From Calothrix sp. PCC 7103 (GTDB taxonomy: Bacteria; Cyanobacteriota; Cyanobacteriia; Cyanobacteriales; Nostocaceae): DNA of 64,000 nt. Positions 1 through 64,000 of this stretch are shown here, piece after piece (positions within the stretch are counted from its first letter, which is position 1; the number at the start of each line of letters is the position of its first letter). The stretch is from contig NZ_KB217478.1 of NCBI RefSeq assembly GCF_000331305.1, forward strand, positions 6,784,317 to 6,848,316, written 5' to 3'. The notes beneath the pieces were generated by a model. It had not been told where the DNA came from. It was given only the letters and a program-made list of their open reading frames with translations, and made no database searches. The position numbers and the translations under genes were made by a program.

Positions 1-866
1 GTTTTGTTTAACTGGTGGTGGTGCTTCGGTTGGAGAAGTGACAACAACGATGTTTTCTTCATCCCTAATTACAGAAGCTTGATTTTGTAATTGTTCGACT
101 TCTTTCAAGTCTTTACTATATATCCCAAACACTTCATAAAGCGTTTGAGCTAAATTTTGTAGTAAGTGAAAGCGGTCTGCAACTTGAATTGCATCGGGTG
201 CGCCTTCTTTAATTCCTTTTTCATAAGCTTTCGCTCTGTCTCGTGAAACAATCTGAATACCAGGATTTTCTTTTAACCATGAGCTTAAGGTTTCAGATGA
301 ACGGTCTTTTAATAATGTAACAGGTTGATTATTTTCTAAATTAACAACGATAGTACCGTAAGTTTTGCATTTACGAAACAAAATCATCTACCCCTATAAT
401 TTTAGAGAATCAGGTGATGGTAAAGGTATTCTACGAACTAAATTTAATAGCGTATTACGACTTGTGTTTAAGCCTAATTTTGTGATAATCTGAATCCTGC
501 TGCACCACCTGATGCTAAACCTATCGCAGTTAATCGAGACGCTAATCTCATAGTTCGACGTGCCCACGGAGCCACAATATCTGTTAATCTTTCAGTAAAT
601 ATTCGTCTTTTACATTCCGTATTGATGCAAAAAAATTTCCTCACACGCAGTTGAAGTAAAGTACCATAGTTCGCCCATGATAAATCAGCTATTTTACGCT
701 CATAGTGGCTATGAATTTTATGTGTTGCCTCATTGCAGACTGGACATTTAACTGCTGTTTGTACTGAAGAAACAAGCACGATTACCTCCCTTCGCTCCTC
801 GTCAATATTACAACTTTCAAGCAGGAGAAGATTTTTATCTGGTAATAAGCTTTTTAGTACTTCCAT
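1..866 (-). pseudogene. ISL3-family transposase remnant, frameshifted and cut by the window edge
   Basis: The first 130 codons (866 down to 474) show the N-terminal Zn-ribbon typical of ISL3 transposases (CPVCN, then C-x4-C in FFCINTECK) followed by a helix-turn-helix-like segment. The reading frame then breaks near 474. It resumes in another frame with RRIPLPSP, breaks again near 390-395 around the first catalytic-Asp motif GVDDF, and continues open to base 1 with the second-Asp motif SRDRAKAYEKG and VADRFHLLQN. At least two frameshifts make it inactive. The C-terminal third lies outside the window. No terminal inverted repeat was identified. ISL3 assignment is from motif order and is fairly certain; inactivity is seen directly. 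Confidence 0.85.
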
Positions 867-950
867 ATTATAATGAAATCTAATATACTAGTATAAATAT
901 TTATTATTTTTATTTTAAAACTAAAAAATTATACAGTCAAATGTCTTCAC

Positions 951-993
951 CCTTACTCCTTCCTTCTGCCCTCTGCCTACTGCCCTCTGCCAA
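951..993. repeat. Short tandem repeat tract, 7-mer type
   Basis: Imperfect iterations of CTGCCCT/CTGCCTA form a short tandemly repeated tract in the spacer between the transposase remnant and the BREX remnants. Heptameric tracts of this sort are widespread in intergenic DNA of heterocystous cyanobacteria. No function is implied. Confidence 0.6.
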
Positions 994-1020
994 GAACGTT
1001 TCCAAAGCTTTCACCAAAAC

Positions 1021-1209
1021 TTGACAAGAACCGCTATTTTTAACGCTTACACTGACACAGAAACGCCTTGGTGCTTTCTCGATACCTATCACCGTCATTT
1101 AGAAAGGCATTGGCATAATTTTGAGTGGGGTTTACACGACCGATACCAAACTTTAGAACAATTGGTAAACCATGCCAGCCAAAACTTTAGCCTCCGTGCA
1201 TTTACTTGA
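1021..1209 (+). pseudogene. Unrecognised coding remnant upstream of the brxL fragment
   Basis: A 62-codon open stretch with no credible start (it opens with TTG and has no ribosome-binding site) rich in Trp, His and Tyr (for example CFLDTYHRHLERHW). It looks like the interior of a larger protein rather than a complete gene. It lies just upstream of, and in the same direction as, the brxL remnant. In type 1-like BREX loci pglZ precedes brxL, so a pglZ fragment is conceivable, but I cannot confirm that from motifs. Confidence 0.3.
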
Positions 1210-1275
1210 TGCCATTAGCGGCGCCGAGTTAGCTAGAATACCAAAGATAGAGATTGCAATTGCAATTTAATTTGA

Positions 1276-2174
1276 AAATCCAAAGTTATATTAGGTGATA
1301 AACAATGCCACAACTTTACAGAAATGGTAGACCACTATTTTTCTCTAGGTTCCCATCTCAACGCGCGTGATGTCAAAGCCGTTCGCAAAACAGTAGCAGG
1401 GTTAGTCAAATTAATTCACCCTAGTGGCGAAGTTACTAAAGAAGACATGACGGAAATAGTCGAAATAGCACTAGAAGGTCGGCGCCGCGTCAAGGAACAA
1501 TTAAAGAAAATGGGTTCTTTCGAGTACCACCAAACCTCATTTTCTTATATAGATATCGAAACGCGCGAAGAACGTTATGTGGGTGTTCCAGAAGAAGGTG
1601 GACGAGATTTAATATCAACTGATCCCCTAGACCCAGGCAGTGTTTATGTAGCTTTGGTTGATGACCAAGCAAAAGTCGGATTATACCGTTTAGAAGTAGG
1701 ATGTGCAGCAGGAACTGGTAAATTAAAGATAGCTGGCGGTGTTGATGGCGCCATGAAAGAATCTATCAACAGAGCATTCGCTTTTATCCAAAGTAATAAA
1801 GTAAACATGGTATAGCCCAAGCTGTTGTAACAACTGATTTTCACATAGAAGCAATTGACTTATTGACAAATCGCGTTAATTGTGGTGTTGGTATTGGCTT
1901 GTTAGTAGCTATATATTCCGCTCTCAAAAAATATCCTGTACAGCCAGGACTTTTAATATTAGGCGACCTCAGCATCCAAGGCAATATTAAAGCAGTTCGA
2001 TCTTTAGCTGAACCATTACAACTTGGAATGGATAATGGAGCTAAAAAAGCATTAATTCCAACTGAAAACAAACGTCATTTTTTAGAGGTATCGGCAGATA
2101 TTATGGAACGGGTTGACCCAATTTTTTACAGTGACCCATTAACAGCAGCAATGAAAGCATTAGGTGTGAATTGA
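1276..2174 (+). pseudogene. brxL: BREX Lon-like protein BrxL, 3' fragment with a frameshift
   Basis: The translation matches the C-terminal half of BrxL, the Lon-protease-like component of BREX phage-defence systems. Segments recognised in order are MVDHYFSLGSHLNARDVKAV, LEGRRRVKEQLKK, SFSYID, and, after a frame change near 1806-1815, DFHIEAIDLL, PVQPGLLILGDLSIQGNIK, NGAKKALIP and DPLTAAMKALG at the end. The frame is closed upstream by TGA at 1273, and the whole N-terminal AAA+ ATPase half is missing. With one frameshift and a lost 5' half the gene cannot make a working protein. No other BREX gene is recognisable in the window, so this is the relic of a deleted system. Confidence 0.8.
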
Positions 2175-2180
2175 ATAATC

Positions 2181-2216
2181 TTAATCCCCCCTAGCCCCCC
2201 TTAATAAGGGGATTAA
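2181..2216. terminator. Inverted repeat between convergent brxL remnant and narM
   Basis: TTAATCCCC at 2181-2189 pairs with GGGGATTAA at 2208-2216. The hairpin sits immediately after the narM stop codon and after the brxL remnant, so it could terminate either side. A clear U-run is lacking; flanks are AT-rich. Confidence 0.45.
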
Positions 2217-2217
2217 A

Positions 2218-2670
2218 TTAATTTAATTTAAATTCTTCTAATGCTTTAGGAAAGTTTTTATTTTCATGTCCAGAGCGGCTAAGTTTAATTAATGCAAATC
2301 TTTCTAAAGGTGATAATGCTGCCCATTGCGGCGCCGTTATATTTACATTATATTCGCTTGCTTCTTCTTGAACGCTCTCTGGTATATTATTTTCATCCAT
2401 CCACGCTGGGTGTGATTCGACAGGTAATTCACTTGGATAACTGCCTGTACGTTGATGTAAAAGATTTTGTAAATTCTGTCGGTAGGTTTCTATTTCTTGC
2501 TCATTTGTACAGGGAAGCTCAACTAAAGCTTGACGCTCTTCTTGAGTTAAGTGGTTCCAATCTGCTAATTTTAATTTGATTCCACAGGTGTCAAGGTTAT
2601 ATCTTGCTTGCATGGGAATACATCGCAAGGAATCAACGAAATCTGTTTCAAATTCAAAGAATTGTGTCAT
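2218..2670 (-). CDS. narM: Nitrate reductase-associated protein NarM
   Basis: A 150-residue soluble protein that I recognise as the cyanobacterial nitrate-reductase-associated family (TIGR02664 type). In Anabaena PCC 7120 the member narM (alr0614) lies downstream of the nir operon and is needed for active NarB, probably by direct contact during cofactor maturation. Family features visible here are the opening FFEFETDFVDSLRCIPM, a central LADWNHLTQEER helix and the near-repeat APQWAALSPLERFALIKLSR. Length fits the family. It is the last gene of the minus-strand nitrate cluster, separated from the psiE-like gene by 72 bp that hold an ATCCGTTAC repeat. Assignment is by motif and context. Confidence 0.85.
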   Translation of the reverse strand: MTQFFEFETDFVDSLRCIPMQARYNLDTCGIKLKLADWNHLTQEERQALVELPCTNEQEIETYRQNLQNLLHQRTGSYPSELPVESHPAWMDENNIPESVQEEASEYNVNITAPQWAALSPLERFALIKLSRSGHENKNFPKALEEFKLN

Positions 2671-2705
2671 ATGTAATCCAAAAAATTCTTATTCATAACA
2701 AGTTT

Positions 2706-2733
2706 ATCCGTTACATCCGTTACATCCGTTGCC
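2706..2733. repeat. ATCCGTTAC tandem repeat, copy 1
   Basis: Three head-to-tail units of ATCCGTTAC ending in GCC lie just beyond the stop codon of the minus-strand psiE-like gene. Related copies lie at the 3' ends of nrtA (about 11.3 kb) and the WD40 kinase (62.34 kb), always in the same orientation to the gene. Confidence 0.7.
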
Positions 2734-2742
2734 AGTAATATT

Positions 2743-3201
2743 CTAATGTCTAGGTTTAGAGTTACTAATGCGGATAATAAAATAACTAATTGCTAAAGAT
2801 AAAACAGCCAAACCTAAACCAATAATATCTATGCCTTCAACTTTATCTAAATCAAGAATAATGATTTTTCTGGCTACCGCAATTAAAGATGTTACGATTA
2901 CTAATTCTACCTGTAATACGTGCTTTTTGAGATAGCCTGTAATATTTTCTAATATTTCTAGGGCAATTAAAACGTTTAAAAACAATCCAAACACTTGGAA
3001 TAATGTCTTATAAAAGCTACCATATTTTGGCGAAATTAATTCTCTGAATGTAAAGGTGATTAAATCAGCAATTGCTACTACAATTACAAGCAACATACAG
3101 ACTGAGAGAACTTTAGCGACAATCACCTCTAGATTTTCGATGATGTGCATAAAGTTTTCGTCTTTGGTCATTTCACGAAATCGTTTAAGTAACCCTCTCA
3201 T
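2743..3201 (-). CDS. PsiE-family inner-membrane protein
   Basis: A 152-residue integral membrane protein with four hydrophobic segments (about residues 30-50, 68-88, 100-115 and 122-146) and the family-like features ENLEVIVAKVLS, LNVLIALEILENITGYLKKH and a basic RKIIILD connector. These match the PsiE (phosphate-starvation-inducible E) family, whose molecular role is unknown. Here it lies between narB (129 bp upstream, with a hairpin) and narM (72 bp downstream), all on one strand. It may therefore be expressed with the nitrate operon, a position comparable to the small unknown gene described between narB and narM in Anabaena. No link to phosphate can be seen. Confidence 0.75.
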   Translation of the reverse strand: MRGLLKRFREMTKDENFMHIIENLEVIVAKVLSVCMLLVIVVAIADLITFTFRELISPKYGSFYKTLFQVFGLFLNVLIALEILENITGYLKKHVLQVELVIVTSLIAVARKIIILDLDKVEGIDIIGLGLAVLSLAISYFIIRISNSKPRH

Positions 3202-3258
3202 CTGCCTTACCCCCTAAAAAATATCTATTGCTTGTATAACAAGAAACACACACACAAC

Positions 3259-3286
3259 AGTACGCTAGAGTTTCCTCTAACGTACT
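3259..3286 (-). terminator. Hairpin downstream of narB
   Basis: AGTACGCTAGAG (3259-3270) and CTCTAACGTACT (3275-3286) form a 12-bp stem with one mismatch and a 4-base loop. It falls in the narB-psiE spacer. The downstream RNA is U/G-rich rather than a pure U-run, so it may be a partial terminator or an mRNA-stabilising hairpin. Confidence 0.5.
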
Positions 3287-3330
3287 ACTGAAGCTTGGTA
3301 ATAATTTTTTAATTCTGACTTGTTAGCAGC

Positions 3331-5541
3331 TTAACATTCCGAGGGTTCCAATTGATAGTGAGTAATTGGTAAATTGATTTTTACAAGTGCAAGGCTAACT
3401 GCACAGGCTTTTAGCTCTGGTTGTAAAGAGTCTGGGCATGATATTGGGTGCGTCATCGCGTTTGCTTCTGCGTTTTCTGCCCATAAGGCGCCCCAATGCA
3501 TAGACACAAATACTGTTCCAGGAGTTATTGCACGGGTTATTTTGGCTTTAAACTTAGCGTTTCCTCGACGCGAACCTACTTCAACATATGAATTTTCAGT
3601 AATATTTAAGCTGGAAGCATCACGTGGATGGATTTCAATGAATGGTTCGGGGTACATTTGTCGAATTTTTTCTATGCGACCCGTTCGCGTTTGTGTGTGC
3701 CAATGTCCGTAAAGTCTTCCTGTTGTTAATATAAACGGATAATCTGGGTCGGGTGGTTCTGCTAAACCGCGTGAATAATAGGCGCCAAACTTTGCCCGTC
3801 CATCTGGTGTAGCAAAACGTAAGTCTGTATATAATCTTTTTGAGTAACGAGTAGAGACGCGATTAATCGCGTCTCTACACTCATCACTGTTTTGAGGGTA
3901 AGGCCATTGAATTGGACTCTGTTTTAATTTTTCGTGGGAAATACCTGTAACATCACAAGGACGTTGACGAGTTAATTGAGTAAATTCGTTATATACATCG
4001 TTCGAGTTGGCGAAAGCGAATTCACCCACGTAACCTAAACGGCGCCCAACTTCTGCAAAAATCTCCCAGTCGGCTTTTGCTTCTCCGGGTGCTGGTCGAA
4101 ATGATTGACATAAAGTTACGACACGTTCCGAATTAGTCATAACACCAGTTTTTTCACCCCACTGTGCCGCTGGTAAAAGCACATGAGCATAAGCGGCAGT
4201 TTCTGTTGGATAATATGCGTCTTGATAAATAGTGAAAGGTGATTTTAATAAAGCTGCTTTTGTACGTTCAATATCTGGCATACTTACTGCTGGGTTTGTA
4301 GCGGCAACCCACAACAAGCCAACATCCCCAGTTTCTAAACCTGTTATCATATCCCACGCAGTCAGACCAGGTAATGGTGATATTTTTCCTCGCTTTATTC
4401 CCCAAAATTGTTCAACTTCTGCGCGGTGTTGGGGATTTTTGATTAAGCGATAACCTGGAAGCAAGTGCGATAAACCACCAGCTTCACGTCCTCCCATTGC
4501 ATTTGGTTGACCTGTTAAAGAGAAGGGTCCACTCCCTGGTCTACCTATTTGCCCAGTCATTAAGTGCAAATTAATAATGGTTCGTACCTTTGCAGTACCT
4601 TCAGAAGATTGATTTACTCCCATTGACCATAACGACAGCACGTTTTTAGAATCAGCCCAATAGCGTGCAGCGGTTGCTAAATCTTGAATCGTAATACCAC
4701 AGGTACGTGCGACGACATCAGGGGAATAATGGCGAATGACTTCTGCAAAAGCTGGGAAGTTACTTGTACATTCGTCGATAAATCCTGTATCAAGGCAACC
4801 CCAACGCATTAATAAATGCGCCATTCCATTCATTAAATCAATATCTGTACCAGGACGAATCGCTAAGTGTAAATCGGCAGCTTCGGCAGTTTGTGTTCGA
4901 CGTGGGTCAACCACAATCATTTTGACTTTGCGGTTCCTTTTGTGGTATTTGGCTAATCGGTTAAAGGCAATAGGGTGACATTCTGCTGCATTTGTACCAA
5001 TTAAAAATGCACAGTCGGTTAATTCTAAGTCGTCGTAACAACAGGGTGGACCATCTGAACCAAAGCTTTGAATATACCCAGATACCGCACTGGACATGCA
5101 CAAACGTGAGTTGGCGTCAAAGTTATTGCTTCCCAGACACCCTTTCATTAGTTTCTGAGCAACATAGTAATCTTCGGTTTGAAATTGACCTGAACCGTAC
5201 ATGCATATTGCTTCGGGTCCAGTTGTTTGCAGTACTTGTTGAATGCGCTTGGTAATTAAATCAAATGCTTCTTCCCAAGTCGCGCGCCGAAATTTCTCAT
5301 TCAACGAGTTCCGCACCATTGGAAAATGCAATCTATTTTTATCTAATGACTCGGCGATAGTGGCGCCTTTCACACATACCATACCCTGGCTCGACGGATG
5401 TGTTTTATCTCCTCGAACTCGCCAAATCGGATTTCCTTCATTATCACGATTTGTTGCTTTTCCATGTTGTGCTGGAGGTGATACTTCAAGTCCACACCCA
5501 ACACCACAATAAGGACATAGAGTTTTGGTTGATTCAGTCAT
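3331..5541 (-). CDS. narB: Ferredoxin-nitrate reductase NarB
   Basis: A 736-residue molybdenum bis-MGD oxidoreductase that reduces nitrate to nitrite with electrons from ferredoxin. The N-terminal cysteine motif CPYCGVGCG (residues 9-17) plus the later CVKG cysteine bind a 4Fe-4S cluster. Molybdopterin-binding segments follow ([64 protein letters not shown]), and the C-terminal dinucleotide-binding domain contains [18 protein letters not shown]. It follows nrtP by 67 bp. One oddity is that a perfect 28-bp dispersed palindrome (3851-3878) sits in frame in the loop just before the KRLYTDLRF segment, adding about nine residues without breaking the frame. NarM downstream is its likely maturation partner. 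Confidence 0.95.
3851..3878. repeat. Dispersed palindrome (GTAGAGACG family) inside narB
   Basis: A perfect 28-bp palindrome whose half-site is GTAGAGACGCGATT. It lies within the narB reading frame and is translated. Related palindromes lie at 23.24, 36.96, 49.31 and 49.41 kb, all of them intergenic or at gene ends. Confidence 0.9.
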
Positions 5542-5608
5542 AAAACCTCAAGAGAAAGCAGCGTACTACCCTTTTTTCGTGTAGGTAGGGCAATAGCCCC
5601 ACATACAA

Positions 5609-7120
5609 TTATTCTTTTGCGAGAACTCCAGAAGCTATTAAATCAGATTCATCGGTTACAGGTACTTCTCCTTCGTATGCAGCAGCGAATGAACCTTTGG
5701 GTTCTTTGAGGAAGAAACCACACATAAAGGCACAAATTAGTGCTGTTATACCCATTGAGCTAAATAGTGTTGATGGGTCAGTTAAGCTGTAGATTGTTAA
5801 ATAAAGCACGCCACCAAAGTTACCATAGGCGCCAACGTTTCCTGCAATTTGTCCTGTTGCTTCTTTCTTAATTAAAGGCACAATTCCATAAGTGGCGCCG
5901 CATCCAGCTTGAGCAAAGTAAGCGGCAAACATTGTGGCTGCTATTGCGAGTGGAAGAGGCCAGCTTTTATTGATGAAGTGAATAGTTAAATAACCAATTC
6001 CAATACCAATGCTAAGAATAGTCATTGTCCATTTACGTGAGCCAAGTTTATCAGAGATTAAGCCACCGCTAGGACGAGAAACCAAGTTTAAGAAGGGATA
6101 AGTTGCAGCTATCATTCCAGCAACTACATGTTCTAAACCAAAAGTCTTTTCAAAGAATGCAGGCAGCATGGAAACAGCAGCTAGTTCTGAACCAAAATTT
6201 GTAACGTAGGTAAACTCAAGTAATGCAACTTGACCAAATTGAAAGCGTTGAGAAGGGGAATAAGTTTTTCGACCAGCCAAAAGTTCTGAGTTAACTTGAT
6301 AAGCTTTGTAAGTTTGGAAAGCAAATAATCCTAAAAGTAGCACCCAAACTATATACATTTGACTTTCGGTCAGAAAATGAATATTTTTCTGTTCGAGGCG
6401 CCAAGCGAGTAAACCAAGTGCAAATATTAAACCAAAGTTCGAGACAATCATTGCCCAGAAACTTTTGACACTTGTTACTTCCAAGGCACCGTTTTTCTTG
6501 GGACGTTTGTAAGCTTTTCCTTCTGGAGTATTTTGAACAGATTTATAATAAATAACACCATATGCAGCAGCAATAATTCCTGTTAGTCCTATTGTCAGGC
6601 GCCAGTTAGAACCACCACCAGCTAAAAACCCTGTTGCAACTGCAATTATAGGTAATGCAAACTCTGCACCAAAGGCGCCGAAATTACCCCAACCGCCATA
6701 AACACCTTGGGCAATACCAATATCTTTGGGTGGAAACCATTCAGCTACCATCCGGATACCAACAACGAACCCGGAACCCACAATACCCATTAACAAGCGA
6801 CTAATTACTAACTCACCAAAGCTATGAGATAAAGCTGTTGCCAAACAAGGAACTGCTGCAAACATTAACAGCACGGAGTATGTAATTCTTGGACCAAAAC
6901 GGTCTAAGAGCATACCAATAATAATACGCGCGGGTATTGTCAGGGCAAGATTACAAATACCTAAAGTTTTAATTTGTTCAGGTAATAAATGTAATTCTTT
7001 ACCAATCGTGGTAGCAAAAGGAGCAAAATTGAACCAGCACACAAACGTGAGAAAAAATGCAAACCAGGTTTGGTGTAAAATTCGATAGCGACCCTTGAAT
7101 GTAAATAGTTTCTTGAGCAT
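5609..7120 (-). CDS. nrtP: NrtP/NarK-type nitrate/nitrite MFS permease
   Basis: A protein of about 503 residues with 12 hydrophobic segments, of the nitrate-nitrite porter family within the major facilitator superfamily. Signature features are FVCWFNFAPFATTIGKEL in TM1, RIIIGMLLDRFGPR between TM2 and TM3, and the glycine-rich nitrate signatures GVYGGWGNFGAFGAEFALP (TM5) and AGNVGAYGNFGGVLYL (TM11). I chose the ATG at 7120 (MLKKLFTF) because it follows AAAGGG and the 17 residues before it are not family-like. It lies upstream of narB and downstream of nrtD, beyond a strong terminator, so it probably has its own promoter. It is notable that nrtABCD is also present. Confidence 0.92.
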   Translation of the reverse strand: MLKKLFTFKGRYRILHQTWFAFFLTFVCWFNFAPFATTIGKELHLLPEQIKTLGICNLALTIPARIIIGMLLDRFGPRITYSVLLMFAAVPCLATALSHSFGELVISRLLMGIVGSGFVVGIRMVAEWFPPKDIGIAQGVYGGWGNFGAFGAEFALPIIAVATGFLAGGGSNWRLTIGLTGIIAAAYGVIYYKSVQNTPEGKAYKRPKKNGALEVTSVKSFWAMIVSNFGLIFALGLLAWRLEQKNIHFLTESQMYIVWVLLLGLFAFQTYKAYQVNSELLAGRKTYSPSQRFQFGQVALLEFTYVTNFGSELAAVSMLPAFFEKTFGLEHVVAGMIAATYPFLNLVSRPSGGLISDKLGSRKWTMTILSIGIGIGYLTIHFINKSWPLPLAIAATMFAAYFAQAGCGATYGIVPLIKKEATGQIAGNVGAYGNFGGVLYLTIYSLTDPSTLFSSMGITALICAFMCGFFLKEPKGSFAAAYEGEVPVTDESDLIASGVLAKE

Positions 7121-7335
7121 ATTACCCTTTCTCGAACAAAAAATACGTAAGCCAAAATCAAGACTATCCAAGCAAATAGTCTTATCTACTTATTCAAATA
7201 AAACCAATAACTAACTCAAAGTTCTTCCTTTGTGTTCTTTGTGTCTACCCTGCGGGAAATCCTTCGGATTATGTGGTTCCTTATCTTACACATAAGTATT
7301 GTGTATTAATGAATCTAAAAAGCTCTCTTGTATAC

Positions 7336-7377
7336 AACTTAGAACTTAGACGCAACTATATTGGTATCACCTGTAAC
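7336..7377 (-). promoter_or_regulatory. Putative NtcA-activated promoter for nrtP-narB
   Basis: Read on the minus strand, GTTACAGGTGATAC (7377-7364) differs from the NtcA consensus GTA-N8-TAC at one position. It is followed after 22 bases by TAAGTT (7341-7336), fitting the TA-N3-T -10 box at the spacing typical of class II NtcA promoters. It lies just past the nrtD terminator and about 220 bp before nrtP. This is an inference from pattern alone. Confidence 0.5.
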
Positions 7378-7394
7378 CATTTGAAAGTATCCAT

Positions 7395-7421
7395 GAAAAA
7401 AACGCATTGCTTCAATGCGTT
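7395..7421 (-). terminator. Rho-independent terminator after nrtD
   Basis: A perfect 9-bp stem, AACGCATTG (7401-7409) with CAATGCGTT (7413-7421), and a 3-base loop, followed on the minus strand by a run of U (7395-7402). It is 28 bp beyond the nrtD stop and separates nirA-nrtABCD from nrtP-narB. Confidence 0.85.
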
Positions 7422-7448
7422 ATAAAAGATACTCACATAATTAAAGCT

Positions 7449-8279
7449 CTATTCTTCTACATGAGCGCAACGACGATAGAGAAAATCGAGAGCATAATTA
7501 CGAAGCTCGTAGTATTTTGTGTCTTCCATAATACGCTTGCGGTTACGGGGACGAGAAAACGGAATATCAAGAATTTCGCCAATTTGTGCAGCAGGGCCAT
7601 TGGTCATCATTACAAGTCGGTCAGCGAGAAACAAAGCTTCATCAATATCATGCGTAATCATTAAAACAGTTACTTGATGCTCACGCCAAATTTGTAGTAG
7701 TTCCTCCTGCAGCTCCTCTTTAGTAATAGCATCAAGGGCGCCAAAAGGTTCATCAAGAATTAATACTTTAGGACGAATACTAAGCGCACGGGCAATCGCA
7801 ACCCGTTGTTTCATCCCACCAGAAATTTGTGAAGGTCTTTTCTCAGCAGCTTCTGTCAAACCTACCAGCGCTAAATGCTCTTTAACAATTGCCCTTTTTT
7901 CAGCTTCGATTTTTTCGGGGAAAACCGCATCAACAGCCAAGTACACATTTTCAAATACCGATAGCCAAGGCAGCAAACAGTAATTTTGAAATACCATCAT
8001 CCGGTCTGGGCCGGGTTCAGTAATGGGTGTATCTTGCAGCAGTACAACACCCTCAGTAGGAGTATTGAAACCCGAAATGATATTTAGCAGTGTTGACTTA
8101 CCGCAACCAGAGTGACCAATTAAGCAAACAAACTCACCTTCACGAACCTTAAGGTCTATTCCATCAAGAACAGTGTATGGACCATCCACTGTTGGGTAAA
8201 TCTTGCTAACGCCTTCGACGACTAAGAAATTGTCAGCTTTAGGAGCGTACAATTTATTTGATTGAATTTCTGTTTGCAT
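7449..8279 (-). CDS. nrtD: Nitrate ABC transporter ATP-binding protein NrtD
   Basis: A 276-residue ABC ATPase that with NrtC energises nitrate/nitrite import. Visible motifs are Walker A GHSGCGKST, the Q-loop region MMVFQNYCLLPWLSV, the signature QISGGMKQR, Walker B VLILDEPFGALD and the switch His in MITHDIDEALFLADR. The segment YCLLPWLSVFENVYLAVD is characteristic of the nitrate/taurine-type family. It starts 18 bp after the nrtC stop, so the two are co-translated. It is the last gene of the first operon segment, before a terminator. A single-domain ATPase of about 275 residues is the family norm. Confidence 0.93.
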   Translation of the reverse strand: MQTEIQSNKLYAPKADNFLVVEGVSKIYPTVDGPYTVLDGIDLKVREGEFVCLIGHSGCGKSTLLNIISGFNTPTEGVVLLQDTPITEPGPDRMMVFQNYCLLPWLSVFENVYLAVDAVFPEKIEAEKRAIVKEHLALVGLTEAAEKRPSQISGGMKQRVAIARALSIRPKVLILDEPFGALDAITKEELQEELLQIWREHQVTVLMITHDIDEALFLADRLVMMTNGPAAQIGEILDIPFSRPRNRKRIMEDTKYYELRNYALDFLYRRCAHVEE

Positions 8280-8297
8280 ATAATTATAAGTAATTAT

Positions 8298-10298
8298 TTA
8301 AATGGATATTTCTTCGATACGTATTTGACGCTTGATTTCTAAGCTGTTGAGATATTCAATTGGGTCTGATGGGTTAAAGACTTTGCCGTCAAATAAATGA
8401 ATTGGGTTATCCCATCCAATATCAAGAACACCTAAGTCGCGTGCTGCTTTGCCAAATATATCTGGACGGCAAACTCGTTCAATGACTTCTACCCAGTTTT
8501 TTGGGAATGGTATTAAACCCCAACGTGCCATCTGTGTCATCATCCACAGTATTTCTGTACGGTTGGGACAATTTGTTTTATTGACAAAAAATCTAATATA
8601 TGATGTTAACTCTTGCGGTTTACTACCATCTGCGCGTTCGTAAGGTGCTACAAAACCAGGACGAACATACACAGGGTCAATATCAAGATATTCAGGACGA
8701 CAGATAATTTGAAGAATTTCTTCTCGGTTGCGAAGGTCGTCACAATATTCGCAAGCTTCTAATAAAGCTTTAATAAGAGCAAGATAAGTTTCTGGATATT
8801 GTTGCGCCCATTCTTCTCTCACTCCCAAAACTTTAGCAGGTTGTCCCGCCCAAATTTCTAAAGCTGTCGCAGCAACAAAACCTGCCTTTTTGTGAACTGC
8901 CATATAATTCCAAGGTTCACCAGCGCAGTAACCATCTAGTGTTCCAGCTTCAAGTTGCGAAGCCATTTGCATTGGTGGTAATACCGTCAAATTCACATCT
9001 TGGTCAGGGTCAATACCACCAGCAGCTAACCAATAACGCAAAATAAAGTTCTGCATTGACGTAGGATGCACAACTCCCATATTCATAACATGGTCAGCAT
9101 CCGCGTTAATTGCTGCTTTCAAATCTGAGACAGTTCTAACTCCCTGGTCGTATAATTTTTTACTTAAAGTAATTGCGTTAGCATTCCGAGAAAGATTAAG
9201 TGCGTTAATTGTAGGAATTGGGGTTTTACCACCGGCGCCTAAAGTTAAAGCTAGGGGCATTCCTGCTACCATTTGAGCAGCATCAAGTCTACCAGTTCCA
9301 ACTCCAAATGCGATATCCTTCCAACTGGTTTCGCGAGTCAGGTTAATTTCTTCTAATCCGTATTTAGCGAAAAAGCCTCTTTCTTTAGCAACTATTAAAG
9401 GCGCCGTGTCAGTTAAAGGTAAAAAGCCAATATCGAGATTGATTTTCTCCAAACCGTTGCGGGATAATGATATTGGTGTAGCGGTCTTTTGAACAAGTTT
9501 CGCTTGACGCTTTTTAGCTTGCTTCTGCTGATTAAGGAAATTTATTATTTCATTCCGCATGTTGTAATAATCTGGATGATTAACAACTTCCATTCTTTGA
9601 CGAGGACGCGGAATGTCTACTTCTAAAATTTGACCAATATGTGCTTCTGGTCCATTTGTCAACATCACGATGCGGTCAGAAAGCAGTAATGCTTCATCAA
9701 CATCGTGCGTTACCATCACACAAGTTAATTTGTTTTCGTTGCAGATTTTCATTAGCTGTTCCTGCAACCCACCTCTTGTCAGCGCATCGAGGGCGCCGAA
9801 AGGCTCATCAAGTAATAATAACTTTGGACGAATAGCCAAAGCACGCGCTATTGATACCCGTTGTTTCATACCACCAGATAATTCTGATGGTAGTTTATTT
9901 GCATGGCGCCGTAGTCCTACCATATCAATATTGTGTTCGATAATTGAGCGACGCTCACCTTTCGGTTTGTCTTGGTAAACTTCATCAACAGCCAAAGCGA
10001 TATTATCGCGAACACTCAACCAAGGCAGCAACGAATAATTTTGAAACACCACCATTCGGTCGGGACCAGGTTCACGTATTTCACGTCCTTCAAGTGTTAC
10101 ACCGCCAATCGAGGCACGGTCTAACCCCGCAATAATATTAAGTAAAGTCGATTTACCACAACCAGAATGCCCAATTAGTGAAATAAACTCACCTTGTTGA
10201 ATCTTCAATTCAATATTTTTGAGGGCAATATAAGTCTTACCATTGGGTAAATCGAATACGCGGTCAATATGGTCTACTTCAACAAAACAGGTTGTCAT
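8298..10298 (-). CDS. nrtC: Nitrate ABC transporter NrtC, ATPase fused to an NrtA-like sensor domain
   Basis: A two-domain protein of about 666 residues. The N-terminal half is an ABC ATPase (GHSGCGKST, VVFQNYSLLPWLSV, ELSGGMKQRVS, LLLLDEPFGALD, MVTHDVDEALLLSDR). After a basic linker with KQAKKRQAKL comes a solute-binding-like domain related to NrtA (LDIGFLPLTDTAPLIVAKERGFF, YCAGEPWNYMAVH). In Synechococcus this domain is needed for ammonium-triggered inhibition of uptake. I chose the start at 10298 (MTTCFVEV); a longer frame exists, but its extra 18 residues are encoded by low-complexity repeat DNA. It is flanked closely by nrtB and nrtD in one operon. Confidence 0.93.
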   Translation of the reverse strand: MTTCFVEVDHIDRVFDLPNGKTYIALKNIELKIQQGEFISLIGHSGCGKSTLLNIIAGLDRASIGGVTLEGREIREPGPDRMVVFQNYSLLPWLSVRDNIALAVDEVYQDKPKGERRSIIEHNIDMVGLRRHANKLPSELSGGMKQRVSIARALAIRPKLLLLDEPFGALDALTRGGLQEQLMKICNENKLTCVMVTHDVDEALLLSDRIVMLTNGPEAHIGQILEVDIPRPRQRMEVVNHPDYYNMRNEIINFLNQQKQAKKRQAKLVQKTATPISLSRNGLEKINLDIGFLPLTDTAPLIVAKERGFFAKYGLEEINLTRETSWKDIAFGVGTGRLDAAQMVAGMPLALTLGAGGKTPIPTINALNLSRNANAITLSKKLYDQGVRTVSDLKAAINADADHVMNMGVVHPTSMQNFILRYWLAAGGIDPDQDVNLTVLPPMQMASQLEAGTLDGYCAGEPWNYMAVHKKAGFVAATALEIWAGQPAKVLGVREEWAQQYPETYLALIKALLEACEYCDDLRNREEILQIICRPEYLDIDPVYVRPGFVAPYERADGSKPQELTSYIRFFVNKTNCPNRTEILWMMTQMARWGLIPFPKNWVEVIERVCRPDIFGKAARDLGVLDIGWDNPIHLFDGKVFNPSDPIEYLNSLEIKRQIRIEEISI

Positions 10299-10340
10299 TG
10301 TTAGGGGGAAAGGGTAAAGGGTAAGGGGATAACATACGAG

Positions 10341-10368
10341 CGCACTCAGCACTCAGTACTCAGCACTT
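10341..10368. repeat. Short tandem repeat (ACTCAGC/ACTCAGT) between nrtB and nrtC
   Basis: Iterated ACTCAGC-type heptamers fill part of the 76-bp spacer between the nrtB stop and the nrtC start. This DNA is open in the nrtC frame and creates a false N-terminal extension of NrtC. Confidence 0.65.
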
Positions 10369-10374
10369 TCTACT

Positions 10375-11247
10375 TTATTTTTGTTCTGCTGGAATTACTA
10401 AGCTGGCAACAAAACCAATTGCGCGGTCGAGTAAAAGACCTACAATACCGATGTAAACTAGCGCTAATACAACTTGACCCATGTCACCACTGTTATAAGC
10501 ATTCCAGATAAAGAAACCTAAACCACCGGCGCCATCACTACTACCAGCGTTAACCATTTCGGCAGCAACAATTGCTAACCATGCTAAACCAATACCAATA
10601 CGTAACCCGCTGAATATATAAGGAACTGCTGCGGGGAATAATATCTTAAAGAAATACTTTCTTCCTTTTAATCTTAACACTCTCGCAACGTTGCGATAAT
10701 CTTGGGGTATTTGCTGTACTCCAACTGTTGTATTAATAACAATTGGCCAAACTGCGGTAATAAAAATTACGAAGATAGCTGCTAATTCACTTTTACTAAT
10801 ACCACCTAATGGAGGTACAGCAGACAAAGCAATAGGCAACCAAGCAAGAGGAGGAACTGTTCGTAATATTTGAAAAATTGGGTCGAGTGCTTCAAACATT
10901 AAACGATTAGTACCTGTTAGCACTCCTAAAGCGACACCAATAGTTGCCGCTAAGAAATAACCGTAACCAACGCGCTGTAAACTAGCCAGTAATTGGAATG
11001 CTAAACCTTTACCGTCATCATCATCAAGGAAAGGGTTAAACAGAAATTTTTGAACTGTGGGGTCTCTTAGAATTTGAATTGGTCCAGGGAATCCAGCATC
11101 TGGCGCCGAACAAAGTATTTGCCAAATGACTAAAAAAATGAGAACAGCAACTAAAGGAGGAATTGCTTTTTTAGAATTTTTTAAGATTTGAGCTACTAAT
11201 TTATTGCTCGCATTTTTAGTAGATAATCTACCTGCTTGTACTGCCAT
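10375..11247 (-). CDS. nrtB: Nitrate ABC transporter permease NrtB
   Basis: A 290-residue permease of the nitrate/sulfonate/taurine family (BPD_transp_1). A hydrophobic N-terminal helix (about 32-48) is followed by the core membrane helices. The cytoplasmic coupling region that contacts NrtC/NrtD includes RVLRLKGRKYFFKILFPAAVPYIFSGLRIG, with the EAA-like segment. The conserved LRTVPPLAWLPIAL segment sits before the membrane loop. It follows nrtA by 103 bp of repeat-containing spacer and precedes nrtC. Length matches the family (about 275-290). It transports nitrate and nitrite across the cytoplasmic membrane as a dimer. Confidence 0.93.
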   Translation of the reverse strand: MAVQAGRLSTKNASNKLVAQILKNSKKAIPPLVAVLIFLVIWQILCSAPDAGFPGPIQILRDPTVQKFLFNPFLDDDDGKGLAFQLLASLQRVGYGYFLAATIGVALGVLTGTNRLMFEALDPIFQILRTVPPLAWLPIALSAVPPLGGISKSELAAIFVIFITAVWPIVINTTVGVQQIPQDYRNVARVLRLKGRKYFFKILFPAAVPYIFSGLRIGIGLAWLAIVAAEMVNAGSSDGAGGLGFFIWNAYNSGDMGQVVLALVYIGIVGLLLDRAIGFVASLVIPAEQK

Positions 11248-11281
11248 ATTTATATTTTACTTATTTTTGTAGTGGGGATTT

Positions 11282-11351
11282 GCAACGGATTTGAACGGAT
11301 GTAACGGATAGGAAGAAGCAATCATCCGTTACATCCGTTATATCCGTTGCC
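11282..11351. repeat. ATCCGTTAC repeat, copy 2, in inverted arrangement
   Basis: ACGGATGTAACGGAT units on the left and ATCCGTTACATCCGT units on the right form an imperfect inverted repeat in the nrtA-nrtB spacer, directly after the nrtA stop codon. The arrangement could fold in mRNA and modulate the ratio of abundant NrtA to NrtB; that role is inference. Confidence 0.65.
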
Positions 11352-12676
11352 TAGGCTTTCTTGATTTTTAAACCTTTGAGATAACCTGCGGAGTCAGCGG
11401 GGTTAAATTTAACACCCAAAATATCTTCAACACCGCGTGAATCACTAGCAGGAATTGCAGCTTCTTGTCCAATTGCTTTAGCTGCTTCTTTCCACATATC
11501 TGAACGGTTAACTTTTTCAATCAAAGCTTTAACGTCAGTATCAGGAGGAATTTGACCCCAGCGCATATTTTCAGCCAAGAACCAGGTATCGTGACTCTTA
11601 TAAGGGAATGAAGCATTATCATCCCAGAATTTCATTGCTACTGGACTTGCTGTTTCAATTCGACCTGTACCATAGTCTATTTTACCTTTGGAACGGTCGC
11701 TAATAGCAAGAGCGTCTACTTTTAAATATTTACCAGTTGCAATTATTTTAGACATTTCGTCTTTATTTTCAGGCTTATCGCACCAAATTTGTGCTTCTTG
11801 CACTGCCATTAATATGGCTTTAGCTGCGTTTGGATTCTTTTCTACCCAATCTGCACGCATTGATAAGGCTTTTTCTGGATGGTCTTTCCACAATTCACCA
11901 GTTACTACCGCTGAATAACCAGTTTGTTCTTGAATGAGTTTACCATTCCAAGGTTCACCAACACAGAAAGCGTCCATTTTACCTGCTTTCATACTGGCAA
12001 CCATTTGTGGTGGTGGAATGACGATGATTTCCACATCTTTTTCGGGGTCTATTCCACCTGCTGCTAACCACGAACGCATCCACAAATCGTGGGTTCCACC
12101 TGGGAATGTCACTGCACAAGTCAGCTTTTTACCACCAGCTATAACTTGCTTCAAGGGTGAACTGTCTTTACCTAGCTTTAAGTCTTTATATTTATTTGAT
12201 ACGGAAATTCCCTGTCCATTTGTGTTCAAACGTGCCAGAATTTGCATGGGCAACGGTTGTTTTGTCTTAGTAATGGTGCCAGCAGTCATCAAATAAGGCA
12301 TTGGGCTAAGAATGTGCGCTCCATCAATGCCACCTTGAGCAGAACCAAGTTCTAAGTTATCGCGCGTTGCTGCCCATGATGTTTGTTTGACAACTTCGAC
12401 ATTGCTCATTCCATATTTTTGGAATAATCCTTTTTCAAAAGCAATAATAATTGGCGCCGAGTCAGTTAAAGCGATAAATCCAAGTTTGGCTTTAGTTGTT
12501 TCAACTTTGGGACTATTTGCAACAGGTGTAACATTTGCCGCAGGCTTTGCAGTAGTCGTCCCTCCTGAATTATTATCAGCATTCGAGCCATTTGACGAAC
12601 AACCATTTGCAATAATGGCGCCAGCAGCAGTAATACCTGCGGTGATGATGAATTTTCTTCTGGAGAGATTAGTCAT
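11351..12676 (-). CDS. nrtA: Nitrate/nitrite-binding lipoprotein NrtA
   Basis: A 441-residue periplasmic substrate-binding lipoprotein of the nitrate ABC importer. The N-terminus has a twin-arginine-like signal (LSRRKFIITAG) and a lipobox ending at Cys26 (IIANGC), followed by a Ser/Asn/Thr-rich tether. The mature domain shows LGFIALTDSAPIIIAFEKGLF, AGGIDPEKDVEIIVIPPPQM, FCVGEPWNGKLIQEQ and, near the C-terminus, NMRWGQIPPDTDVKAL, all typical of NrtA. It is 75 bp downstream of nirA, with a dispersed repeat in the spacer, and is the first transporter gene of the operon. Length (about 440) is normal. Confidence 0.95.
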   Translation of the reverse strand: MTNLSRRKFIITAGITAAGAIIANGCSSNGSNADNNSGGTTTAKPAANVTPVANSPKVETTKAKLGFIALTDSAPIIIAFEKGLFQKYGMSNVEVVKQTSWAATRDNLELGSAQGGIDGAHILSPMPYLMTAGTITKTKQPLPMQILARLNTNGQGISVSNKYKDLKLGKDSSPLKQVIAGGKKLTCAVTFPGGTHDLWMRSWLAAGGIDPEKDVEIIVIPPPQMVASMKAGKMDAFCVGEPWNGKLIQEQTGYSAVVTGELWKDHPEKALSMRADWVEKNPNAAKAILMAVQEAQIWCDKPENKDEMSKIIATGKYLKVDALAISDRSKGKIDYGTGRIETASPVAMKFWDDNASFPYKSHDTWFLAENMRWGQIPPDTDVKALIEKVNRSDMWKEAAKAIGQEAAIPASDSRGVEDILGVKFNPADSAGYLKGLKIKKA

Positions 12677-12717
12677 TCTGTTTGTTTATTTATGAGTGTG
12701 GTTGAATTATTGATCTT

Positions 12718-12745
12718 GTGGAATGGGTATCCTTGCCCGTTCCAA
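12718..12745. repeat. Dispersed repeat (GGAATGGG...CCCGTTCC), copy 1
   Basis: An imperfect inverted repeat, GTGGAATGGG then CCCGTTCC, in the nirA-nrtA spacer. Close relatives occur at 26.33 and 31.15 kb. It could form a hairpin between the two coding regions. Confidence 0.6.
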
Positions 12746-12751
12746 ACCTTA

Positions 12752-14299
12752 CTATGTATTAACTAATACCTTTGGCTTGGCACCAAAGTGTGTAACTAGC
12801 AATTCGTGCAAAACTGGCTGTAAATCTTCGCATGGAACTCCTTTGGTAACGCAAGTTCCTAAATGCGCGTCTTTGCCAACTTTGCCACCCATATAAATAT
12901 CAACACCTTCGACAGGTTTCCCATTTTTACGCGCTTTGGTTCCCATTAAGCCAATGTCTGCTACTTGAGGTTGTCCACACGAGTTTGGACACCCTGTCCA
13001 ATGAATGCGTACTGGTTGACTCATTTCTAACTCAGATTCCAACGCTTTTATCATTGCTAGCGCACGGTTTTTGGTTTCTATCAACGCAAAATTACAGAAC
13101 TGGGCGCCTGTACAAGATACCAAAGCGCGTGTAAGTGGTTCAGGATTAATTTTAAACTTTCCAAGCAGAGATTCTGTAAAAAATGATGCCAAACGCGCAT
13201 CAGAGATATTGGGAATAACAATATTTTGTTCTACAGTGAGCCGAATCTCACTAGTCCCATAAACCTCTGCAAGACGGGCAATTTCAAACATATCTTCTGC
13301 ATACAATCGACCCACCGGAATATGCAATCCTGCGTAGTATAAATCTGATTGTTTTTGTTTATGTATACCAATATGGTCACGTTTTTCCCAGTTGATTTCA
13401 TCGTGTGCGGCGCCAGGTAAAAGTGATTTACCCAAACGCAACTCAACTTCTTCACGAAACCTTTCTAAACCCCACTCATCAATTAACCACATTAAACGTG
13501 ATTTTTGACGGTTAGCACGTAATCCATTATCGCGGTAAACCTCCAAAATGGCTCGGCATACAGCTACCACATCTTGTGGATGAACCCAAGCATTTAGAGG
13601 AATAGCAGCATCACAGCGTTTGGCGGAAAAGAACCCACCAACCAATATATTAAATCCAAAATTTCCATCTTTAAATGCAGGTATAAATGCTAAGTCATTT
13701 ATTTCCGCGTGAACCGAATTGTCCCGTCCTCCAGTAATTGCGATATTAAATTTACGCGGCAGATTTGAAAACTCAGCGTTACCAACTCCATTGTTGGTAA
13801 TCATCGCCTGGATTTGATCTACTAACTCACGCGTATCATATAATTCTGAAGCATCTAATCCAGCAAGAGGGTCGCCCGTAATATTACGGACGTTATCCAT
13901 CCCAGATTGAACAGTAGTCAACTCAACTTCCTGGAATCGATTAAAAATTTCTGGTAAATCTTCGATTCGTACACCACGCAATTGAAAATTCTGGCGAGTA
14001 GTGATATCTACACAACCATCGTCACCGTACCGCTGAACTACTTCAGCTAACACCCGCATTTGTGAAGAATTAAGAATACCATTTGGCATTCGTAACCGCA
14101 TCATAAATTTACCAGGTGTAACAGGGCGAAAAAACACACCCAACCACTTCAGTCGATGGTCACGGTCGGTTTCGTCCATCGCTTCCCAACCTAGCGTTGC
14201 AAATTTTTCAATTTCTGCCTTAACGGAAAGTCCGTCTTTTTCTGCTTTTAATTTTTCAAACTTGTTTTGACTAGTAGTATTGATAGTGGCTGCTGTCAT
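12752..14299 (-). CDS. nirA: Ferredoxin-nitrite reductase NirA
   Basis: A siroheme/4Fe-4S enzyme of about 515 residues that reduces nitrite to ammonium with six electrons from ferredoxin. Motifs seen are VRNITGDPLAGLDASELYDT, FSNLPRKFNIAITGGRDN, GGFFSAKRCDAAIPL, and the cluster/siroheme-binding cysteines in CTGAQFCNFALIETK and HWTGCPNSCGQPQVADIGLMG. I chose ATG 14299 (MTAATINT): it has GGAAG about ten bases upstream, and cyanobacterial homologues begin similarly; an in-frame ATG also exists at 14326. It is first in the minus-strand operon, under a clear NtcA promoter, with nirB divergent on the other side. Confidence 0.95.
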   Translation of the reverse strand: MTAATINTTSQNKFEKLKAEKDGLSVKAEIEKFATLGWEAMDETDRDHRLKWLGVFFRPVTPGKFMMRLRMPNGILNSSQMRVLAEVVQRYGDDGCVDITTRQNFQLRGVRIEDLPEIFNRFQEVELTTVQSGMDNVRNITGDPLAGLDASELYDTRELVDQIQAMITNNGVGNAEFSNLPRKFNIAITGGRDNSVHAEINDLAFIPAFKDGNFGFNILVGGFFSAKRCDAAIPLNAWVHPQDVVAVCRAILEVYRDNGLRANRQKSRLMWLIDEWGLERFREEVELRLGKSLLPGAAHDEINWEKRDHIGIHKQKQSDLYYAGLHIPVGRLYAEDMFEIARLAEVYGTSEIRLTVEQNIVIPNISDARLASFFTESLLGKFKINPEPLTRALVSCTGAQFCNFALIETKNRALAMIKALESELEMSQPVRIHWTGCPNSCGQPQVADIGLMGTKARKNGKPVEGVDIYMGGKVGKDAHLGTCVTKGVPCEDLQPVLHELLVTHFGAKPKVLVNT

Positions 14300-14460
14300 A
14301 ATCGCTTCCATTACGTCGTAGTTCAATGCTCCGGTGACCGTATCCCAATATCAACCGTTTAGGTTTGCGCTATTGCACCCAAATTACCGGGATGAAATAT
14401 ACACGTTTGTACGTTAAGAGCGAGACTTGGATACTGGGTTAGTGACTCTTTACATAACTT

Positions 14461-14502
14461 AAGTTAAAGTTGAGTCAGACTAAAAATCGTATAAATTGTT
14501 AC
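14461..14502 (-). promoter_or_regulatory. NtcA-activated class II promoter of the nir operon
   Basis: On the minus strand GTAACAATTTATAC (14502-14489) matches the NtcA consensus GTA-N8-TAC exactly. Exactly 22 bases further lies TAACTT (14466-14461), matching the TA-N3-T -10 element. Spacing and both elements fit NtcA-activated promoters such as nirA and glnA of other cyanobacteria. The start codon of nirA is about 160 bp downstream, leaving a long leader. Confidence 0.85.
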
Positions 14503-14713
14503 GAATTGTTAGAAAAAATGCACAATACGGATGGCATCTATGTAACATTCGCATAAAATTGATCAAATTTTAAGGAAAAAGCATCTTGCCATTGGAACGT
14601 GCAGGACAGCTAAGAGATAATGAGTACTAAGAACGTGCGTACATTTTCCCCAAAAGTACACAAGCAAATTTTTGAACTCTAAATTTCCTGAATAACCTTT
14701 CATTACATAAGAC

Positions 14714-15946
14714 GTGAACAACATCAACGAACTATTAGTGCAAGCTATTGCAGCACGTGATACTGCTGACTGGTCGTCATTAAATCAATGCAAAGAGCAG
14801 TTGCTAAAGGAAAACTCAAATTATCTTGAGACTGTTGAGTGTCAAGAAGATTTGTTGGAATTAGCGCTTTTGATTTTTGAGCATAGTGACTTTCATTCTC
14901 GTTGGGAAGTTGCTAAAGTCTTTAATCGTTTGGGGAATGTCGCAATTCCAAAGCTCGTAGAAATATTGTCCGATGATACGTTAGATGAAGAGTTACGTTG
15001 GTACGCAGTGCGAATTTTGGGAGAACTCAAAAACGAGTTAGCAATTCCAGTATTAATAGATTTAATTCAAACCGACGACTCGCAAGAATTAAAGTCAATG
15101 GCATCTGTCGCATTAGGGCAACTTGGTTCCAAAGCGATTTTATCACTCTCTTCTTTGTTAGCTTCAGAGGATACGCGGTTCTTCGCTACGCAGGCATTAT
15201 GTTATATCCGTAACAAAGAGACTATTTTACCCTTACTCAGCGTTGCTTCCGATTCGCAACTCGCTGTAAGGGTCGCAGCGATTGAAGCGTTGAGTAGTTT
15301 TCATGACTCGCGCGCACTTTCAGTATTATTAGGTAGTTTAGATGATGAATCAGCACAAGTTAGATGCACCGTTGTTACAGGATTAGGTTATCGTCGTGAT
15401 TTACATAACTCACAGTTAGATTTAGTCGCATTATTACAACCCAAACTTTACGATTGTGATTCAAGAGTTGCGAGTGCAGCTGTTGTTTCGCTATCGCGGA
15501 TGGGTGATGATGCTGCTGCACATCATTTGTATCAGTTACTCGTATCACAACAGGCGCCGCTTCAATTACAAATCGAAACAATCCGCGCCCTAACATGGGT
15601 TGGTACAATTTCCGGCATAGAATACTTAAAGCAAGCCCTCAATATAATCAGTTCACAAACACTATGCGAGCAAATTATCACCGTTTTAGGACGAGTCCAG
15701 CAATCAGATTTAATACATAAAGCCGCAGATATTTTATTAGAAATGCTACATCAAAAGCACCCCGCTTGTTCAATAGACGCCGTTAGAAGCGCAATCGCTT
15801 TATCTTTAGGGCAACTTCGCAGAGTCGATGCCGTCGAACCATTAACTACCCTACTTAACGATAGTAATACTCAAGTACGCTTACACGCTCTAGCAGCTTT
15901 GAAAAACTTGGCGCCAGACAAACACTGGAACTTAGATAGCATCTAA
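14714..15946 (+). CDS. nirB: HEAT-repeat protein NirB, nitrite reductase partner
   Basis: A 410-residue protein made almost entirely of HEAT-like helical repeats from about residue 50 to the end. Examples are AIPKLVEILSDDTLDEELRW, AIPVLIDLIQTDD and AVEPLTTLLNDSNTQVRLHA. It has no catalytic motif, signal peptide or membrane segment. It is divergent from nirA across a 387-bp region. In Anabaena and Synechococcus the gene in this place, nirB (unrelated to enterobacterial nirB), is required for full nitrite reductase activity and its product interacts with NirA. The start is a GTG with weak ribosome-binding sequence. Identity rests on context plus repeat type; a phycobilin-lyase-like HEAT protein is the alternative. 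Confidence 0.7.
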   Translation: MNNINELLVQAIAARDTADWSSLNQCKEQLLKENSNYLETVECQEDLLELALLIFEHSDFHSRWEVAKVFNRLGNVAIPKLVEILSDDTLDEELRWYAVRILGELKNELAIPVLIDLIQTDDSQELKSMASVALGQLGSKAILSLSSLLASEDTRFFATQALCYIRNKETILPLLSVASDSQLAVRVAAIEALSSFHDSRALSVLLGSLDDESAQVRCTVVTGLGYRRDLHNSQLDLVALLQPKLYDCDSRVASAAVVSLSRMGDDAAAHHLYQLLVSQQAPLQLQIETIRALTWVGTISGIEYLKQALNIISSQTLCEQIITVLGRVQQSDLIHKAADILLEMLHQKHPACSIDAVRSAIALSLGQLRRVDAVEPLTTLLNDSNTQVRLHALAALKNLAPDKHWNLDSI

Positions 15947-16589
15947 AAGATTTTGATGCTTGTTTAAAAGTAAACTTATAACCAGTTTGAGAATATATAT
16001 CCTCGCCTGAAAATTCATGAACCCGTTCCTAGAGGATAAATCCCGGCAAATATATCCTCTAGGAAAATTAGCGAAACACAATACTCTCTCTACAGTAATT
16101 ATTGTTACTGCTTTTAGTCAAAATTAAGTATTTTTCGCAAAAAAAGCGCTATTTTAGAAAATTAATCCCTATAAAACTGTTATTTTTATACAACTTGAAA
16201 CTTTTATCATGTGGAAGTAATGGAGTTCCTAGAGGGTAAATTCGATAAATATATCCTCGCTTGACGGTATCCCAGACGCAGCATTGCCGAACAAGGCTTG
16301 CTACGACTGTGCTACAAGACAAAATATTTAATTATAGATTAAGAAATTGTTATGAAATGTAAATTTTTTATTGAAACTGAATTATTTTTTAAGAAAATAT
16401 TTAGAATTCTTTGATAGTCAGATTTCGTCAAAATCTCAGTTATTTTACCGTTTTGAAGGTAAATAACCCAACATCGTTGGGACTGTATAAAGTCGCAGCG
16501 AAAGAGCAAGATGTAACAAAATCTACTAAAACTTAGTGTCAAATCAGCTAAGTTGATAACAGCCACAAATGTAATTCAGGCTACAAACA
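15947..16589. other. 643-bp spacer upstream of ntcB containing a repeated hairpin element
   Basis: No convincing gene is present. Two diverged copies of an element of about 35 bp lie at 16025-16059 and 16225-16258 (GTTCCTAGAGG(A/G)TAAAT, then AAATATATCCTC). In the first copy TTCCTAGAGGATA (16026-16038) and TATCCTCTAGGAA (16053-16065) form a perfect 13-bp stem. The motif ATATATCCTCGC(C/T)TGA also recurs at about 15.99 and 16.25 kb. The rest is AT-rich. The elements may be a small dispersed repeat or part of ntcB regulation. Confidence 0.6.
16571..16584. promoter_or_regulatory. NtcA-consensus site abutting the ntcB start codon
   Basis: GTA-ATTCAGGC-TAC matches GTA-N8-TAC exactly, but ends only five bases before the ntcB ATG. 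At that place it would overlap the ribosome-binding region, so it cannot be an ordinary activator site for this start. It may be a repressor-type site or chance; such a degenerate site is expected about once per few kb. Confidence 0.35.
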
Positions 16590-17540
16590 ATGCGACTAGA
16601 GCAGCTGCAAGCTTTTCTGGGTATTGCTGAAGCTGGTAGTTTTCAAGGAGCAGCGCGTAAATGCGGTGTAACACAATCTACTATCAGTCGTCAAATTCAG
16701 GCATTAGAAGGGGACTTGGGGTGTGAACTTTTTCACCGTACAAGTCAGGCAAAATTGACGCTTGCGGGTGAGCGGTTGTTGCCACGTGCGCGTAAAATAT
16801 GTGCTGAATGGCAAAGCGCGACGCAGGAAATAGCTGATTTGGTTTCTGGAAAGCAACCAGAGCTATGTGTTGCAGCTATTCACTCGCTATGTGCTTATTA
16901 CTTACCGCCAGTATTACAGCAATTTTGCCACGATTACCCAGATGTTCAATTGCGAGTGACTTCGTTAGGGAGTGACCGTGCATTAAAAGTTCTCAAAGAT
17001 GGTTTGGTTGATTTGGCTATTGTGATGAACAATCGTTTCTTGACTACGGGTCGCGAAATGATTGTAGAAACGCTATACGAGGAACCAATTGAGGTTTTAG
17101 TCGCAGTTAACCATTCTTTGGCACAATATGACATGGTTCCTTGGTCGGAGTTAGTCAATTATCCGCAAGTTGTGTTTAAAGATGGGTATGGAATGCAAAG
17201 GTTAGTACAAGATAAGTTTGAGCGACTCGAAGCAACTTTACAAGCGGCTTTAGAAGTAAATACGCTTGATGCTTTTAGAGGAGTGGTTCGACAAGGTGAA
17301 TTTGTCGCGTTACTGCCATATTCAGCTTTAGTCGAAGCACGCAATGACCCCACCCTTGCAGTTCGTCCCCTTGCTGGTAACAGTAGTCTTTTAAACGAGA
17401 CCACATCGAGTATGACCCGTCGAGTCGTTATGGTAACTACTAATGACCGTTTGCAAATTCCCCCAATTCAACATTTCTGGCAGTTGGTGCGTCAACATAT
17501 ACCACCTCAGTTTGCTTTGGATATGCGAAACGCAAGTTAA
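16590..17540 (+). CDS. ntcB: LysR-family nitrate assimilation regulator NtcB
   Basis: A 316-residue LysR-type transcription factor. The N-terminal winged helix-turn-helix (residues 1-60: LEQLQAFLGIAEAGSFQGAA, then QSTISRQIQALEGDLGCELF) is followed by a periplasmic-binding-fold effector domain (about 90-300). NtcB activates the nir operon together with NtcA in response to nitrite in several cyanobacteria. Position next to cnaT and near the nir operon on the divergent side matches the Anabaena arrangement and distinguishes it from the paralogues CmpR, RbcR and NdhR. It ends 23 bp before cnaT, so the two are probably cotranscribed. Confidence 0.85.
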   Translation: MRLEQLQAFLGIAEAGSFQGAARKCGVTQSTISRQIQALEGDLGCELFHRTSQAKLTLAGERLLPRARKICAEWQSATQEIADLVSGKQPELCVAAIHSLCAYYLPPVLQQFCHDYPDVQLRVTSLGSDRALKVLKDGLVDLAIVMNNRFLTTGREMIVETLYEEPIEVLVAVNHSLAQYDMVPWSELVNYPQVVFKDGYGMQRLVQDKFERLEATLQAALEVNTLDAFRGVVRQGEFVALLPYSALVEARNDPTLAVRPLAGNSSLLNETTSSMTRRVVMVTTNDRLQIPPIQHFWQLVRQHIPPQFALDMRNAS

Positions 17541-17563
17541 TTATTGGTGAAGCGGTAAATAAC

Positions 17564-18643
17564 ATGAGTAATCAATTTCGGGATTTGCTAAAAAAAGTCG
17601 GTAGTGGAAACCATACTTCTGAAAATCTAACTCGTAATGAGGCCTCAGAAGCTACTAAAATGATGCTGTTGGGTGAAGCAACACCAGCGCAAATTGGTGC
17701 ATTTATGATTGCTCACCGCATTCGGCGCCCAACTGGCGAGGAATTAGCGGGTATGTTAGATACGTATAATGAGCTTGGCCCAAAACTTAGACAAATTGAG
17801 AGTCAACGTCAGGTCATAGTTTTGGGTATACCTTATGATGGTCGTACTCGCACGGCACCTATTAGTCCCATTACAGCTTTATTACTCGCAGCAGCAGGAC
17901 AACCTGTTGTTATGCATGGTGGAAATCGTTTGCCAACTAAATATGGTTTACCTTTAGTAGAAGTGTGGCAGTCATTAGGAGTTGACTGGACTTTGGTGTC
18001 ATTCGAGAAACTAGAGCAAGTATTTGAGCAAACAGGTATTGCCCTAGTATACACACCCAAACATTTTCCTTTGACTAATGCAATTTGGGAATACCGTGAG
18101 CAATTGGGTAAACGACCTCCATTTGCCACAATGGAATTAATATGGAACCCTTATGATGGTGATGCTCATATTATTTCAGGATTCGTTCATCCTCCCACCG
18201 AAGGAATGTTTCAAACGGCTTTTGGATTACAAGGTATTACTAAATTTACTACTATTAAGGGGTTAGAAGGTAGCTGTGATTTAGCGCGTGACCGCAGTGC
18301 CATAATCGGTTTAGGCTCTACTGTATCCCAAACTGCATCAATCGAGCGGTTAATAAAGGCGCCTCGTGATTACAACTTTACAACCCAAGATGTACCATTA
18401 ACATCTACTGAAAAATTAATTATAGACATCAAAGCAACGCTTACAGCCTCAAGTTGTGAACTTATGCAAAGTACATTATGGAATGGAGGCTTTTATCTTT
18501 GGCGTAGTGGTATATGTGAGGATATCCAAGCAGGTATAGCCAAAACTGAAGAACTTCTTAGCAATGGAACTGTCCTTAAAAAACTTGAAGAAGTATCTCG
18601 TGCAATTACTACAGTCTGCCAAAATATGTTTCAACCAGCTTAA
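17564..18643 (+). CDS. cnaT: CnaT, anthranilate phosphoribosyltransferase-like protein for nitrate assimilation
   Basis: A 359-residue protein of the TrpD/nucleoside-phosphorylase family III fold. The N-terminal helical domain contains LTRNEASEATKMMLLGEATPAQIGAFMIAHRIR, and the C-terminal alpha/beta domain shows PITALLLAAAGQPVVMHGGNRLPTKYG, a modified version of the TrpD glycine-rich PRPP loop. In Anabaena, CnaT is needed for nir operon expression although its reaction is unknown. It follows ntcB by 23 bp and is closed by a strong terminator. True tryptophan TrpD is the alternative, but the altered PRPP loop and the ntcB linkage favour CnaT. Confidence 0.85.
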   Translation: MSNQFRDLLKKVGSGNHTSENLTRNEASEATKMMLLGEATPAQIGAFMIAHRIRRPTGEELAGMLDTYNELGPKLRQIESQRQVIVLGIPYDGRTRTAPISPITALLLAAAGQPVVMHGGNRLPTKYGLPLVEVWQSLGVDWTLVSFEKLEQVFEQTGIALVYTPKHFPLTNAIWEYREQLGKRPPFATMELIWNPYDGDAHIISGFVHPPTEGMFQTAFGLQGITKFTTIKGLEGSCDLARDRSAIIGLGSTVSQTASIERLIKAPRDYNFTTQDVPLTSTEKLIIDIKATLTASSCELMQSTLWNGGFYLWRSGICEDIQAGIAKTEELLSNGTVLKKLEEVSRAITTVCQNMFQPA

Positions 18644-18663
18644 ATTTTACTTCAGCGCCGTCT

Positions 18664-18691
18664 AAAATGTCCACAATTTGTGGACATTTTT
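18664..18691 (+). terminator. Rho-independent terminator of ntcB-cnaT
   Basis: AAAATGTCCACA (18664-18675) pairs perfectly with TGTGGACATTTT (18679-18690) around a 3-base loop and runs into a U-tract. It lies 20 bp after the cnaT stop. Confidence 0.85.
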
Positions 18692-18803
18692 AATTACCTG
18701 ATTTTCATTTAAATACAAATACTATTTTACGTAACAAATGTAACAAATCTCCCGATGCCAATGAAAGTTGAGATGCAGGAGCTTTCATACATTTTTAATA
18801 TAT

Positions 18804-19721
18804 TTAAAACTTATCTATAGACTTATCTATATTTAATACCAAACCTTCGTGTGCTAATACTGCTGAATCAAAGACTGATTTAATTTTTGTTTGCATTCCA
18901 TCTAGAAAATCATCATTATCATCAGGATGATGATGTGAAATAACTAAACGCTTAACTTCGCTTTTGGACGCTAAGTCAACAGCAGCTTGCCAGGGTAAAT
19001 CATCATTTTGATGGTTTCGTGGTGTGAGTTGTGTATAAGTTGAGTTAGCAATCAACAAATCTGCACCTTGTACTAATTGAATCACGTTTGCTAATTCAAC
19101 GTCATCAACACTATTACTCAAATCTGTAATATAAGCAACGCTATAATTCTGCCAAGTAATTCGATAGCCAATCGATTTCTGGGTATGGTTAATTAAAGCA
19201 GTAGTTATTGTAATATCATCCAAAGTAATTACACGGTTTGGAGTTAAATAACAAAATGCTAACTCCGATTGCATTACTTGCAATGGATATGGGAAGTGAG
19301 GTTGTAGCATTTGGTCCCCCAAACACTGTTTAATTGAGGCGCCGTTACTTGCAGCGCTACCATATATGTAAAGATTATTATTAGCAACAAACGCAGGAGC
19401 GAAAAATGGAAACCCTTGAATGCGATTAGACTGGGAGTTGGTAAAAAATAAATGCGTGCTGAGAGGAGCATCTCTAAACAGCAAACTTTTACCCAAACTT
19501 CTTAAACCAGTACCACCATCAAAAATCAAGTGTTTACCAGCTACAAATATTTCGACACAAGCAGTATTTCCCCCATAACGGTCAGTGCTACTACCAGGTG
19601 TTGGAATTAAACCCCGTACACCCCAAAATTGTACGGCAAAATTCCCCACTTGTCTTTCGCACAAAGAAACCCTTGAAGAGTCTTTAAGTAGGTAATCTCG
19701 AGTTGTTGACATCTCTTTCAT
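18804..19721 (-). CDS. MBL-fold protein lacking the HxHxDH metal motif
   Basis: A 305-residue protein whose fold is that of the beta-lactamase-like hydrolases (family start FWGVRGLIPTPGS, YGGNTACVEI, LIFDGGTGLRSLG). At the place of the metal-binding motif HTHWDH followed by IQGFPFF, this protein has NSQSNR followed by IQGFPFF, so all the His/Asp ligands of that motif are lost. Further on, AYITDLS and LVISHHHPDDNDD remain. The frame is intact and close to full length, so it looks like a pseudoenzyme rather than a pseudogene. It starts 15 bp after panD and is probably cotranscribed with it. Substrate and role are unknown. Confidence 0.8.
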   Translation of the reverse strand: MKEMSTTRDYLLKDSSRVSLCERQVGNFAVQFWGVRGLIPTPGSSTDRYGGNTACVEIFVAGKHLIFDGGTGLRSLGKSLLFRDAPLSTHLFFTNSQSNRIQGFPFFAPAFVANNNLYIYGSAASNGASIKQCLGDQMLQPHFPYPLQVMQSELAFCYLTPNRVITLDDITITTALINHTQKSIGYRITWQNYSVAYITDLSNSVDDVELANVIQLVQGADLLIANSTYTQLTPRNHQNDDLPWQAAVDLASKSEVKRLVISHHHPDDNDDFLDGMQTKIKSVFDSAVLAHEGLVLNIDKSIDKF

Positions 19722-19736
19722 TCTTACTTTTCATGT

Positions 19737-20126
19737 TCAGGAATGGTATGACGATAGCAGGTCATCATAGCGTCGCACTTCTAAAAGTCGATTTTTTTCG
19801 TCTACAAGTACAACTGTCGGAGAGAAAGTTTTTAACTCATCCGTTGTGAACTGCCCGTAAGACATTATAATCAAGCGATCCCCTAAAATGCCTAGACGTG
19901 CCGCAGCCCCATTTAGTTCTATCGCTCCTGAATTAGCTGGTGCGGGAATTGCATAAGTCGTGAAACGCTCACCGTTATTGATGTTGACAACTTGTACCTG
20001 CTCGTAAGGTAAAATTCCTGATTTATCTAATAATACTTGGTCAATACTAATACTACCAACATAGTTGATATTTGCTGCCGTCAGAGTGCAGTTATGAATC
20101 TTTGCCAAAAGAACTGTACGATACAT
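19737..20126 (-). CDS. panD: Aspartate 1-decarboxylase PanD
   Basis: A 129-residue pyruvoyl enzyme that converts L-aspartate to beta-alanine for pantothenate and CoA synthesis. The self-cleavage site Gly24-Ser25 is present (YVGSISID), Ser25 becoming the pyruvoyl group. Other family segments are [40 protein letters not shown] and [10 protein letters not shown]. Length is typical (about 115-130). The MBL-fold gene follows after 15 bp. Upstream DNA is filled with short tandem repeats that obscure any promoter. Confidence 0.95.
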
Positions 20127-20134
20127 CTGAATAA

Positions 20135-20318
20135 GTTAGGATTTAGGAGTTATGAGTTATGAGTTATGAGTGTAATGGTAACGAAGGCGCCTTTACGACT
20201 TGAGTAGAGGTTAAGAATAATTTTCGCACCACAACCTACCACAATTCAAAAGTACATCTTATTCTTCATACTAACTTCTAACTCCCAACTCCCAATTCCT
20301 AACTCCTAACTCCTAACT
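20135..20318. repeat. Oppositely oriented short tandem repeats between panD and ppa
   Basis: GAGTTAT units (20146-20171) and, about 100 bp on, AACTCCC/AACTCCT units (20281-20318) are roughly complementary and could pair as a long imperfect hairpin between the two minus-strand genes. They look like heptamer-type cyanobacterial tracts. Confidence 0.6.
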
Positions 20319-20831
20319 TTATTTATTGCCAGCTTTAATACACTTGTCAACTAGAGGTTGAACCATTGCAACATCTTGCCAACCAAGAATTTCAGTAACT
20401 TTCTTTTCTAAATTCTTGTAGCTGCGGAAGAATTCGGCAATTTCATCTAGTTTGTGCGGAGCAAGGTCTTTAAGAGATTTAACGTGAGCATAGCGTGGGT
20501 CTTTGTCGGGAACGCAAAGAATTTTCTCATCACGGTCACCACCGTCAATCATCTCTAACATGCCAATTGGTCGTGCGGCAATGACACATCCAGGAAAGGT
20601 TGGTTCATCCATAATTACCATTCCATCTAATGGGTCACCATCATCAGCCAAAGTGTTGGGCACAAAACCGTAATCGTAAGGATATTGTACTGACGAATAT
20701 AATACGCGGTCTAAAGCAAAAGCATTCAAATCCTTATCAAATTCGTATTTATTTTTACTCCCGCCTGTAATTTCAATCAATACGTTGATGATACCGGGTT
20801 TTGGCTGGGCTGGGATACGGGACAAATCCAC
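20319..20831 (-). CDS. ppa: Inorganic pyrophosphatase
   Basis: A soluble family I pyrophosphatase of about 170 residues, hydrolysing PPi to drive biosynthetic reactions. The catalytic signature is clear ([14 protein letters not shown] with its Asp cluster), preceded by [17 protein letters not shown] and PYDYGFVP, and followed by [13 protein letters not shown] chose the GTG at 20831 ([13 protein letters not shown]): AAGGAG lies eight bases upstream and homologues begin with this DLSRIPAQ sequence. An upstream ATG would add 17 unrelated residues. It stands alone between repeat-rich spacers. Confidence 0.93.
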
Positions 20832-20980
20832 AAAAAATCTCCTTGCTTCATACACACAAATACAATGGGCAGTGTTTTTCACCTACCCGTAATAGATTTT
20901 AAGGCGAATATGTACTTTTGTTGACTAATACTTTGATTTCAAGTTTTTTGGCAAGCTTTTTTTAAGTTATGTCCAAGTCA

Positions 20981-21013
20981 AAAAATAACTCCCCGTCCGA
21001 GAACTAGGGAGTT
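20981..21013 (-). terminator. Rho-independent terminator, minus strand
   Basis: AACTCCC (20987-20993) and GGGAGTT (21007-21013) form a stem followed on the minus strand by AT6, typical of an intrinsic terminator. It would end transcription from the small membrane-protein gene at 21194-21403, about 180 bp upstream of it. Confidence 0.65.
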
Positions 21014-21193
21014 GACACATTACATTAAATCGTGCATGTATAAAAAAGGCTTCTTGAAAACGCGCGCTTCGCTTTCTGATGAGTTATGCATTCTATACTC
21101 TACACACAAGCACTTGCGGTGCGAAAAATTAGCGAATGCTTTCATTATTGAGTTAATTGAGTTATTGATTGAAAACATGCTGTTGTACGTGAG

Positions 21194-21403
21194 CTAGTCT
21201 CGACTTTGTTGCAATCTATACGTAATTGGTTGCGGTGTGTTAATTTCGACATTATTTGATGAATAATGAGCAATAACAAACAAAGGCAAGCCTAAAGTTA
21301 AAATTGCAATGAAAGTTCCGACAATGTCTGCCAAACGATGAGATGAACTATCAACATTAGCAGACTGACTATTAGAATTCATAAAAAACCAAAATCGTGA
21401 CAT
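21194..21403 (-). CDS. Small single-pass membrane protein of unknown function
   Basis: A 69-residue protein with one predicted transmembrane helix (about residues 28-46, VGTFIAILTLGLPLFVIAHY) and a hydrophilic Ser/Asn-rich N-terminus. The start may instead be the internal Met at residue 8 (MNSNSQSANV). It resembles small conserved hypothetical membrane proteins of filamentous cyanobacteria, but I know no function. Its reading frame sits between long non-coding stretches and is followed by a terminator, which supports a real gene. Confidence 0.55.
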   Translation of the reverse strand: MSRFWFFMNSNSQSANVDSSSHRLADIVGTFIAILTLGLPLFVIAHYSSNNVEINTPQPITYRLQQSRD

Positions 21404-22118
21404 TATTGCACTGACTCTCTAGCTTGAAAGTCTTGATACCATTTTAACCAATATCCAACGTGAGCATTACCTAGCATTTGAGCATTTCAAACACTTTCAC
21501 GCGGACACTGTAATCAAAAATATTACACATCAAATTTTCCATTGCACGCGCAAAATTTGTATTCTGTGTTTCAATTTTATTATACATAACCTTAGATACA
21601 TTACTCCACCCTATCCTCATTGCCCATTATTTTAAAGCTATTCCTAGCATTACAATTTACACTAACTGTACTTATATTATTTTAATTGCGAATTTTAAAA
21701 TCAGCAACATTAATCTACTTAAGGTAGTATCTTAAATCCTTTCAGCACTGATCTCTTATTCACAAAAGCCAAATTTACTCCAATTTACTGTTGTCACAGT
21801 TAACCACATACATTCGCAAAACTACTGAGACAGTAACCTTCATGTTAATTATATAGGTAGTTATACTCAAAATCAATCATACTTCCGTAAATTGCTTAGA
21901 AACTGCGGTTATAGCGACCAAACAGTACGAATAAATACATACAAAACTTTATTAGTAAAAATAATTATCTATTTACTAAAGTCAACAAAACTTAAAATTT
22001 AAATTTGTACTCATTTAGTATGCATTATATCAAAAAATCAGCAATCCTTCCTAAGATAGATTGAATTTATCTCATGACTTAATTAATAAGCGCGATTCAG
22101 GCACCCAATAATAATAAC
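21404..22118. other. About 715 bp of AT-rich DNA without recognisable features
   Basis: No open frame, tRNA-like fold or clear repeat was found on either strand. GGCGCC sites are absent. It lies between the promoter side of the small membrane-protein gene and the terminator of the DUF362 gene, so it may hold the promoter of the former. Confidence 0.5.
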
Positions 22119-22153
22119 AAAAAACCGCCCCCACTTAATTTTGGGGGGCAGTC
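22119..22153 (-). terminator. Rho-independent terminator downstream of the DUF362 gene
   Basis: A GC-rich stem (CTGCCCCCC with GGGGGCGG across a 10-base AT loop, read on the minus strand) followed by a run of six U. It is about 110 bp beyond the stop of the DUF362 gene. Confidence 0.75.
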
Positions 22154-22261
22154 TAGTTAAGCAATCGGAGGGTATTCATAGCTTACTCTGCCCACGAGTA
22201 GAATTGTTGTAGCCAAGTTATCACTTGGGGACTGGAATACAAATCTGAAAATCAATAAAAA

Positions 22262-23230
22262 TCATGAAGAGCGCATATTGTAAGCACGTATTGGTTCTTT
22301 GATGAATCGAATGTAAAGATGTTTAAAGGTAGATTTAATTACTCTAGGCATTCCAAAATCAATGGCTACCTGTTTATCAGGCAGGCGCCAATCCGAGACG
22401 TGTAAAATATGAGGTTGTAGAAGCGGAAAATTAATATTTGTAATTTCTGGAACTAAATTGGCACGCTGTCCAGCAACTATAGTAGGTATAAGTTTCGGTG
22501 AAACTTTCAGTATTTCTACTATTGCCCTATCTAAAGCGAAAACATTATCAGAAGCAGCTAAAACATTGAGTTGACGTGGTTCACCCCCACTTGGCCCATT
22601 ACCTTCGTGTCCAATAATGCCATCAAGTATAGTTAAATCAGGGTTAATAACTCGTGCAGTTTCTACGAGCATATCAGCAAAACGATTAGCATCTTTACCA
22701 GCTTCCATATGCCACCAAGCTTTCATTTTGCCAGGAACACAGCCAAATAAATTTTTAACTCCCATCGTAAGAACAAGCTGAACGTGAGATTTAACTTTTG
22801 GTAAGTTAATTACAACATCAGCTTCCATAGCTTCTTTACAAAGCAACAAATGATTAAAATCTTCGCTTGCCGCAGTATAACGTTTGCCATGAAATTCAAC
22901 GACAGGCAAATTCAGTTCATCCAAAATAAACTGATACCCGCAATTCGTAGCAACACCCTTAGCACTACCGAAAGCAGGACTATCACCCAAAAAAGGTTTA
23001 CCACCAGCGTCAATAACCATTTTGGCAACCGCGTATACAAGTTCTGGACGGGTGGTACACTCTTTGGTAGGACGGGTGCCTGTTAGTAAATTCGGTTTTA
23101 AAAGAACACGGTTTCCAGGTTTAACAAATGCTCTCATCCCACCTAGAGGTTCAAGCAGAGCTTCAAGAGATGCTTGTAACATCTCACGTTCATAAGAAGT
23201 AGCACGAATTAAACTAACAGAAGGCGCCAT
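22262..23230 (-). CDS. DUF362 domain-containing protein
   Basis: A protein of about 322 residues of the DUF362 family, often annotated as iron-sulfur-cluster-associated. Family motifs are VLLKPNLLTGTRP, a PFLGDSPAFGSA loop, VVINLPKVKSHVQLVLTMGVKNLFGCVPGKMKAWWH and GIIGHEGNGPSGG. No ferredoxin-type CxxCxxC domain is attached, unlike many longer members, so it cannot itself hold 4Fe-4S clusters in that way. The start at 23230 (MAPSVSLIRA) is preferred: the longer frame begins inside a dispersed palindrome. It follows aspA closely (about 34 bp), so cotranscription is likely. The biochemical role is unknown. Confidence 0.8.
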   Translation of the reverse strand: MAPSVSLIRATSYEREMLQASLEALLEPLGGMRAFVKPGNRVLLKPNLLTGTRPTKECTTRPELVYAVAKMVIDAGGKPFLGDSPAFGSAKGVATNCGYQFILDELNLPVVEFHGKRYTAASEDFNHLLLCKEAMEADVVINLPKVKSHVQLVLTMGVKNLFGCVPGKMKAWWHMEAGKDANRFADMLVETARVINPDLTILDGIIGHEGNGPSGGEPRQLNVLAASDNVFALDRAIVEILKVSPKLIPTIVAGQRANLVPEITNINFPLLQPHILHVSDWRLPDKQVAIDFGMPRVIKSTFKHLYIRFIKEPIRAYNMRSS

Positions 23231-23237
23231 ATTATTG

Positions 23238-23262
23238 TAGAGACGTGACATGTCACGTCTAA
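23238..23262. repeat. Dispersed palindrome (GTAGAGACG family), between aspA and the DUF362 gene
   Basis: The core AGACGTGAC/GTCACGTCT forms a perfect 20-bp palindrome with a GTAG-type left flank as in the narB copy. It separates aspA from the downstream gene and provides a misleading upstream start codon. Confidence 0.75.
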
Positions 23263-23264
23263 TA

Positions 23265-24680
23265 TTAAATTAATGGTACAATTGCGCTCATTTGTTCAAG
23301 GTTAAGAACCTCAGCAAGTTGAGCTTCAGTCATTAGTTTCTTTTCTAACACAATTTGGCGAAGAGATTTTCCTGTTTGTAGCGATTCCTTAGCAACAGCA
23401 GCAGCATTAAGGTAGCCAATATGGGTATTTAGCGCAGTAACCAAAGCCAAACTACCTTCTGCGTATTCCAAACACCTTTCAGTATTAGCAGTAATACCTT
23501 TGATACATTTCTCAGTCAAGGCGCCAATAGTATTACCAAGAATCTCAATACTATGGATTAAATCATAAGCAATCAGCGGCATCATCACATTAAGTTCAAG
23601 TTGTCCAGCTTGAGCCGCAAACGTAATCGCGTTATCATAGCCCATAACCTGGAAGCAAACCATACTAGTCATTTCCGCCATAACAGGATTATACTTACCT
23701 GGCATAATCGAAGAACCAGGTTGAACGGGTGGAAGTTGAATTTCTTTGAACCCAGTTTTTGGACCAGAGTCCATCAACCGTAAATCATGGGATATTTTAG
23801 CTAAATCTTGAGCCAAATTACGAAGGGCGCCGGATACATTAACAAAAGGCGCCATACTTTGCATAGCCGCCATTAGATGTAACGCTGGTTGTAAAGGACA
23901 ATCGATAAGCTGTGAGAGTATTTCTACCACACGCGCGCGATATTTGGGATGGGTATTTAACCCCGTACCAGCAGCACTACCTCCTAACCCCAACACCATC
24001 AAATCACTCGAAGCTGTATAAATACGGTTTTGGTGTTCGCTTAAAATTTGTGCCCATGCGCGGAAACTATCACCCAAGCGCACAGGAACAGCATCTTGTA
24101 GGTGAGTACGACCCGACTTTATAACATTCTCAAATTCCAGAGCTTTCGCGTTCATCGCTTCAACAGCATTATCCAAAGCAGGGTGCAGCGTCTGCATCAA
24201 TGCCAACAACCCACCAATTCTAATCGCAGTTGGAATTACATCATTAGTAGACTGACCATAATTTACATCATCATTAGGATTAACTCGTTTATAATTACCC
24301 TTCTCATCACCAAGAAGTTCCAACGCACGGTTCGCCAAAACCTCGTTAACATTCATATGATGCGACGTTCCGGCGCCTGCTTGGTACACATCAACTACAA
24401 ATTGGTCACGAAGCTTACCTGCAAGAACCTCATCAGCAGCTTGAATAATAGCTTTACTCGTTTCTTCAACAATACAACCAAGCTCACCATTTACAATCGC
24501 CGTAGCCTTTTTAATATAAATACAAGCATCTACGTAAGTAGACAAAGGCTTAATCCCGCTAATAGGGAAGTTTTCAACCGCACGTAGCGTCTGAATACCG
24601 TAATATACATTACCCGGTATTTGCATTTCTCCCATCGAATCGCGTTCGATACGGAATTGAGAATCTTGTGTTTGCGACAT
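23265..24680 (-). CDS. aspA: Aspartate ammonia-lyase
   Basis: A 471-residue member of the aspartase/fumarase superfamily. Signature segments are SGRTHLQDAVPVRLGDSF, a catalytic-loop sequence GSSIMPGKYNP (the GSSxMPxKxNP signature), NDVNYGQSTNDVIPTA near the substrate site and VYQAGAGTSHHMNVNEV. The aspartase subgroup is favoured over fumarase by the VYQAGAGTS and NDD features, but fumarase activity cannot be excluded by eye. It would interconvert aspartate with fumarate and ammonium. It starts at ATG 24680 and probably leads a two-gene unit with the DUF362 gene. Confidence 0.88.
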   Translation of the reverse strand: MSQTQDSQFRIERDSMGEMQIPGNVYYGIQTLRAVENFPISGIKPLSTYVDACIYIKKATAIVNGELGCIVEETSKAIIQAADEVLAGKLRDQFVVDVYQAGAGTSHHMNVNEVLANRALELLGDEKGNYKRVNPNDDVNYGQSTNDVIPTAIRIGGLLALMQTLHPALDNAVEAMNAKALEFENVIKSGRTHLQDAVPVRLGDSFRAWAQILSEHQNRIYTASSDLMVLGLGGSAAGTGLNTHPKYRARVVEILSQLIDCPLQPALHLMAAMQSMAPFVNVSGALRNLAQDLAKISHDLRLMDSGPKTGFKEIQLPPVQPGSSIMPGKYNPVMAEMTSMVCFQVMGYDNAITFAAQAGQLELNVMMPLIAYDLIHSIEILGNTIGALTEKCIKGITANTERCLEYAEGSLALVTALNTHIGYLNAAAVAKESLQTGKSLRQIVLEKKLMTEAQLAEVLNLEQMSAIVPLI

Positions 24681-24698
24681 AATAATTTTGGATTGCCA

Positions 24699-24758
24699 AG
24701 CATCTCTATAATGTCATGCTGAGGTACAAAGCATCTCTCAACTGTCATGCTGAGGTAC
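24699..24758. repeat. Two direct repeats of about 30 bp upstream of aspA
   Basis: Two adjacent units share GCATCTCT, then TGTCATGCTGAGGTAC, with small differences between. They lie within 80 bp of the aspA start on its upstream side and could be operator-like or a short dispersed repeat. Confidence 0.6.
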
Positions 24759-24926
24759 GTTAACGCAGTTTTCCCACAGGGTATAATTTCCTGTAAAATA
24801 GGCTATAACCTAGCGTTTTGAGCATACACACTCCTCTGCTTCACCTCCGGGTTTGACAGTCAAGAGCGGAGAAGAGCAGTTTTATAATGAACTCATTGGT
24901 TTAATATGTCTTTTAGGTACAAAACT

Positions 24927-25280
24927 ATGCAAATTACTTTAAATATTCCAGAAGAATTAGCCATGCGTTTAGATTCGCTTGAGGATAAGCTGCCGCAAAT
25001 ATTGGAATTAGGATTGCGTGAACTAAATGCCTCTTCACAAAACGGTTTTAGTGGTACTGCACAAATACTAGAATTTCTTGCACAACTTCCTACCCCCGAA
25101 GAGATTATCGCTTTACGTCCATCTGAAGCATTGCGGACACAAATAGACGCATTGCTTGAAAAAAATCGGGATACTGGATTGACTCCAGAAGAGGAACAAA
25201 TATGGCAGCAGTACGAATATTTAGAGCATTTAGTTAGAAAAGTAAAAGCAAAAGCTTTATTAAAGCTAAAAACTAATTAA
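24927..25280 (+). CDS. Small acidic helical protein paired with an HNH nuclease gene
   Basis: A protein of about 117 residues. The first part, MQITLNIPEELAMRLDSL, resembles the start of ribbon-helix-helix or antitoxin-like proteins; the rest is predicted helical and acidic (LTPEEEQIWQQYEYLEHLVRK). I start it at the internal ATG 24927; a Met seven codons upstream is also possible. It is followed after 19 bp by an HNH endonuclease gene, a pairing I associate with cyanobacterial genomes and which resembles toxin-antitoxin layout. Function is not known. Confidence 0.6.
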   Translation: MQITLNIPEELAMRLDSLEDKLPQILELGLRELNASSQNGFSGTAQILEFLAQLPTPEEIIALRPSEALRTQIDALLEKNRDTGLTPEEEQIWQQYEYLEHLVRKVKAKALLKLKTN

Positions 25281-25299
25281 ATCTTAGAAGAATCGTTTT

Positions 25300-25722
25300 A
25301 TGAGCAAAACATACATTCCAGCAGCGTTAAGAAAACAAGTATACGCTCGTGCAAAGTGCTGTTGCGAGTACTGCTTACTTCCAGAAGTTGCAACTCTTGA
25401 TTCTCACCAAATTGACCATATTATAGCTGAAAAGCACGGAGGCTTAACAGAATTTAATAACTTAGCACTTTCATGTACTTTATGCAATAAGTATAAGGGT
25501 AGTGATTTAACTTCTATTGACCCGGAGACAGGAATGATTACTCTATTATATAATCCAAGACGTGATATATGGAGTGAACATTTTTGTTTAGAAGAAGCGA
25601 AATTAATACCATTAACACCAATCGGTCGGGTAACGGTAAGATTGTTACAACTTAATCGTAAAGATATAGTTGAAGAACGCAAATTGTTAATAGAGGCTGG
25701 AATCTATAAAATGTTGTTGTAA
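25300..25722 (+). CDS. HNH endonuclease
   Basis: A 140-residue single-domain HNH nuclease. Two zinc-type cysteine pairs (CCCEYC near residues 20-25 and CTLCNK near 60-65) flank the catalytic core, which reads SHQIDHIIAEKHGG followed by FNNLALSC; these are the first His and the Asn of the ββα-metal fold. The family cuts DNA in mobile elements, restriction and phage packaging. It directly follows a small helical gene. No phage or intron context is visible, so it may be a stand-alone nuclease or the toxin half of a pair. Confidence 0.85.
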   Translation: MSKTYIPAALRKQVYARAKCCCEYCLLPEVATLDSHQIDHIIAEKHGGLTEFNNLALSCTLCNKYKGSDLTSIDPETGMITLLYNPRRDIWSEHFCLEEAKLIPLTPIGRVTVRLLQLNRKDIVEERKLLIEAGIYKMLL

Positions 25723-25762
25723 TGCTATAAAAATATAAAATAATTATAAATATTCTTTATTC

Positions 25763-26284
25763 ATGAATATCCCCAACTTAATTACTTTCTCACGACTTTT
25801 GGGTATACCCTTTTTGCTGTATGGGCTGCAGAACCCGACATCACAGGCAAGATGGATATGCTTGGTTATATTTTTAGTATGCGCGCTTACTGATTGGTTA
25901 GATGGATATCTTGCGCGTAAGTTAAATCAAATTACTGATTTGGGTAAGTTTCTAGACCCTTTAGTTGATAAGTTACTTGTACTGGCGCCTTTACTTTCGT
26001 TAATTGAGCTTGGGCAAATACCAGCTTGGGGAGTATTTATAATTTTAGGTAGGGAATTAGCAATAGCTGGTTGGCGTGTTAATCAAGCTACTATATCTGG
26101 AGCAAATATTTGGGGTAAGTTCAAAACCGTTAGTCAAATTATTGCGATAGCGCTTTTAATTGCTCCACTTGGAGAAAGTTGGAAAGTTCCTGCGCTTGCT
26201 GCTTTTTGGGTGTGTGTGGCACTGACTGTTGTTTCTGGGGTTATTTATTTGTTGCCCTCTGAACCTCTAAAAAGCCAGTCTTAA
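25763..26284 (+). CDS. pgsA: CDP-diacylglycerol-glycerol-3-phosphate 3-phosphatidyltransferase
   Basis: A 173-residue membrane enzyme that makes phosphatidylglycerol phosphate, the committed step to phosphatidylglycerol, an essential thylakoid lipid in cyanobacteria. The CDP-alcohol phosphotransferase signature D-x2-D-G-x2-A-R-x8-G-x3-D-x3-D is present as DWLDGYLARKLNQITDLGKF followed by LDPLVDK. About five hydrophobic segments are visible. The opening MNIPNLITFSRLLGIP is typical of PgsA. Its start is 40 bp after the HNH gene, though the two need not be linked functionally. Confidence 0.92.
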   Translation: MNIPNLITFSRLLGIPFLLYGLQNPTSQARWICLVIFLVCALTDWLDGYLARKLNQITDLGKFLDPLVDKLLVLAPLLSLIELGQIPAWGVFIILGRELAIAGWRVNQATISGANIWGKFKTVSQIIAIALLIAPLGESWKVPALAAFWVCVALTVVSGVIYLLPSEPLKSQS

Positions 26285-26331
26285 TTTTCTGGAGTGAACT
26301 CTGTGTCTCTGTGGTAAAAAACTTGATATGA

Positions 26332-26357
26332 GACGGGCAGGGATGCCCGTTCCACAA
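26332..26357. repeat. Dispersed repeat (GGGCAGGGATGCCCGTTCC), copy 2
   Basis: Contains the inverted repeat GGGCAGGGATGCCC; matches the elements at 12.72 and 31.15 kb. It lies between convergent pgsA and the GT4 gene and could act as a terminator hairpin. Confidence 0.65.
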
Positions 26358-26383
26358 GTCCACAAGGCAGAGGCAAAGGGAAG

Positions 26384-27526
26384 TTAGGCGCCACGGAAAA
26401 GTTGTAAGCGAGGTCTTTGTAGGACTTGAGTATACAATTCTTCTAGCATTGAAACGTTTTTATCGAGAGTATAGCGTTCGATAGCGCGCGCTCGTGCTTT
26501 TTGTCCAAGTATGGTTGCCATTTCTGGATGGTCTTGGAATAAAGGCAGTAAAGTTCGTAGTTGTGAACGCACACTCTTTGTATCTATTACTACGCCAGCT
26601 CCTTCTAATGCTTCACCATCGGCGCCAACGTCAGTAGCAATACAAGCTACTCCACACGCCATTGCTTCGAGTAATGACAGTGATAACCCTTCAACTAACG
26701 AAGGTAGTATAAATACATCTGCTCCTCGTAATATCTCGATGCGTCGCAGTTCGTCGGCAACAAAACCCAACCAACTTATATTATATTCGGCGCCATAGAA
26801 TGGTTCGAGGGAGTTTTTTAATGGTCCATCACCAACTATTAATAGCTTGCTTTTTAGTCCCATTTGTGCTTGCTTCCAAGCTCGCAATAATGACTCTACG
26901 TTCTTCTCTGCGGCAATACGTCCTTGATAAACAAACAAACGTTCGGCTCTAAATTCAGATTTAATTCTGGAGGCGCCAGGAGAATATTTAATGGTATCTA
27001 CCCCGTTGGGGATGACGGCAATATTATCTTCGGGTACTCCTAAGCGTGCTAATAACTCGCGTTGTATTTGCGAAAAAATAATTGTCGAGTCGTAGTTACA
27101 TAGAAATGGTGCATAAAGTTGGTACGCTAAAAGCTGCGTTCCTGATACCAGTTTGGCACCTTTGCCCGCAAATGGTGTGTGGAAAGTCGCGATTAGTGGT
27201 AAATTTAGCTCTTCACAAATTTCTGGTAGTACAAAATCTAAAGGTGATAGCGTTAGCGAGGCATGTACAATATCAGGTCTAATGCGTCGCAGCGACTGCG
27301 TTAATAACTTAGTCGCTTTGAACGAGGGAATTGTATAAACCTGAGATTTATAAATGAAAGGTAAAGGAACCTCTTGACAATTCCATGAATTATCTGCACG
27401 AGATTCTGTCGCAAAATGTAGAAAACTTACCTGATGTCCTCGGTCGAGTAATGCATTTGTAATTTCTCGACTGTAGGTGACATTACCACAAAAGGGCGTT
27501 TTTTTTCCAATCCAAGCTATACGCAT
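26384..27526 (-). CDS. GT4-family glycosyltransferase
   Basis: A 380-residue retaining glycosyltransferase of the GT-B fold, family 4. The N-terminal domain begins MRIAWIGKKTPFCGNV and has PDIVHASLTLSPLDFVLP; the C-terminal donor-binding domain has VYQGRIAAEKNVESLLRAW, LLIVGDGPLKNSLE, and the E-x7-E signature EGLSLSLLEAMACG. No membrane segment is present, so it acts in the cytoplasm or at the membrane surface on an unknown lipid or sugar acceptor. It is a single gene with a convergent neighbour. Donor sugar cannot be inferred. Confidence 0.85.
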   Translation of the reverse strand: MRIAWIGKKTPFCGNVTYSREITNALLDRGHQVSFLHFATESRADNSWNCQEVPLPFIYKSQVYTIPSFKATKLLTQSLRRIRPDIVHASLTLSPLDFVLPEICEELNLPLIATFHTPFAGKGAKLVSGTQLLAYQLYAPFLCNYDSTIIFSQIQRELLARLGVPEDNIAVIPNGVDTIKYSPGASRIKSEFRAERLFVYQGRIAAEKNVESLLRAWKQAQMGLKSKLLIVGDGPLKNSLEPFYGAEYNISWLGFVADELRRIEILRGADVFILPSLVEGLSLSLLEAMACGVACIATDVGADGEALEGAGVVIDTKSVRSQLRTLLPLFQDHPEMATILGQKARARAIERYTLDKNVSMLEELYTQVLQRPRLQLFRGA

Positions 27527-27771
27527 TCTTTATTAGTTATTAACTTGCGGGGGGTAAATATTAAATTCTGTCTTTAGCACTGTGCTTCGATAAGAAGTAC
27601 ACTTTATGGACTTTTATTATCATAAAATCCCGCCGAAATATATAATAACCAGTAAAAATTAATTTTTGTCAATCGCTCCTCGTCGTCTTTGTACATCACC
27701 AATGGTAAATAGATTACATTCAATCTCAGTAAAATTCCATGAGATTGCGTGTAACATCAATTAATCAATGA

Positions 27772-29334
27772 CTACTTTGTAGTTGGTTCTGATTTAAACA
27801 GTACCAAACCACAGCTTAAAATCACTATTGCCGCAAGCCCTAAAAATACAGTTTTGAGTCCAAAAAATGTTTCAGCTACACCTGCTAATGCTAAAGGTAA
27901 AGAAAGAGCAATATTAATCACATTGTTTTGTAAACCAAAGACTTTGCCACGCATTTCTGGTGGGGTTTGAGTTTGTAGCACTGTTTGCATTGGTATCCCA
28001 ATTAACGCTCCAAATACTCCCAGCAACATAATTAATGCGACTACTATATAAAGTTGTTTTGTAAATATTGATAATCCAATCAGCGATGCTGCCATCCCAA
28101 TACATCCCAACAAACTCATCTGGCTATGCTGTAAGCGTGCAGCAAATTGTCCGATAAGCATGGCGCCAATAGCAATACCTACACCTCCAGAAGCAAGTAA
28201 AAAGCCAAATTGTTCAGCTTTCATATTCGGTATAATTTCTGCTAACCTCACTGCTAATACAGTCAGTGCAGCAAACACAGAGAATAATACTATTAATTGT
28301 ACTAATGCACTGCGAAGCGGATGATTACCTTTCAAATATCGTAAACCGTCGCGTAAATCAGAAAGTACATGAGGCGCCTCGGTATCTGGATGAGGCTTTT
28401 CCTGCGTACCAATCAGCAATAAAATTACGCCAGCTATCACATAGCTTCCACCAACCACAAATTCTTTACCCAAACTTCCAAACAAACCTACCTGACACCA
28501 AATTCTATCGGCAAAGTTGAGCATCGGTTCTCCGACTGCAAAACCAATAACTACCGATGCCATCATCGTGGTTGTATACAGCGAGTTTGCCGACAGCAAA
28601 TTATTTTCTTCAATTATTAAAGGAATTGCAGCTTGTTCAGCAGGTGCAAAAAACTGGGTGAGGGTAGAGACTAAAAAAGTCACTGCCAAAATAATCAAAA
28701 ATCCTACAGGTAAGGCGCCAACGGGTTTCAAGTCATGTGTCAGCCATAACAATATAGGTATGGCAAAAACGAATATCCCTCGCATTACATTAGTACTAAC
28801 TAATACGGCTTTCTTTGACCAGCGGTCTACATATACACCAGCGACCGAACCAAATAATACTGCTGGGATAGTAAACGCCATCATAATCGCCGAAACCCAA
28901 CCGCTTATGGTTTGCTCACCTGTTTGAAAGTGAGTTTTGATTATGGCAATCATTAGTACTAAATAAACTTTATCTGCCAATTGGCAGAAGACTTGACCTC
29001 CCCAAAGTGCAAGGAAGTTTGGATTCTTCAATACAGGTAAAAAGCCAATGGGGTTACTATCTGGCTTAAGGTCAATCGAATCTACACTCGTCTTACCGTT
29101 AGAAGATATGGCGCCATTTTTACTCACATGTACCAAATCGCTTTTCGCATCAGTTTTTGAATTAACCGAGGCGCCATTTTTAGTCGAATCTAGAGGGATG
29201 ACATTTTTGCTAAATCCCTGTGGGGAGGACTTGGAATCGGGTGAATTATTACTAATGGGTGTTCGATTTGGCTTTGCAGGATGACTAGGTAACGAGTAAT
29301 TGGTTTTTCTTTCACTGGAAGACGGTTGCATCAT
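27772..29334 (-). CDS. MFS transporter with a long disordered N-terminus
   Basis: A protein of about 520 residues. The first 95 are Ser/Asn/Lys/Pro-rich and predicted disordered and cytoplasmic. The rest has about 12 transmembrane helices with the MFS loop motif [16 protein letters not shown] after TM2 and [22 protein letters not shown] in the second half, like the MFS_3 (enterobactin-exporter-like) group. It is probably an exporter. It overlaps the end of recO by about 20 bp, so translation is coupled. I chose ATG 29334 over an upstream TTG. The substrate is unknown. Confidence 0.82.
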
Positions 29335-30265
29335 AATTAGCGGCAAAAAATGAATCGATTAAAGCAGCAGAGCGAATCGAACGTCCTAAATGATACTGAG
29401 CGTATTGGCGCAATACCTGCTCAACAGATAACCAACTTTGGTCTTGAGTATTTCCCACAGCATCGCTGTTGGAAATATCTAATTGTGATAGCTGCTGAAA
29501 CAGAAATAATTCTGTCGCGTTTAGACGCCTACTCAAGGTAGGTAACTCCTGCGAGTGGTGAATTGTTTCGTAAGTTTCGTATGTGTCGTGCGGCAATTGT
29601 TGTGGGGATGTATAATTTCCCTCAACTTCGCGTACAGTAATTTTTTTCTCCTCCTGCTTTAAAAGATTTTGTGATGAACGTAGTTTTTCCCATGCATCCA
29701 AATAAATAGCTCCACCAGCATTAATGCTAAACCCGACTTGGTTACGAGCGGCGCCAAAATCAGCAATTAGAGGACGCTGCGTCAAACAACAAGTATCAAC
29801 TTGTGGTGCAAACCCCGCTAAAGCCATAAATTGGAATACTGCATGGCAAAGGAAAGCGACTACTTGTAGTGAGTTATTACTACTGACATTTTCCAAACGG
29901 GATAAATGTTCGTTGAGTAATTCATATAGTTCTTCTTGTGGGTTTTCGCTCAATGCTTGGGACAAAACAATTTCAGCCAAGTATTGACTCGCGGCTAATC
30001 TTCCTAAATCTTTAGCAAGACCCGGATATGATTTTACAGTATTTGCTTGTGTAATTTTGTCTAGTGACCGCCCTTTGGCAATCAGTACTTCGTTAACTAC
30101 AAACATTGCGCTTCTGCCGCCTAGACTAGAATTGTGCTTACGCGCGCCCGGTGCAATGGCTGTGAGTAAACCATACTCTTTTGTCAAAATAGTCACTAAC
30201 CTATCTGATTCCCCAAAAACTTGGGTTTTCAGATTAATACCAGTTGCCTTATAGGTTTTACTCAT
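29312..30265 (-). CDS. recO: DNA repair protein RecO
   Basis: A 317-residue RecO with the N-terminal OB fold ([37 protein letters not shown]) and a helical C-terminal domain. It works with RecR to load RecA at single-stranded gaps. A CxxC-type zinc site is partly represented by DTCCLTQRP. About 60 residues in the middle-to-late part (for example [20 protein letters not shown]) look like an insertion relative to shorter RecO proteins. It follows deoC by 11 bp and overlaps the MFS gene, a layout common in cyanobacteria. Confidence 0.9.
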
Positions 30266-30276
30266 TAGCCACCGAA

Positions 30277-30978
30277 TCAGTAATTACCCTTTTGTTCCAG
30301 CGTATCGTACCCTTTGAGTAATTCGATACTACGGGAAGTTCCCAGTCGAGTTGCCCCCGCTAATATTAAGTCTAAGGCTGCTTGTAACGTCCGAATACCC
30401 CCCGAGGCTTTAATTCCTACCCTGTCTCGTGCAACCTCTTTCAAAAGACGTACATCCTCTACCGTAGCGCCACCGTTCCAACCTGTACTAGTCTTCAAAA
30501 ACGTGGCGCCAGCGTCCATTGCAATTTCCGCAGCCAAAACTTTTTCAGTATCCGTGAGTAGCGTAGTCTCTAATATTACCTTAACGGTTTTTCCAGTTGC
30601 TTCACAAATATCAGCAATTTCACGGTGTACATCATCGGTCTTGCCAGCTTTCAAAAAACCTAAATTTAACACCACATCCAACTCAGTGGCGCCGTTTTCC
30701 ACCGCTTCTTGTGCCTCATAAAGCTTTGTTGCTTTTGTCACTGCTCCTGTAGGAAAACCAATAACAGTACAAACAACAGGTTTTTTATTACGGAGAAGTT
30801 CCGTTGCCAACTTAACGTAAGTAGGGTATATACATACTGACGCAAAGCCATATCTATCAGCTTGCTCACACCATTGAGTAACCATATCTGGCGTTGCCGT
30901 CGGAACCAGCAGCGAATGGTCTATAAATGGCGCAATATCAATGTCCGAATACTCCGTATCTGAATATCTTGCTGCCAT
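30277..30978 (-). CDS. deoC: Deoxyribose-phosphate aldolase DeoC
   Basis: A 233-residue class I aldolase with a TIM-barrel fold, cleaving 2-deoxyribose 5-phosphate to glyceraldehyde 3-phosphate and acetaldehyde. Visible are the N-terminal [12 protein letters not shown], the Schiff-base lysine in [10 protein letters not shown], the second active-site lysine in [11 protein letters not shown] and the phosphate-binding [10 protein letters not shown]. It is the first gene of a deoC-recO-MFS unit. Length is typical. Confidence 0.94.
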
Positions 30979-31150
30979 TACGTTTTAATCAACTATATAT
31001 TACTAAATCTTATCAAAACTTAAGAGTCCTTTAATCATTTTAACTTTTATTACGGATTTTACGGAGAATTTTCCATAAATTTATGCCAAACTGGCAAAAT
31101 ACAAGCCTTGTCAAGTCTAAGAGTGGAATAGTTTCTTGTAGAATGGTTTC

Positions 31151-31178
31151 TTGTGGAATGGGCATCCCTGCCCGTTCC
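31151..31178. repeat. Dispersed repeat (GGAATGGGCATCCCTGCCC), copy 3
   Basis: Contains GGGCATCCCTGCCC and matches the 26.33-kb element in inverted orientation. It lies upstream of deoC and downstream of the methyltransferase gene. Confidence 0.65.
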
Positions 31179-31205
31179 TAATTCATATGATGTTTGTGAA
31201 AATTG

Positions 31206-32318
31206 CTAATTAATAAAATCAATAATAGATTGTGCAATCGCTTTTGATGCTAAATAAGGAACACCATTTCCAATAGTTTTAAACATATTAGTAAGTGACA
31301 TATCATCAGGCAAAACAAAACTTTGTGGTAAAGATTGGATTGCCAAAGCTTCAGCTACAGATATTCTTCTCATTTTATAAGGATGTAAATGTACTTCATT
31401 ATTACCATAGCAAGCAGTCGGAGAATAACGCCAACGATGTAAACGTTTAAAAGATTTTCTCGAATTATCTCCTTCTGCAATTGAAGCAAATTTACTAATA
31501 CCTGCTCTCGGTTGAAAATAGTGTTGAGAATTAAGATGATTTAAAACATTATTTTTTCTAAACCAAAATTCGACTGTTAGTTCTTCTGGAATTGTCAAAG
31601 GACAAGGTATAACAGAGTCTACTTCAAAAGGTTCGCACTGGCGCCAGGGATAAGAAAAAACAACACTTCGAGGATACACAATATATTTTTGCCAAGGAAA
31701 TTCAAGTTCAAAAACTTCAATCTTGCTTAAAAAATGACTATGAAAGCCGATTAGTATAATTCTGTCTCTATCTTGTGGGGCACCGTATTCAATAGCATTA
31801 ATTAAGCGGTCTGTCAATATATAACCAGTTGACTGTAATTTTACTTTCAGAGATTGATAAAATAAATTATGCTTTTTTGTTTTCCATAAACCTTTGACAT
31901 TTTCAAACACAAAAAAATCAGGCTGTTGTTGACAAATCAATTCAACATATGCACTACTCAGCTTACCATTATCACCCAAATAACCACGATTTTTGCCACC
32001 TATAGAAAAATCAGGACATGGTGGTCCACCAATAAACCCAATTACATTTGTATCGTTTGTACGACAATCTTTTACAAATTTCTTTAAATAATGAGCAGAA
32101 TCAGATTCTATCAGCTTATTAACATCATTATCTTCCCCGTCATGATACCCATATTCGGGCGAAGGCAAATTGAGATTTACACGTGAGTATTTATATGCTG
32201 CCATGAAAGGTTTAAAAATCTCGTTTACATAAACAATCTCATACCCACCAATTTCAAATCCCAAATCTAAAAAACCAGAACCAGCAAAAAAAGAAAAAAT
32301 CTTCGGTTTAACAGCCAT
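31206..32318 (-). CDS. Orphan DNA (cytosine-5) methyltransferase
   Basis: A 370-residue C5-methyltransferase. Motif I is FFAGSGFLDLGFE (AdoMet binding). Motif IV is GGPPCPDFSIGG with the catalytic Cys at about 101; Asp follows PC-Pro where most enzymes have Gln-Gly. Motif VI is FFVFENV, motif VIII QDRDRIILIG and motif X FKTIGNGVPYLASKAI. A target-recognition region lies between about residues 200 and 300. No restriction endonuclease gene is adjacent, so it looks solitary. Its target cannot be read from sequence. It carries only one GGCGCC site and lies beside a nuclease/duplication region, which suggests acquisition. Confidence 0.92.
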   Translation of the reverse strand: MAVKPKIFSFFAGSGFLDLGFEIGGYEIVYVNEIFKPFMAAYKYSRVNLNLPSPEYGYHDGEDNDVNKLIESDSAHYLKKFVKDCRTNDTNVIGFIGGPPCPDFSIGGKNRGYLGDNGKLSSAYVELICQQQPDFFVFENVKGLWKTKKHNLFYQSLKVKLQSTGYILTDRLINAIEYGAPQDRDRIILIGFHSHFLSKIEVFELEFPWQKYIVYPRSVVFSYPWRQCEPFEVDSVIPCPLTIPEELTVEFWFRKNNVLNHLNSQHYFQPRAGISKFASIAEGDNSRKSFKRLHRWRYSPTACYGNNEVHLHPYKMRRISVAEALAIQSLPQSFVLPDDMSLTNMFKTIGNGVPYLASKAIAQSIIDFIN

Positions 32319-32446
32319 TTACTTAATTATATAAATTCCTCTCTCTGTGGTCTAATAGTCTCTATGGTCAAAAAATTATTTATCATAATAGTGTTTTGTT
32401 GGGTTCCGTTCCTCCACCCAACCTACAAATGGCACCAAAATATTGT

Positions 32447-32755
32447 TTAATGTTCCTGCAACCAATTGTTCAAATCATCAATTTTAGTAAAATCGAACAA
32501 AGCTTCGGCAAGCGCTTCTAGCTGAGTTGAATTCATAGACTTGACACGCGCACGCACTTGGGGCGATAATTCTCCAAATCGTCGTGACAGTTGCCGTAAA
32601 ATTAACCCTTGTTCACCTTCAACTCGTCCTTCAACTCTACCGCGTTTGTAACCAATCCGCTCACCTGTAGTCAGATAAGGCATACTTTGCTCCTCTTCAA
32701 ATTGTTTTAATTCTTCCAAAAACTTGTTTTTTAACCTTTCTGATAAGATTAAGGT
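32447..32755 (-). pseudogene. Truncated tandem copy of the 3' end of the Rpn/DUF4351 gene
   Basis: About 100 codons are nearly identical to the last third of the neighbouring gene at 32870-33889 (ELKQFEEEQSMPYLTTGER, GLILRQLSRRFGELS, NSTQLEALAEAL, DDLNNWLQ). Homology begins near ILSERLKNKF and there is no good start codon. The VEGR tandem repeat is reduced to two units against five in the full copy. It is best read as a partial duplication, though a short peptide starting at TTG 32719 is possible. Confidence 0.75.
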
Positions 32756-32869
32756 AAAAGCATCTTAAATTAAACCGATATAAGTTTTTAGCCCCCAAGC
32801 AAAATATTTGGGGGAATTTCTAAATTTTACAGCACTGGCTCTCAACTCTTACCAACACAAAAACATTGT

Positions 32870-33889
32870 TTAATTCTTTTGCAACCAGTTGTTCAAATCA
32901 TCAATATTAGTAAAATCTAACAAAGCTTCGGCAAGTGCTTCTAACTGAGTTGAATTCATAGACTCAATGCGCGCGCGCACTTGGGACGATAATTCTCCAA
33001 ATCGTCGTGACAGTTGCCGTAAAATTAACCCTTGTTCACCTTCAACTCGTCCTTCAACTCGTCCTTCAACTCGTCCTTCAACCCGTCCTTCAACTCTACC
33101 GCGTTTGTAACCAATCCGCTCACCTGTAGTCAGATAAGGCATACTTTGCTCCTCTTCAAATTGTTTTAATTCTTCCCAAAACTTGTTTTCTAACCTCTCT
33201 GGTAAAATCATAACCCAATCTATAAATCTATAGAGGTTACGAATATGTTGCTCGTCTAGCCCTTTTTCGTAAAGTTGGCGTATCAAAGCAAATTTTGACT
33301 CTTTTCGCTGCTTAGGTTTTCCTTGGGTTTGCTGCATTTTCAAGTGTGCTATCACAACATGAGCAAACACATTATCACTAGCTTCAAGTTGAGCTATGCG
33401 ATTTTGGTAATCTAAAAGCTTAACGCTGTCGAATTGAAAATCTAATTTTGTACCGGGATAAGTAAAACTAAACCCCTTCGGGCGCCAGTTTGGGCTACTA
33501 TCACATAAAATCGCCAAGCTAATTGCTGGTTTATCAAAACGGTCGAAAATCCGGAAGTTATATACAAACATACGTTTTTCAAAGCCCTTTTCCGGTTGGG
33601 CCTGAATTTCTATATGTATCAGTAACCACAATTCTTCCCCTTTATGTCCCCATACTTTGACTAATTTATCTGCATATCGTTTACCTTGTTTGGCTTTACG
33701 AGAGATTTGTCGAAACTCTTTATCTAAAAACTCGTATTTACGACTCCAGTCGATAAGAGATGCAACTTCGGGGAAGAAAAACTGCATTGCTTGGGGAAAA
33801 TAAATTTCGAGAATTTCTTTCCAAGGTGAATCGTTATCAGCACGCTTTTTCTTAGTAGTTTTCTTAGTAGTTTTTGTAGTTGCAGCCAT
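32870..33889 (-). CDS. Rpn-like PD-(D/E)XK nuclease with DUF4351 tail
   Basis: A 339-residue protein with a very basic start (KTTKKTTKKKRA), a PD-(D/E)XK-like core (DKLVKVWGHKGEELWLLIHIEIQAQ, where the Asp and the E-I-Q triplet match Rpn-type nucleases) and a C-terminal DUF4351 region (GLILRQLSRRFGELSSQVRARIESMNSTQLEALAEALLDF). Between them five VEGR units are encoded by a 12-bp tandem repeat. Such proteins are multicopy in filamentous cyanobacteria and are called recombination-promoting nucleases or putative transposases. A truncated copy lies downstream. Confidence 0.8.
   Translation of the reverse strand: MAATTKTTKKTTKKKRADNDSPWKEILEIYFPQAMQFFFPEVASLIDWSRKYEFLDKEFRQISRKAKQGKRYADKLVKVWGHKGEELWLLIHIEIQAQPEKGFEKRMFVYNFRIFDRFDKPAISLAILCDSSPNWRPKGFSFTYPGTKLDFQFDSVKLLDYQNRIAQLEASDNVFAHVVIAHLKMQQTQGKPKQRKESKFALIRQLYEKGLDEQHIRNLYRFIDWVMILPERLENKFWEELKQFEEEQSMPYLTTGERIGYKRGRVEGRVEGRVEGRVEGRVEGEQGLILRQLSRRFGELSSQVRARIESMNSTQLEALAEALLDFTNIDDLNNWLQKN
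33039..33098. repeat. Five 12-bp tandem repeats inside the Rpn-like gene
   Basis: Five units of CCTTCAACTCGT (the fourth and fifth with single or double changes) encode VEGR repeats in the minus-strand gene. The truncated copy downstream has two units. The period of 12 keeps the frame, so unit number can vary without inactivating the gene. Confidence 0.85.
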
Positions 33890-34332
33890 AAATGTATTTT
33901 ATTGGTAGTGCAAATGTTTTTTTCATTAAAGGGTAAACTTTGCATTTAAACAATACCAATGAAATAATTTAAAAAATCAACTCTAATATTAGTATAAATT
34001 TTAATCAGTATATATAATCTAAAAATCTAATAAGCGTGTCAAAATATGGAAAAATAGCTATAAATAACATCCAAACAAACAATAATAAATAGTGCTTTTA
34101 ATCTCGCAGTAAAAACCGCAGGTTAAAAAACATACGTAAAATTATATAGTTTTATGAAAATCAAAGCCCTCTTATTAAGGGCTACTGTGTACACACAAGT
34201 TTGGTAAAAGTAACCTTTCTTCCCTTTCTTCCCTTTCTTCTCTTTCTTTGTGTTCTTCGTGCCTTTGTGGTTCTATCAAAAGAATAAACCACAAAGACAC
34301 AAAGGTCACAAAGGAGGGATATTAAGGGGGGA
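33890..34332. other. 443-bp AT-rich spacer with an inverted-repeat element
   Basis: No gene was recognised. Within 34246-34313 the sequence CTTTGTG...CCTTTGTGGTT is mirrored by AACCACAAAG...CACAAAGG, forming a large imperfect hairpin just downstream of the DUF697-type GTPase gene (which ends at 34333). CTTTGTGTTCTT motifs of the same type recur near 7.22, 26.3 and 61.2 kb. Confidence 0.55.
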
Positions 34333-35760
34333 TCAAACACCTTCAGGAACTAACTTCTTAACACCTTGACTAACAAACCCTTGTAAATTAGCCACTTGTT
34401 GACTTTGCTGAAAAACATTTTGCAAAGACGAACGTAACTTATCCAAGTTAAGTGCATTACCAGTCTCAATAGAAACTTCCTGCGCTTGGAAATACTCAAC
34501 CAAAGCTAACCCAGCAACGCGCGTTAGATACGCAGCACTTACACCTTGAATAACACCACCCACAGCGTAAGTAACAGCATTAGTCTTCAACACAGTACTA
34601 ATAGCTTTCGTCGAAAGTTCAACTAAACCAAGTTTAAGCATTAACCCTCCCATTTCGGCTGCCACAGTTCTGGCTTGTTCAAGGGAGAATTTTTGCTGGT
34701 ACACATTACCCAAGTCCATAACCATTTGCGCGTTAATAGCAGCAGTCGCTAAAATATCTAACGCTGGCAAGGGGTTAGCAAACGCAGCAGCAGCAGCTAT
34801 CCATTGATTTTGTTCAATTATTGGAGTAGCGCGTGACAGTCTTACTATATTTAATGCTGTTTTAGCTTCAGTTTTGAGCAAGTTCGCTTTTCTAACAGTA
34901 GTTGCCCATATTAACTTTTGCCCTGTAGTCGCAAATACTTGACTCAATTGAGTTGTTAATTGCTGTATATCAGGCGCCGACTGTTTCATCCATTCGCTAG
35001 TCGTACCATCAGCATTGTGCTTGCGAACTTTAATTGGTACAGGCGCCACCGATGTTGCAGTAACATCACATTGCAACCGTTGTTTTAAAGATGACAAGAT
35101 ACTTGCACGCTCATCAGGAATGTATTGGTCTTGCTTATTGAAGACCACCATGATGCGACCACTGGTAGCGTTTAGTTGTTGAAGCGTTTGATATTCTGTA
35201 TCAGTAATATCACCGTTAGTAACAAATAATACGTAATCAGATGTTACAGTATTATTTAAAACTTCAGTATCACTGTTAGAAGCCTCAATAAATAAAGGCG
35301 GCGTTTCGTGAAACTTTACCTTTAGAGGTTGTAAGGATTCAGAGTTTTGCTGTAAAGTGTTAATTAGCGTAGATTTACCTACAAATTTTCCACCAGTCAC
35401 AGCTAGTTGCATTTCTTCCCTGTCAATTTCTTTCTCTAGTTTAGAGATTTGATTTTGCAGTAGAAAGGCAAAGTTTTTTGTATCTACATCATCTTCACAG
35501 GCGCCTGCTAACTGACTGACAACAGCAGAAGCATTTAATATCGCCTTTTCAACAGTCGCACGGTCGCTAGGTAATTCTTCAAGCAGTACGTCGGGACTAG
35601 TACTACGCTGCTTAAATAGCCATAAAGAACCACCAACAGCGACTAAACCCAATAAGCTAAACTCACTAAGAAAGACGAATGAGTCTTGCAAGCTATCGAA
35701 CAGCCACAATGCAAAGCTAAGAGACAGTCCTCCTACTAATATCGGTCGCTGCAACTTCAC
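34333..35760 (-). CDS. Membrane-associated GTPase-like protein with DUF697-type tail
   Basis: A 475-residue protein. Two N-terminal hydrophobic segments (about 8-25 and 32-49) are followed by a P-loop GTPase domain: Walker A AVTGGKFVGKST near residue 125 and the guanine-specificity motif FNKQD near 210. The C-terminal 200 residues are helical and Gly/Ala-rich (WIAAAAAFANPLPALDILATAAINAQMV) and match the DUF697 region of cyanobacterial YcjF-like GTPases. A G3 DxxG is not obvious, so nucleotide hydrolysis is uncertain. It stands alone; role unknown, perhaps at the membrane. Confidence 0.75.
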   Translation of the reverse strand: MKLQRPILVGGLSLSFALWLFDSLQDSFVFLSEFSLLGLVAVGGSLWLFKQRSTSPDVLLEELPSDRATVEKAILNASAVVSQLAGACEDDVDTKNFAFLLQNQISKLEKEIDREEMQLAVTGGKFVGKSTLINTLQQNSESLQPLKVKFHETPPLFIEASNSDTEVLNNTVTSDYVLFVTNGDITDTEYQTLQQLNATSGRIMVVFNKQDQYIPDERASILSSLKQRLQCDVTATSVAPVPIKVRKHNADGTTSEWMKQSAPDIQQLTTQLSQVFATTGQKLIWATTVRKANLLKTEAKTALNIVRLSRATPIIEQNQWIAAAAAFANPLPALDILATAAINAQMVMDLGNVYQQKFSLEQARTVAAEMGGLMLKLGLVELSTKAISTVLKTNAVTYAVGGVIQGVSAAYLTRVAGLALVEYFQAQEVSIETGNALNLDKLRSSLQNVFQQSQQVANLQGFVSQGVKKLVPEGV

Positions 35761-35831
35761 AGTTTTATTCTCCGTTCACCAGACAATTGGTTTCTCTTAC
35801 AGGATAGTCCATTATCTACGGCTTCGATTCA

Positions 35832-35907
35832 GTCCAAAGAAACCAAGCTTTTCGTTATAAATTACACTAAGTAACACAATTGTCGTAAAGAAGCCTGGTT
35901 TCTGGAC
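35832..35907. repeat. Inverted repeat of AGAAACCA type
   Basis: GTCCAAAGAAACCAAGCTT and, 40 bp on, AAGCCTGGTTTCTGGAC are near-perfect inverted copies. Elements built on AGAAACC/GGTTTCT are common dispersed repeats of cyanobacteria. It lies between the divergent GTPase and GT2 genes. Confidence 0.65.
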
Positions 35908-35992
35908 AATCAACTATCCGGTAGTGAAATAATTGGAATAGAAGTGTGTAATAAGCGACAAGTCCTGTACATCTGAGGCAAGTGTTCAGTTT

Positions 35993-36958
35993 ATGAAATT
36001 TAGTGTCGTAATTACGACGTATAACCGTTTGAAATTACTGCAAAGGGCAATAAACTCAGTTTTGCAGCAAACAATTGACTGTGAAATAGTAGTTGTGGAT
36101 GATTGCTCTGCTGATGGAACACAGCAATTTGTAAAGACTTTGTGTGACAAAATGTACGCACGCGAAGATTATCGGCTAATTTACTATTGCACTCCGAAAA
36201 ACTCAGGACATGCTGCCACAGTAAATATTGGCGTTGAGAAAAGCAGTGGGGATTGGATAAAGTTTTTAGATGATGATGATTACTTGGCGCCTAACTGTTT
36301 GGAAGAAATGGGCAAAGCAATTACACTTAATGAAAATGCTGCCATTTGCTCTTGTATTGCCGCTCAGGTAGATGATAATGGTGTCGAAAAAAGTCGCACT
36401 CCACAACTCGGGCCAGGAAAAGCATATTACATCCCACAAGCTGACATTCATTATGGAATGCTGCTGGAAATTATTCCTTTTGGTACACCTGTACAAGTAG
36501 CTTGTAGGCGCCAAGCTTTTTTAGAGTCAGGTGGATGGGATATTAGTATGACTTCTTGTGATGATATAGATTCTTGGATTCGGATTAGTCAGTTTGGGGA
36601 TGCGATTTTTTTGAATCAATGTCTTGCGTATCGCACCCAATGGAATGGGGGGTATGACCAAAAAATAGCTTATTTAAAGCGACTTGATACCAATATATTG
36701 ATGAAAGAGAAAATTTATGCTTTGGTGGATGCGACCCATAGTCAAAAAATCCCAAAGCTTGAACATATACGAAGTTATCTCAAACTCCATTGGATGCTGG
36801 TGGCACTTAAAAACAAAAATATTCATACTGTTCTCAAAATATTCGAGCCAGCGATTTTATCTCAAAGCGCTTGGTGGTTGTTAATTAGCGCTTTTCTAAT
36901 TCGACGCTGGCGCCATCAAAATTCCCAAATTCGTAAATTCATTTTAATACATTCGTAG
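35993..36958 (+). CDS. GT2-family glycosyltransferase
   Basis: A 321-residue inverting glycosyltransferase of the GT-A fold. MKFSVVITTYNRLKLLQRAI opens the nucleotide-binding domain, CEIVVVDDCSADGT follows, and the DxD-type metal motif is KFLDDDDYLAPNCLEEM. A later GGWDISMTSCDDIDSW segment resembles the acceptor/catalytic-base region. A weakly hydrophobic stretch near the C-terminus (about 290-305) is unlikely to be a full membrane anchor. The stop codon TAG is supplied by the left end of a dispersed palindrome. Sugar and acceptor are unknown. Confidence 0.85.
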   Translation: MKFSVVITTYNRLKLLQRAINSVLQQTIDCEIVVVDDCSADGTQQFVKTLCDKMYAREDYRLIYYCTPKNSGHAATVNIGVEKSSGDWIKFLDDDDYLAPNCLEEMGKAITLNENAAICSCIAAQVDDNGVEKSRTPQLGPGKAYYIPQADIHYGMLLEIIPFGTPVQVACRRQAFLESGGWDISMTSCDDIDSWIRISQFGDAIFLNQCLAYRTQWNGGYDQKIAYLKRLDTNILMKEKIYALVDATHSQKIPKLEHIRSYLKLHWMLVALKNKNIHTVLKIFEPAILSQSAWWLLISAFLIRRWRHQNSQIRKFILIHS

Positions 36959-36981
36959 AGACGCGATTAATCGCGTCTCTA
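36955..36981. repeat. Dispersed palindrome that ends two convergent genes
   Basis: GTAGAGACGCGATT and its mirror (27 of 28 bp kept). The TAG at 36956-36958 is the stop of the plus-strand GT2 gene, and the TAG read on the other strand at 36981-36979 is the stop of the RND pump gene. The hairpin would also be well placed as a bidirectional terminator. Confidence 0.9.
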
Positions 36982-39900
36982 TCCAAAAAATTTCTTCGGC
37001 ACTCCTAAACGAGATAAAATCGGTTTCCAAGAGCGTAAATCAAATAAATCGTGCATTATAACATAAAAACAGGGAATAATAAACAGTGTTAATACCGTTG
37101 CTAAAGACAACCCTGAAAACACTACAACACCTAAAGGTTGCAAAAATTCAGAACCTTCACCAATTCCCAATGCCAAGGGAAACATACCCAAAACGGTAGT
37201 AATTGTAGTCATTAAAACTGGACGCAAACGTTGTGGTGCAGCTTCTAATATTGCAGTTCGACGGTTAATACCTTTTTGTTCTCCAAGTTGATTCGCGAGT
37301 TCAACCATAATAATGGCGTTGTTCACTACAATACCAACGAGTAAAACTGCTCCAACTATAACCGTGGCGCCAATTGCTGTTTTAGTAATATAAAGTCCAA
37401 AAATACCTCCAGCTAGCGCGAGTGGAATTGTGAACATAATTACTAATGGGTCAACGAGCGAGTTATACTGTACTGCCATCACGACAAATACGAGAAATGT
37501 CGCTAATCCCCCTAATAGTCCAAGTGAGCTTTGCAATTGTTGATTTGATTCAACAGCAGCACTAGGTAAAACCGTTACGCCTTGTGGTAATTTTATATTA
37601 CTAAGTACTTGATTAACTTGGCTAATTGCGTCACCAAGACTGGCGCCTTCACTCAAGTTACCAGCAATTAAAAACACCTGACGCTGATTAATACGTTGAA
37701 CTTCTCCTGGTGCCTGACCTTCGACTATTTTAGCGACATCACTCAGACGAACTTGGCGACTACTATCAATAAATAAAGGTATTCTTTCTAATTGCGAGCT
37801 ATTGCTAATAGACTCTTCATTTAACTGTACCCTAACATCAACTAAACGGTTGCCACGTTGTAACTGAGTTGGAGTACTACCTTCAATTGCAGTTTGAATT
37901 GTATTACCAATATCAGTAGTTGTTAGTCCTAAAGCAGCTACTCTTTCCCAATCGGGACGGATTTGAATTTCTGGTTGACGCGCGTCAGCGTCAGGGCGGA
38001 ATCGGGCAGCTTGCACTTTTCCTTCTAAAGCACTTAGAACTTGTTGACCAGCTTGTTGCAGACTTTTCTCATCATTCCCTTGAAGTATAACGTCAACATC
38101 GGCGCCACGAATAGGCGAATTATTAAGTATTAAACCTCGAACTTGTCCTGGCGCCAGACGTAAGCGAATACCTGCTAAGTTGAGTTTGTTAAATTCTTTA
38201 GTAACTTTTTCTACATACGCTTCAACATCGGTTCCTGATTTAAGAGTAATAGTACTTGAACTCCGCAACGGGTTTTCTGAAGTATTGCTACCAAATAGAA
38301 ATCCACCAACTGTAGAAAATACATATTCAGTTTCAGCCTGTTTAGTTAAGATGTCATCAACTGCCGTCATTACCTTACGGTTAGTTTCCAAAGGAGTACC
38401 GGGAGGAAACTGAGCAAATAAAGTTGCTTGTCCGGTGTTAATACGGGGTAAAATTTCTTGAGTAATTTGTGGCGCCATCCATAAACTACCACCACCGAAA
38501 AGCACAATAGCGAGTCCTACAGCTAACAAACGGTAGCGTAACACCTGATTTAAAAAACCACCATATCCTTTAGTTGCACCTTCAAAGCGACGATTAAATT
38601 CGCGCAAAAACCAAAATTTACCTATTCCACTCGAAAAACGCCAAGCTAACATCCGCGAAGTTAACATTGGTACTACCGTCACAGCAATTAAAATTGAAGC
38701 TGCAACTGAAAAACTAATCGTCAAAATCAATTCATTAAATAATAATGAAATAAATCCACCAATTAGTAAAAACGGTAATACAGCTACTAAGTTAGTACTC
38801 GTAGAAGCAATAAGCGCAGACTCAACTTCACTACCACTTCGCTGCGCCTGTTGTATCATTTCTTTCTTACTCAAGCGCGTTTTGCTGTCTTTGCCTGGAG
38901 TTACACCTGCACCCTCGGCAATATTCTCTAGCATCACGATAGAGTTATCAACAACAATACCCACACCAAGTGCCAAACCACCCAAGCTAAACACATTCAG
39001 AGATAAACCAAATAACCCCATGAAAATAATTGCCGCAAGAGTAGCGAGGGGAATAGCAAGAACAATAATAAAAGTTTGACGTAGCGAACCAAGGAAAAGT
39101 AAAACAGCTAAAGCAGCTAAACCGGCGCCAATTAATCCCGAACTAGTAACGTTAGAAATCGAATTACTAATAAACCTCGACTCATCTAACGTAGCTGTTA
39201 ACGTCATTTCTTGAGGTATCAACCCTGACTGTCTCAGATCATCCAACCGTTTCTTAACACCGTCAACAACATTAATTGTGTTAGCATCCGGTTGTTTTTG
39301 AACACTGACTTTCACAGCTGGTTGCTGATTTAAAAAAGCAAACACCCGTTGATTCTCAGTACCGTCAATAACAGACGCAAAGTCACGGAGATAAACACGT
39401 CTACTTGGAGTTGAAGGAGTTGAAGTGCTTGAAGTAGTTGAATTAGTTGAACCAGACGGTCTAGATGTAGAAGAAACTTCAAATGAAAGGTTACGAATTT
39501 CATCAGCACTTTGGAAGCGTCCAACAGTCCGAGTCAAAGGTTCAGAATTTTGTCCAAATATTCTACCGCCAGAGATATCTTGGTTACGGTTTTGCAATTC
39601 GTCTAAAACATCAGTTAAACCAACACCCAACGCTTGCAACCTATCTAAATCAATATTGACATTAACTTCTTCTTGCACACCCCCAGATACGTCTGCCCCT
39701 GCTACACCACTCACTACACCAAGTTCACGCGCGAGTTCTTCTTCAGCAAATACTCGCAAATCAACTGGCGCCAATTTAGGTGAAGTCAAAGCGAATTCAT
39801 AAACAGGTAACTGCGAAGGGTCAACTTTAAAAATGCGAGGTTCTTCGATAGTGTCAGGTAGTCTGTTACGCGCACGGTTAAAAGCAGCAGTCGCATCATT

Positions 39901-40239
39901 CAACGCTTGGTCAATATTACCTCCTGGCTGAAAGAACAAATTCAAATTTATTTGTCCTTCCCGCGTTTGAGAAAATACCTGTACTACTCCCTCAGTTGCA
40001 GCAAAAGCCTCCTCCAAAGGTCTTGTGACTTCATCAATTGCTACCTCTGGTGAGATTCCAGGCGCCGTAATATTAACACCAATCCTGGGATAAGTAATTG
40101 ATGGTAGTAAATCTACAGGTAGCTTCAGGATAAAAAAGACACCCATAACAATTACCGCGAGCGTCAACATCAACGTACCAATATGCTGACGAATCGAAAT
40201 TGCACTAATACTAAAGCCTGTGGTGTTAGTTTGCTGCAT
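36979..40239 (-). CDS. RND efflux pump, AcrB/HAE-1-type inner-membrane transporter
   Basis: A 1086-residue proton-driven transporter with 12 transmembrane helices and two large periplasmic loops. Helix 4 has the proton-relay region GVGIVVDNSIVMLENI, and the second half repeats it as VGIVVNNAIIMVELA. The first loop shows the porter-domain sequence LPSITYPRIGVNITAPGISP. A Ser/Thr-rich insertion (about residues 255-285) interrupts the first porter domain. It is preceded by its lipoprotein adaptor across a 65-bp spacer. No outer-membrane channel gene is nearby, so it probably uses a shared TolC-like protein. Substrates are unknown. Confidence 0.92.
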   Translation of the reverse strand: MQQTNTTGFSISAISIRQHIGTLMLTLAVIVMGVFFILKLPVDLLPSITYPRIGVNITAPGISPEVAIDEVTRPLEEAFAATEGVVQVFSQTREGQINLNLFFQPGGNIDQALNDATAAFNRARNRLPDTIEEPRIFKVDPSQLPVYEFALTSPKLAPVDLRVFAEEELARELGVVSGVAGADVSGGVQEEVNVNIDLDRLQALGVGLTDVLDELQNRNQDISGGRIFGQNSEPLTRTVGRFQSADEIRNLSFEVSSTSRPSGSTNSTTSSTSTPSTPSRRVYLRDFASVIDGTENQRVFAFLNQQPAVKVSVQKQPDANTINVVDGVKKRLDDLRQSGLIPQEMTLTATLDESRFISNSISNVTSSGLIGAGLAALAVLLFLGSLRQTFIIVLAIPLATLAAIIFMGLFGLSLNVFSLGGLALGVGIVVDNSIVMLENIAEGAGVTPGKDSKTRLSKKEMIQQAQRSGSEVESALIASTSTNLVAVLPFLLIGGFISLLFNELILTISFSVAASILIAVTVVPMLTSRMLAWRFSSGIGKFWFLREFNRRFEGATKGYGGFLNQVLRYRLLAVGLAIVLFGGGSLWMAPQITQEILPRINTGQATLFAQFPPGTPLETNRKVMTAVDDILTKQAETEYVFSTVGGFLFGSNTSENPLRSSSTITLKSGTDVEAYVEKVTKEFNKLNLAGIRLRLAPGQVRGLILNNSPIRGADVDVILQGNDEKSLQQAGQQVLSALEGKVQAARFRPDADARQPEIQIRPDWERVAALGLTTTDIGNTIQTAIEGSTPTQLQRGNRLVDVRVQLNEESISNSSQLERIPLFIDSSRQVRLSDVAKIVEGQAPGEVQRINQRQVFLIAGNLSEGASLGDAISQVNQVLSNIKLPQGVTVLPSAAVESNQQLQSSLGLLGGLATFLVFVVMAVQYNSLVDPLVIMFTIPLALAGGIFGLYITKTAIGATVIVGAVLLVGIVVNNAIIMVELANQLGEQKGINRRTAILEAAPQRLRPVLMTTITTVLGMFPLALGIGEGSEFLQPLGVVVFSGLSLATVLTLFIIPCFYVIMHDLFDLRSWKPILSRLGVPKKFFG

Positions 40240-40252
40240 ATAGAGTCAAAAA

Positions 40253-40281
40253 GTGCTGAGTGCTGAGTGCTGAGTGCTGAG
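40253..40281. repeat. GTGCTGA heptamer tandem repeat
   Basis: Four perfect units of GTGCTGA in the spacer between the adaptor and pump genes. A heptameric tract of the same class occurs at 10.34 kb on the other strand sense. Confidence 0.8.
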
Positions 40282-40304
40282 ACCCAACATTAATTTACGT
40301 TTTG

Positions 40305-41642
40305 TTATGATTTCTCAGAAAGAATCGAAAGCCCGACGGTTTCACCATCTTTGAGAGGTTTACCGCTTCTCACAACATAAGACTCGCCTGCTTGCAACCC
40401 TGATAAAATCTCAACGTTTCCATTACTTCTTTGCCCAAGCGTCACGGTTCTCGCGCTTACCGTTGGTTTTGCGGCGCCTTGTTGCAGCACAAATATCGTG
40501 CCCTGACGACTTTGATTTTCTTCTTGTCTTGCTTTATTTCCTGATGCGCTTTCAGTCAGTGCTGTCACTGGTATAACTACTCGCTGTGCGGTATTAGTAT
40601 CAAAAGCGACTCTTGCTAAAAGTCCGCTGCCTATCTTAGCATTGCTATTCTGTATTTCCACCTCAACTGGTATTAAGCGCGCGGTAGCATCTGCGACTGG
40701 GGAAATACGGGCAACTCGACCTGTATATGTTTGATTGGGAAACGCATCTAAACTGACTCTTACTGATTGTCCAACTCGAATATTCCCTATTTCTAACTCT
40801 GAGAGTTGAACCACAACCTTGACGCGGCTAAAATCGCTAATTTTTAAAACTTCATTACCTGGTTGTAATAAGTTACCTGGTTCGGAAACTTTTTCTGCCA
40901 CTACACCATTAATAGGAGATATTAACCTAGCATAAGAGCGACGTTTTCTAGCTTCGGCAACAACTGCTTGTTGGGCAACAACTCGACCTTGAGCAGTTGC
41001 AACAGCTTGTTGTTCTGTACTAACTTGTGAAATTGCCGCACGTAAAGCTTGGGCAGCAGTTTGTGCTTCGGTACGACTAGTTTGTGCAACTTGTTCAGAA
41101 ATGGCGCCTTCTTTAAATAATGTTTGTTGACGGTTAGCATCAGATTGCGCTTGCACAAGTTGTAACCGTAAGCGTTCAACTTCAGCTTTTCGGTTGACTA
41201 TTTGTGTATTCGTTCTAGCAACTTCTGATCTTAATGAAGCAAGTTCAGCCTCTGCTTGATTTAATGCTGTTACTAACAGTGCATCATCTACTTGCCCAAG
41301 CGTTTGTCCCTGCTTAACAGTGCTACCTACATCAACCGAAAGCGCTAATAATTGCCCTTCTATTTGTGAGCGCAATGATACAGTTCGATATGGCGCCGTT
41401 GTCGCAGTAAACTCTGGTTTTTCTTGCAGTACGCCTGTTTTGGCTATAGCTACATCTACAGGTGTCGCTCTATTTGCAGTTGCAGCAGGTTGCTGTGATT
41501 GTGCATCTGCTTTATCCTTGACAGAGGCGCCGCAACCCGCACACAAAAACCCAAGACCAAGTACACAAGTAACTAATAATTTATTACTTTGTATCCTTTT
41601 AGTATAAAAGTATTTACCCACGTCAATTTTCACGTTAATCAC
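40305..41642 (-). CDS. RND efflux periplasmic adaptor lipoprotein
   Basis: A 445-residue membrane-fusion protein. Signal peptide residues about 22-37 end in the lipobox LCAGC. A barrel-sandwich/lipoyl half follows (LRSQIEGQLLALSVDVGSTVKQGQTLGQV), then a long coiled-coil hairpin rich in Ala/Gln (about 120-220), the second lipoyl half (RLISPINGVVAEKVSEPGNLLQPG) and the beta-barrel domain (VRVSLDAFPNQTYTGRVARISP). It bridges the RND transporter just downstream to an outer-membrane channel. Length and layout are standard for the HlyD/AcrA class. Confidence 0.9.
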   Translation of the reverse strand: MINVKIDVGKYFYTKRIQSNKLLVTCVLGLGFLCAGCGASVKDKADAQSQQPAATANRATPVDVAIAKTGVLQEKPEFTATTAPYRTVSLRSQIEGQLLALSVDVGSTVKQGQTLGQVDDALLVTALNQAEAELASLRSEVARTNTQIVNRKAEVERLRLQLVQAQSDANRQQTLFKEGAISEQVAQTSRTEAQTAAQALRAAISQVSTEQQAVATAQGRVVAQQAVVAEARKRRSYARLISPINGVVAEKVSEPGNLLQPGNEVLKISDFSRVKVVVQLSELEIGNIRVGQSVRVSLDAFPNQTYTGRVARISPVADATARLIPVEVEIQNSNAKIGSGLLARVAFDTNTAQRVVIPVTALTESASGNKARQEENQSRQGTIFVLQQGAAKPTVSARTVTLGQRSNGNVEILSGLQAGESYVVRSGKPLKDGETVGLSILSEKS

Positions 41643-41871
41643 CTAGCTAACGTCTGAATAAGCTTTCATTGATAAAAAACCAAATATACGAACGACGAAC
41701 TTGAGTTTTATTTACCTATAGCAACTAGCACTCGCTTATTCGTTATTAGTACAAATAATACGGGTGCTTAACAATATGTACTGAGTGACAGGTTATATAT
41801 AAGTATACTATAAAGATTCTTAAGTTATGTTAACTCTATCAAAGGATTGAAAATAAGCTTATTTCTTAGGT

Positions 41872-42210
41872 TCAGTCAACTACTTGCTGTATAGGTATGT
41901 GAATACAAAACTCGGTTCCTTGTCCAAGCACAGAAAAACACTTTAATTTACCATGATGCTTATCCGTAATGATTTGGTAGCTGATAGACATTCCCATACC
42001 TGTACCTTTGCCAACTGGTTTAGTTGTAAAGAAAGGGTCGAAAATACGCTGCTTAATTTCATCGGGAATACCACATCCATTATCAGCAATTGTAATTTGA
42101 ACCCAAAATGCATTTAGCATATAAGTACTAATAGTAATTACAGGGGTTTTGACTTGCCCGTTCGTTATTCACTCGAAGAGTGTATCGATAGCATTTGCCA
42201 GTATATTCAT
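41872..42210 (-). pseudogene. Histidine kinase HATPase domain remnant with an internal stop
   Basis: The C-terminal 82 codons contain the ATP-binding G1 box [12 protein letters not shown], the F box [13 protein letters not shown] and the G2 box GTGMGMSIS. In the same frame upstream, after TGA, lies the N box MNILANAIDTLFE. The N box and G boxes are thus separated by a single premature stop, and the dimerisation and sensor regions are missing. It abuts the 3' side of the NACHT gene. An 82-residue translated peptide could not be a working kinase. Confidence 0.8.
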
Positions 42211-42328
42211 AGTCTATTAATTATCTAAAAATCTATATTAATAATCCCAACATCATTCATGACGTTTAATTCTTGATATCGCTCCATTGCAGCAGTTAAT
42301 ATTGAGCTATTAAAGCTCCAGGGTTTTG

Positions 42329-45300
42329 CTAAAACTTCTTCCAAAAAACTAGACCACACTCTACTTTTTCATCCTTTATGGGTATTTCTTTTAGCATGTT
42401 AGCCCAGGCTTGCTCTTGTTCGATAGTTCTTGTCGATTGTAAATTTTTAAGTAGCATTTCTCTGTATTTTATGTCATCAATTGGATAGTTAGATATGCTA
42501 AGAATATCTATTCCAATCAAAGAGTTTTTAGTGCCAGAATTTACAAGTTTTAAAGCTATTTCTAAATTAAATTCAAATTTAATTATTTCTCGAATGTCTT
42601 CTTTTGTAACTACCCGATGTCTTACTAATGAAACAGCTATACATTTTAATACAAAAGCGCTTCCTATGCTAAATGCTTCATTATCATGATTTGTAAATGA
42701 GAGTAACCACTGCGTTATAGAAGGTAATTCATTTGTAGAAAACTTTACTATAAATACATCTAAATATTGTTTCATTTCCCAAATTAAAGTAGGCGTTAAT
42801 ATTGTAAAAATCACAGATACCATATTTTCTTCATGAAGTGTATAAGCAGAAAGTTTTAAAAAGAAAATAACAATAAGAGTCTTGCAACAAATCCCAGAAT
42901 AACTAGACCAATGAGCAAGCATCAATTTTAATAAATGTTTGGCTCTATCAAAAATGTCTGTTTCTTCAATTGACCATTCTCTATCGCATAAATGCCATAA
43001 TAATCTCTCTAGCTTTTTATCTTGTTCTATGGCATCTTCTGCTGCTCTTAATATCTCATTTATTTGCTCGCCTTGAAATGTAAGATGTCGTGTTTCTTCT
43101 GTAGTAAATACATGTGCTTCTAATAAATCTTCTATAGTTATGCCAATTTTGCTAGCTAAAGGAACCAAACTTGGTAGAATTTCACTTAGTGATGTTTGTG
43201 TCTCGATAGCAAATACAAATCTTTTAACACAATTAATGTCTTTAGATTTAGCTAAATAATTAGTGATAGACTCATTTATTTTGTTACAAATTACGGCTTG
43301 ATTCGTAGCATCTAAATAATCTAACAATTTGCTAATATCTTGACCTCTTTCATAATGTAATTCAAGTGATAAAGACAAAAGAGGGTAAAATTCATTTAAA
43401 TTTATATGATTCCACCACTTACGCGGTACAACACTTGTTTTTAAAGTTAAACTTAATTGTTCAAATAATAAATATATATCATTTAACTCTGGTTCTTTAG
43501 CAATTAAATATATACACCATAAAATAACTCTAAGCGAGGGTATTAAGTTATAACGATTAAGTAATTTATTTACAAAATCAACAAGATCATTAGAGAAAAA
43601 GGTAAAAGAGTTTTGCTTTGTAAGACTATTTCGCAAATTTAATGGATGTAATACCCCAAAATCTTCATATTCATTTAATAATTCGGATGTATGTTTATAA
43701 GTATATAATCTATAGTAAGAAATTAATCGTAAACATTTTAACAACAATATTAGTTGTTCTGATACTGTATTTGGCTCTATCAAATCCAATGTAGGAATTG
43801 ATTTACTATCCAACATGTGATAGCGATATGAAAAGTTATTTATAAAAAATATTTCTGCAAGTTCATTTGCTTGAGTCGCTGTAGGAGACCACGCTTTTAA
43901 TAATTCCTCTGCATAATCTTTGACATGAAACCATAAATAATATCTATCATTAATTAATAACCTTTGATTAAAAATCTTGTTATGATTATCCCAATAAGCC
44001 TGTAAACGCTCTGCCATCCATAAAGGATCAGATTTATATCTTAAAGCCAGGTTAAGTGCAAAAACTACATTGTTTACTTGGTTAGTATGAAGCAAAGCAT
44101 CAATCTTATCTTTAAATACTTGGTTGGTTTCAAAGTGTCTACCGTAAAGTTCTAATGCTGTTTTTAAGCATGAGTCTGGTAGAGAACGTAGCTTCTCTTC
44201 TAATACAGGACGCAAATGCTCGCTTATATCTTCCTGTGATAATCGCTGTATGAATGATTTTAGCTCATGTGTCTGTGCTTGTGTTAATCCTGTTTCTAGA
44301 ATTTTAAAACCATATTCTATAAAATCATATTGTAAATCTGGATTGATATTACTAAAAGCTCCATCACTCGACACTTCAATCGTAAACCAAGCTCCTGGTC
44401 TTAAGTAATGATTTCTTTTTTCTTGATCAACCTCTTTACACATTCTTAATATTTTACTAGCCTCACCCTTAAAACTACGAGCTATTCGACCAACAAAAAA
44501 TAAAGCTACATTTCGCCAATGTTCTAAATAAATGATGTTTTTTAGCCTTTCAAAACGTTGCGATGTATCTTCAGCATTTTCTACTAAGTAAGCTGATGCA
44601 AAAAACTCTTGAAACGAGCGGATGTCAAAGCCAAATAAATCATTTGATTCTGTGATTAAAACTAATCTATCTCCATCTCGAAGTAACTTCTCCATCTTAG
44701 AATTTATAACTTCTGAAGAGGAACGTTTACTTTGTTGACGTAAGAAGTCGTAAATAGCAGTACGAAAACCACTACTAGTGAAACGAGATTGAACATTTTC
44801 CTCTGCGGCTTTAAGATGTAATATGTAGCCTAGATAAGCGTGTAATGCAAATAGAGTAGACTCATCACTTTGAATAATTCCTTTATCTTTGCTCTTTTCT
44901 CTTGCAAATATAACTTCCCAGTATCTATAAAATAAGTCTTCTCTTTGGCTAGGAGGACGACCTCTTTTTGTAATAATAAGTAATATAATTGTTACATAAA
45001 GAGGGCTTGTTAATAAAGCACATGTATTATTATCGTGCTGACATTCTTCAAGAGTTGAAATAATTCTTTGTTCTTCTTGTTTAAATCTTTTTGCAACAAT
45101 CCATTTTTCTGCATACTCCTGAACTTTTTTTGATGATAACTGAACTAAATCTAAATGCAAAAAACGTTTTGAATTAAAAAAACTTGTATATTTTTTATCA
45201 AATTCTTTCGGTCTAGAAGTAGCTACAATCATCAAGTTTGCATTTAAAGTATCTGCAAAAGAAAGAAAATTTTGAATACGTCCAAGCATTTTATTCTGCA

Positions 45301-45715
45301 ATTCTGGTACTACAACTTCGTCAAGTCCATCTAATATTAAAAGGCAGGGACGGCAGCTAAGAATATGTTGAATATTTTTGGGTGAGACTTGGTTAGGTCG
45401 CGATGTTAATTTATTTATATTTTCTACTGCTATATATGCTTCCAGTGTATCAAATTCAGGATTATTTGCTAGCCACTGAGCAAAGTACTTAAGTACTATA
45501 CAAAAGGGAATACGTGGAGTTTTTGGCTCTTCAAAATTATACTCTTTGCCAAGCAACTTTGCACGATGAACTTGAGCGAGCTGCTGTCCCAATGTCGATT
45601 TACCCTTTCCAGGTCCACCGATAATAACTACTCTTGGATAATACTCTTTTAGAAGACAATCCATAACTGAAATATCTCCGTATTTATCTGTCTTAAAAGG
45701 GTATGTCATCTTCAT
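42329..45715 (-). CDS. NACHT-family STAND NTPase, putative defence protein
   Basis: An 1128-residue protein with the NTPase at its very start: Walker A VIIGGPGKGKST (about 30-41), Walker B CLLILDGLDEVV (124-134), sensor motif IVATSRPKEF, and a winged-helix-like RPPSQREDLFYRYWEVIF segment. After about residue 430 the chain is a long helical region that probably forms the ligand-sensing arm. The N-terminal effector-type region is encoded by two small upstream frames; the nearer overlaps this gene by 23 bp. At the 3' end a T6 run lies near the stop, and in the -1 frame coding-like sequence continues to 42225. No GGCGCC sites occur here. Bacterial NACHT proteins often protect against phage; that role is inferred. 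Confidence 0.85.
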   Translation of the reverse strand: MKMTYPFKTDKYGDISVMDCLLKEYYPRVVIIGGPGKGKSTLGQQLAQVHRAKLLGKEYNFEEPKTPRIPFCIVLKYFAQWLANNPEFDTLEAYIAVENINKLTSRPNQVSPKNIQHILSCRPCLLILDGLDEVVVPELQNKMLGRIQNFLSFADTLNANLMIVATSRPKEFDKKYTSFFNSKRFLHLDLVQLSSKKVQEYAEKWIVAKRFKQEEQRIISTLEECQHDNNTCALLTSPLYVTIILLIITKRGRPPSQREDLFYRYWEVIFAREKSKDKGIIQSDESTLFALHAYLGYILHLKAAEENVQSRFTSSGFRTAIYDFLRQQSKRSSSEVINSKMEKLLRDGDRLVLITESNDLFGFDIRSFQEFFASAYLVENAEDTSQRFERLKNIIYLEHWRNVALFFVGRIARSFKGEASKILRMCKEVDQEKRNHYLRPGAWFTIEVSSDGAFSNINPDLQYDFIEYGFKILETGLTQAQTHELKSFIQRLSQEDISEHLRPVLEEKLRSLPDSCLKTALELYGRHFETNQVFKDKIDALLHTNQVNNVVFALNLALRYKSDPLWMAERLQAYWDNHNKIFNQRLLINDRYYLWFHVKDYAEELLKAWSPTATQANELAEIFFINNFSYRYHMLDSKSIPTLDLIEPNTVSEQLILLLKCLRLISYYRLYTYKHTSELLNEYEDFGVLHPLNLRNSLTKQNSFTFFSNDLVDFVNKLLNRYNLIPSLRVILWCIYLIAKEPELNDIYLLFEQLSLTLKTSVVPRKWWNHINLNEFYPLLSLSLELHYERGQDISKLLDYLDATNQAVICNKINESITNYLAKSKDINCVKRFVFAIETQTSLSEILPSLVPLASKIGITIEDLLEAHVFTTEETRHLTFQGEQINEILRAAEDAIEQDKKLERLLWHLCDREWSIEETDIFDRAKHLLKLMLAHWSSYSGICCKTLIVIFFLKLSAYTLHEENMVSVIFTILTPTLIWEMKQYLDVFIVKFSTNELPSITQWLLSFTNHDNEAFSIGSAFVLKCIAVSLVRHRVVTKEDIREIIKFEFNLEIALKLVNSGTKNSLIGIDILSISNYPIDDIKYREMLLKNLQSTRTIEQEQAWANMLKEIPIKDEKVECGLVFWKKF

Positions 45716-46031
45716 CCTCTAAAAAAGAAAAAACTTCAGATTTTAAATCCAGTGGCAATTGTTCTTTAGGTTTAGCATTAAGGTCAATAAACACCTGTTT
45801 TAGAAGTGTAAGACGTTCTGGATCAGTCTCACCACCTTGATCTAACTCTGCAAATCCATCATCATCAAAACATTTAGCAATATACAGTTTTAAAGTTTCC
45901 TCAAGAACTGATTCTAATTGTTTAGGAGGGAGATACAAAGGCTGACTTTCTAATATATCATTATGATGGTCAACTTTTTTAGTTGCTGATTTCGGACGAT
46001 TACCCCATATTAATTCTAACTGCTTAAAATT
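45693..46031 (-). CDS. Middle reading frame of the NACHT locus
   Basis: From the TAA at 46032 this frame is open to 45693 in the same phase as the upstream 120-residue frame. The only standard start is TTG at 45938 (81 residues), but coding-like sequence (FKQLELIWGNRPKSATKK) begins right after the TAA. It contains IAKCFDDDGFAELDQGGETD followed by DPERLTLLKQVFIDL, which I associate with the segment before the NTPase in cyanobacterial NACHT proteins. It ends in CCC-TTT-TAA inside the start of the NACHT gene, 23 bp overlapping and one frame away. It may be a separate coupled gene or a piece of a split one. Confidence 0.6.
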   Translation of the reverse strand, partial: NFKQLELIWGNRPKSATKKVDHHNDILESQPLYLPPKQLESVLEETLKLYIAKCFDDDGFAELDQGGETDPERLTLLKQVFIDLNAKPKEQLPLDLKSEVFSFLEDEDDIPF

Positions 46032-46394
46032 TTATTGTACTTTATTTGAGTGCCAAATAAAAAAGGTAAATCGTCTTATTCCCTTACTTTTTTCACTCGA
46101 TTCGCTTTGCTCTTCTATAACTCCTAAATCTTTTAGACGATCAATAGTACTTTGAATTTCTTGTATTTCTTTTTTGAGCCTAAAATCATATTTAGATTTA
46201 ATAAAATCACTATTGAGCAGGAGTGCAAGATTTTTTAATGTTGTTTTTATTTTTAGTTCAGGACGATTACTATCTTTTTTGTGCCATTCAAGTAATAGGT
46301 TGTCAGCTTCTTTACCATCATAGTTTAACAAAAACTTTATTAGAAGCTTCGCCCGTTCTAAAGGTTTTTCTCCCCAGTTATCAGTTCGTCCCAT
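46032..46394 (-). CDS. First reading frame of the NACHT locus, N-terminal effector-associated-like domain
   Basis: A 120-residue basic helical protein starting MGRTDNWGEKPLERAKLLIKF and ending RRFTFFIWHSNKVQ before TAA. I recall similar short N-terminal domains in cyanobacterial STAND proteins, where a Trp-His segment like FFIWH is followed in the same chain by a W-x3-RP-x-KS-like segment; here that second part lies just past the stop, in frame. So the TAA may be a nonsense change. No catalytic motif is visible. It begins the minus-strand NACHT unit, divergent from the nuclease-DarTG genes. Confidence 0.6.
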   Translation of the reverse strand: MGRTDNWGEKPLERAKLLIKFLLNYDGKEADNLLLEWHKKDSNRPELKIKTTLKNLALLLNSDFIKSKYDFRLKKEIQEIQSTIDRLKDLGVIEEQSESSEKSKGIRRFTFFIWHSNKVQ

Positions 46395-46429
46395 AGACTT
46401 AGTTACTTATGTAAGGGTCTTGAGAAGGT

Positions 46430-46581
46430 TTGGGTTAACCCAAGCGTACCCCAAACACTACCTAACTATTCTAAAGGACTACTGGTAAAAAATGTTTGGG
46501 GTACTCCCAAACTAGCCCCAAGCTGTATACCCATATATTGCAAGCCTTTGAGTCGTTTTTAGATACCTCTAGGCTTGGGGC
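46430..46581. promoter_or_regulatory. Divergent control region with nested inverted repeats
   Basis: TTGGGTTAACCCAA (46430-46443) is a perfect 14-bp palindrome. GTACCCCAAAC (46446-46456) pairs with GTTTGGGGTAC (46494-46504), which can instead pair with CCCAAAC at 46506-46512. GCCCCAAGC (46515-46523) pairs with GCTTGGGGC (46573-46581). They lie in the 231-bp gap between the NACHT unit and the nuclease gene, so operator or attenuator functions are plausible. Confidence 0.55.
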
Positions 46582-46625
46582 AGTATGCAAGATTTATCTT
46601 TGGATTAGCGTTAAAAATTTAACCT

Positions 46626-47414
46626 ATGACCCAAAAACATATTAGACGAAAGATAACAGCAAATCCTTACCTACCTCAAATTACTGGGTTTCAAGAAGCA
46701 TTTTCACAATCTGAAGCATTATCAAACGTTGATGAACCAATGTCTAACAATTACTCCAATCAAATAAAAATGACACAACCAGCAAAAAAGCGCTTAAAAC
46801 CTTATATTTGGGTAACTTGGATTTCTAGCTTAATGGGAAATGAAAAGCAGTGTAAATACACAGCGTGGTTTTCTGCTCACTACCAGTTTGCCAAACGCGA
46901 AAGTGGCTATGATTCTTCAGCACATGACGAAATGGTTAGCCAAAGGGTAATACAACATAAAGCTCAAGGGTTTGCAACATATGTTGAGGATGAAAACTCA
47001 TTCACAATTAAGGGCGAAACTTGTGGTATAGCTGGTAAGCCTGACATTGTAGTAGAAGCAGGTCAACCTATTATTGAGGATTGTAAATCTGGTAAGCGCA
47101 AAGAAGCACATCGGATGCAGGTGCTTATTTATATGCTGCTATTTCCGCTTTCTGGGCAAGGTAAAAAGCTGTGTCAAGCAAGAACTCCTGCGGGACGACT
47201 TATTTATCCTGATGGTGTGATAGAAATTTCTCCATCAGAAGTTGACAAACAATTTGTAGAGTTTTTTCGTCAAACGGTTGCGATAATCAGCGGCTCTGCT
47301 TCTCCTACTCAGGCGCCCAGTTATTGGGAGTGCCAATACTGTAGTATTCCCAGCCCAAACTGCTCTGCTAAACTTGACGCGGAAAATGGCGCGAGTCATC
47401 ACGACCTGTTTTAG
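46626..47414 (+). CDS. PD-(D/E)XK superfamily nuclease, Cas4/RecB-like
   Basis: A 262-residue protein with the RecB/Cas4-type nuclease core: a His in HKAQGFATYV, the Asp in AGKPDIVV, the D-x-K motif IIEDCKSGKR and the helix HRMQVLIYMLL with the QxxxY pattern. The C-terminus has WECQYCSIPSPNC, a partial cysteine cluster that recalls the 4Fe-4S-binding cysteines of Cas4/AddB, with only three Cys visible. The N-terminal 60 residues are polar and variable. It lies upstream of darT-darG by 167 bp on the same strand and is divergent from the NACHT unit. No CRISPR array is present. Its DNA-processing role in this island is inferred. Confidence 0.8.
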   Translation: MTQKHIRRKITANPYLPQITGFQEAFSQSEALSNVDEPMSNNYSNQIKMTQPAKKRLKPYIWVTWISSLMGNEKQCKYTAWFSAHYQFAKRESGYDSSAHDEMVSQRVIQHKAQGFATYVEDENSFTIKGETCGIAGKPDIVVEAGQPIIEDCKSGKRKEAHRMQVLIYMLLFPLSGQGKKLCQARTPAGRLIYPDGVIEISPSEVDKQFVEFFRQTVAIISGSASPTQAPSYWECQYCSIPSPNCSAKLDAENGASHHDLF

Positions 47415-47581
47415 GTATTTCCAAAAAATAAATTACTTAATAGAGCGATTAATAAGGGCGCCCATATCTTATGGCTGCCCTAAATTTTCAAGTCTTACCG
47501 CAGCATTGAGTTCATGTTGTGAACATAAAAATTTGACATCTGGACTCAATGCTTTATTTACGTGAATCTTAGCAATTTATT

Positions 47582-48208
47582 ATGTCTAAATCTATATATC
47601 ACATAACCCACATCAAAAATCTAGAGTCTATTCTTAATACAGGTGGATTAATTGCCAACAATACACTAAAACAGCAACAAATTAGCTATCTTGACATCGC
47701 CCATAGAACTATCCAAGACCGACGTGCCCAAAAGCTTGTCCCTTGTGGAAAGGGCGGATGTTTACACGATTATGTTCCCTTTTATTTTGCGCCGCGTTCT
47801 CCAATGCTTTATACGATTAACAAAGGTAACGTGGAAGGCTACGAAGAAGGACAAAATCCAGTTATTCACTTGGTTTCAAACGCTGAACTCGTTGCAGCCA
47901 ATAATTTAGACTTTGTTTTTACAGATGGTCATGCTGTAATGGCTTATGCTGAATTTTACAAAGACTTGCAACAACTAAGCGTTATTGATTGGAAGCTGAT
48001 GCAATCGAAATACTGGTCTAACACCAATGATGACCCAAACCGTAAATACCGACGACAAGCTGAATTTTTGGTGCATCAATTTTGCCCTTGGAAGCTAATT
48101 ACACAAATCGGTGTAGCAAATAATACGGTACAGGTAGAAGTTCAGCAAATATTACAAAAATTTAATTCCCAAATTCCTATTCAGGTTTACCCCAGTTGGT
48201 ACTATTAA
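47582..48208 (+). CDS. darT: DarT, ssDNA thymidine ADP-ribosyltransferase toxin
   Basis: A 208-residue toxin of the DarT (former DUF4433) family, which attaches ADP-ribose to thymidine bases in single-stranded DNA and blocks replication. Family motifs are IYHITHIKNLESIL at the start (NAD-binding His), an Arg pair at 47-48 in IQDRRAQK, the ADP-ribosylating loop HDYVPFYFAPRSPMLY and the catalytic Glu161 in RRQAEFLVH. Key residues appear intact. It is followed after 49 bp by darG. DarTG protects bacteria from phage by abortive infection. Confidence 0.92.
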   Translation: MSKSIYHITHIKNLESILNTGGLIANNTLKQQQISYLDIAHRTIQDRRAQKLVPCGKGGCLHDYVPFYFAPRSPMLYTINKGNVEGYEEGQNPVIHLVSNAELVAANNLDFVFTDGHAVMAYAEFYKDLQQLSVIDWKLMQSKYWSNTNDDPNRKYRRQAEFLVHQFCPWKLITQIGVANNTVQVEVQQILQKFNSQIPIQVYPSWYY

Positions 48209-48257
48209 GCGAATATGATTGATTATATAGTACATAAGTGTTGTTAGGCTGTGAAAA

Positions 48258-49298
48258 ATGATTGAGTTTAAGCAAGGCAACCTGTTGGAAGAAAAAGCTG
48301 AAGCCTTAGTAAACACGGTTAATTGCGTAGGTGTCATGGGCAAAGGTATTGCCTTGCAATTCAAAAGAGCCTACCCTGAAAACTTCCGTGAGTACGAAAA
48401 AGCTTGTAAAGCGAAGCAAGTGCAACCAGGGAAAATGTTTACGTCGCCTACAGGTAATTTATTTAATCCTAAATATATTATTAACTTTCCAACAAAGCGC
48501 CATTGGAAAGGCAAATCTAAAATAGAAGATGTTTCTCAAGGATTAATGGCACTAGTCGCGGAAGTTCAGCACTTAGAAATCACATCAATAGCGATACCAC
48601 CTCTAGGATGCGGGAACGGTGGTTTAGATTGGAACTTGGTCAAACCGATGATTGAGTCAGCATTTGCACAGCTACCAAATATACGGGTTATTATTTATGG
48701 ACCATCCGGCGCCCCAAGTGCTGAAAGTATGCCTGTTGCAATCGATTTGCCCAACATGAATCGCGCACGTGCTTTATTTATTAGCGTGTTGGAAGCATAT
48801 GGAATTCTTGGTTATGAATTGACCAAGCTTGAGGTTCAAAAACTCGCTTATTTTCTACAACAAGCAGGGGAACCCTTAAAACTTAAATACACAAAACATA
48901 TATATGGTCCTTACGCCAATAACCTTAATCATGTTTTGAAAAATATCGAAGGGCATTACATTCAGGGTTATGGAGATGGAACTGGTAAGGGAGAAATTCA
49001 CGTATTACCAGAAGGTAGAACAGCTGCACAAGCTTTTTTAGAAACCGAGCCAGAAGCTCAAGAACGTTTACAACGGGTTAGTAACTTGATATATGGTTTT
49101 GAAACTCCTTATGGGATGGAGCTTTTGGCAACAGTTCATTGGGTTGCCCATTTTGAACCAAACCCTGCAAATAATAGCAAACAAGCAATAACACTTGTTC
49201 ATGAGTGGAGCGAAAGAAAACGTAACGTTTTTAAACCCCAACATATTGAAAAAGCGTGGGAACAGTTACAAGCACAAAACTGGTTAAATCCAAAGTGA
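48258..49298 (+). CDS. darG: DarG, macrodomain antitoxin reversing DarT modification
   Basis: A 346-residue antitoxin. Residues 1-155 form a macrodomain (IEFKQGNLLEEKAEALVNTV, NCVGVMGKGIALQFK, SIAIPPLGCGNGGLDW) that removes ADP-ribose from DNA. After a linker, residues 175-346 form the C-terminal domain that binds DarT directly (LTKLEVQKLAYFLQQAG, IYGPYANNLNHVLKN). Both halves are complete, so the toxin is probably neutralised in normal growth. It ends just before two dispersed palindromes that separate it from a convergent surface-protein gene. Confidence 0.93.
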   Translation: MIEFKQGNLLEEKAEALVNTVNCVGVMGKGIALQFKRAYPENFREYEKACKAKQVQPGKMFTSPTGNLFNPKYIINFPTKRHWKGKSKIEDVSQGLMALVAEVQHLEITSIAIPPLGCGNGGLDWNLVKPMIESAFAQLPNIRVIIYGPSGAPSAESMPVAIDLPNMNRARALFISVLEAYGILGYELTKLEVQKLAYFLQQAGEPLKLKYTKHIYGPYANNLNHVLKNIEGHYIQGYGDGTGKGEIHVLPEGRTAAQAFLETEPEAQERLQRVSNLIYGFETPYGMELLATVHWVAHFEPNPANNSKQAITLVHEWSERKRNVFKPQHIEKAWEQLQAQNWLNPK

Positions 49299-49309
49299 AA
49301 ATTTAAATT

Positions 49310-49334
49310 GTAGAGACGTTAATCACGTCTCTAC
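49310..49334. repeat. Dispersed palindrome (GTAGAGACG family) after darG
   Basis: GTAGAGACGTTAATCACGTCTCTAC, a shorter imperfect relative of the narB element, 12 bp past the darG stop. Confidence 0.8.
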
Positions 49335-49403
49335 CCCCCGCGAATTTGGGGGTTGGGGGATCAAATTATTAGAACTCACAATATAAAACCACACTCCGCC
49401 CAA

Positions 49404-49430
49404 GGGAGACGTGATATATCACGTCTCTAC
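49404..49430. repeat. Dispersed palindrome before the SLH gene stop
   Basis: GAGACGTGATATATCACGTCTC with a CTAC right flank, 9 bp from the stop of the convergent SLH gene. With the copy at 49310 it brackets a short spacer between convergent genes. Confidence 0.8.
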
Positions 49431-49438
49431 ATTTTGAT

Positions 49439-51145
49439 TTAGGGGGTTCTGACGATATAGGGGGAAGGAATAGCTTGAGCTTGACCGGCATTAACTAAAG
49501 CTTGGTAAACAAAAGCTGCAACTTCCGCACGGGTTGCTTCACGAGTTGGGTTGAGTTGTTTAACGGTAGGATAGTTGACTACTAGTCCTCTAGAGGTTGC
49601 AGCTGCAACTGGACTAGCTGCATAGTTAGGAATACGAGCTGCATCGCTAAAGAAAGAGTTAACGCTAACGTTAGGAGCAGTTAAACCTAAGCCATTTGCT
49701 AGTGCAACAAGTACTTGTACACGTTCGATTTGTTGTGCTGGTTTAAATGTACGGTCAGGATAACCAGAGATAAAACCACCACGTGCGGCAGTTTGAATTA
49801 CTTGGAAAGCCCAAAAGTCACTCTTTACGTCTGTAAAGTTAACTGCTTCTCTTTTTGCTGCTGGGTTAAAGGCTTTAGCAATAATAGCCGCAAATTGTGC
49901 GCGTGTTACTGGTTCGTTTGGTTTGAAGGTGCCATCGGGGAACCCGGCAATAATATTACGCGAAGCTAAAGCTTCAATATGCGCTTTTGCCCAATAATCA
50001 CCAGTTACATCTTTGAAAGCTGTTGCACCTCCTACTGGTGGTTCAACTTTTGCTACTACTAATTCGACTTTACCTAAAGTTCGGGTTGGGTCTACATCGT
50101 TACCAACAGCGGTAATAATTTTGTTTGTAGTGAAGTTATAAATATCAAAGAACTTTTTCGGGTCTTTTTTGCCGTTGTTGCGAATTAGGTTTTTACCTGG
50201 ACTTTCTTGGGTACCTAAGTCTGGTTCTGCATTTTGAATTGCTATCAAACCGTGGTCACGGTTATCTTGAATGATGTTGTTTCGCAATACTGGTTTAGCT
50301 GTACTACTAACTACAATACCACCGTTGTTCTGAGTAATTTGGTTATCAGTAATTAAAGGTGATGCGCTGTCGCTAACTGCAATTCCAAAACCTGTGTTTT
50401 GGAAGAGGTTGTTACGAAGTTCACCTTTGGCATTTTTAGCGACTGAAACGCCATTGCCTTGGTTAAGAGTAAAGATATTATTTTCGATTTTAGGATTACC
50501 TGTACCTGTGACAAAGACACCTTCGCGAACGCTTTGTGTAAAAGTACTATTTTGAATAGTTGGATTCGTCGATTCTACCCATACTGCGGTTCCGCGTCCG
50601 TTAGGGTTAGTAACTGTGACCCCAGAAACTACCGCGTCATTACCTGCCAAAATTGTAATATTCTGACGTGCAAAAGTACGGCTTGTGTAAAATCCACCGC
50701 CACTTATCAACACTGTTTGACCTTTAGAGTTGTCATCTCCCCGTAGAGTGATTCCTTGTCTCAAGTCGATTGGGAATGTTTCGCCACTTTCGGCGTTATA
50801 AGTTCCCGGCGCCAATTGAATAATAGTACCTGGTTGTGCTTGTTTAAGAGCAAAACTAATTGATTTAAATGGTGTAGCTTCAGCAGTCCCGGCGCCTGCT
50901 GTATCATTGCCAGTTGCTGAGTTAACGTATAGTATAGTACCAGTAGCAGGAGCCTGAGCGGTACGAATTGGAACTTGAGCGTTGGTAGCAGCATTGTTGA
51001 GAAATGCTGGCACGATAGTAGAGGCGCCAGAAGCTATGATTAAAGTGGTTAAGATAGCGGGCAGCGCACGTTGCTTGGTCATACGGTTGCTGTGTGTGAA
51101 AGAGGAATTGTTATTACGTTGATTGTGTAAACCCTGACGTGTCAT
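49439..51145 (-). CDS. Secreted DUF1565/beta-helix protein with three SLH domains
   Basis: A surface protein of about 568 residues. A signal-type hydrophobic segment (ALPAILTTLIIASGAS) precedes an Ala/Thr-rich linker. A DUF1565/right-handed parallel beta-helix domain follows (ILYVNSATGNDTAGAGT, TIIQLAPGTYNAESGETFPI, then repeated NNxF-like turns). The C-terminus has three S-layer homology repeats (AFKDVTGDYWAKAHIEALAS, NFTDVKSDFWAFQVIQTAAR, and a third from FFSDAARIPNYA) that anchor to the cell wall. Starts at 51145 or 51082 are both possible. It is convergent with darG. Confidence 0.85.
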   Translation of the reverse strand: MTRQGLHNQRNNNSSFTHSNRMTKQRALPAILTTLIIASGASTIVPAFLNNAATNAQVPIRTAQAPATGTILYVNSATGNDTAGAGTAEATPFKSISFALKQAQPGTIIQLAPGTYNAESGETFPIDLRQGITLRGDDNSKGQTVLISGGGFYTSRTFARQNITILAGNDAVVSGVTVTNPNGRGTAVWVESTNPTIQNSTFTQSVREGVFVTGTGNPKIENNIFTLNQGNGVSVAKNAKGELRNNLFQNTGFGIAVSDSASPLITDNQITQNNGGIVVSSTAKPVLRNNIIQDNRDHGLIAIQNAEPDLGTQESPGKNLIRNNGKKDPKKFFDIYNFTTNKIITAVGNDVDPTRTLGKVELVVAKVEPPVGGATAFKDVTGDYWAKAHIEALASRNIIAGFPDGTFKPNEPVTRAQFAAIIAKAFNPAAKREAVNFTDVKSDFWAFQVIQTAARGGFISGYPDRTFKPAQQIERVQVLVALANGLGLTAPNVSVNSFFSDAARIPNYAASPVAAATSRGLVVNYPTVKQLNPTREATRAEVAAFVYQALVNAGQAQAIPSPYIVRTP

Positions 51146-51390
51146 CTGATTCGCGTCTATAAATTTGCTGAAAAGTTGGCATCTTGAGTCGGGTGTATTT
51201 TGCAGCAGTATTGCTATCAAACCCATGCAAAACTATACCGGAAGACTCGCACATTATCAGCACAGTTCCTTACGAAAATCAGAATTTATATTTATGGGTA
51301 GATGACCTTAAAAGCTATTGCTGCAATACATGCAACTAATGGGGTGTAATTATCGTCACATGATAATTAGGTTCAAATATATATAAGTAA

Positions 51391-51924
51391 ATGCTGCGAT
51401 TTGTATTAATGCGCTATTGCTTGATAATAGCTACTAGCATGTGCGTGTTTTCAATGAGTGTCCCCGTATTTGCCGCAGAACAGATTGTTCTTAAATATCG
51501 CGCTTTCCGTCAACCATTCCCTGTAAAAGAACTTTCGACTCTCGCTGATACTGGACAACCTTCACTGCCACTACGCGCAGCTTTAGCCTTAGCTAAACAA
51601 GACCCTCAGAAAGTTCGTAACTATTTGACGGCACCTGTGAAAGTCAATCCTGTTATTTTAGAGAGGGTGTTGAATAGCCCTGTTGGGAATGTCATTTTAG
51701 ACCAAATTAGCCAGGTAATTCATACACCGACGCGAAAAACCGACAGACAAGCCATGCGAACTGCGCTTGTACTATCGGCGGCTAAGGATAATGATATTAA
51801 GTTAATTGAAGTTATTAGAAATTATCCAGGAACAGAGGTAGAAGTAAATGGCGATAATCTTGAAAAAGCTTATCGCCAGTTACGTAGTTTGCAAGGGAGC
51901 TTGCAGAATATTTTGGGGTTTTAG
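51391..51924 (+). CDS. DUF1400-domain secreted protein
   Basis: A 177-residue exported protein: a hydrophobic signal peptide (about residues 6-28 ending VFAAE), then the DUF1400 domain (EQIVLKYRAFRQPFPVKELSTLADTG, NPVILERVLNSPVGNVILDQISQVI, VLSAAKDNDIKLIEVIRNYP). In many cyanobacteria this domain precedes an alpha/beta hydrolase; here it stands alone. Function is unknown. The stop is two bases from the end of the convergent 64-residue gene. Confidence 0.85.
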   Translation: MLRFVLMRYCLIIATSMCVFSMSVPVFAAEQIVLKYRAFRQPFPVKELSTLADTGQPSLPLRAALALAKQDPQKVRNYLTAPVKVNPVILERVLNSPVGNVILDQISQVIHTPTRKTDRQAMRTALVLSAAKDNDIKLIEVIRNYPGTEVEVNGDNLEKAYRQLRSLQGSLQNILGF

Positions 51925-51926
51925 GG

Positions 51927-52121
51927 TTAGTACGCTAAATTTTCTAATGTTTCTCGTAAATACCTTTGTACTTGTTCTTCCAGGCGTAGGTTTTGATACT
52001 TGGCACCTGCTTCGAGTTGCCAACGTAAAAAACCTGAGCTTGCCCCTATGGCTTGTTGCAAGCTGTTCCAAATTTCTGTGTCCGCTATATTGTTATTTGA
52101 TTCTAAATTTATGTTACCCAT
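51927..52121 (-). CDS. Small conserved hypothetical protein
   Basis: A 64-residue acidic protein with an Asn-rich start (MGNINLESNNN) and a helical remainder (DTEIWNSLQQAIGASSGF, LEEQVQRYLRETLENLAY). I recall similar short conserved proteins in cyanobacteria with this closing LRETLETLAY-like motif, without known function. Codon usage and a proper ATG start support a gene. It ends tail-to-tail with the DUF1400 gene. Confidence 0.6.
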   Translation of the reverse strand: MGNINLESNNNIADTEIWNSLQQAIGASSGFLRWQLEAGAKYQNLRLEEQVQRYLRETLENLAY

Positions 52122-52347
52122 TATACATAACTCCGATAGTTGTACTTCGAGAGCGATTGGGGCAAAGCAGTGTAAATTTGCACCCTGAAAAAGTAAAAAT
52201 TAACTTTAACTTTAACTATTCCTTTATAAAAGTAATATTGTTTACATAGTAATTCTGTTACATTGATGACTAAACAGACGAAATTATTACGTAAATTCTA
52301 AAAATTGTTCTGAAAATTGTATTTATATCTCTGATTCAAATTATAAG

Positions 52348-52429
52348 GGGCACAAGAATAATTGTGCCCACCTAAATACTCATAAATTGAATAGTAAAGT
52401 TGGAGATTTTAGAGAAAATCTAAAATCTC
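52348..52429 (-). terminator. Two hairpins downstream of infB
   Basis: Just after the infB stop, GAGATTTTAGA/TCTAAAATCTC (52403-52429) form an 11-bp AT-rich stem. Further on GGGCACAA/TTGTGCCC (52348-52369) form a GC-richer stem. Neither has a long U-run, but together they probably end the rimP-nusA-infB transcript. The rest of the 315-bp gap is AT-rich and empty. Confidence 0.5.
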
Positions 52430-52436
52430 AAATTTA

Positions 52437-55400
52437 CTAATTTTTGGTGGAGGCTAGGGTTCGGCGTTTTGTTACCATCTGGAAGCCTTCGATGATGTCA
52501 CCTTCTACCCAGTCGTTGAACTTGTCGATGCCGATACCACATTCGTAGCCAGCGTTGACTTCACGCGCGTCTTCTTTCATACGTTTGAGTGAGTCAAGCG
52601 CACCCTCGAACAGTTGTTTGCCTGCACGTAGTACTCGTACTTTGCAGTTGCGTATCAACTTGCCATTTTGAATGTAGCAACCTGCAACGGCGCCACGACC
52701 AACGGGGAAGACGGCACGAACTTCGGCGGTACCCAATGGTTCTTCGACCAATTCGGGTTCCAACAAACCTTCGAGCGCATCTTGAATGTCTTCGAGTAAC
52801 TTGTAAATAATGTTGTACTCGCGAACATCTACACCAGCTTCGTCGGCAGCAGAACGGGCGCCGCTTGCGTAGGTAGTATTGAAACCAATAATAACGGCAC
52901 CACTCGCTGCTGCTAAGTCAATATCAGTTTGAGTAATTTCACCTGCGGCTGAAAGCAATAAGCGAATTTGCACTTCGTTTTGTGGAAGTTGCTTTAATGA
53001 ACCCACAATTGCTTCGACTGAACCTTGAACGTCTCCTTTCAATATCAAGTTGAGTTCTTTCAGTTCGCCTTCCTGTGCTTTCGCGGAAATACCCGCCAAA
53101 GTTACACGTCCCTGCATCAAACGTGATTGACGAATCTTCTCGGCACGTACAGCGGCAATTGAGCGCGCTTCTTTTTCTACCAAGAATACTTCAAACTCGT
53201 CACCTGCGGCAGGTACGTCACTTAAGCCCAATACTTCCACCGCAAACGATGGTGAAGCTACATCTACACGCTTGCCTTGGTCATCGACCATTGCCCGCAC
53301 TTTACCGAACACTGAACCAGCAACGAGAATATCACCGACTCTCAACGTACCGTTTTGAATCAATAAAGTCGCAACCGCTCCCTTCGCTTTATCAAGATGC
53401 GCTTCGATAACAGTACCTTTTGCTGGACGATTTGGATTCGCTGATAGTTCTTCGACTTCTGCTACTAACAAAATCATCTCTAACAATGTGTCTAGATTCT
53501 CACCCTTGATGGCGCTGACGGGTACCATAATGGTCTCACCACCCCATTCTTCAGGTGTCATACTATACTGCGTTAGCTCTTGTTTCACGCGGTCGGGTTG
53601 GGCGCCTTCTTTATCAATTTTGTTGATAGCGACGACAATTGGTACTCCTGCTGCTTGTGCGTGACTAATCGCTTCTACTGTTTGTGGACGTACACCGTCA
53701 TCGGCTGCCACAACTAATATCGCGATGTCAGTAACGCGCGCTCCTCGTGCCCGCATTGCGGTGAATGCTTCGTGACCAGGTGTATCAAGGAACACAACTT
53801 GTTGCATTTCGCCGTTGTGTTCAACGTCAACGTGGTAGGCGCCAATGTGCTGGGTAATACCACCTGCTTCACCTGCTGCGACCTTCGTTTTACGAATCGA
53901 GTCAAGTAAGGTAGTTTTACCGTGGTCAACGTGACCCATAATTGTAACAACCGGCGGACGACGTTGGAGATTATCTAAATCTCCAGCTTCGATCATTTCG
54001 GTGACTTTACGAGCTTCTGCTTCTTTCTCTTGAGTTTCGACGGCAATTTCTAGCTCGGTACAAATTAAGGTAATTGTGGGGATGTCGAGGTTTTGAGTGA
54101 TGCTGACTGGAATACCTTTGATGAAAAGAATTTTAACGATTTCGGTATCAGCTACAGCTATCGCATCCGACAATTCCTGTACGGTCATTGTACCGGTGAC
54201 TATCAATGTTGAAGGGCGCTCACGCTTGACTTCTGTGTCGTTACGGCGCTTGTTTTGGTCGCGAGAAGAAGAGGCAGAAGAAGCATTAGCTCTTTTTACT
54301 GCTCTTTGTTGTTGAGTAACAGCTGCCGAGGTAGGAGCTTGAATTGGTTTAGTTGATTTTGGTTTTGGAGGACGAACAATCGCGTTGCTAACCTGAATCG
54401 CAGTTTGTGCATCTGGATCGTCATCATCAAGAAGATCGTCTTCGTCAAATTCTTCTTCGATGAGGGGTTTATTACGCTTCGCTTTGGCTGCTTTAGCTGC
54501 TTTTGATTCTTTGGTTTCTTCGATTTCTTCCTCAACCCATTTTTTCCCACCTTTACTTGGACGAGGTGGAGAAGGGCGACGAAGTTCGATTGTTTCGTCT
54601 GGAATTGTTGTTGTTGATGTTTTATCGCCCGTTTTTTCGCCACCTGCTGGTGGTCGGGATGGTGCAACTAGCCTTGGTGGAGTTGCAACAGGAACTGCTT
54701 CTGGTGCAGAGCGCGAAGGACGATTTGGTCGAGCTACGTCGCTTGGCGCACCACCACCTGCGGGCTGTCGATTTCCTCTTTCTGGTTTACCTGTACCACC
54801 GCCACCGGGACGTGCTGGTTTTGGCGTTCCTGACTGTTGTTCCGTAGCAGTTCCACTACCACCTTTGTTGCCCTTTGGCTTACTTGGTGGTGCCTCGCTA
54901 CGGTCGCGTTTCAATATCGGTTTTTCGGTCGGCGCACCAGCTATCGCACCCTCTAATTGCGCCTCGGGCCGGCTTGGAGGCGCCGACAACTGTGGCTTCT
55001 GGGGTTTTTCCGGTTTGTTACGCGGAGGTGCCGATTTTTCGGGTTTTTCGGCGGCGATTTTCTCAGCGGGCTGATTGGTACTGGGTTTGCTATCCACGTT
55101 TACTGCTGGTGCAGGTTGTTGTGTGGAATCAGAGGCATTGCGGGCTACGGGTCGAATAGGTGCCGTCGGCTTCATGGGGGAGACTGCTGGAGCGATAGGT
55201 CGAGGGTTTGAGGGAGATTTTGCGGATTGGTTATTGCTGAGGGTGAACGCATCAACGGCGTTGCTATTAAAGTTATTTAACAATTTAGGTTTGCGAATTT
55301 CTAAAATCTGTTGTTTGGTTGGTGTTGTCGGTCGGTTGTTACCAGTCGAAGATAAATTATTTTTTGGACTGGCGCCATTATCCTTTCTGATATTTGAAGG

Positions 55401-55574
55401 AGCAGGTGGTCGCTTCTCGGCTTCTAACCGAATTAGCTCTGCCTCTGATTCTGTAATTGTACTACTATGACTCTTAACTGAGATATTGAGCTGGTCGCAA
55501 ATTGCTAATAGCTCTTTGTTATCCAAATTCAATTCCTTTGATAATTCATAGATTCTAACTTTGCCGTTGTTCAT
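52437..55574 (-). CDS. infB: Translation initiation factor IF-2
   Basis: A 1045-residue GTPase that brings initiator tRNA to the 30S subunit. Residues 1-50 form the IF2_N domain ([20 protein letters not shown]). Residues about 55-430 are a low-complexity Pro/Lys/Ala/Gly-rich stretch typical of cyanobacterial IF-2. The G domain follows with [12 protein letters not shown] (G1), [12 protein letters not shown] (G3) and VAINKIDK (G4), then beta-barrel and IF2-C domains with [14 protein letters not shown] near the end. It is the last gene of the rimP-nusA-ylxR-infB block, 463 bp after ylxR. Confidence 0.95.
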
Positions 55575-56037
55575 CCACTCTTCCCCTATAAGAATACAGT
55601 TTTTGCGGATGGTTGCCAGCGTTTTGGTACGCGCATCTCCATCCTTCGGTTACTGCTTTTAGGTTGCCGTCGAATACTGTTTGCCGGTGCCTCCAAGTAT
55701 ATATAGGAAGAGAGATGTTTGTTTTTATGCTGGCATTACCCACGCGCCTAATCGGTTTAATGCCTTGCGGCTTTTTGTCGCTACCTAGTAGGAGTATCAA
55801 TTTAATGTCTTTTTTGTTTTGTTACTTTCTGTAAGAGTTAACTCGACACAATCAAACAGTGATAAGAACCGAGGTTTGAGCATTCGCCTATGCGATTAAA
55901 CAATTTTCTAATCAGCAAGTAACAACTACTCAACTACTATTGTGGCATTAACCCCGAAGCTACGCACCATTATTTAGACGAGCAATTAAATAAGACTGTT
56001 CTTAAACTGCCTGTAGGGGTAACGCTGTTTTAGGGTT
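55575..56037. other. 463-bp gap between ylxR and infB
   Basis: No real gene was recognised on either strand. The sequence is not obviously repetitive and lacks a clear terminator. It may hold the infB leader or an internal promoter. Confidence 0.5.
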
Positions 56038-56313
56038 TTAACCAATATTAACGATTGTAGGTTGAACCACTGTCAACCTTTGCCACAAGCTCTGATAAAT
56101 TTCATCAGAGACCGCTGCGTGCAACGCTCGCCCTAATCGATTTTTTTTCTGAGCTGCTCCTAAACAATCTAGAGATGGACAAATATAGGCAGAACGCCCC
56201 ATGCCCTCATCTAATTGTACCTGCCCAGAAGGAAACACGCGGACAATTCGCCAAAACTCTTCCTTTAAACCGATTTTGCGACAGCTTAAACAACGTCGAT
56301 AATTAGGTTTCAT
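56038..56313 (-). CDS. ylxR: YlxR-family (DUF448) RNA-binding-like protein
   Basis: A 91-residue protein of the YlxR fold, starting MKPNYRRCLSCRKIG with the family CxxC and followed by EEFWRIVRVFPSGQVQLD and GRSAYICPSLDCLGAAQKKN, which carries the conserved GR-(S/G)-AY-(I/V)-C motif. YlxR is found between nusA and infB in most bacteria and probably binds RNA or modulates RNase P. It follows nusA by 91 bp. Confidence 0.92.
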   Translation of the reverse strand: MKPNYRRCLSCRKIGLKEEFWRIVRVFPSGQVQLDEGMGRSAYICPSLDCLGAAQKKNRLGRALHAAVSDEIYQSLWQRLTVVQPTIVNIG

Positions 56314-56404
56314 TATTGTGATACGAAGAGAGCGCCCTCTTTTGTTAAAAAAATATGTGATGTTTCTCTGACTCTACTTACTATTGGTACTTAGTGTCAA
56401 AGTT

Positions 56405-57760
56405 TTATCTTCGCACATCTTCTTCTAGGTCGGAGTCCAACTCGTCTAATTCCTCCAAATCTTGATCTAAATCCTCAAAATCTCGCCCTAATGCCATTTT
56501 TTCGTCATACTCCTCATCCTCGTCATATTCCTGATCATACTCGTCTTCGAGAGCTTCAAGTCGTGCTGCTTCCTCTGCCGCTTTGGCACGTGCCGCAGCA
56601 AATTTGGTATCCTCTCCTTCACGGTCGTACTTTGCTTTATCTTTTATATCTATTTTCCAACCAGTTAGGCGAGCTGCTAACCGAACGTTTTGCCCTTCCT
56701 TACCTATTGCCAAACTTAATTGATCTTCAGCCACTAGTACATGAGTTTGGCGGGTTTCGGGATCCATTAATCGCACTTCGTCAACTCGTGCAGGACTCAA
56801 AGCATTAGCAATATAAGTAGCGGGGTCAGGAGACCAGCGAATTACGTCAATTTTTTCACCGCGCAACTCGTTGACTACAACTTGAATACGTGATCCCCGT
56901 GCCCCAATACAGGCGCCAACAGGGTCAACATCACGGTCTAAAGTATCAACAGCAATTTTCGTTCTTGGGCCAACATAACGAGAAGGAGGATTCGCTTCTC
57001 TAGCAACCGCGACTATTCGTACTACTTCGTCTTCAATTTCGGGAACTTCATTGGCAAACAAATATACTACTAAACCAGCATCAGCCCGAGATACCAATAG
57101 CTGGGGTCCACGCTGCTGCCCTTGAGATACTTTCTTTAAATAAACTTTAAATGTTGCATTTGCTCGATAATTATCATTAGGCAATTGTTCGCGCTTCGGT
57201 AATTCAGCTTCGACTTCAGGTTGCCCAAATCCACTGCTAACCGCCAAAATTACAGATTGACGCTCAAACCGCAGTACACGCGCTTGTAATACCGAACTTT
57301 CCAAGTCTTGAAACTCTTCTTGCACCATTTGACGCTGCTGGTCGCGAAGCTTTTGCGCTAGCACTTGCTTTGTTTGCATCGCTGCCATGCGTCCAAACTC
57401 TTCTTTTTTGTCAGGGGTAACATCGAGAATTACCTCTTGCCCTAACTCAGCTCCCTCACCACCCATGTCTTTGACTTGTTCGAGTGAGATTTCGTGGTCT
57501 GAGTTAACGACTTGCTCAACAATTGTTTTGGTAGCAACGACGCGAAAACCTTGGTCTTCGATATCAAGCTGAACATCAAAATTATCGAAATAATCTTCAT
57601 CAAACTGTCTACGCTCCATATTTTGAGCGCGTCGATAACGTTCGTATCCTTTTAGCAATGCTTCGCGAATTGCTGCTTGTACAGCCGAACGAGGTAAATT
57701 ACGCTCACGGCTTATACTTTCGATAAGTTCTTTTAATCCTTGTAACTCAATCATTGACAT
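56405..57760 (-). CDS. nusA: Transcription termination/antitermination factor NusA
   Basis: A protein of about 451 residues. The N-terminal domain that contacts RNA polymerase (LPRSAVQAAIREALLKGYER, DFNVQLDIED-like) is followed by the S1 domain (VLQARVLRFERQSVILAV), and two KH domains (REANPPSRYVGPRTKIAV, VGACIGARGSRIQVVV and ILA-like QLSLAIGKEGQNVRLAARLTG). The C-terminus is a strongly acidic tail, replacing the extra repeats of E. coli NusA. The start is ATG 57760 (MSMIELQG): GGAG lies ten bases upstream, and an in-frame TTG overlaps that site. Confidence 0.94.
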   Translation of the reverse strand: MSMIELQGLKELIESISRERNLPRSAVQAAIREALLKGYERYRRAQNMERRQFDEDYFDNFDVQLDIEDQGFRVVATKTIVEQVVNSDHEISLEQVKDMGGEGAELGQEVILDVTPDKKEEFGRMAAMQTKQVLAQKLRDQQRQMVQEEFQDLESSVLQARVLRFERQSVILAVSSGFGQPEVEAELPKREQLPNDNYRANATFKVYLKKVSQGQQRGPQLLVSRADAGLVVYLFANEVPEIEDEVVRIVAVAREANPPSRYVGPRTKIAVDTLDRDVDPVGACIGARGSRIQVVVNELRGEKIDVIRWSPDPATYIANALSPARVDEVRLMDPETRQTHVLVAEDQLSLAIGKEGQNVRLAARLTGWKIDIKDKAKYDREGEDTKFAAARAKAAEEAARLEALEDEYDQEYDEDEEYDEKMALGRDFEDLDQDLEELDELDSDLEEDVRR

Positions 57761-57775
57761 AGTGAAAATCTCCAA

Positions 57776-58114
57776 AGAATCGATTTTTAACTTGATTGTT
57801 TAGTTGTTAGTAGTGATTGTGAGTTGCATAGTTGATATTTAAATTTGTTACTTTATTTACTTTTGGGCGGGTTGTATTTACCTGTTGTTTCAACTGAGGA
57901 AAACCGAGAAGTCCTATTTGTGTGCCGTGAAAGTTTAGTGCGTGTAACCCTTGCATCTCAGACTTTGAGGTGCAAGCCGAAATAACCACGCACAGTCAGC
58001 GCGCGCCGACTAGTAACAAACCAATAATCAAGTAGCGCGCGTAAATCCTGCCAGTTATAGAGCTACCCTTTACATATAGATAGGCGCCGTGTGACAGAAA
58101 AAATAATTGCGCTT
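57776..58114. other. 339-bp spacer between rimP and nusA
   Basis: No gene recognised. Two GCGCGC-rich spots (about 57995 and 58035) stand out in otherwise AT-rich DNA. It probably contains the nusA leader. Confidence 0.45.
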
Positions 58115-58582
58115 CTATTTACCTCGACGCTCGTCAAGTTGAACTTTGGTAATTTGAGAGCGAGGAATCTCAACAATTCTTCCTTTTAGGTTCAAAAAAA
58201 CTTTATTTTCATCCCTACGAATTAGTTGACCAGCCCAGTCCTGTTGTCCTTCATGGGGTGGCGAAGTCGAGACAATAACACCAAAGCCTTTAAAGGAAAT
58301 AAATTCCCGGTCAGTAGTCAGTTGTCTAGAAATACCAGGACTAGAGACTTCTAACACATAAGCATCTGGAATAATCGATGATGCATCTAATGAGGCTTCT
58401 AACGCACGACTCATTCGCTCACAATCGTCTAAACCAGTATCCTGCTCTTTATTACGAATATCTACCCGTAAAACAGGAGGACGCTGATTTGTATGAAAAA
58501 CAGCGCCAACAACTTCTAACCCCAGTTCTTCTGCCACTGGTGTCGCCATTTCTATAACTTGTGGGACTAACGGATGAGTCAT
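58115..58582 (-). CDS. rimP: Ribosome maturation factor RimP
   Basis: A 155-residue factor required for 30S ribosome maturation. N-terminal domain: [25 protein letters not shown]; family signature: [18 protein letters not shown], followed by [22 protein letters not shown]. The C-terminal SH3-like domain ends in [12 protein letters not shown]. It begins the rimP-nusA-ylxR-infB series, just after a terminator that isolates it from the upstream membrane-protein gene. Confidence 0.93.
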
Positions 58583-58596
58583 GCAATAAATTCCAA

Positions 58597-58622
58597 CAAA
58601 AAAAGTGGGCTATAACCCACTT
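58597..58622 (-). terminator. Rho-independent terminator upstream of rimP
   Basis: AAGTGGG (58603-58609) and CCCACTT (58616-58622) form a 7-bp stem followed on the minus strand by a run of U (58597-58604). It ends transcripts from the 58779-60209 gene; rimP starts 15 bp beyond. Confidence 0.8.
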
Positions 58623-58778
58623 CCTGCGATAAGGATATCTTTCAAGAAGTCTTGTGACGAACCGTTAGATGGTTCGCCTCTATAATCGAGTTTAGCGCAT
58701 TTCTTCCAGAGCGAGAAGCTATAAATTAACTTTCTTTATGAAACGCTTAAAGGGCACTCGTATTGTTTCATAGTCTCA

Positions 58779-60209
58779 CTATTCCCTCTTCGGTAGAACA
58801 ATTTCTGAATGCACCACAGCTTGAACTTTCATCTTTCGCGTTTGCTCAAGCACCTGCTGGATATCCTCTTGGGACAAACGCTGTACATAATTAAGTTTTA
58901 CTTCTTCTAAAAAGTCAGAAAGTAGACTTTGCAGTTCTGCAATTACGTGCTTTTTCTGCATTTCGGCGCCGAGGGTATCAGTAAAACGCTGTAACAGTTG
59001 GCTAGAAAGACTCGCTGAAACCGGGTCTTCGACGGCGCTAATTATGGCATTATATAGATTTGTGGCAATTTGAGACGCTAACTGTTCGCTGATTTGAGTT
59101 TGAAATTGCGAAACACCAGGAAGTGCTTGCAAATTTTTATACACTGGTGCTTGATTTAAGGCGCCTTCAATATTGTGGCGTAAAATAGCGGTAATTTCGG
59201 GCTGAATCTTTGGCAAAACCTGATAAATTATCGTTTGCACCAGAATCGTAGAAATTGCTTCAACTTCATTGACATTATTGATATCAATGTAAGGACGAAT
59301 ACTTTCTTTTTGAAGTAACCACCGAGTTAATTCACCCCGCTTTACCGAACCCTGAATTTGATTAATGACCCGAACCACAATAATTTCAGTAAATTCTTCT
59401 GCGAAGTTAGATACTATACCTCTATGTACTTGCGTGCGAATCGATTGAAAATTAATAATTTTGGCTTTATCAAGACGGATGATCACAGGAATCACACGCA
59501 AAATTCGCCAAAACGGTAATACTAATAATAAATTATACCAACGCCAAATAACAGCCTCAAGCCAGCTAAACTCAGGATGACAACGCTTGATAAAAAAGCT
59601 GCCAGCGAGTAGTTCTATGCCGAATATTAACGTAAAGGGGAAGTCAATCCAAAAAAATCTATCAACAAATTCGCCGTTCTCACCAATTTGACGGTAGTAG
59701 TTGGTAGCGATTAGCGGTTTAATTCTACGATTGAAAAATTCTATTTCTTGATTCCATCCCTTTTGCTGTAGGTTTGCTTGACTCCAGAACTGAGCGAATG
59801 CTTTCTTAGCAGACTTTTCTCCTGTATGGTCACGCATTCGGTTCTTTATTTTTTCTAGCGTTCCACTTTTATCTGCCAGTGCAAACGGGTTCGTGTCGAT
59901 TATCTCACTAGTCAGGCGCCGTAATTCCTCTAACTGGGCGCCAACAACTTTAGACTCTACCCCTGTTTGACTAACTTGAGAAGAAACAGTTGTGACAGCT
60001 GCTAAATAAGCTTCTATCTCACGATGAGGTTGTATACCTTTAATAGGGTCATACAAACGAGTCAAAGAAGGCAAATTACGTAAGTAAAAATCCCGCCAAG
60101 GAATGTAACTTAAATCAAATAAAACAAATCCTAAATTAATTGTGGCAGTAATAGCCATTAATCGCTCAAACCACAGACTCCATCTATTCAAGGGTTTTCG
60201 GCTAATCAT
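58779..60209 (-). CDS. Conserved membrane protein of unknown function
   Basis: A 476-residue protein with an N-terminal transmembrane helix (about 15-33), a long soluble helical region (45-175), two or three further membrane helices (about 185-240) and a large helical C-terminal half. The sequence FWRILRVIPVIIRLDKAKII, with regularly spaced Arg/Lys after the membrane helices, recalls voltage-sensor-like or linker segments of ion channels, but no selectivity filter is visible. The C-terminal half is rich in Ile/Gln amphipathic helices (SQLLQRFTDTLGAEMQKKHV). I believe it is conserved in cyanobacteria; role unknown. Confidence 0.7.
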   Translation of the reverse strand: MISRKPLNRWSLWFERLMAITATINLGFVLFDLSYIPWRDFYLRNLPSLTRLYDPIKGIQPHREIEAYLAAVTTVSSQVSQTGVESKVVGAQLEELRRLTSEIIDTNPFALADKSGTLEKIKNRMRDHTGEKSAKKAFAQFWSQANLQQKGWNQEIEFFNRRIKPLIATNYYRQIGENGEFVDRFFWIDFPFTLIFGIELLAGSFFIKRCHPEFSWLEAVIWRWYNLLLVLPFWRILRVIPVIIRLDKAKIINFQSIRTQVHRGIVSNFAEEFTEIIVVRVINQIQGSVKRGELTRWLLQKESIRPYIDINNVNEVEAISTILVQTIIYQVLPKIQPEITAILRHNIEGALNQAPVYKNLQALPGVSQFQTQISEQLASQIATNLYNAIISAVEDPVSASLSSQLLQRFTDTLGAEMQKKHVIAELQSLLSDFLEEVKLNYVQRLSQEDIQQVLEQTRKMKVQAVVHSEIVLPKRE

Positions 60210-60437
60210 CTTTTTTAATTACGCTTTAATCTACGGGGTATTATTTTTTATACTCAGCACTTCTAGTTAATGGCAAAACTGTCGTTAATTTCAAGATACC
60301 TCTATCGGGGGATGACAGAGCAAAGTCACAATAAATTATTTAAATTAAATTAACATCAGTAAAAATATTCAAAAATCATCAATAATCAATGAAAAACTAA
60401 TTACTAACAACATATTTAATCAACAGGAGTTTTGACC

Positions 60438-61160
60438 ATGTGGTGTGGGATAGGAAAATCTAGTTTTAGCATAGCAACAGCGTGTTTAGTGTCCGCAGTA
60501 GTAGTAATATCCGATACAGCGGATGCAGTACGTCAACGTAATTATACACCGCAGCAATTTCGCGCAGTGTTACGTGGATTAGGTTATGACATAAAAGTTT
60601 CTAACGAACCCTTAACAAATGCCGATGCCAAAAAAGCGATTACAGAATTTCAAACAGGGTATAGATTAAAACCAGGCGATGGATTAGCAGGCCCAAAAAC
60701 CCAGGACTTTGCCGCGCAAATTATGCAAATTCTGCAAGCAAACCTCAACCTGGTAATGAAACCCAATCCTCCTTTACCTCGTAGCCAATACTACAGTACC
60801 AGAACAGAAGCAGTAGTAAGAGCATATCAAAAGAAAAACCAGCTAACTGAAACAGGAATAGCTGACCTCGCTTTGAGACAAAAGCTTGACCAAGAAGCAA
60901 GTAACATCCTAGAGAAAAAACCAACTGCCAGTCCAACAACCAAACCAACAACCAAACCAACAACCAAACCAACAACCAAACCAACAACCAAACCAACAGG
61001 CAAACCAGTAACCAGACCTACACCAAAACCAACTCCAACCCCAACAACAACAGAAACCGCAACACCTGAAGCAATCCCAACCGATACACCTACACCTGAA
61101 ACAACACCAACACCCGAAGCAACCCCAACAACAACCGTAACACCAACACCAACCAGATAA
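60438..61160 (+). CDS. Secreted peptidoglycan-binding-like protein with Pro/Thr tail
   Basis: A protein of about 240 residues. A signal peptide (ATACLVSAVVVISDTADA) is followed by two peptidoglycan-binding-like helical domains (YTPQQFRAVLRGLGYD to GPKTQDFAAQI, and RTEAVVRAYQKKNQL to ALRQKLDQ). The tail of about 90 residues is made of TTKP repeats encoded by a 12-bp tandem repeat and then PTPT/PETT stretches, like wall-spanning linkers. ATG 60438 is preferred, with AGGAG eight bases upstream. It ends in a strong bidirectional terminator. Confidence 0.78.
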   Translation: MWCGIGKSSFSIATACLVSAVVVISDTADAVRQRNYTPQQFRAVLRGLGYDIKVSNEPLTNADAKKAITEFQTGYRLKPGDGLAGPKTQDFAAQIMQILQANLNLVMKPNPPLPRSQYYSTRTEAVVRAYQKKNQLTETGIADLALRQKLDQEASNILEKKPTASPTTKPTTKPTTKPTTKPTTKPTGKPVTRPTPKPTPTPTTTETATPEAIPTDTPTPETTPTPEATPTTTVTPTPTR

Positions 61161-61266
61161 GCCGTAGCATAGGCATCCTGCCTGTGCAATGTATGTAATC
61201 ATATTTACCACATCGACACAGAGAACACAGAGGGGAGAGGAATTTAGAATTGGCGCCTGTCTCCCA

Positions 61267-61310
61267 AAAATAAATGACATGGAATATTTGCACTCCATGT
61301 CATTTATTTT
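61267..61310. terminator. Bidirectional terminator, 17-bp perfect stem
   Basis: AAAATAAATGACATGGA (61267-61283) and its perfect complement (61294-61310) enclose a 10-base loop, with A/T runs on both sides. It lies between two convergent genes. Confidence 0.85.
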
Positions 61311-61337
61311 GTTGGTATTAAAAATAACCTATGTTAA

Positions 61338-62231
61338 TCAATACTTTTGTGCAGGTTCTTCCATTGGTCTACCTTTAGGAAGAGGTAACATCGGGCGCCT
61401 GTCATCAAAAGGCATAGGAATATACTGAACGCTAGGTCTACCACCTTGAGGTTGTGGGTACATATCCATCAAATTGTAAATTGAACGGGGAAGACCAACA
61501 GTCACAGGTAAACCCATTTCGGTAGCTTCTTCAACAGTAATAGGATAATCGTGAGTAACACGTCCAGTTGTTAAAGCGTCAATAATACTTTCAATATTCT
61601 CTGGTTTTACCTTTTGTTTGGGTATGGAGTCTTTAAGCAATGTCCGTACAAACCGCTGCACCTGCGCGATAGCTTTACGCGACAAGTCAGCCATAATTAA
61701 GGTTTGGTCATCAACTTCGCCAATTGGTTTATCTTCTACAACCTTAATAATGCTAGCAGCAGGGAAATTACCTAACTGTGGGTCAACCGGTCCAAGCACT
61801 GCATTAGCATCCATGACAATTTCATCAGCGGCAAGAGCTAGCATGGTACCACCGCTCATTGCATAGTGTGGTACAAAAACTGTAACCTTAGATGGATGAC
61901 GAATCAACGCACGGGCAATTTGCTCAGTAGCTAGTACCAAACCACCAGGTGTATGTAAAATCAAATCGATTGGAACATCATCTGGAGTGAGGCGAATCGC
62001 GCGTAAAATTTGTTCAGAATCTTCAATAGTAATATAACGAGATAAAGGAATCCCTAACAAACTGATGGATTCTTGTCGGTGAATAAGTAAAATCACCCGG
62101 CTTTTACGTTCTTGCTGGAACTTTTGTAACGAACTGAAACGACGATACTCTGTTTGGCGCCGTTGCCAGATCGGTTGCAGCGAGGAGAGCAAAAGAAAAA
62201 TCCAGAATAAATCACCGATACCGAAGCCCAT
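61338..62231 (-). CDS. Membrane-anchored ClpP-fold serine protease (SDH/SppA-like)
   Basis: A 297-residue protein with an N-terminal membrane helix (about 5-22) and a Clp/crotonase-like protease domain. The oxyanion/first-strand motif is LILHTPGGLVLATEQIA, the catalytic Ser126 lies in HYAMSGGTMLALAADEIVMD, and a Lys/Asp partner probably follows in the YPITVEEATEMGLPV region. It matches the SDH (serine dehydrogenase-like) proteinase family, common in cyanobacteria. The C-terminus is Pro-rich. It would cleave membrane or signal peptides; substrates unknown. Confidence 0.85.
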   Translation of the reverse strand: MGFGIGDLFWIFLLLSSLQPIWQRRQTEYRRFSSLQKFQQERKSRVILLIHRQESISLLGIPLSRYITIEDSEQILRAIRLTPDDVPIDLILHTPGGLVLATEQIARALIRHPSKVTVFVPHYAMSGGTMLALAADEIVMDANAVLGPVDPQLGNFPAASIIKVVEDKPIGEVDDQTLIMADLSRKAIAQVQRFVRTLLKDSIPKQKVKPENIESIIDALTTGRVTHDYPITVEEATEMGLPVTVGLPRSIYNLMDMYPQPQGGRPSVQYIPMPFDDRRPMLPLPKGRPMEEPAQKY

Positions 62232-62338
62232 AATTATTAATCTTGGTTAAAAAATAGTAGTTGCCGCAATTTATTGTCACAATTTTTGGCTAACCACATT
62301 TCTACCTAAAGAGTTAAACTTTGTATTTTCCGACAAAT

Positions 62339-62358
62339 CATCCGTTACATCCGTTGCC
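62339..62358. repeat. ATCCGTTAC repeat, copy 3
   Basis: CATCCGTTACATCCGTTGCC. It overlaps the 3' end of the kinase gene, whose last codons and TAA stop are read from the repeat on the minus strand (ending WQRM). Confidence 0.75.
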
Positions 62359-64000
62359 AGTCTTTGTTACGCCAAATTTTAATAGTGTCGTCGTCACTCG
62401 CACTAACAAGAGTCCGTCCATCGGGGCTAAAAGCAACAGTCCTAATGTAATTATTATGACCACTTAAAGTACAAATCTCCGTTTCAGTACTTACATGCCA
62501 AAGTTTAATCGTTTTATCCCAACTACCACTAGCAAGGATTTGCATATCTTGACTGAGTGCAACAGATGAAACAGCACCTTGGTGTCCTGTAAACGTTTTC
62601 AACATTCTGCCTGTAACACCGTGCCAAAATTTAATCGTCTTATCGCTGCTAGCACTAATAAGAGTTTCACCAGTTGCATCAAAAGTCAGACTGTTTACAA
62701 AAAACGAATGACCTACCAATGTACGTATTTCTCGACCAGTACTAACTTGCCATAACTTAATACTACAATCGGCGCCTGATGACGCGATACACTGACCATC
62801 GGGGCTAAAAGCTACAGATAGCACCGCATCAGTATGACCCAAAAAAGTGTTAATAACATCACCTGTACTAATAAGGATAAGTTTGATGCTACAGTCTGAA
62901 CTTCCACTTGCTAAGTACTTCCCATTGGGACTAAAAGCAAGAGAATTTACCCAATTAGTATGAGTGTTTAAAGTACGTATATTCTTACCAGTATTTAAAA
63001 ACCACAGTTTAATAGTATTATCCCAACCACCACTAGCAAGTATTTGCCCATCTGGACTAATAGCTACTGTCCAAACTGAGTCACTATGTCCAGCAAACCA
63101 GCGTCCAAAATTGCGGATATTACGACCTGTAGATAAATTCCACAGCTTTATATTATTGTCACCACTACCACTTACAATCAATTTTCCATCAGAACTAATT
63201 GCCACAGCATGAACCATACCCGCATGTCCTTTAATAGTACGGGTGCATTGCCATGTAAACTGAGGTGTAATTGGTGGTTTGGATGATTTAAGTATGATTT
63301 TGGGTGGAGGTGTTGCTGGTGATATTGTATTGGATAAGTGTATATCCTCAACATCTATAGAACTGGCAAAACTAGATAAAAGTGATAACCATTCTTTTAC
63401 AGATTGAGGACGATACTGGGGTTGCATTGCCATTGCTTGCATAATAGCCCGGTCAACACTAGTACTGATATTCGGATTAAAATGACTTGGTGGTAAAAGT
63501 GGTGTATTACGGTTACGTTCGTCAGCACTAGTGGGTACAACACCAGTTAATAAAGTGTATAACGTCGCAGCTAAACCATAAACATCAATATACTCGCCAC
63601 GTGGCGCCTCAAGTTGATATTGTTCAGGAGGTGCAAACCCTGGAGTTCGATAGACAGTGTGACGCTGTACAACACCAGGTATAAATTCTCTAGAAATGCC
63701 AAAATCAATTAATACAGCTTCTGGTTTACCCGCACGAATGATAATATTGCGCGGTTTAATATCTCGATGTAGCAAACCTTTTTGATGAATAACAGTTAAT
63801 GCATCTCCAATTTGCTGAGTGTATAAAAGCGCTTCTTTCTCTGATAATATACCTTGTTCTCTTAACCGCTTGCCTAAATCATCACCTTCGATATACTCCA
63901 TGACGATACAAGGTAATTCATACTCATCAAAAATATTTTCAATTTGCACAATATGAGGGTGACGACACACTGCAAGACGCACCCCTTCCGAGCGAAAATC
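62345..64000 (-). CDS. Ser/Thr protein kinase with seven WD40 repeats, 5' end outside the window
   Basis: The frame is open to the right edge, so the N-lobe with the ATP-binding Lys is missing from view. Seen are the hinge CIVMEYIEGDDL, the catalytic loop HRDIKPRN, the DFG motif in LIDFGISREF, the activation loop with TPGFAPPEQY and GLAATLYTLLTG. After a linker, seven WD40 repeats of about 42 residues follow (each GH...D, with IKLW endings), enough for one seven-bladed propeller. Such kinases are typical of filamentous cyanobacteria and probably respond to protein partners. The stop lies inside an ATCCGTTAC repeat. Confidence 0.92.
   Translation of the reverse strand, partial: DFRSEGVRLAVCRHPHIVQIENIFDEYELPCIVMEYIEGDDLGKRLREQGILSEKEALLYTQQIGDALTVIHQKGLLHRDIKPRNIIIRAGKPEAVLIDFGISREFIPGVVQRHTVYRTPGFAPPEQYQLEAPRGEYIDVYGLAATLYTLLTGVVPTSADERNRNTPLLPPSHFNPNISTSVDRAIMQAMAMQPQYRPQSVKEWLSLLSSFASSIDVEDIHLSNTISPATPPPKIILKSSKPPITPQFTWQCTRTIKGHAGMVHAVAISSDGKLIVSGSGDNNIKLWNLSTGRNIRNFGRWFAGHSDSVWTVAISPDGQILASGGWDNTIKLWFLNTGKNIRTLNTHTNWVNSLAFSPNGKYLASGSSDCSIKLILISTGDVINTFLGHTDAVLSVAFSPDGQCIASSGADCSIKLWQVSTGREIRTLVGHSFFVNSLTFDATGETLISASSDKTIKFWHGVTGRMLKTFTGHQGAVSSVALSQDMQILASGSWDKTIKLWHVSTETEICTLSGHNNYIRTVAFSPDGRTLVSASDDDTIKIWRNKDWQRM

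Follow-up and report, generated by a model that had tools for sequence, protein, structure and literature searches.

The palindrome GGCGCC appears to have taken the place of the HIP1 octamer throughout the genus of Calothrix sp. PCC 7103, and its pattern of gain and loss among close species suggests that it is now being slowly lost and not kept up. We give an even chance to the reading in which GGCGCC replaced HIP1 once and its abundance is now largely inherited, that is, a decaying relic and not the outcome of present upkeep. GGCGCC itself is already published as the alternate HIP of Calothrix PCC 7103, from data on one genome and fragments of strain D253, and alternate HIPs are termed there sporadic and not clade-wide (Elhai, 2015, PMC4390886). 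The word is identical to the one found here, and the published frequencies of HIP1 (14 per Mb) and of CAGGCGCC (159 per Mb) agree with our counts of 14.1 and 158.3 per Mb; together, these two frequencies fit none of the other six genomes of the genus, and the genome described there is very probably the one studied here. We have not seen in print the genus-wide extent of GGCGCC, the absence of a restriction partner beside the C5 methyltransferase, the imbalance of gains and losses or the enrichment of a second palindrome, CGCGCG, in the genus; the string CGCGCG occurs 0 times in the main text of Elhai (2015, PMC4390886).

In the window (the whole stretch of 64,000 nucleotides that was analysed), an exact count gives 92 GGCGCC sites (Table 1) against 3.8 expected from base composition, in agreement with the by-eye estimate of about 92 against about 4 in the earlier note, and the HIP1 octamer GCGATCGC, which that note had not seen, is absent (0 copies), as is CGATCG (0). 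The count also exceeds a maximal-order Markov expectation of 45.5, with the highest standardised excess among hexamers with an expectation above 0.5. Across the whole genome (11,584,393 bp) GGCGCC occurs 17,704 times and the reversed control word CCGCGG 8 times; in four pooled genomes of the genus (1.04 Mb) its observed/expected ratio (O/E) under a dinucleotide model is 16.9, rank 1 among hexamers with an expectation above 5. The enrichment that the earlier note proposed to check by a Markov model and a genome-wide count is thus borne out by both, and GGCGCC behaves as a HIP in being a palindrome far above compositional expectation genome-wide. No extended octamer, which had been looked for in the flanks, stands out in the window (TGGCGCCA 13 vs 12.3 expected; AGGCGCCT 5 vs 7.4 expected).

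Table 1. Positions in the window of the GGCGCC sites and of related features.
Feature	Position	Strand	Remark
GGCGCC starts, 1-20 kb	1220, 1481, 1747, 2330, 3487, 3781, 4041, 5362, 5828, 5894, 6397, 6598, 6674, 7737, 9234, 9400, 9792, 9905, 10528, 11102, 12453, 12617, 13103, 13409, 15553, 15910, 17724, 18358, 19338		
GGCGCC starts, 20-40 kb	20186, 22384, 23223, 23520, 23826, 23848, 24372, 25984, 26387, 26621, 26789, 26972, 28162, 28373, 28714, 29110, 29170, 29750, 30505, 30688, 31640, 33481, 34973, 35042, 35500, 36286, 36507, 36909, 37366, 37642, 38101, 38150, 38471, 39124, 39767		
GGCGCC starts, 40-64 kb	40061, 40473, 41103, 41392, 41526, 47312, 47457, 48708, 50808, 50891, 51023, 52689, 52857, 53601, 53838, 54979, 55371, 56912, 58083, 58965, 59160, 59915, 59937, 61252, 61394, 62156, 62771, 63603		
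C5 cytosine methyltransferase P0001	31206..32318	-	370 aa; not the GGCGCC marker
Longest GGCGCC-free stretch	41532..47311		spans the NACHT-domain gene
NACHT-domain gene	42329..45715	-	NACHT PF05729, E=8.7e-8

The sites are spaced at a median of 458 bp, and 87 of the 92 lie inside 47 hand-picked ORFs that span 83% of the window, in reading frames 0, 1 and 2 at 50, 14 and 23 sites respectively. The earlier claim of sites in all core genes goes too far: 14 of the 47 ORFs and the longest free stretch of Table 1 carry none. Gly-Ala is encoded in frame at 50 of the 87 coding sites, as would be expected if codon, dipeptide or composition bias produced the count, an explanation to which we assign practically no probability. 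Synonymous-codon shuffling (100 shuffles, with each gene's protein and codon counts preserved) yielded means of 23.4, 20.3 and 26.4 sites in genomes G000, G001 and G003 where 325, 248 and 306 are observed (O/E 13.9, 12.2 and 11.6), which excludes codon bias as the cause; composition bias is likewise refuted by the near absence of CCGCGG, and the O/E of GGCGCC is only 0.07 in relatives (76 HIP1-bearing loci, 1.57 Mb). As for protein change at GGCGCC, the picture is mixed: of 12 Gly-Ala sites covered by 20 or more outgroup sequences, six keep Gly-Ala in at least 76% of these sequences and the other six in at most 15%; overall, outgroup retention is 54% at GGCGCC Gly-Ala sites, whereas dipeptides of all kinds reach 57% and Gly-Ala elsewhere 35%.

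All seven genomes of the genus carry GGCGCC at 7,475–20,380 copies (1,150–1,711 per Mb; control words 1–8), whereas 53 genomes that represent as many other genera in the family have 0–530. The reverse holds for HIP1, with 31–163 copies per genome in the seven members and 535–7,734 in the 53 others, which agrees with the earlier suggestion of a lineage with an alternative highly iterated palindrome. Genome G067, considered as a candidate independent case, has about 50% GC in its sampled DNA, and its HIP1 is also high. Although the word is different, and HIP1 is low in this genus, the HIP1 of other cyanobacteria resembles GGCGCC in being a GC-rich palindrome found genome-wide at about 1 per kb and read by methyltransferases (Elhai, 2015, PMC4390886).

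Among five close species, 70 singleton losses, 6 singleton gains and 97 fixed sites of GGCGCC were counted (68, 7 and 98 with another reference; 63 losses and 6 gains in a four-genome count), and the gain/loss ratio is the lowest among the 228 hexamers that had 30 or more events; in words of equal GC, gains outnumber losses by a factor of about 1.7. The rate of loss is ordinary (loss fraction 0.419 vs 0.421 in other hexamers with GC=6), and gains number 6 compared to an average of 3.3 for each of those hexamers. Eight further sites, present in two of the five species and absent from outgroups, could be gains. Loss is uneven (2 of 163 sites in G004, 21 in G000). With 70 losses against 6 gains in the last ~5% of divergence, no process is seen keeping the sites up now, and for the recent period at any rate GGCGCC has the look of a relic in decay; present creation or maintenance of sites, which is not an agreed defining feature of a HIP, is not seen on these recent branches. 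The stem leading to these five species is older and shows no net loss: 23 stem-type gains were found against 4 losses, a ratio of 5.75 (4.1–4.7 for control words with GC 3–5 and 1.7 for those with GC=6), so that the process may have ended late or may be in a pause. Under a simple two-state model GGCGCC is far out of equilibrium (LRT 82), but the model also fails for 55 of 94 control words, and both a two-class model and branch-specific gains were unstable; only the counts are therefore relied on. Elhai (2015, PMC4390886) found no decay, whereas here seven of seven species carry GGCGCC and gains are rare.

P0001 (Table 1), probably the RCCGGY enzyme DmtD, was rejected as the cause, since 39 genomes of HIP1 type that do not belong to the genus have near full-length relatives at 55–73% identity. 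Another C5 methyltransferase, P0002, is present in all seven genomes (81–100% identity; an 83% copy represents G006, whose likely syntenic copy is broken by contig ends), and the genus copies form a single clade (support 1.00). It belongs to the C5 methylase family (PF00145, TIGR00675, catalytic GGPPCQDF), and its catalytic PCQDF and target-recognition region YQRRGIFSIDEPSPTIRSVNRP are nearly identical to those of relatives adjoining a HindVP-type enzyme. Compared with homologues partnered by a restriction enzyme (REase), its TL-motif region has the conserved R at -11 and, by our count, a G or A at -10 (the published description says nine, under an uncertain counting rule), followed by TI and then NRP. 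According to Neely and Roberts (2008, PMC2413257), enzymes of the BsaHI/HindVP family recognise GRCGYC, the central C being the base that M.BsaHI methylates. P0002 resembles this family in its methyltransferase type and in the TL-motif region and catalytic motif common to the homologues adjoining PF09519, and it should act on GGCGCC. The genus differs from BsaHI/HindVP systems in that the PF09519 REase is absent (0 of 7 genomes), the neighbours of P0002 being a RuBisCO-like protein and a GHL10 glycosyl hydrolase-like protein; of 100 genomes, 18 contain this REase, and every one of the 18 belongs to the 21 outside the genus that have a methyltransferase match. The REase adjoins the methylase in 17 of those 21, and several of these REase genes are broken or partial. 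In genomes outside the genus, the P0002 family is associated with scarcer GGCGCC, so the enrichment cannot be put down to the enzyme by itself, and G050, also without the REase, has only 3 sites. The link between enzyme and enrichment comes from a single clade and therefore counts as one event. No viral contig was confirmed to carry the methylase as a mobile-element copy.

In the relic reading, HIP1 would have been replaced by GGCGCC once, on the branch from which this genus (the Dulcicalothrix/Calothrix PCC 7103 group) descends, and GGCGCC would then have been inherited by all seven members examined. The origin may have been driven by methylation: the orphan BsaHI/HindVP-type enzyme would methylate GG(5mC)GCC, and in the ancestor this methylation may have given repair, or the fixation of mutations, a bias in favour of GGCGCC. 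The process would now be weak or off, as is seen on the recent branches and presumed in general, with new sites appearing at about the background rate and the loss of old ones running at a normal pace, mostly through C-to-T changes at the central CpG. Silent changes at the site centre are transitions in 45 of 46 cases compared to 56 of 88 in like codons (Fisher p 3.7e-6), and 17 of 39 changes in an early loss spectrum pointed to an m5C-deamination hotspot. On the other hand, outgroup-conditioned controls show a central transition rate that is not raised (0.080 vs 0.145), which weakens the deamination reading. The hotspot, first suggested by the loss spectrum, thus has the support of the singleton controls but not of the outgroup-conditioned ones.

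A rival with an appreciable, though minority, chance is the published model in which GmeC-directed mismatch repair is active: a MutH-like protein nicks opposite G-(5mC), and mutations that create GG(5mC)GCC are preferentially kept, up to about one site per kb (Elhai, 2015, PMC4390886). The central-C methylation that it requires, called unknown there for this specificity, had been reported for M.BsaHI in 2008 (PMC2413257), and the observed density of 1.15–1.71 per kb lies above the proposed set point, so that the model allows a silent ratchet and neutral decay; the overshoot is nevertheless left without a reason, no running ratchet is seen in 6 gains against 70 losses, and the nicking protein is hypothetical. 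The proposed trigger, a second GRCGYC-type methylase copy, was not found in G001 and G004 (2 of the 7 genomes) and is rejected, such a copy being dispensable here in contrast to Elhai (2015, PMC4390886). GACGCC/GGCGTC and other words one change away from GGCGCC are scarcer than in relatives, with a deficit of 2,292 against a GGCGCC excess of 3,184, but the deficits are nearly as large for TAGCTA (2,077) and AGATCT (1,882) and there is none for CGCGCG (-1,266); this mass balance is suggestive without being specific.

Selection for a function (chromosome organisation, recombination or DNA uptake) appears unlikely. The sites are spread wide and evenly (1.71 per kb in core regions, 1.25 in accessory ones), and purifying selection was at first suggested by a pairwise conservation of 73% vs 40% for other GC-rich hexamers in comparison to G003 and of 53.5% vs 26.6% to G001; the absence of gains alone suffices to explain this excess. 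Per-site loss is ordinary, as given above, silent change at GGC|G is 31/84 in sites vs 15/41 elsewhere, and at balance gains should equal losses. Far less probable still is Vsr short-patch repair turning GGTGCC into GGCGCC at methylated sites, even though a central-C methylase would give exactly this word, since PF03852 was detected in 0 of 60 genomes, including all seven of the genus (5 of 14 controls were positive), which excludes such enzymes as far as this profile recognises them, and GGTGCC is not drained (O/E 1.15). The earlier proposal that the palindrome is kept by a methyltransferase or repair process thus survives in the methyltransferase predicted to act on GGCGCC in seven of seven genomes, but not in the keeping.

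The role of HIP sites is a thirty-year-old question. Part of the published case for selection on HIP1 itself is that alternate HIPs are rare and do not persist (Elhai, 2015, PMC4390886); here, where an alternate HIP is shared by a whole genus through vertical inheritance, this argument falls away. Additionally, setting gains against losses tests upkeep directly, and the same comparison can be made for HIP1 in any set of close species: if HIP1 too shows ordinary loss and rare gain, HIPs would be by-products; if it balances, HIP1 would be under upkeep and GGCGCC not. More tentatively, the genus may have switched palindrome once, as the nuclease of a GRCGYC restriction-modification system disappeared and HIP1 lost its hold, and a burst of methylation-biased mutation may have written GGCGCC into genes and intergenic DNA at a density of about two or more per kb, together with CGCGCG, and then stopped, leaving a fossil that fades by 5mC deamination. 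If this is true, HIPs would be records of past methylation episodes and not working signals.

That GGCGCC is the alternate highly iterated palindrome (HIP) of Calothrix sp. PCC 7103 is already known; Elhai (2015; PMC4390886) gives it in place of abundant HIP1, the usual such palindrome of cyanobacteria, with frequencies of 14 per Mb for HIP1 and 159 per Mb for CAGGCGCC. The genome of the window (G000; 11,584,393 bp in 12 contigs) yields 14.1 per Mb (163/11.584 Mb) and 158.3 per Mb ((1852+1816)/2/11.584) respectively, and none of the six remaining genomes of the genus jointly matches the two published values, which makes PCC 7103 itself very probably the source of the window. Counted over all its contigs, G000 holds 17,704 GGCGCC, 8 CCGCGG (the reversed-word control) and 163 HIP1. 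Exact counting in the window gave 92 GGCGCC and no HIP1; the count and expectation in the earlier note, and its remark that HIP1 was not seen, were accurate. Codon bias, named there as a possible refutation, leaves GGCGCC at an observed/expected ratio (O/E) of 11.6–13.9 over synonymous-codon shuffles in three genomes. The statement that sites occur in all core genes was too strong, as 14 of the 47 listed window ORFs have none.

The known alternate HIP is confirmed and extended to the whole genus. The 100 genomes searched comprised 7 of the genus, including Dulcicalothrix desertica PCC 7102 (G004), Calothrix sp. FI2-JRJ7 (G005), Calothrix sp. HK-06 (G006) and the MAG Calothrix sp. C42_A2020_038 (G001), and 93 others, among them 53 genomes from 53 other genera of the family. 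GGCGCC numbers 7,475–20,380 per genome in the seven compared to 0–530 in the 53 genera, whereas HIP1 numbers 31–163 and 535–7,734 respectively; both features of the alternative-palindrome lineage proposed earlier are thus present in 7/7 genomes. Across 76 loci from HIP1-bearing relatives, GGCGCC O/E is 0.07. The minimum of HIP1 among the 53 genera is itself weak (G028, 535 in 10.7 Mb), and HIP1 is low also in G066 (134), G077 (206) and G079 (673); these four genomes may have other alternate HIPs or none. Two genomes (both f9) combine high HIP1 with GGCGCC at 2,493 (G067; control 38, stretches of about 50% GC) and 1,031 (G095; control 21).

The genus has a second over-represented palindrome, CGCGCG, which no other family genome searched shares. 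Its O/E is 6.3 in the genus compared to 0.45 in the 76 outgroup loci, with 3,257–8,759 per genome (320–730 per Mb; maximum in G003) versus 13–505 in the 53 other genera, and 22 sites in the window. In a 1.04-Mb pool of four genomes including the window, many palindromes are near absent (e.g. GTCGAC 0, GCATGC 0, TTCGAA 1, CCATGG 1, CGTACG 1) and the tetramers GATC (O/E 0.24) and GGCC (O/E 0.12) are scarce, indicating strong restriction-site avoidance.

The earlier note suggested that GGCGCC is kept; recent branches show no upkeep. When 264 kb of G000 were aligned with four close species (differing by 6–7% or less in nucleotides, as measured in the window) and two outgroups, singleton events at GGCGCC comprised 70 losses against 6 gains, and 97 sites were fixed (68, 7 and 98 with G004 as reference), eight more sites being possible extra gains; a separate four-genome count gave 63 losses and 6 gains. 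Control hexamers of GC 3–6 show 1.62–1.79 gains per loss, and GGCGCC ranks lowest in gain/loss among 228 hexamers with at least 30 events. Its loss fraction (0.419) is at the level of other GC=6 hexamers (0.421), which gained a mean of 3.3 sites each. The Fisher p is 5e-20, overlapping words being non-independent. Gains are likewise low on the G003 branch (10 versus 12 losses; controls 4.7–10). A complete stop is countered by the stem of the five-species clade, where 23 gains to 4 losses are not under the controls. The safe claim is therefore limited to the absence of recent upkeep, which is well supported. Loss products were GGCACC or GGTGCC in 51 of 70 cases, and a deamination-hotspot control agreed in one design and disagreed in another. 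The G004 branch lost 2 of 163 sites compared to 21 lost by G000, and its loss of control words was reduced too, though by less.

Features in the window and in stretches with a second-group methylase
Feature	Location	Strand	Remarks
C5 methylase	window 31206-32318	-	widespread outside genus
Genes with Molybdopterin oxidoreductase, NMT1-type/ABC transporter and nitrite/sulphite reductase domains	window 3331-14326		looks like a nitrate assimilation cluster
Sole long GGCGCC-free stretch	window 41532-47311		spans 1128-aa NACHT-domain gene; possibly a recent acquisition
L280	G002:C1:6562001-6582000		second-group GRCGYC-type methylase, phage-type integrase
L281	G005:C38:1-20000		second-group GRCGYC-type methylase, reverse transcriptase, tandem repeats resembling CRISPR arrays

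The window's own C5 methylase was ruled out as a GGCGCC marker by its wide occurrence. In a survey of the C5 methylases of the seven genus genomes, the group P0002, which resembles the BsaHI/HindVP GRCGYC family, was found in 7/7 genomes of the genus; outside it, 21 of 93 genomes have a match, a 113-residue fragment in one case and a longer one in 20. The HindVP-type restriction partner (PF09519) occurs in 18 of the 100 genomes, each of which also has the methylase; the two adjoin in 17 and lie on separate contigs in one, with at least 7 of the 18 PF09519 matches broken or partial; it was found in none of the seven genomes of the genus. GGCGCC abundance is coupled in all seven genomes with an orphan methylase of predicted GRCGYC type, and methylation may have a causal part in the enrichment. 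An orphan methylase alone is no predictor, since the two carriers of a long P0002 match outside the genus that have no restriction partner hold 277 (G027) and only 3 (G050) GGCGCC. Family carriers outside the genus are in fact poorer in GGCGCC (median 0.64 versus 5.3 per Mb; 14 versus 39 genomes, p 0.004, uncorrected for kinship). Nor is a change of specificity visible, the P0002 recognition region being almost identical to that of partnered homologues. The methylated position was known for no enzyme of GRCGYC specificity, according to Elhai (2015; PMC4390886), whereas Neely and Roberts (2008; PMC2413257) had reported that M.BsaHI methylates the central C.

Second-group methylase copies were not found in G001 and G004 at E<=1e-40, so this group is unneeded for today's high GGCGCC density. 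Among four 20-kb stretches around such copies, two, one carrying an integrase gene, hold 61 and 60 GGCGCC, exceeding (post hoc) all 74 reference bins (mean 31.6, maximum 47), and the remaining two (42 and 29) lie within the usual range. L280 and L281 carry about 3 GGCGCC per kb, double the chromosomal mean.

Alternate HIPs are regarded as sporadic and non-persisting by Elhai (2015; PMC4390886). The inheritance of GGCGCC throughout the genus contradicts that view for this case.
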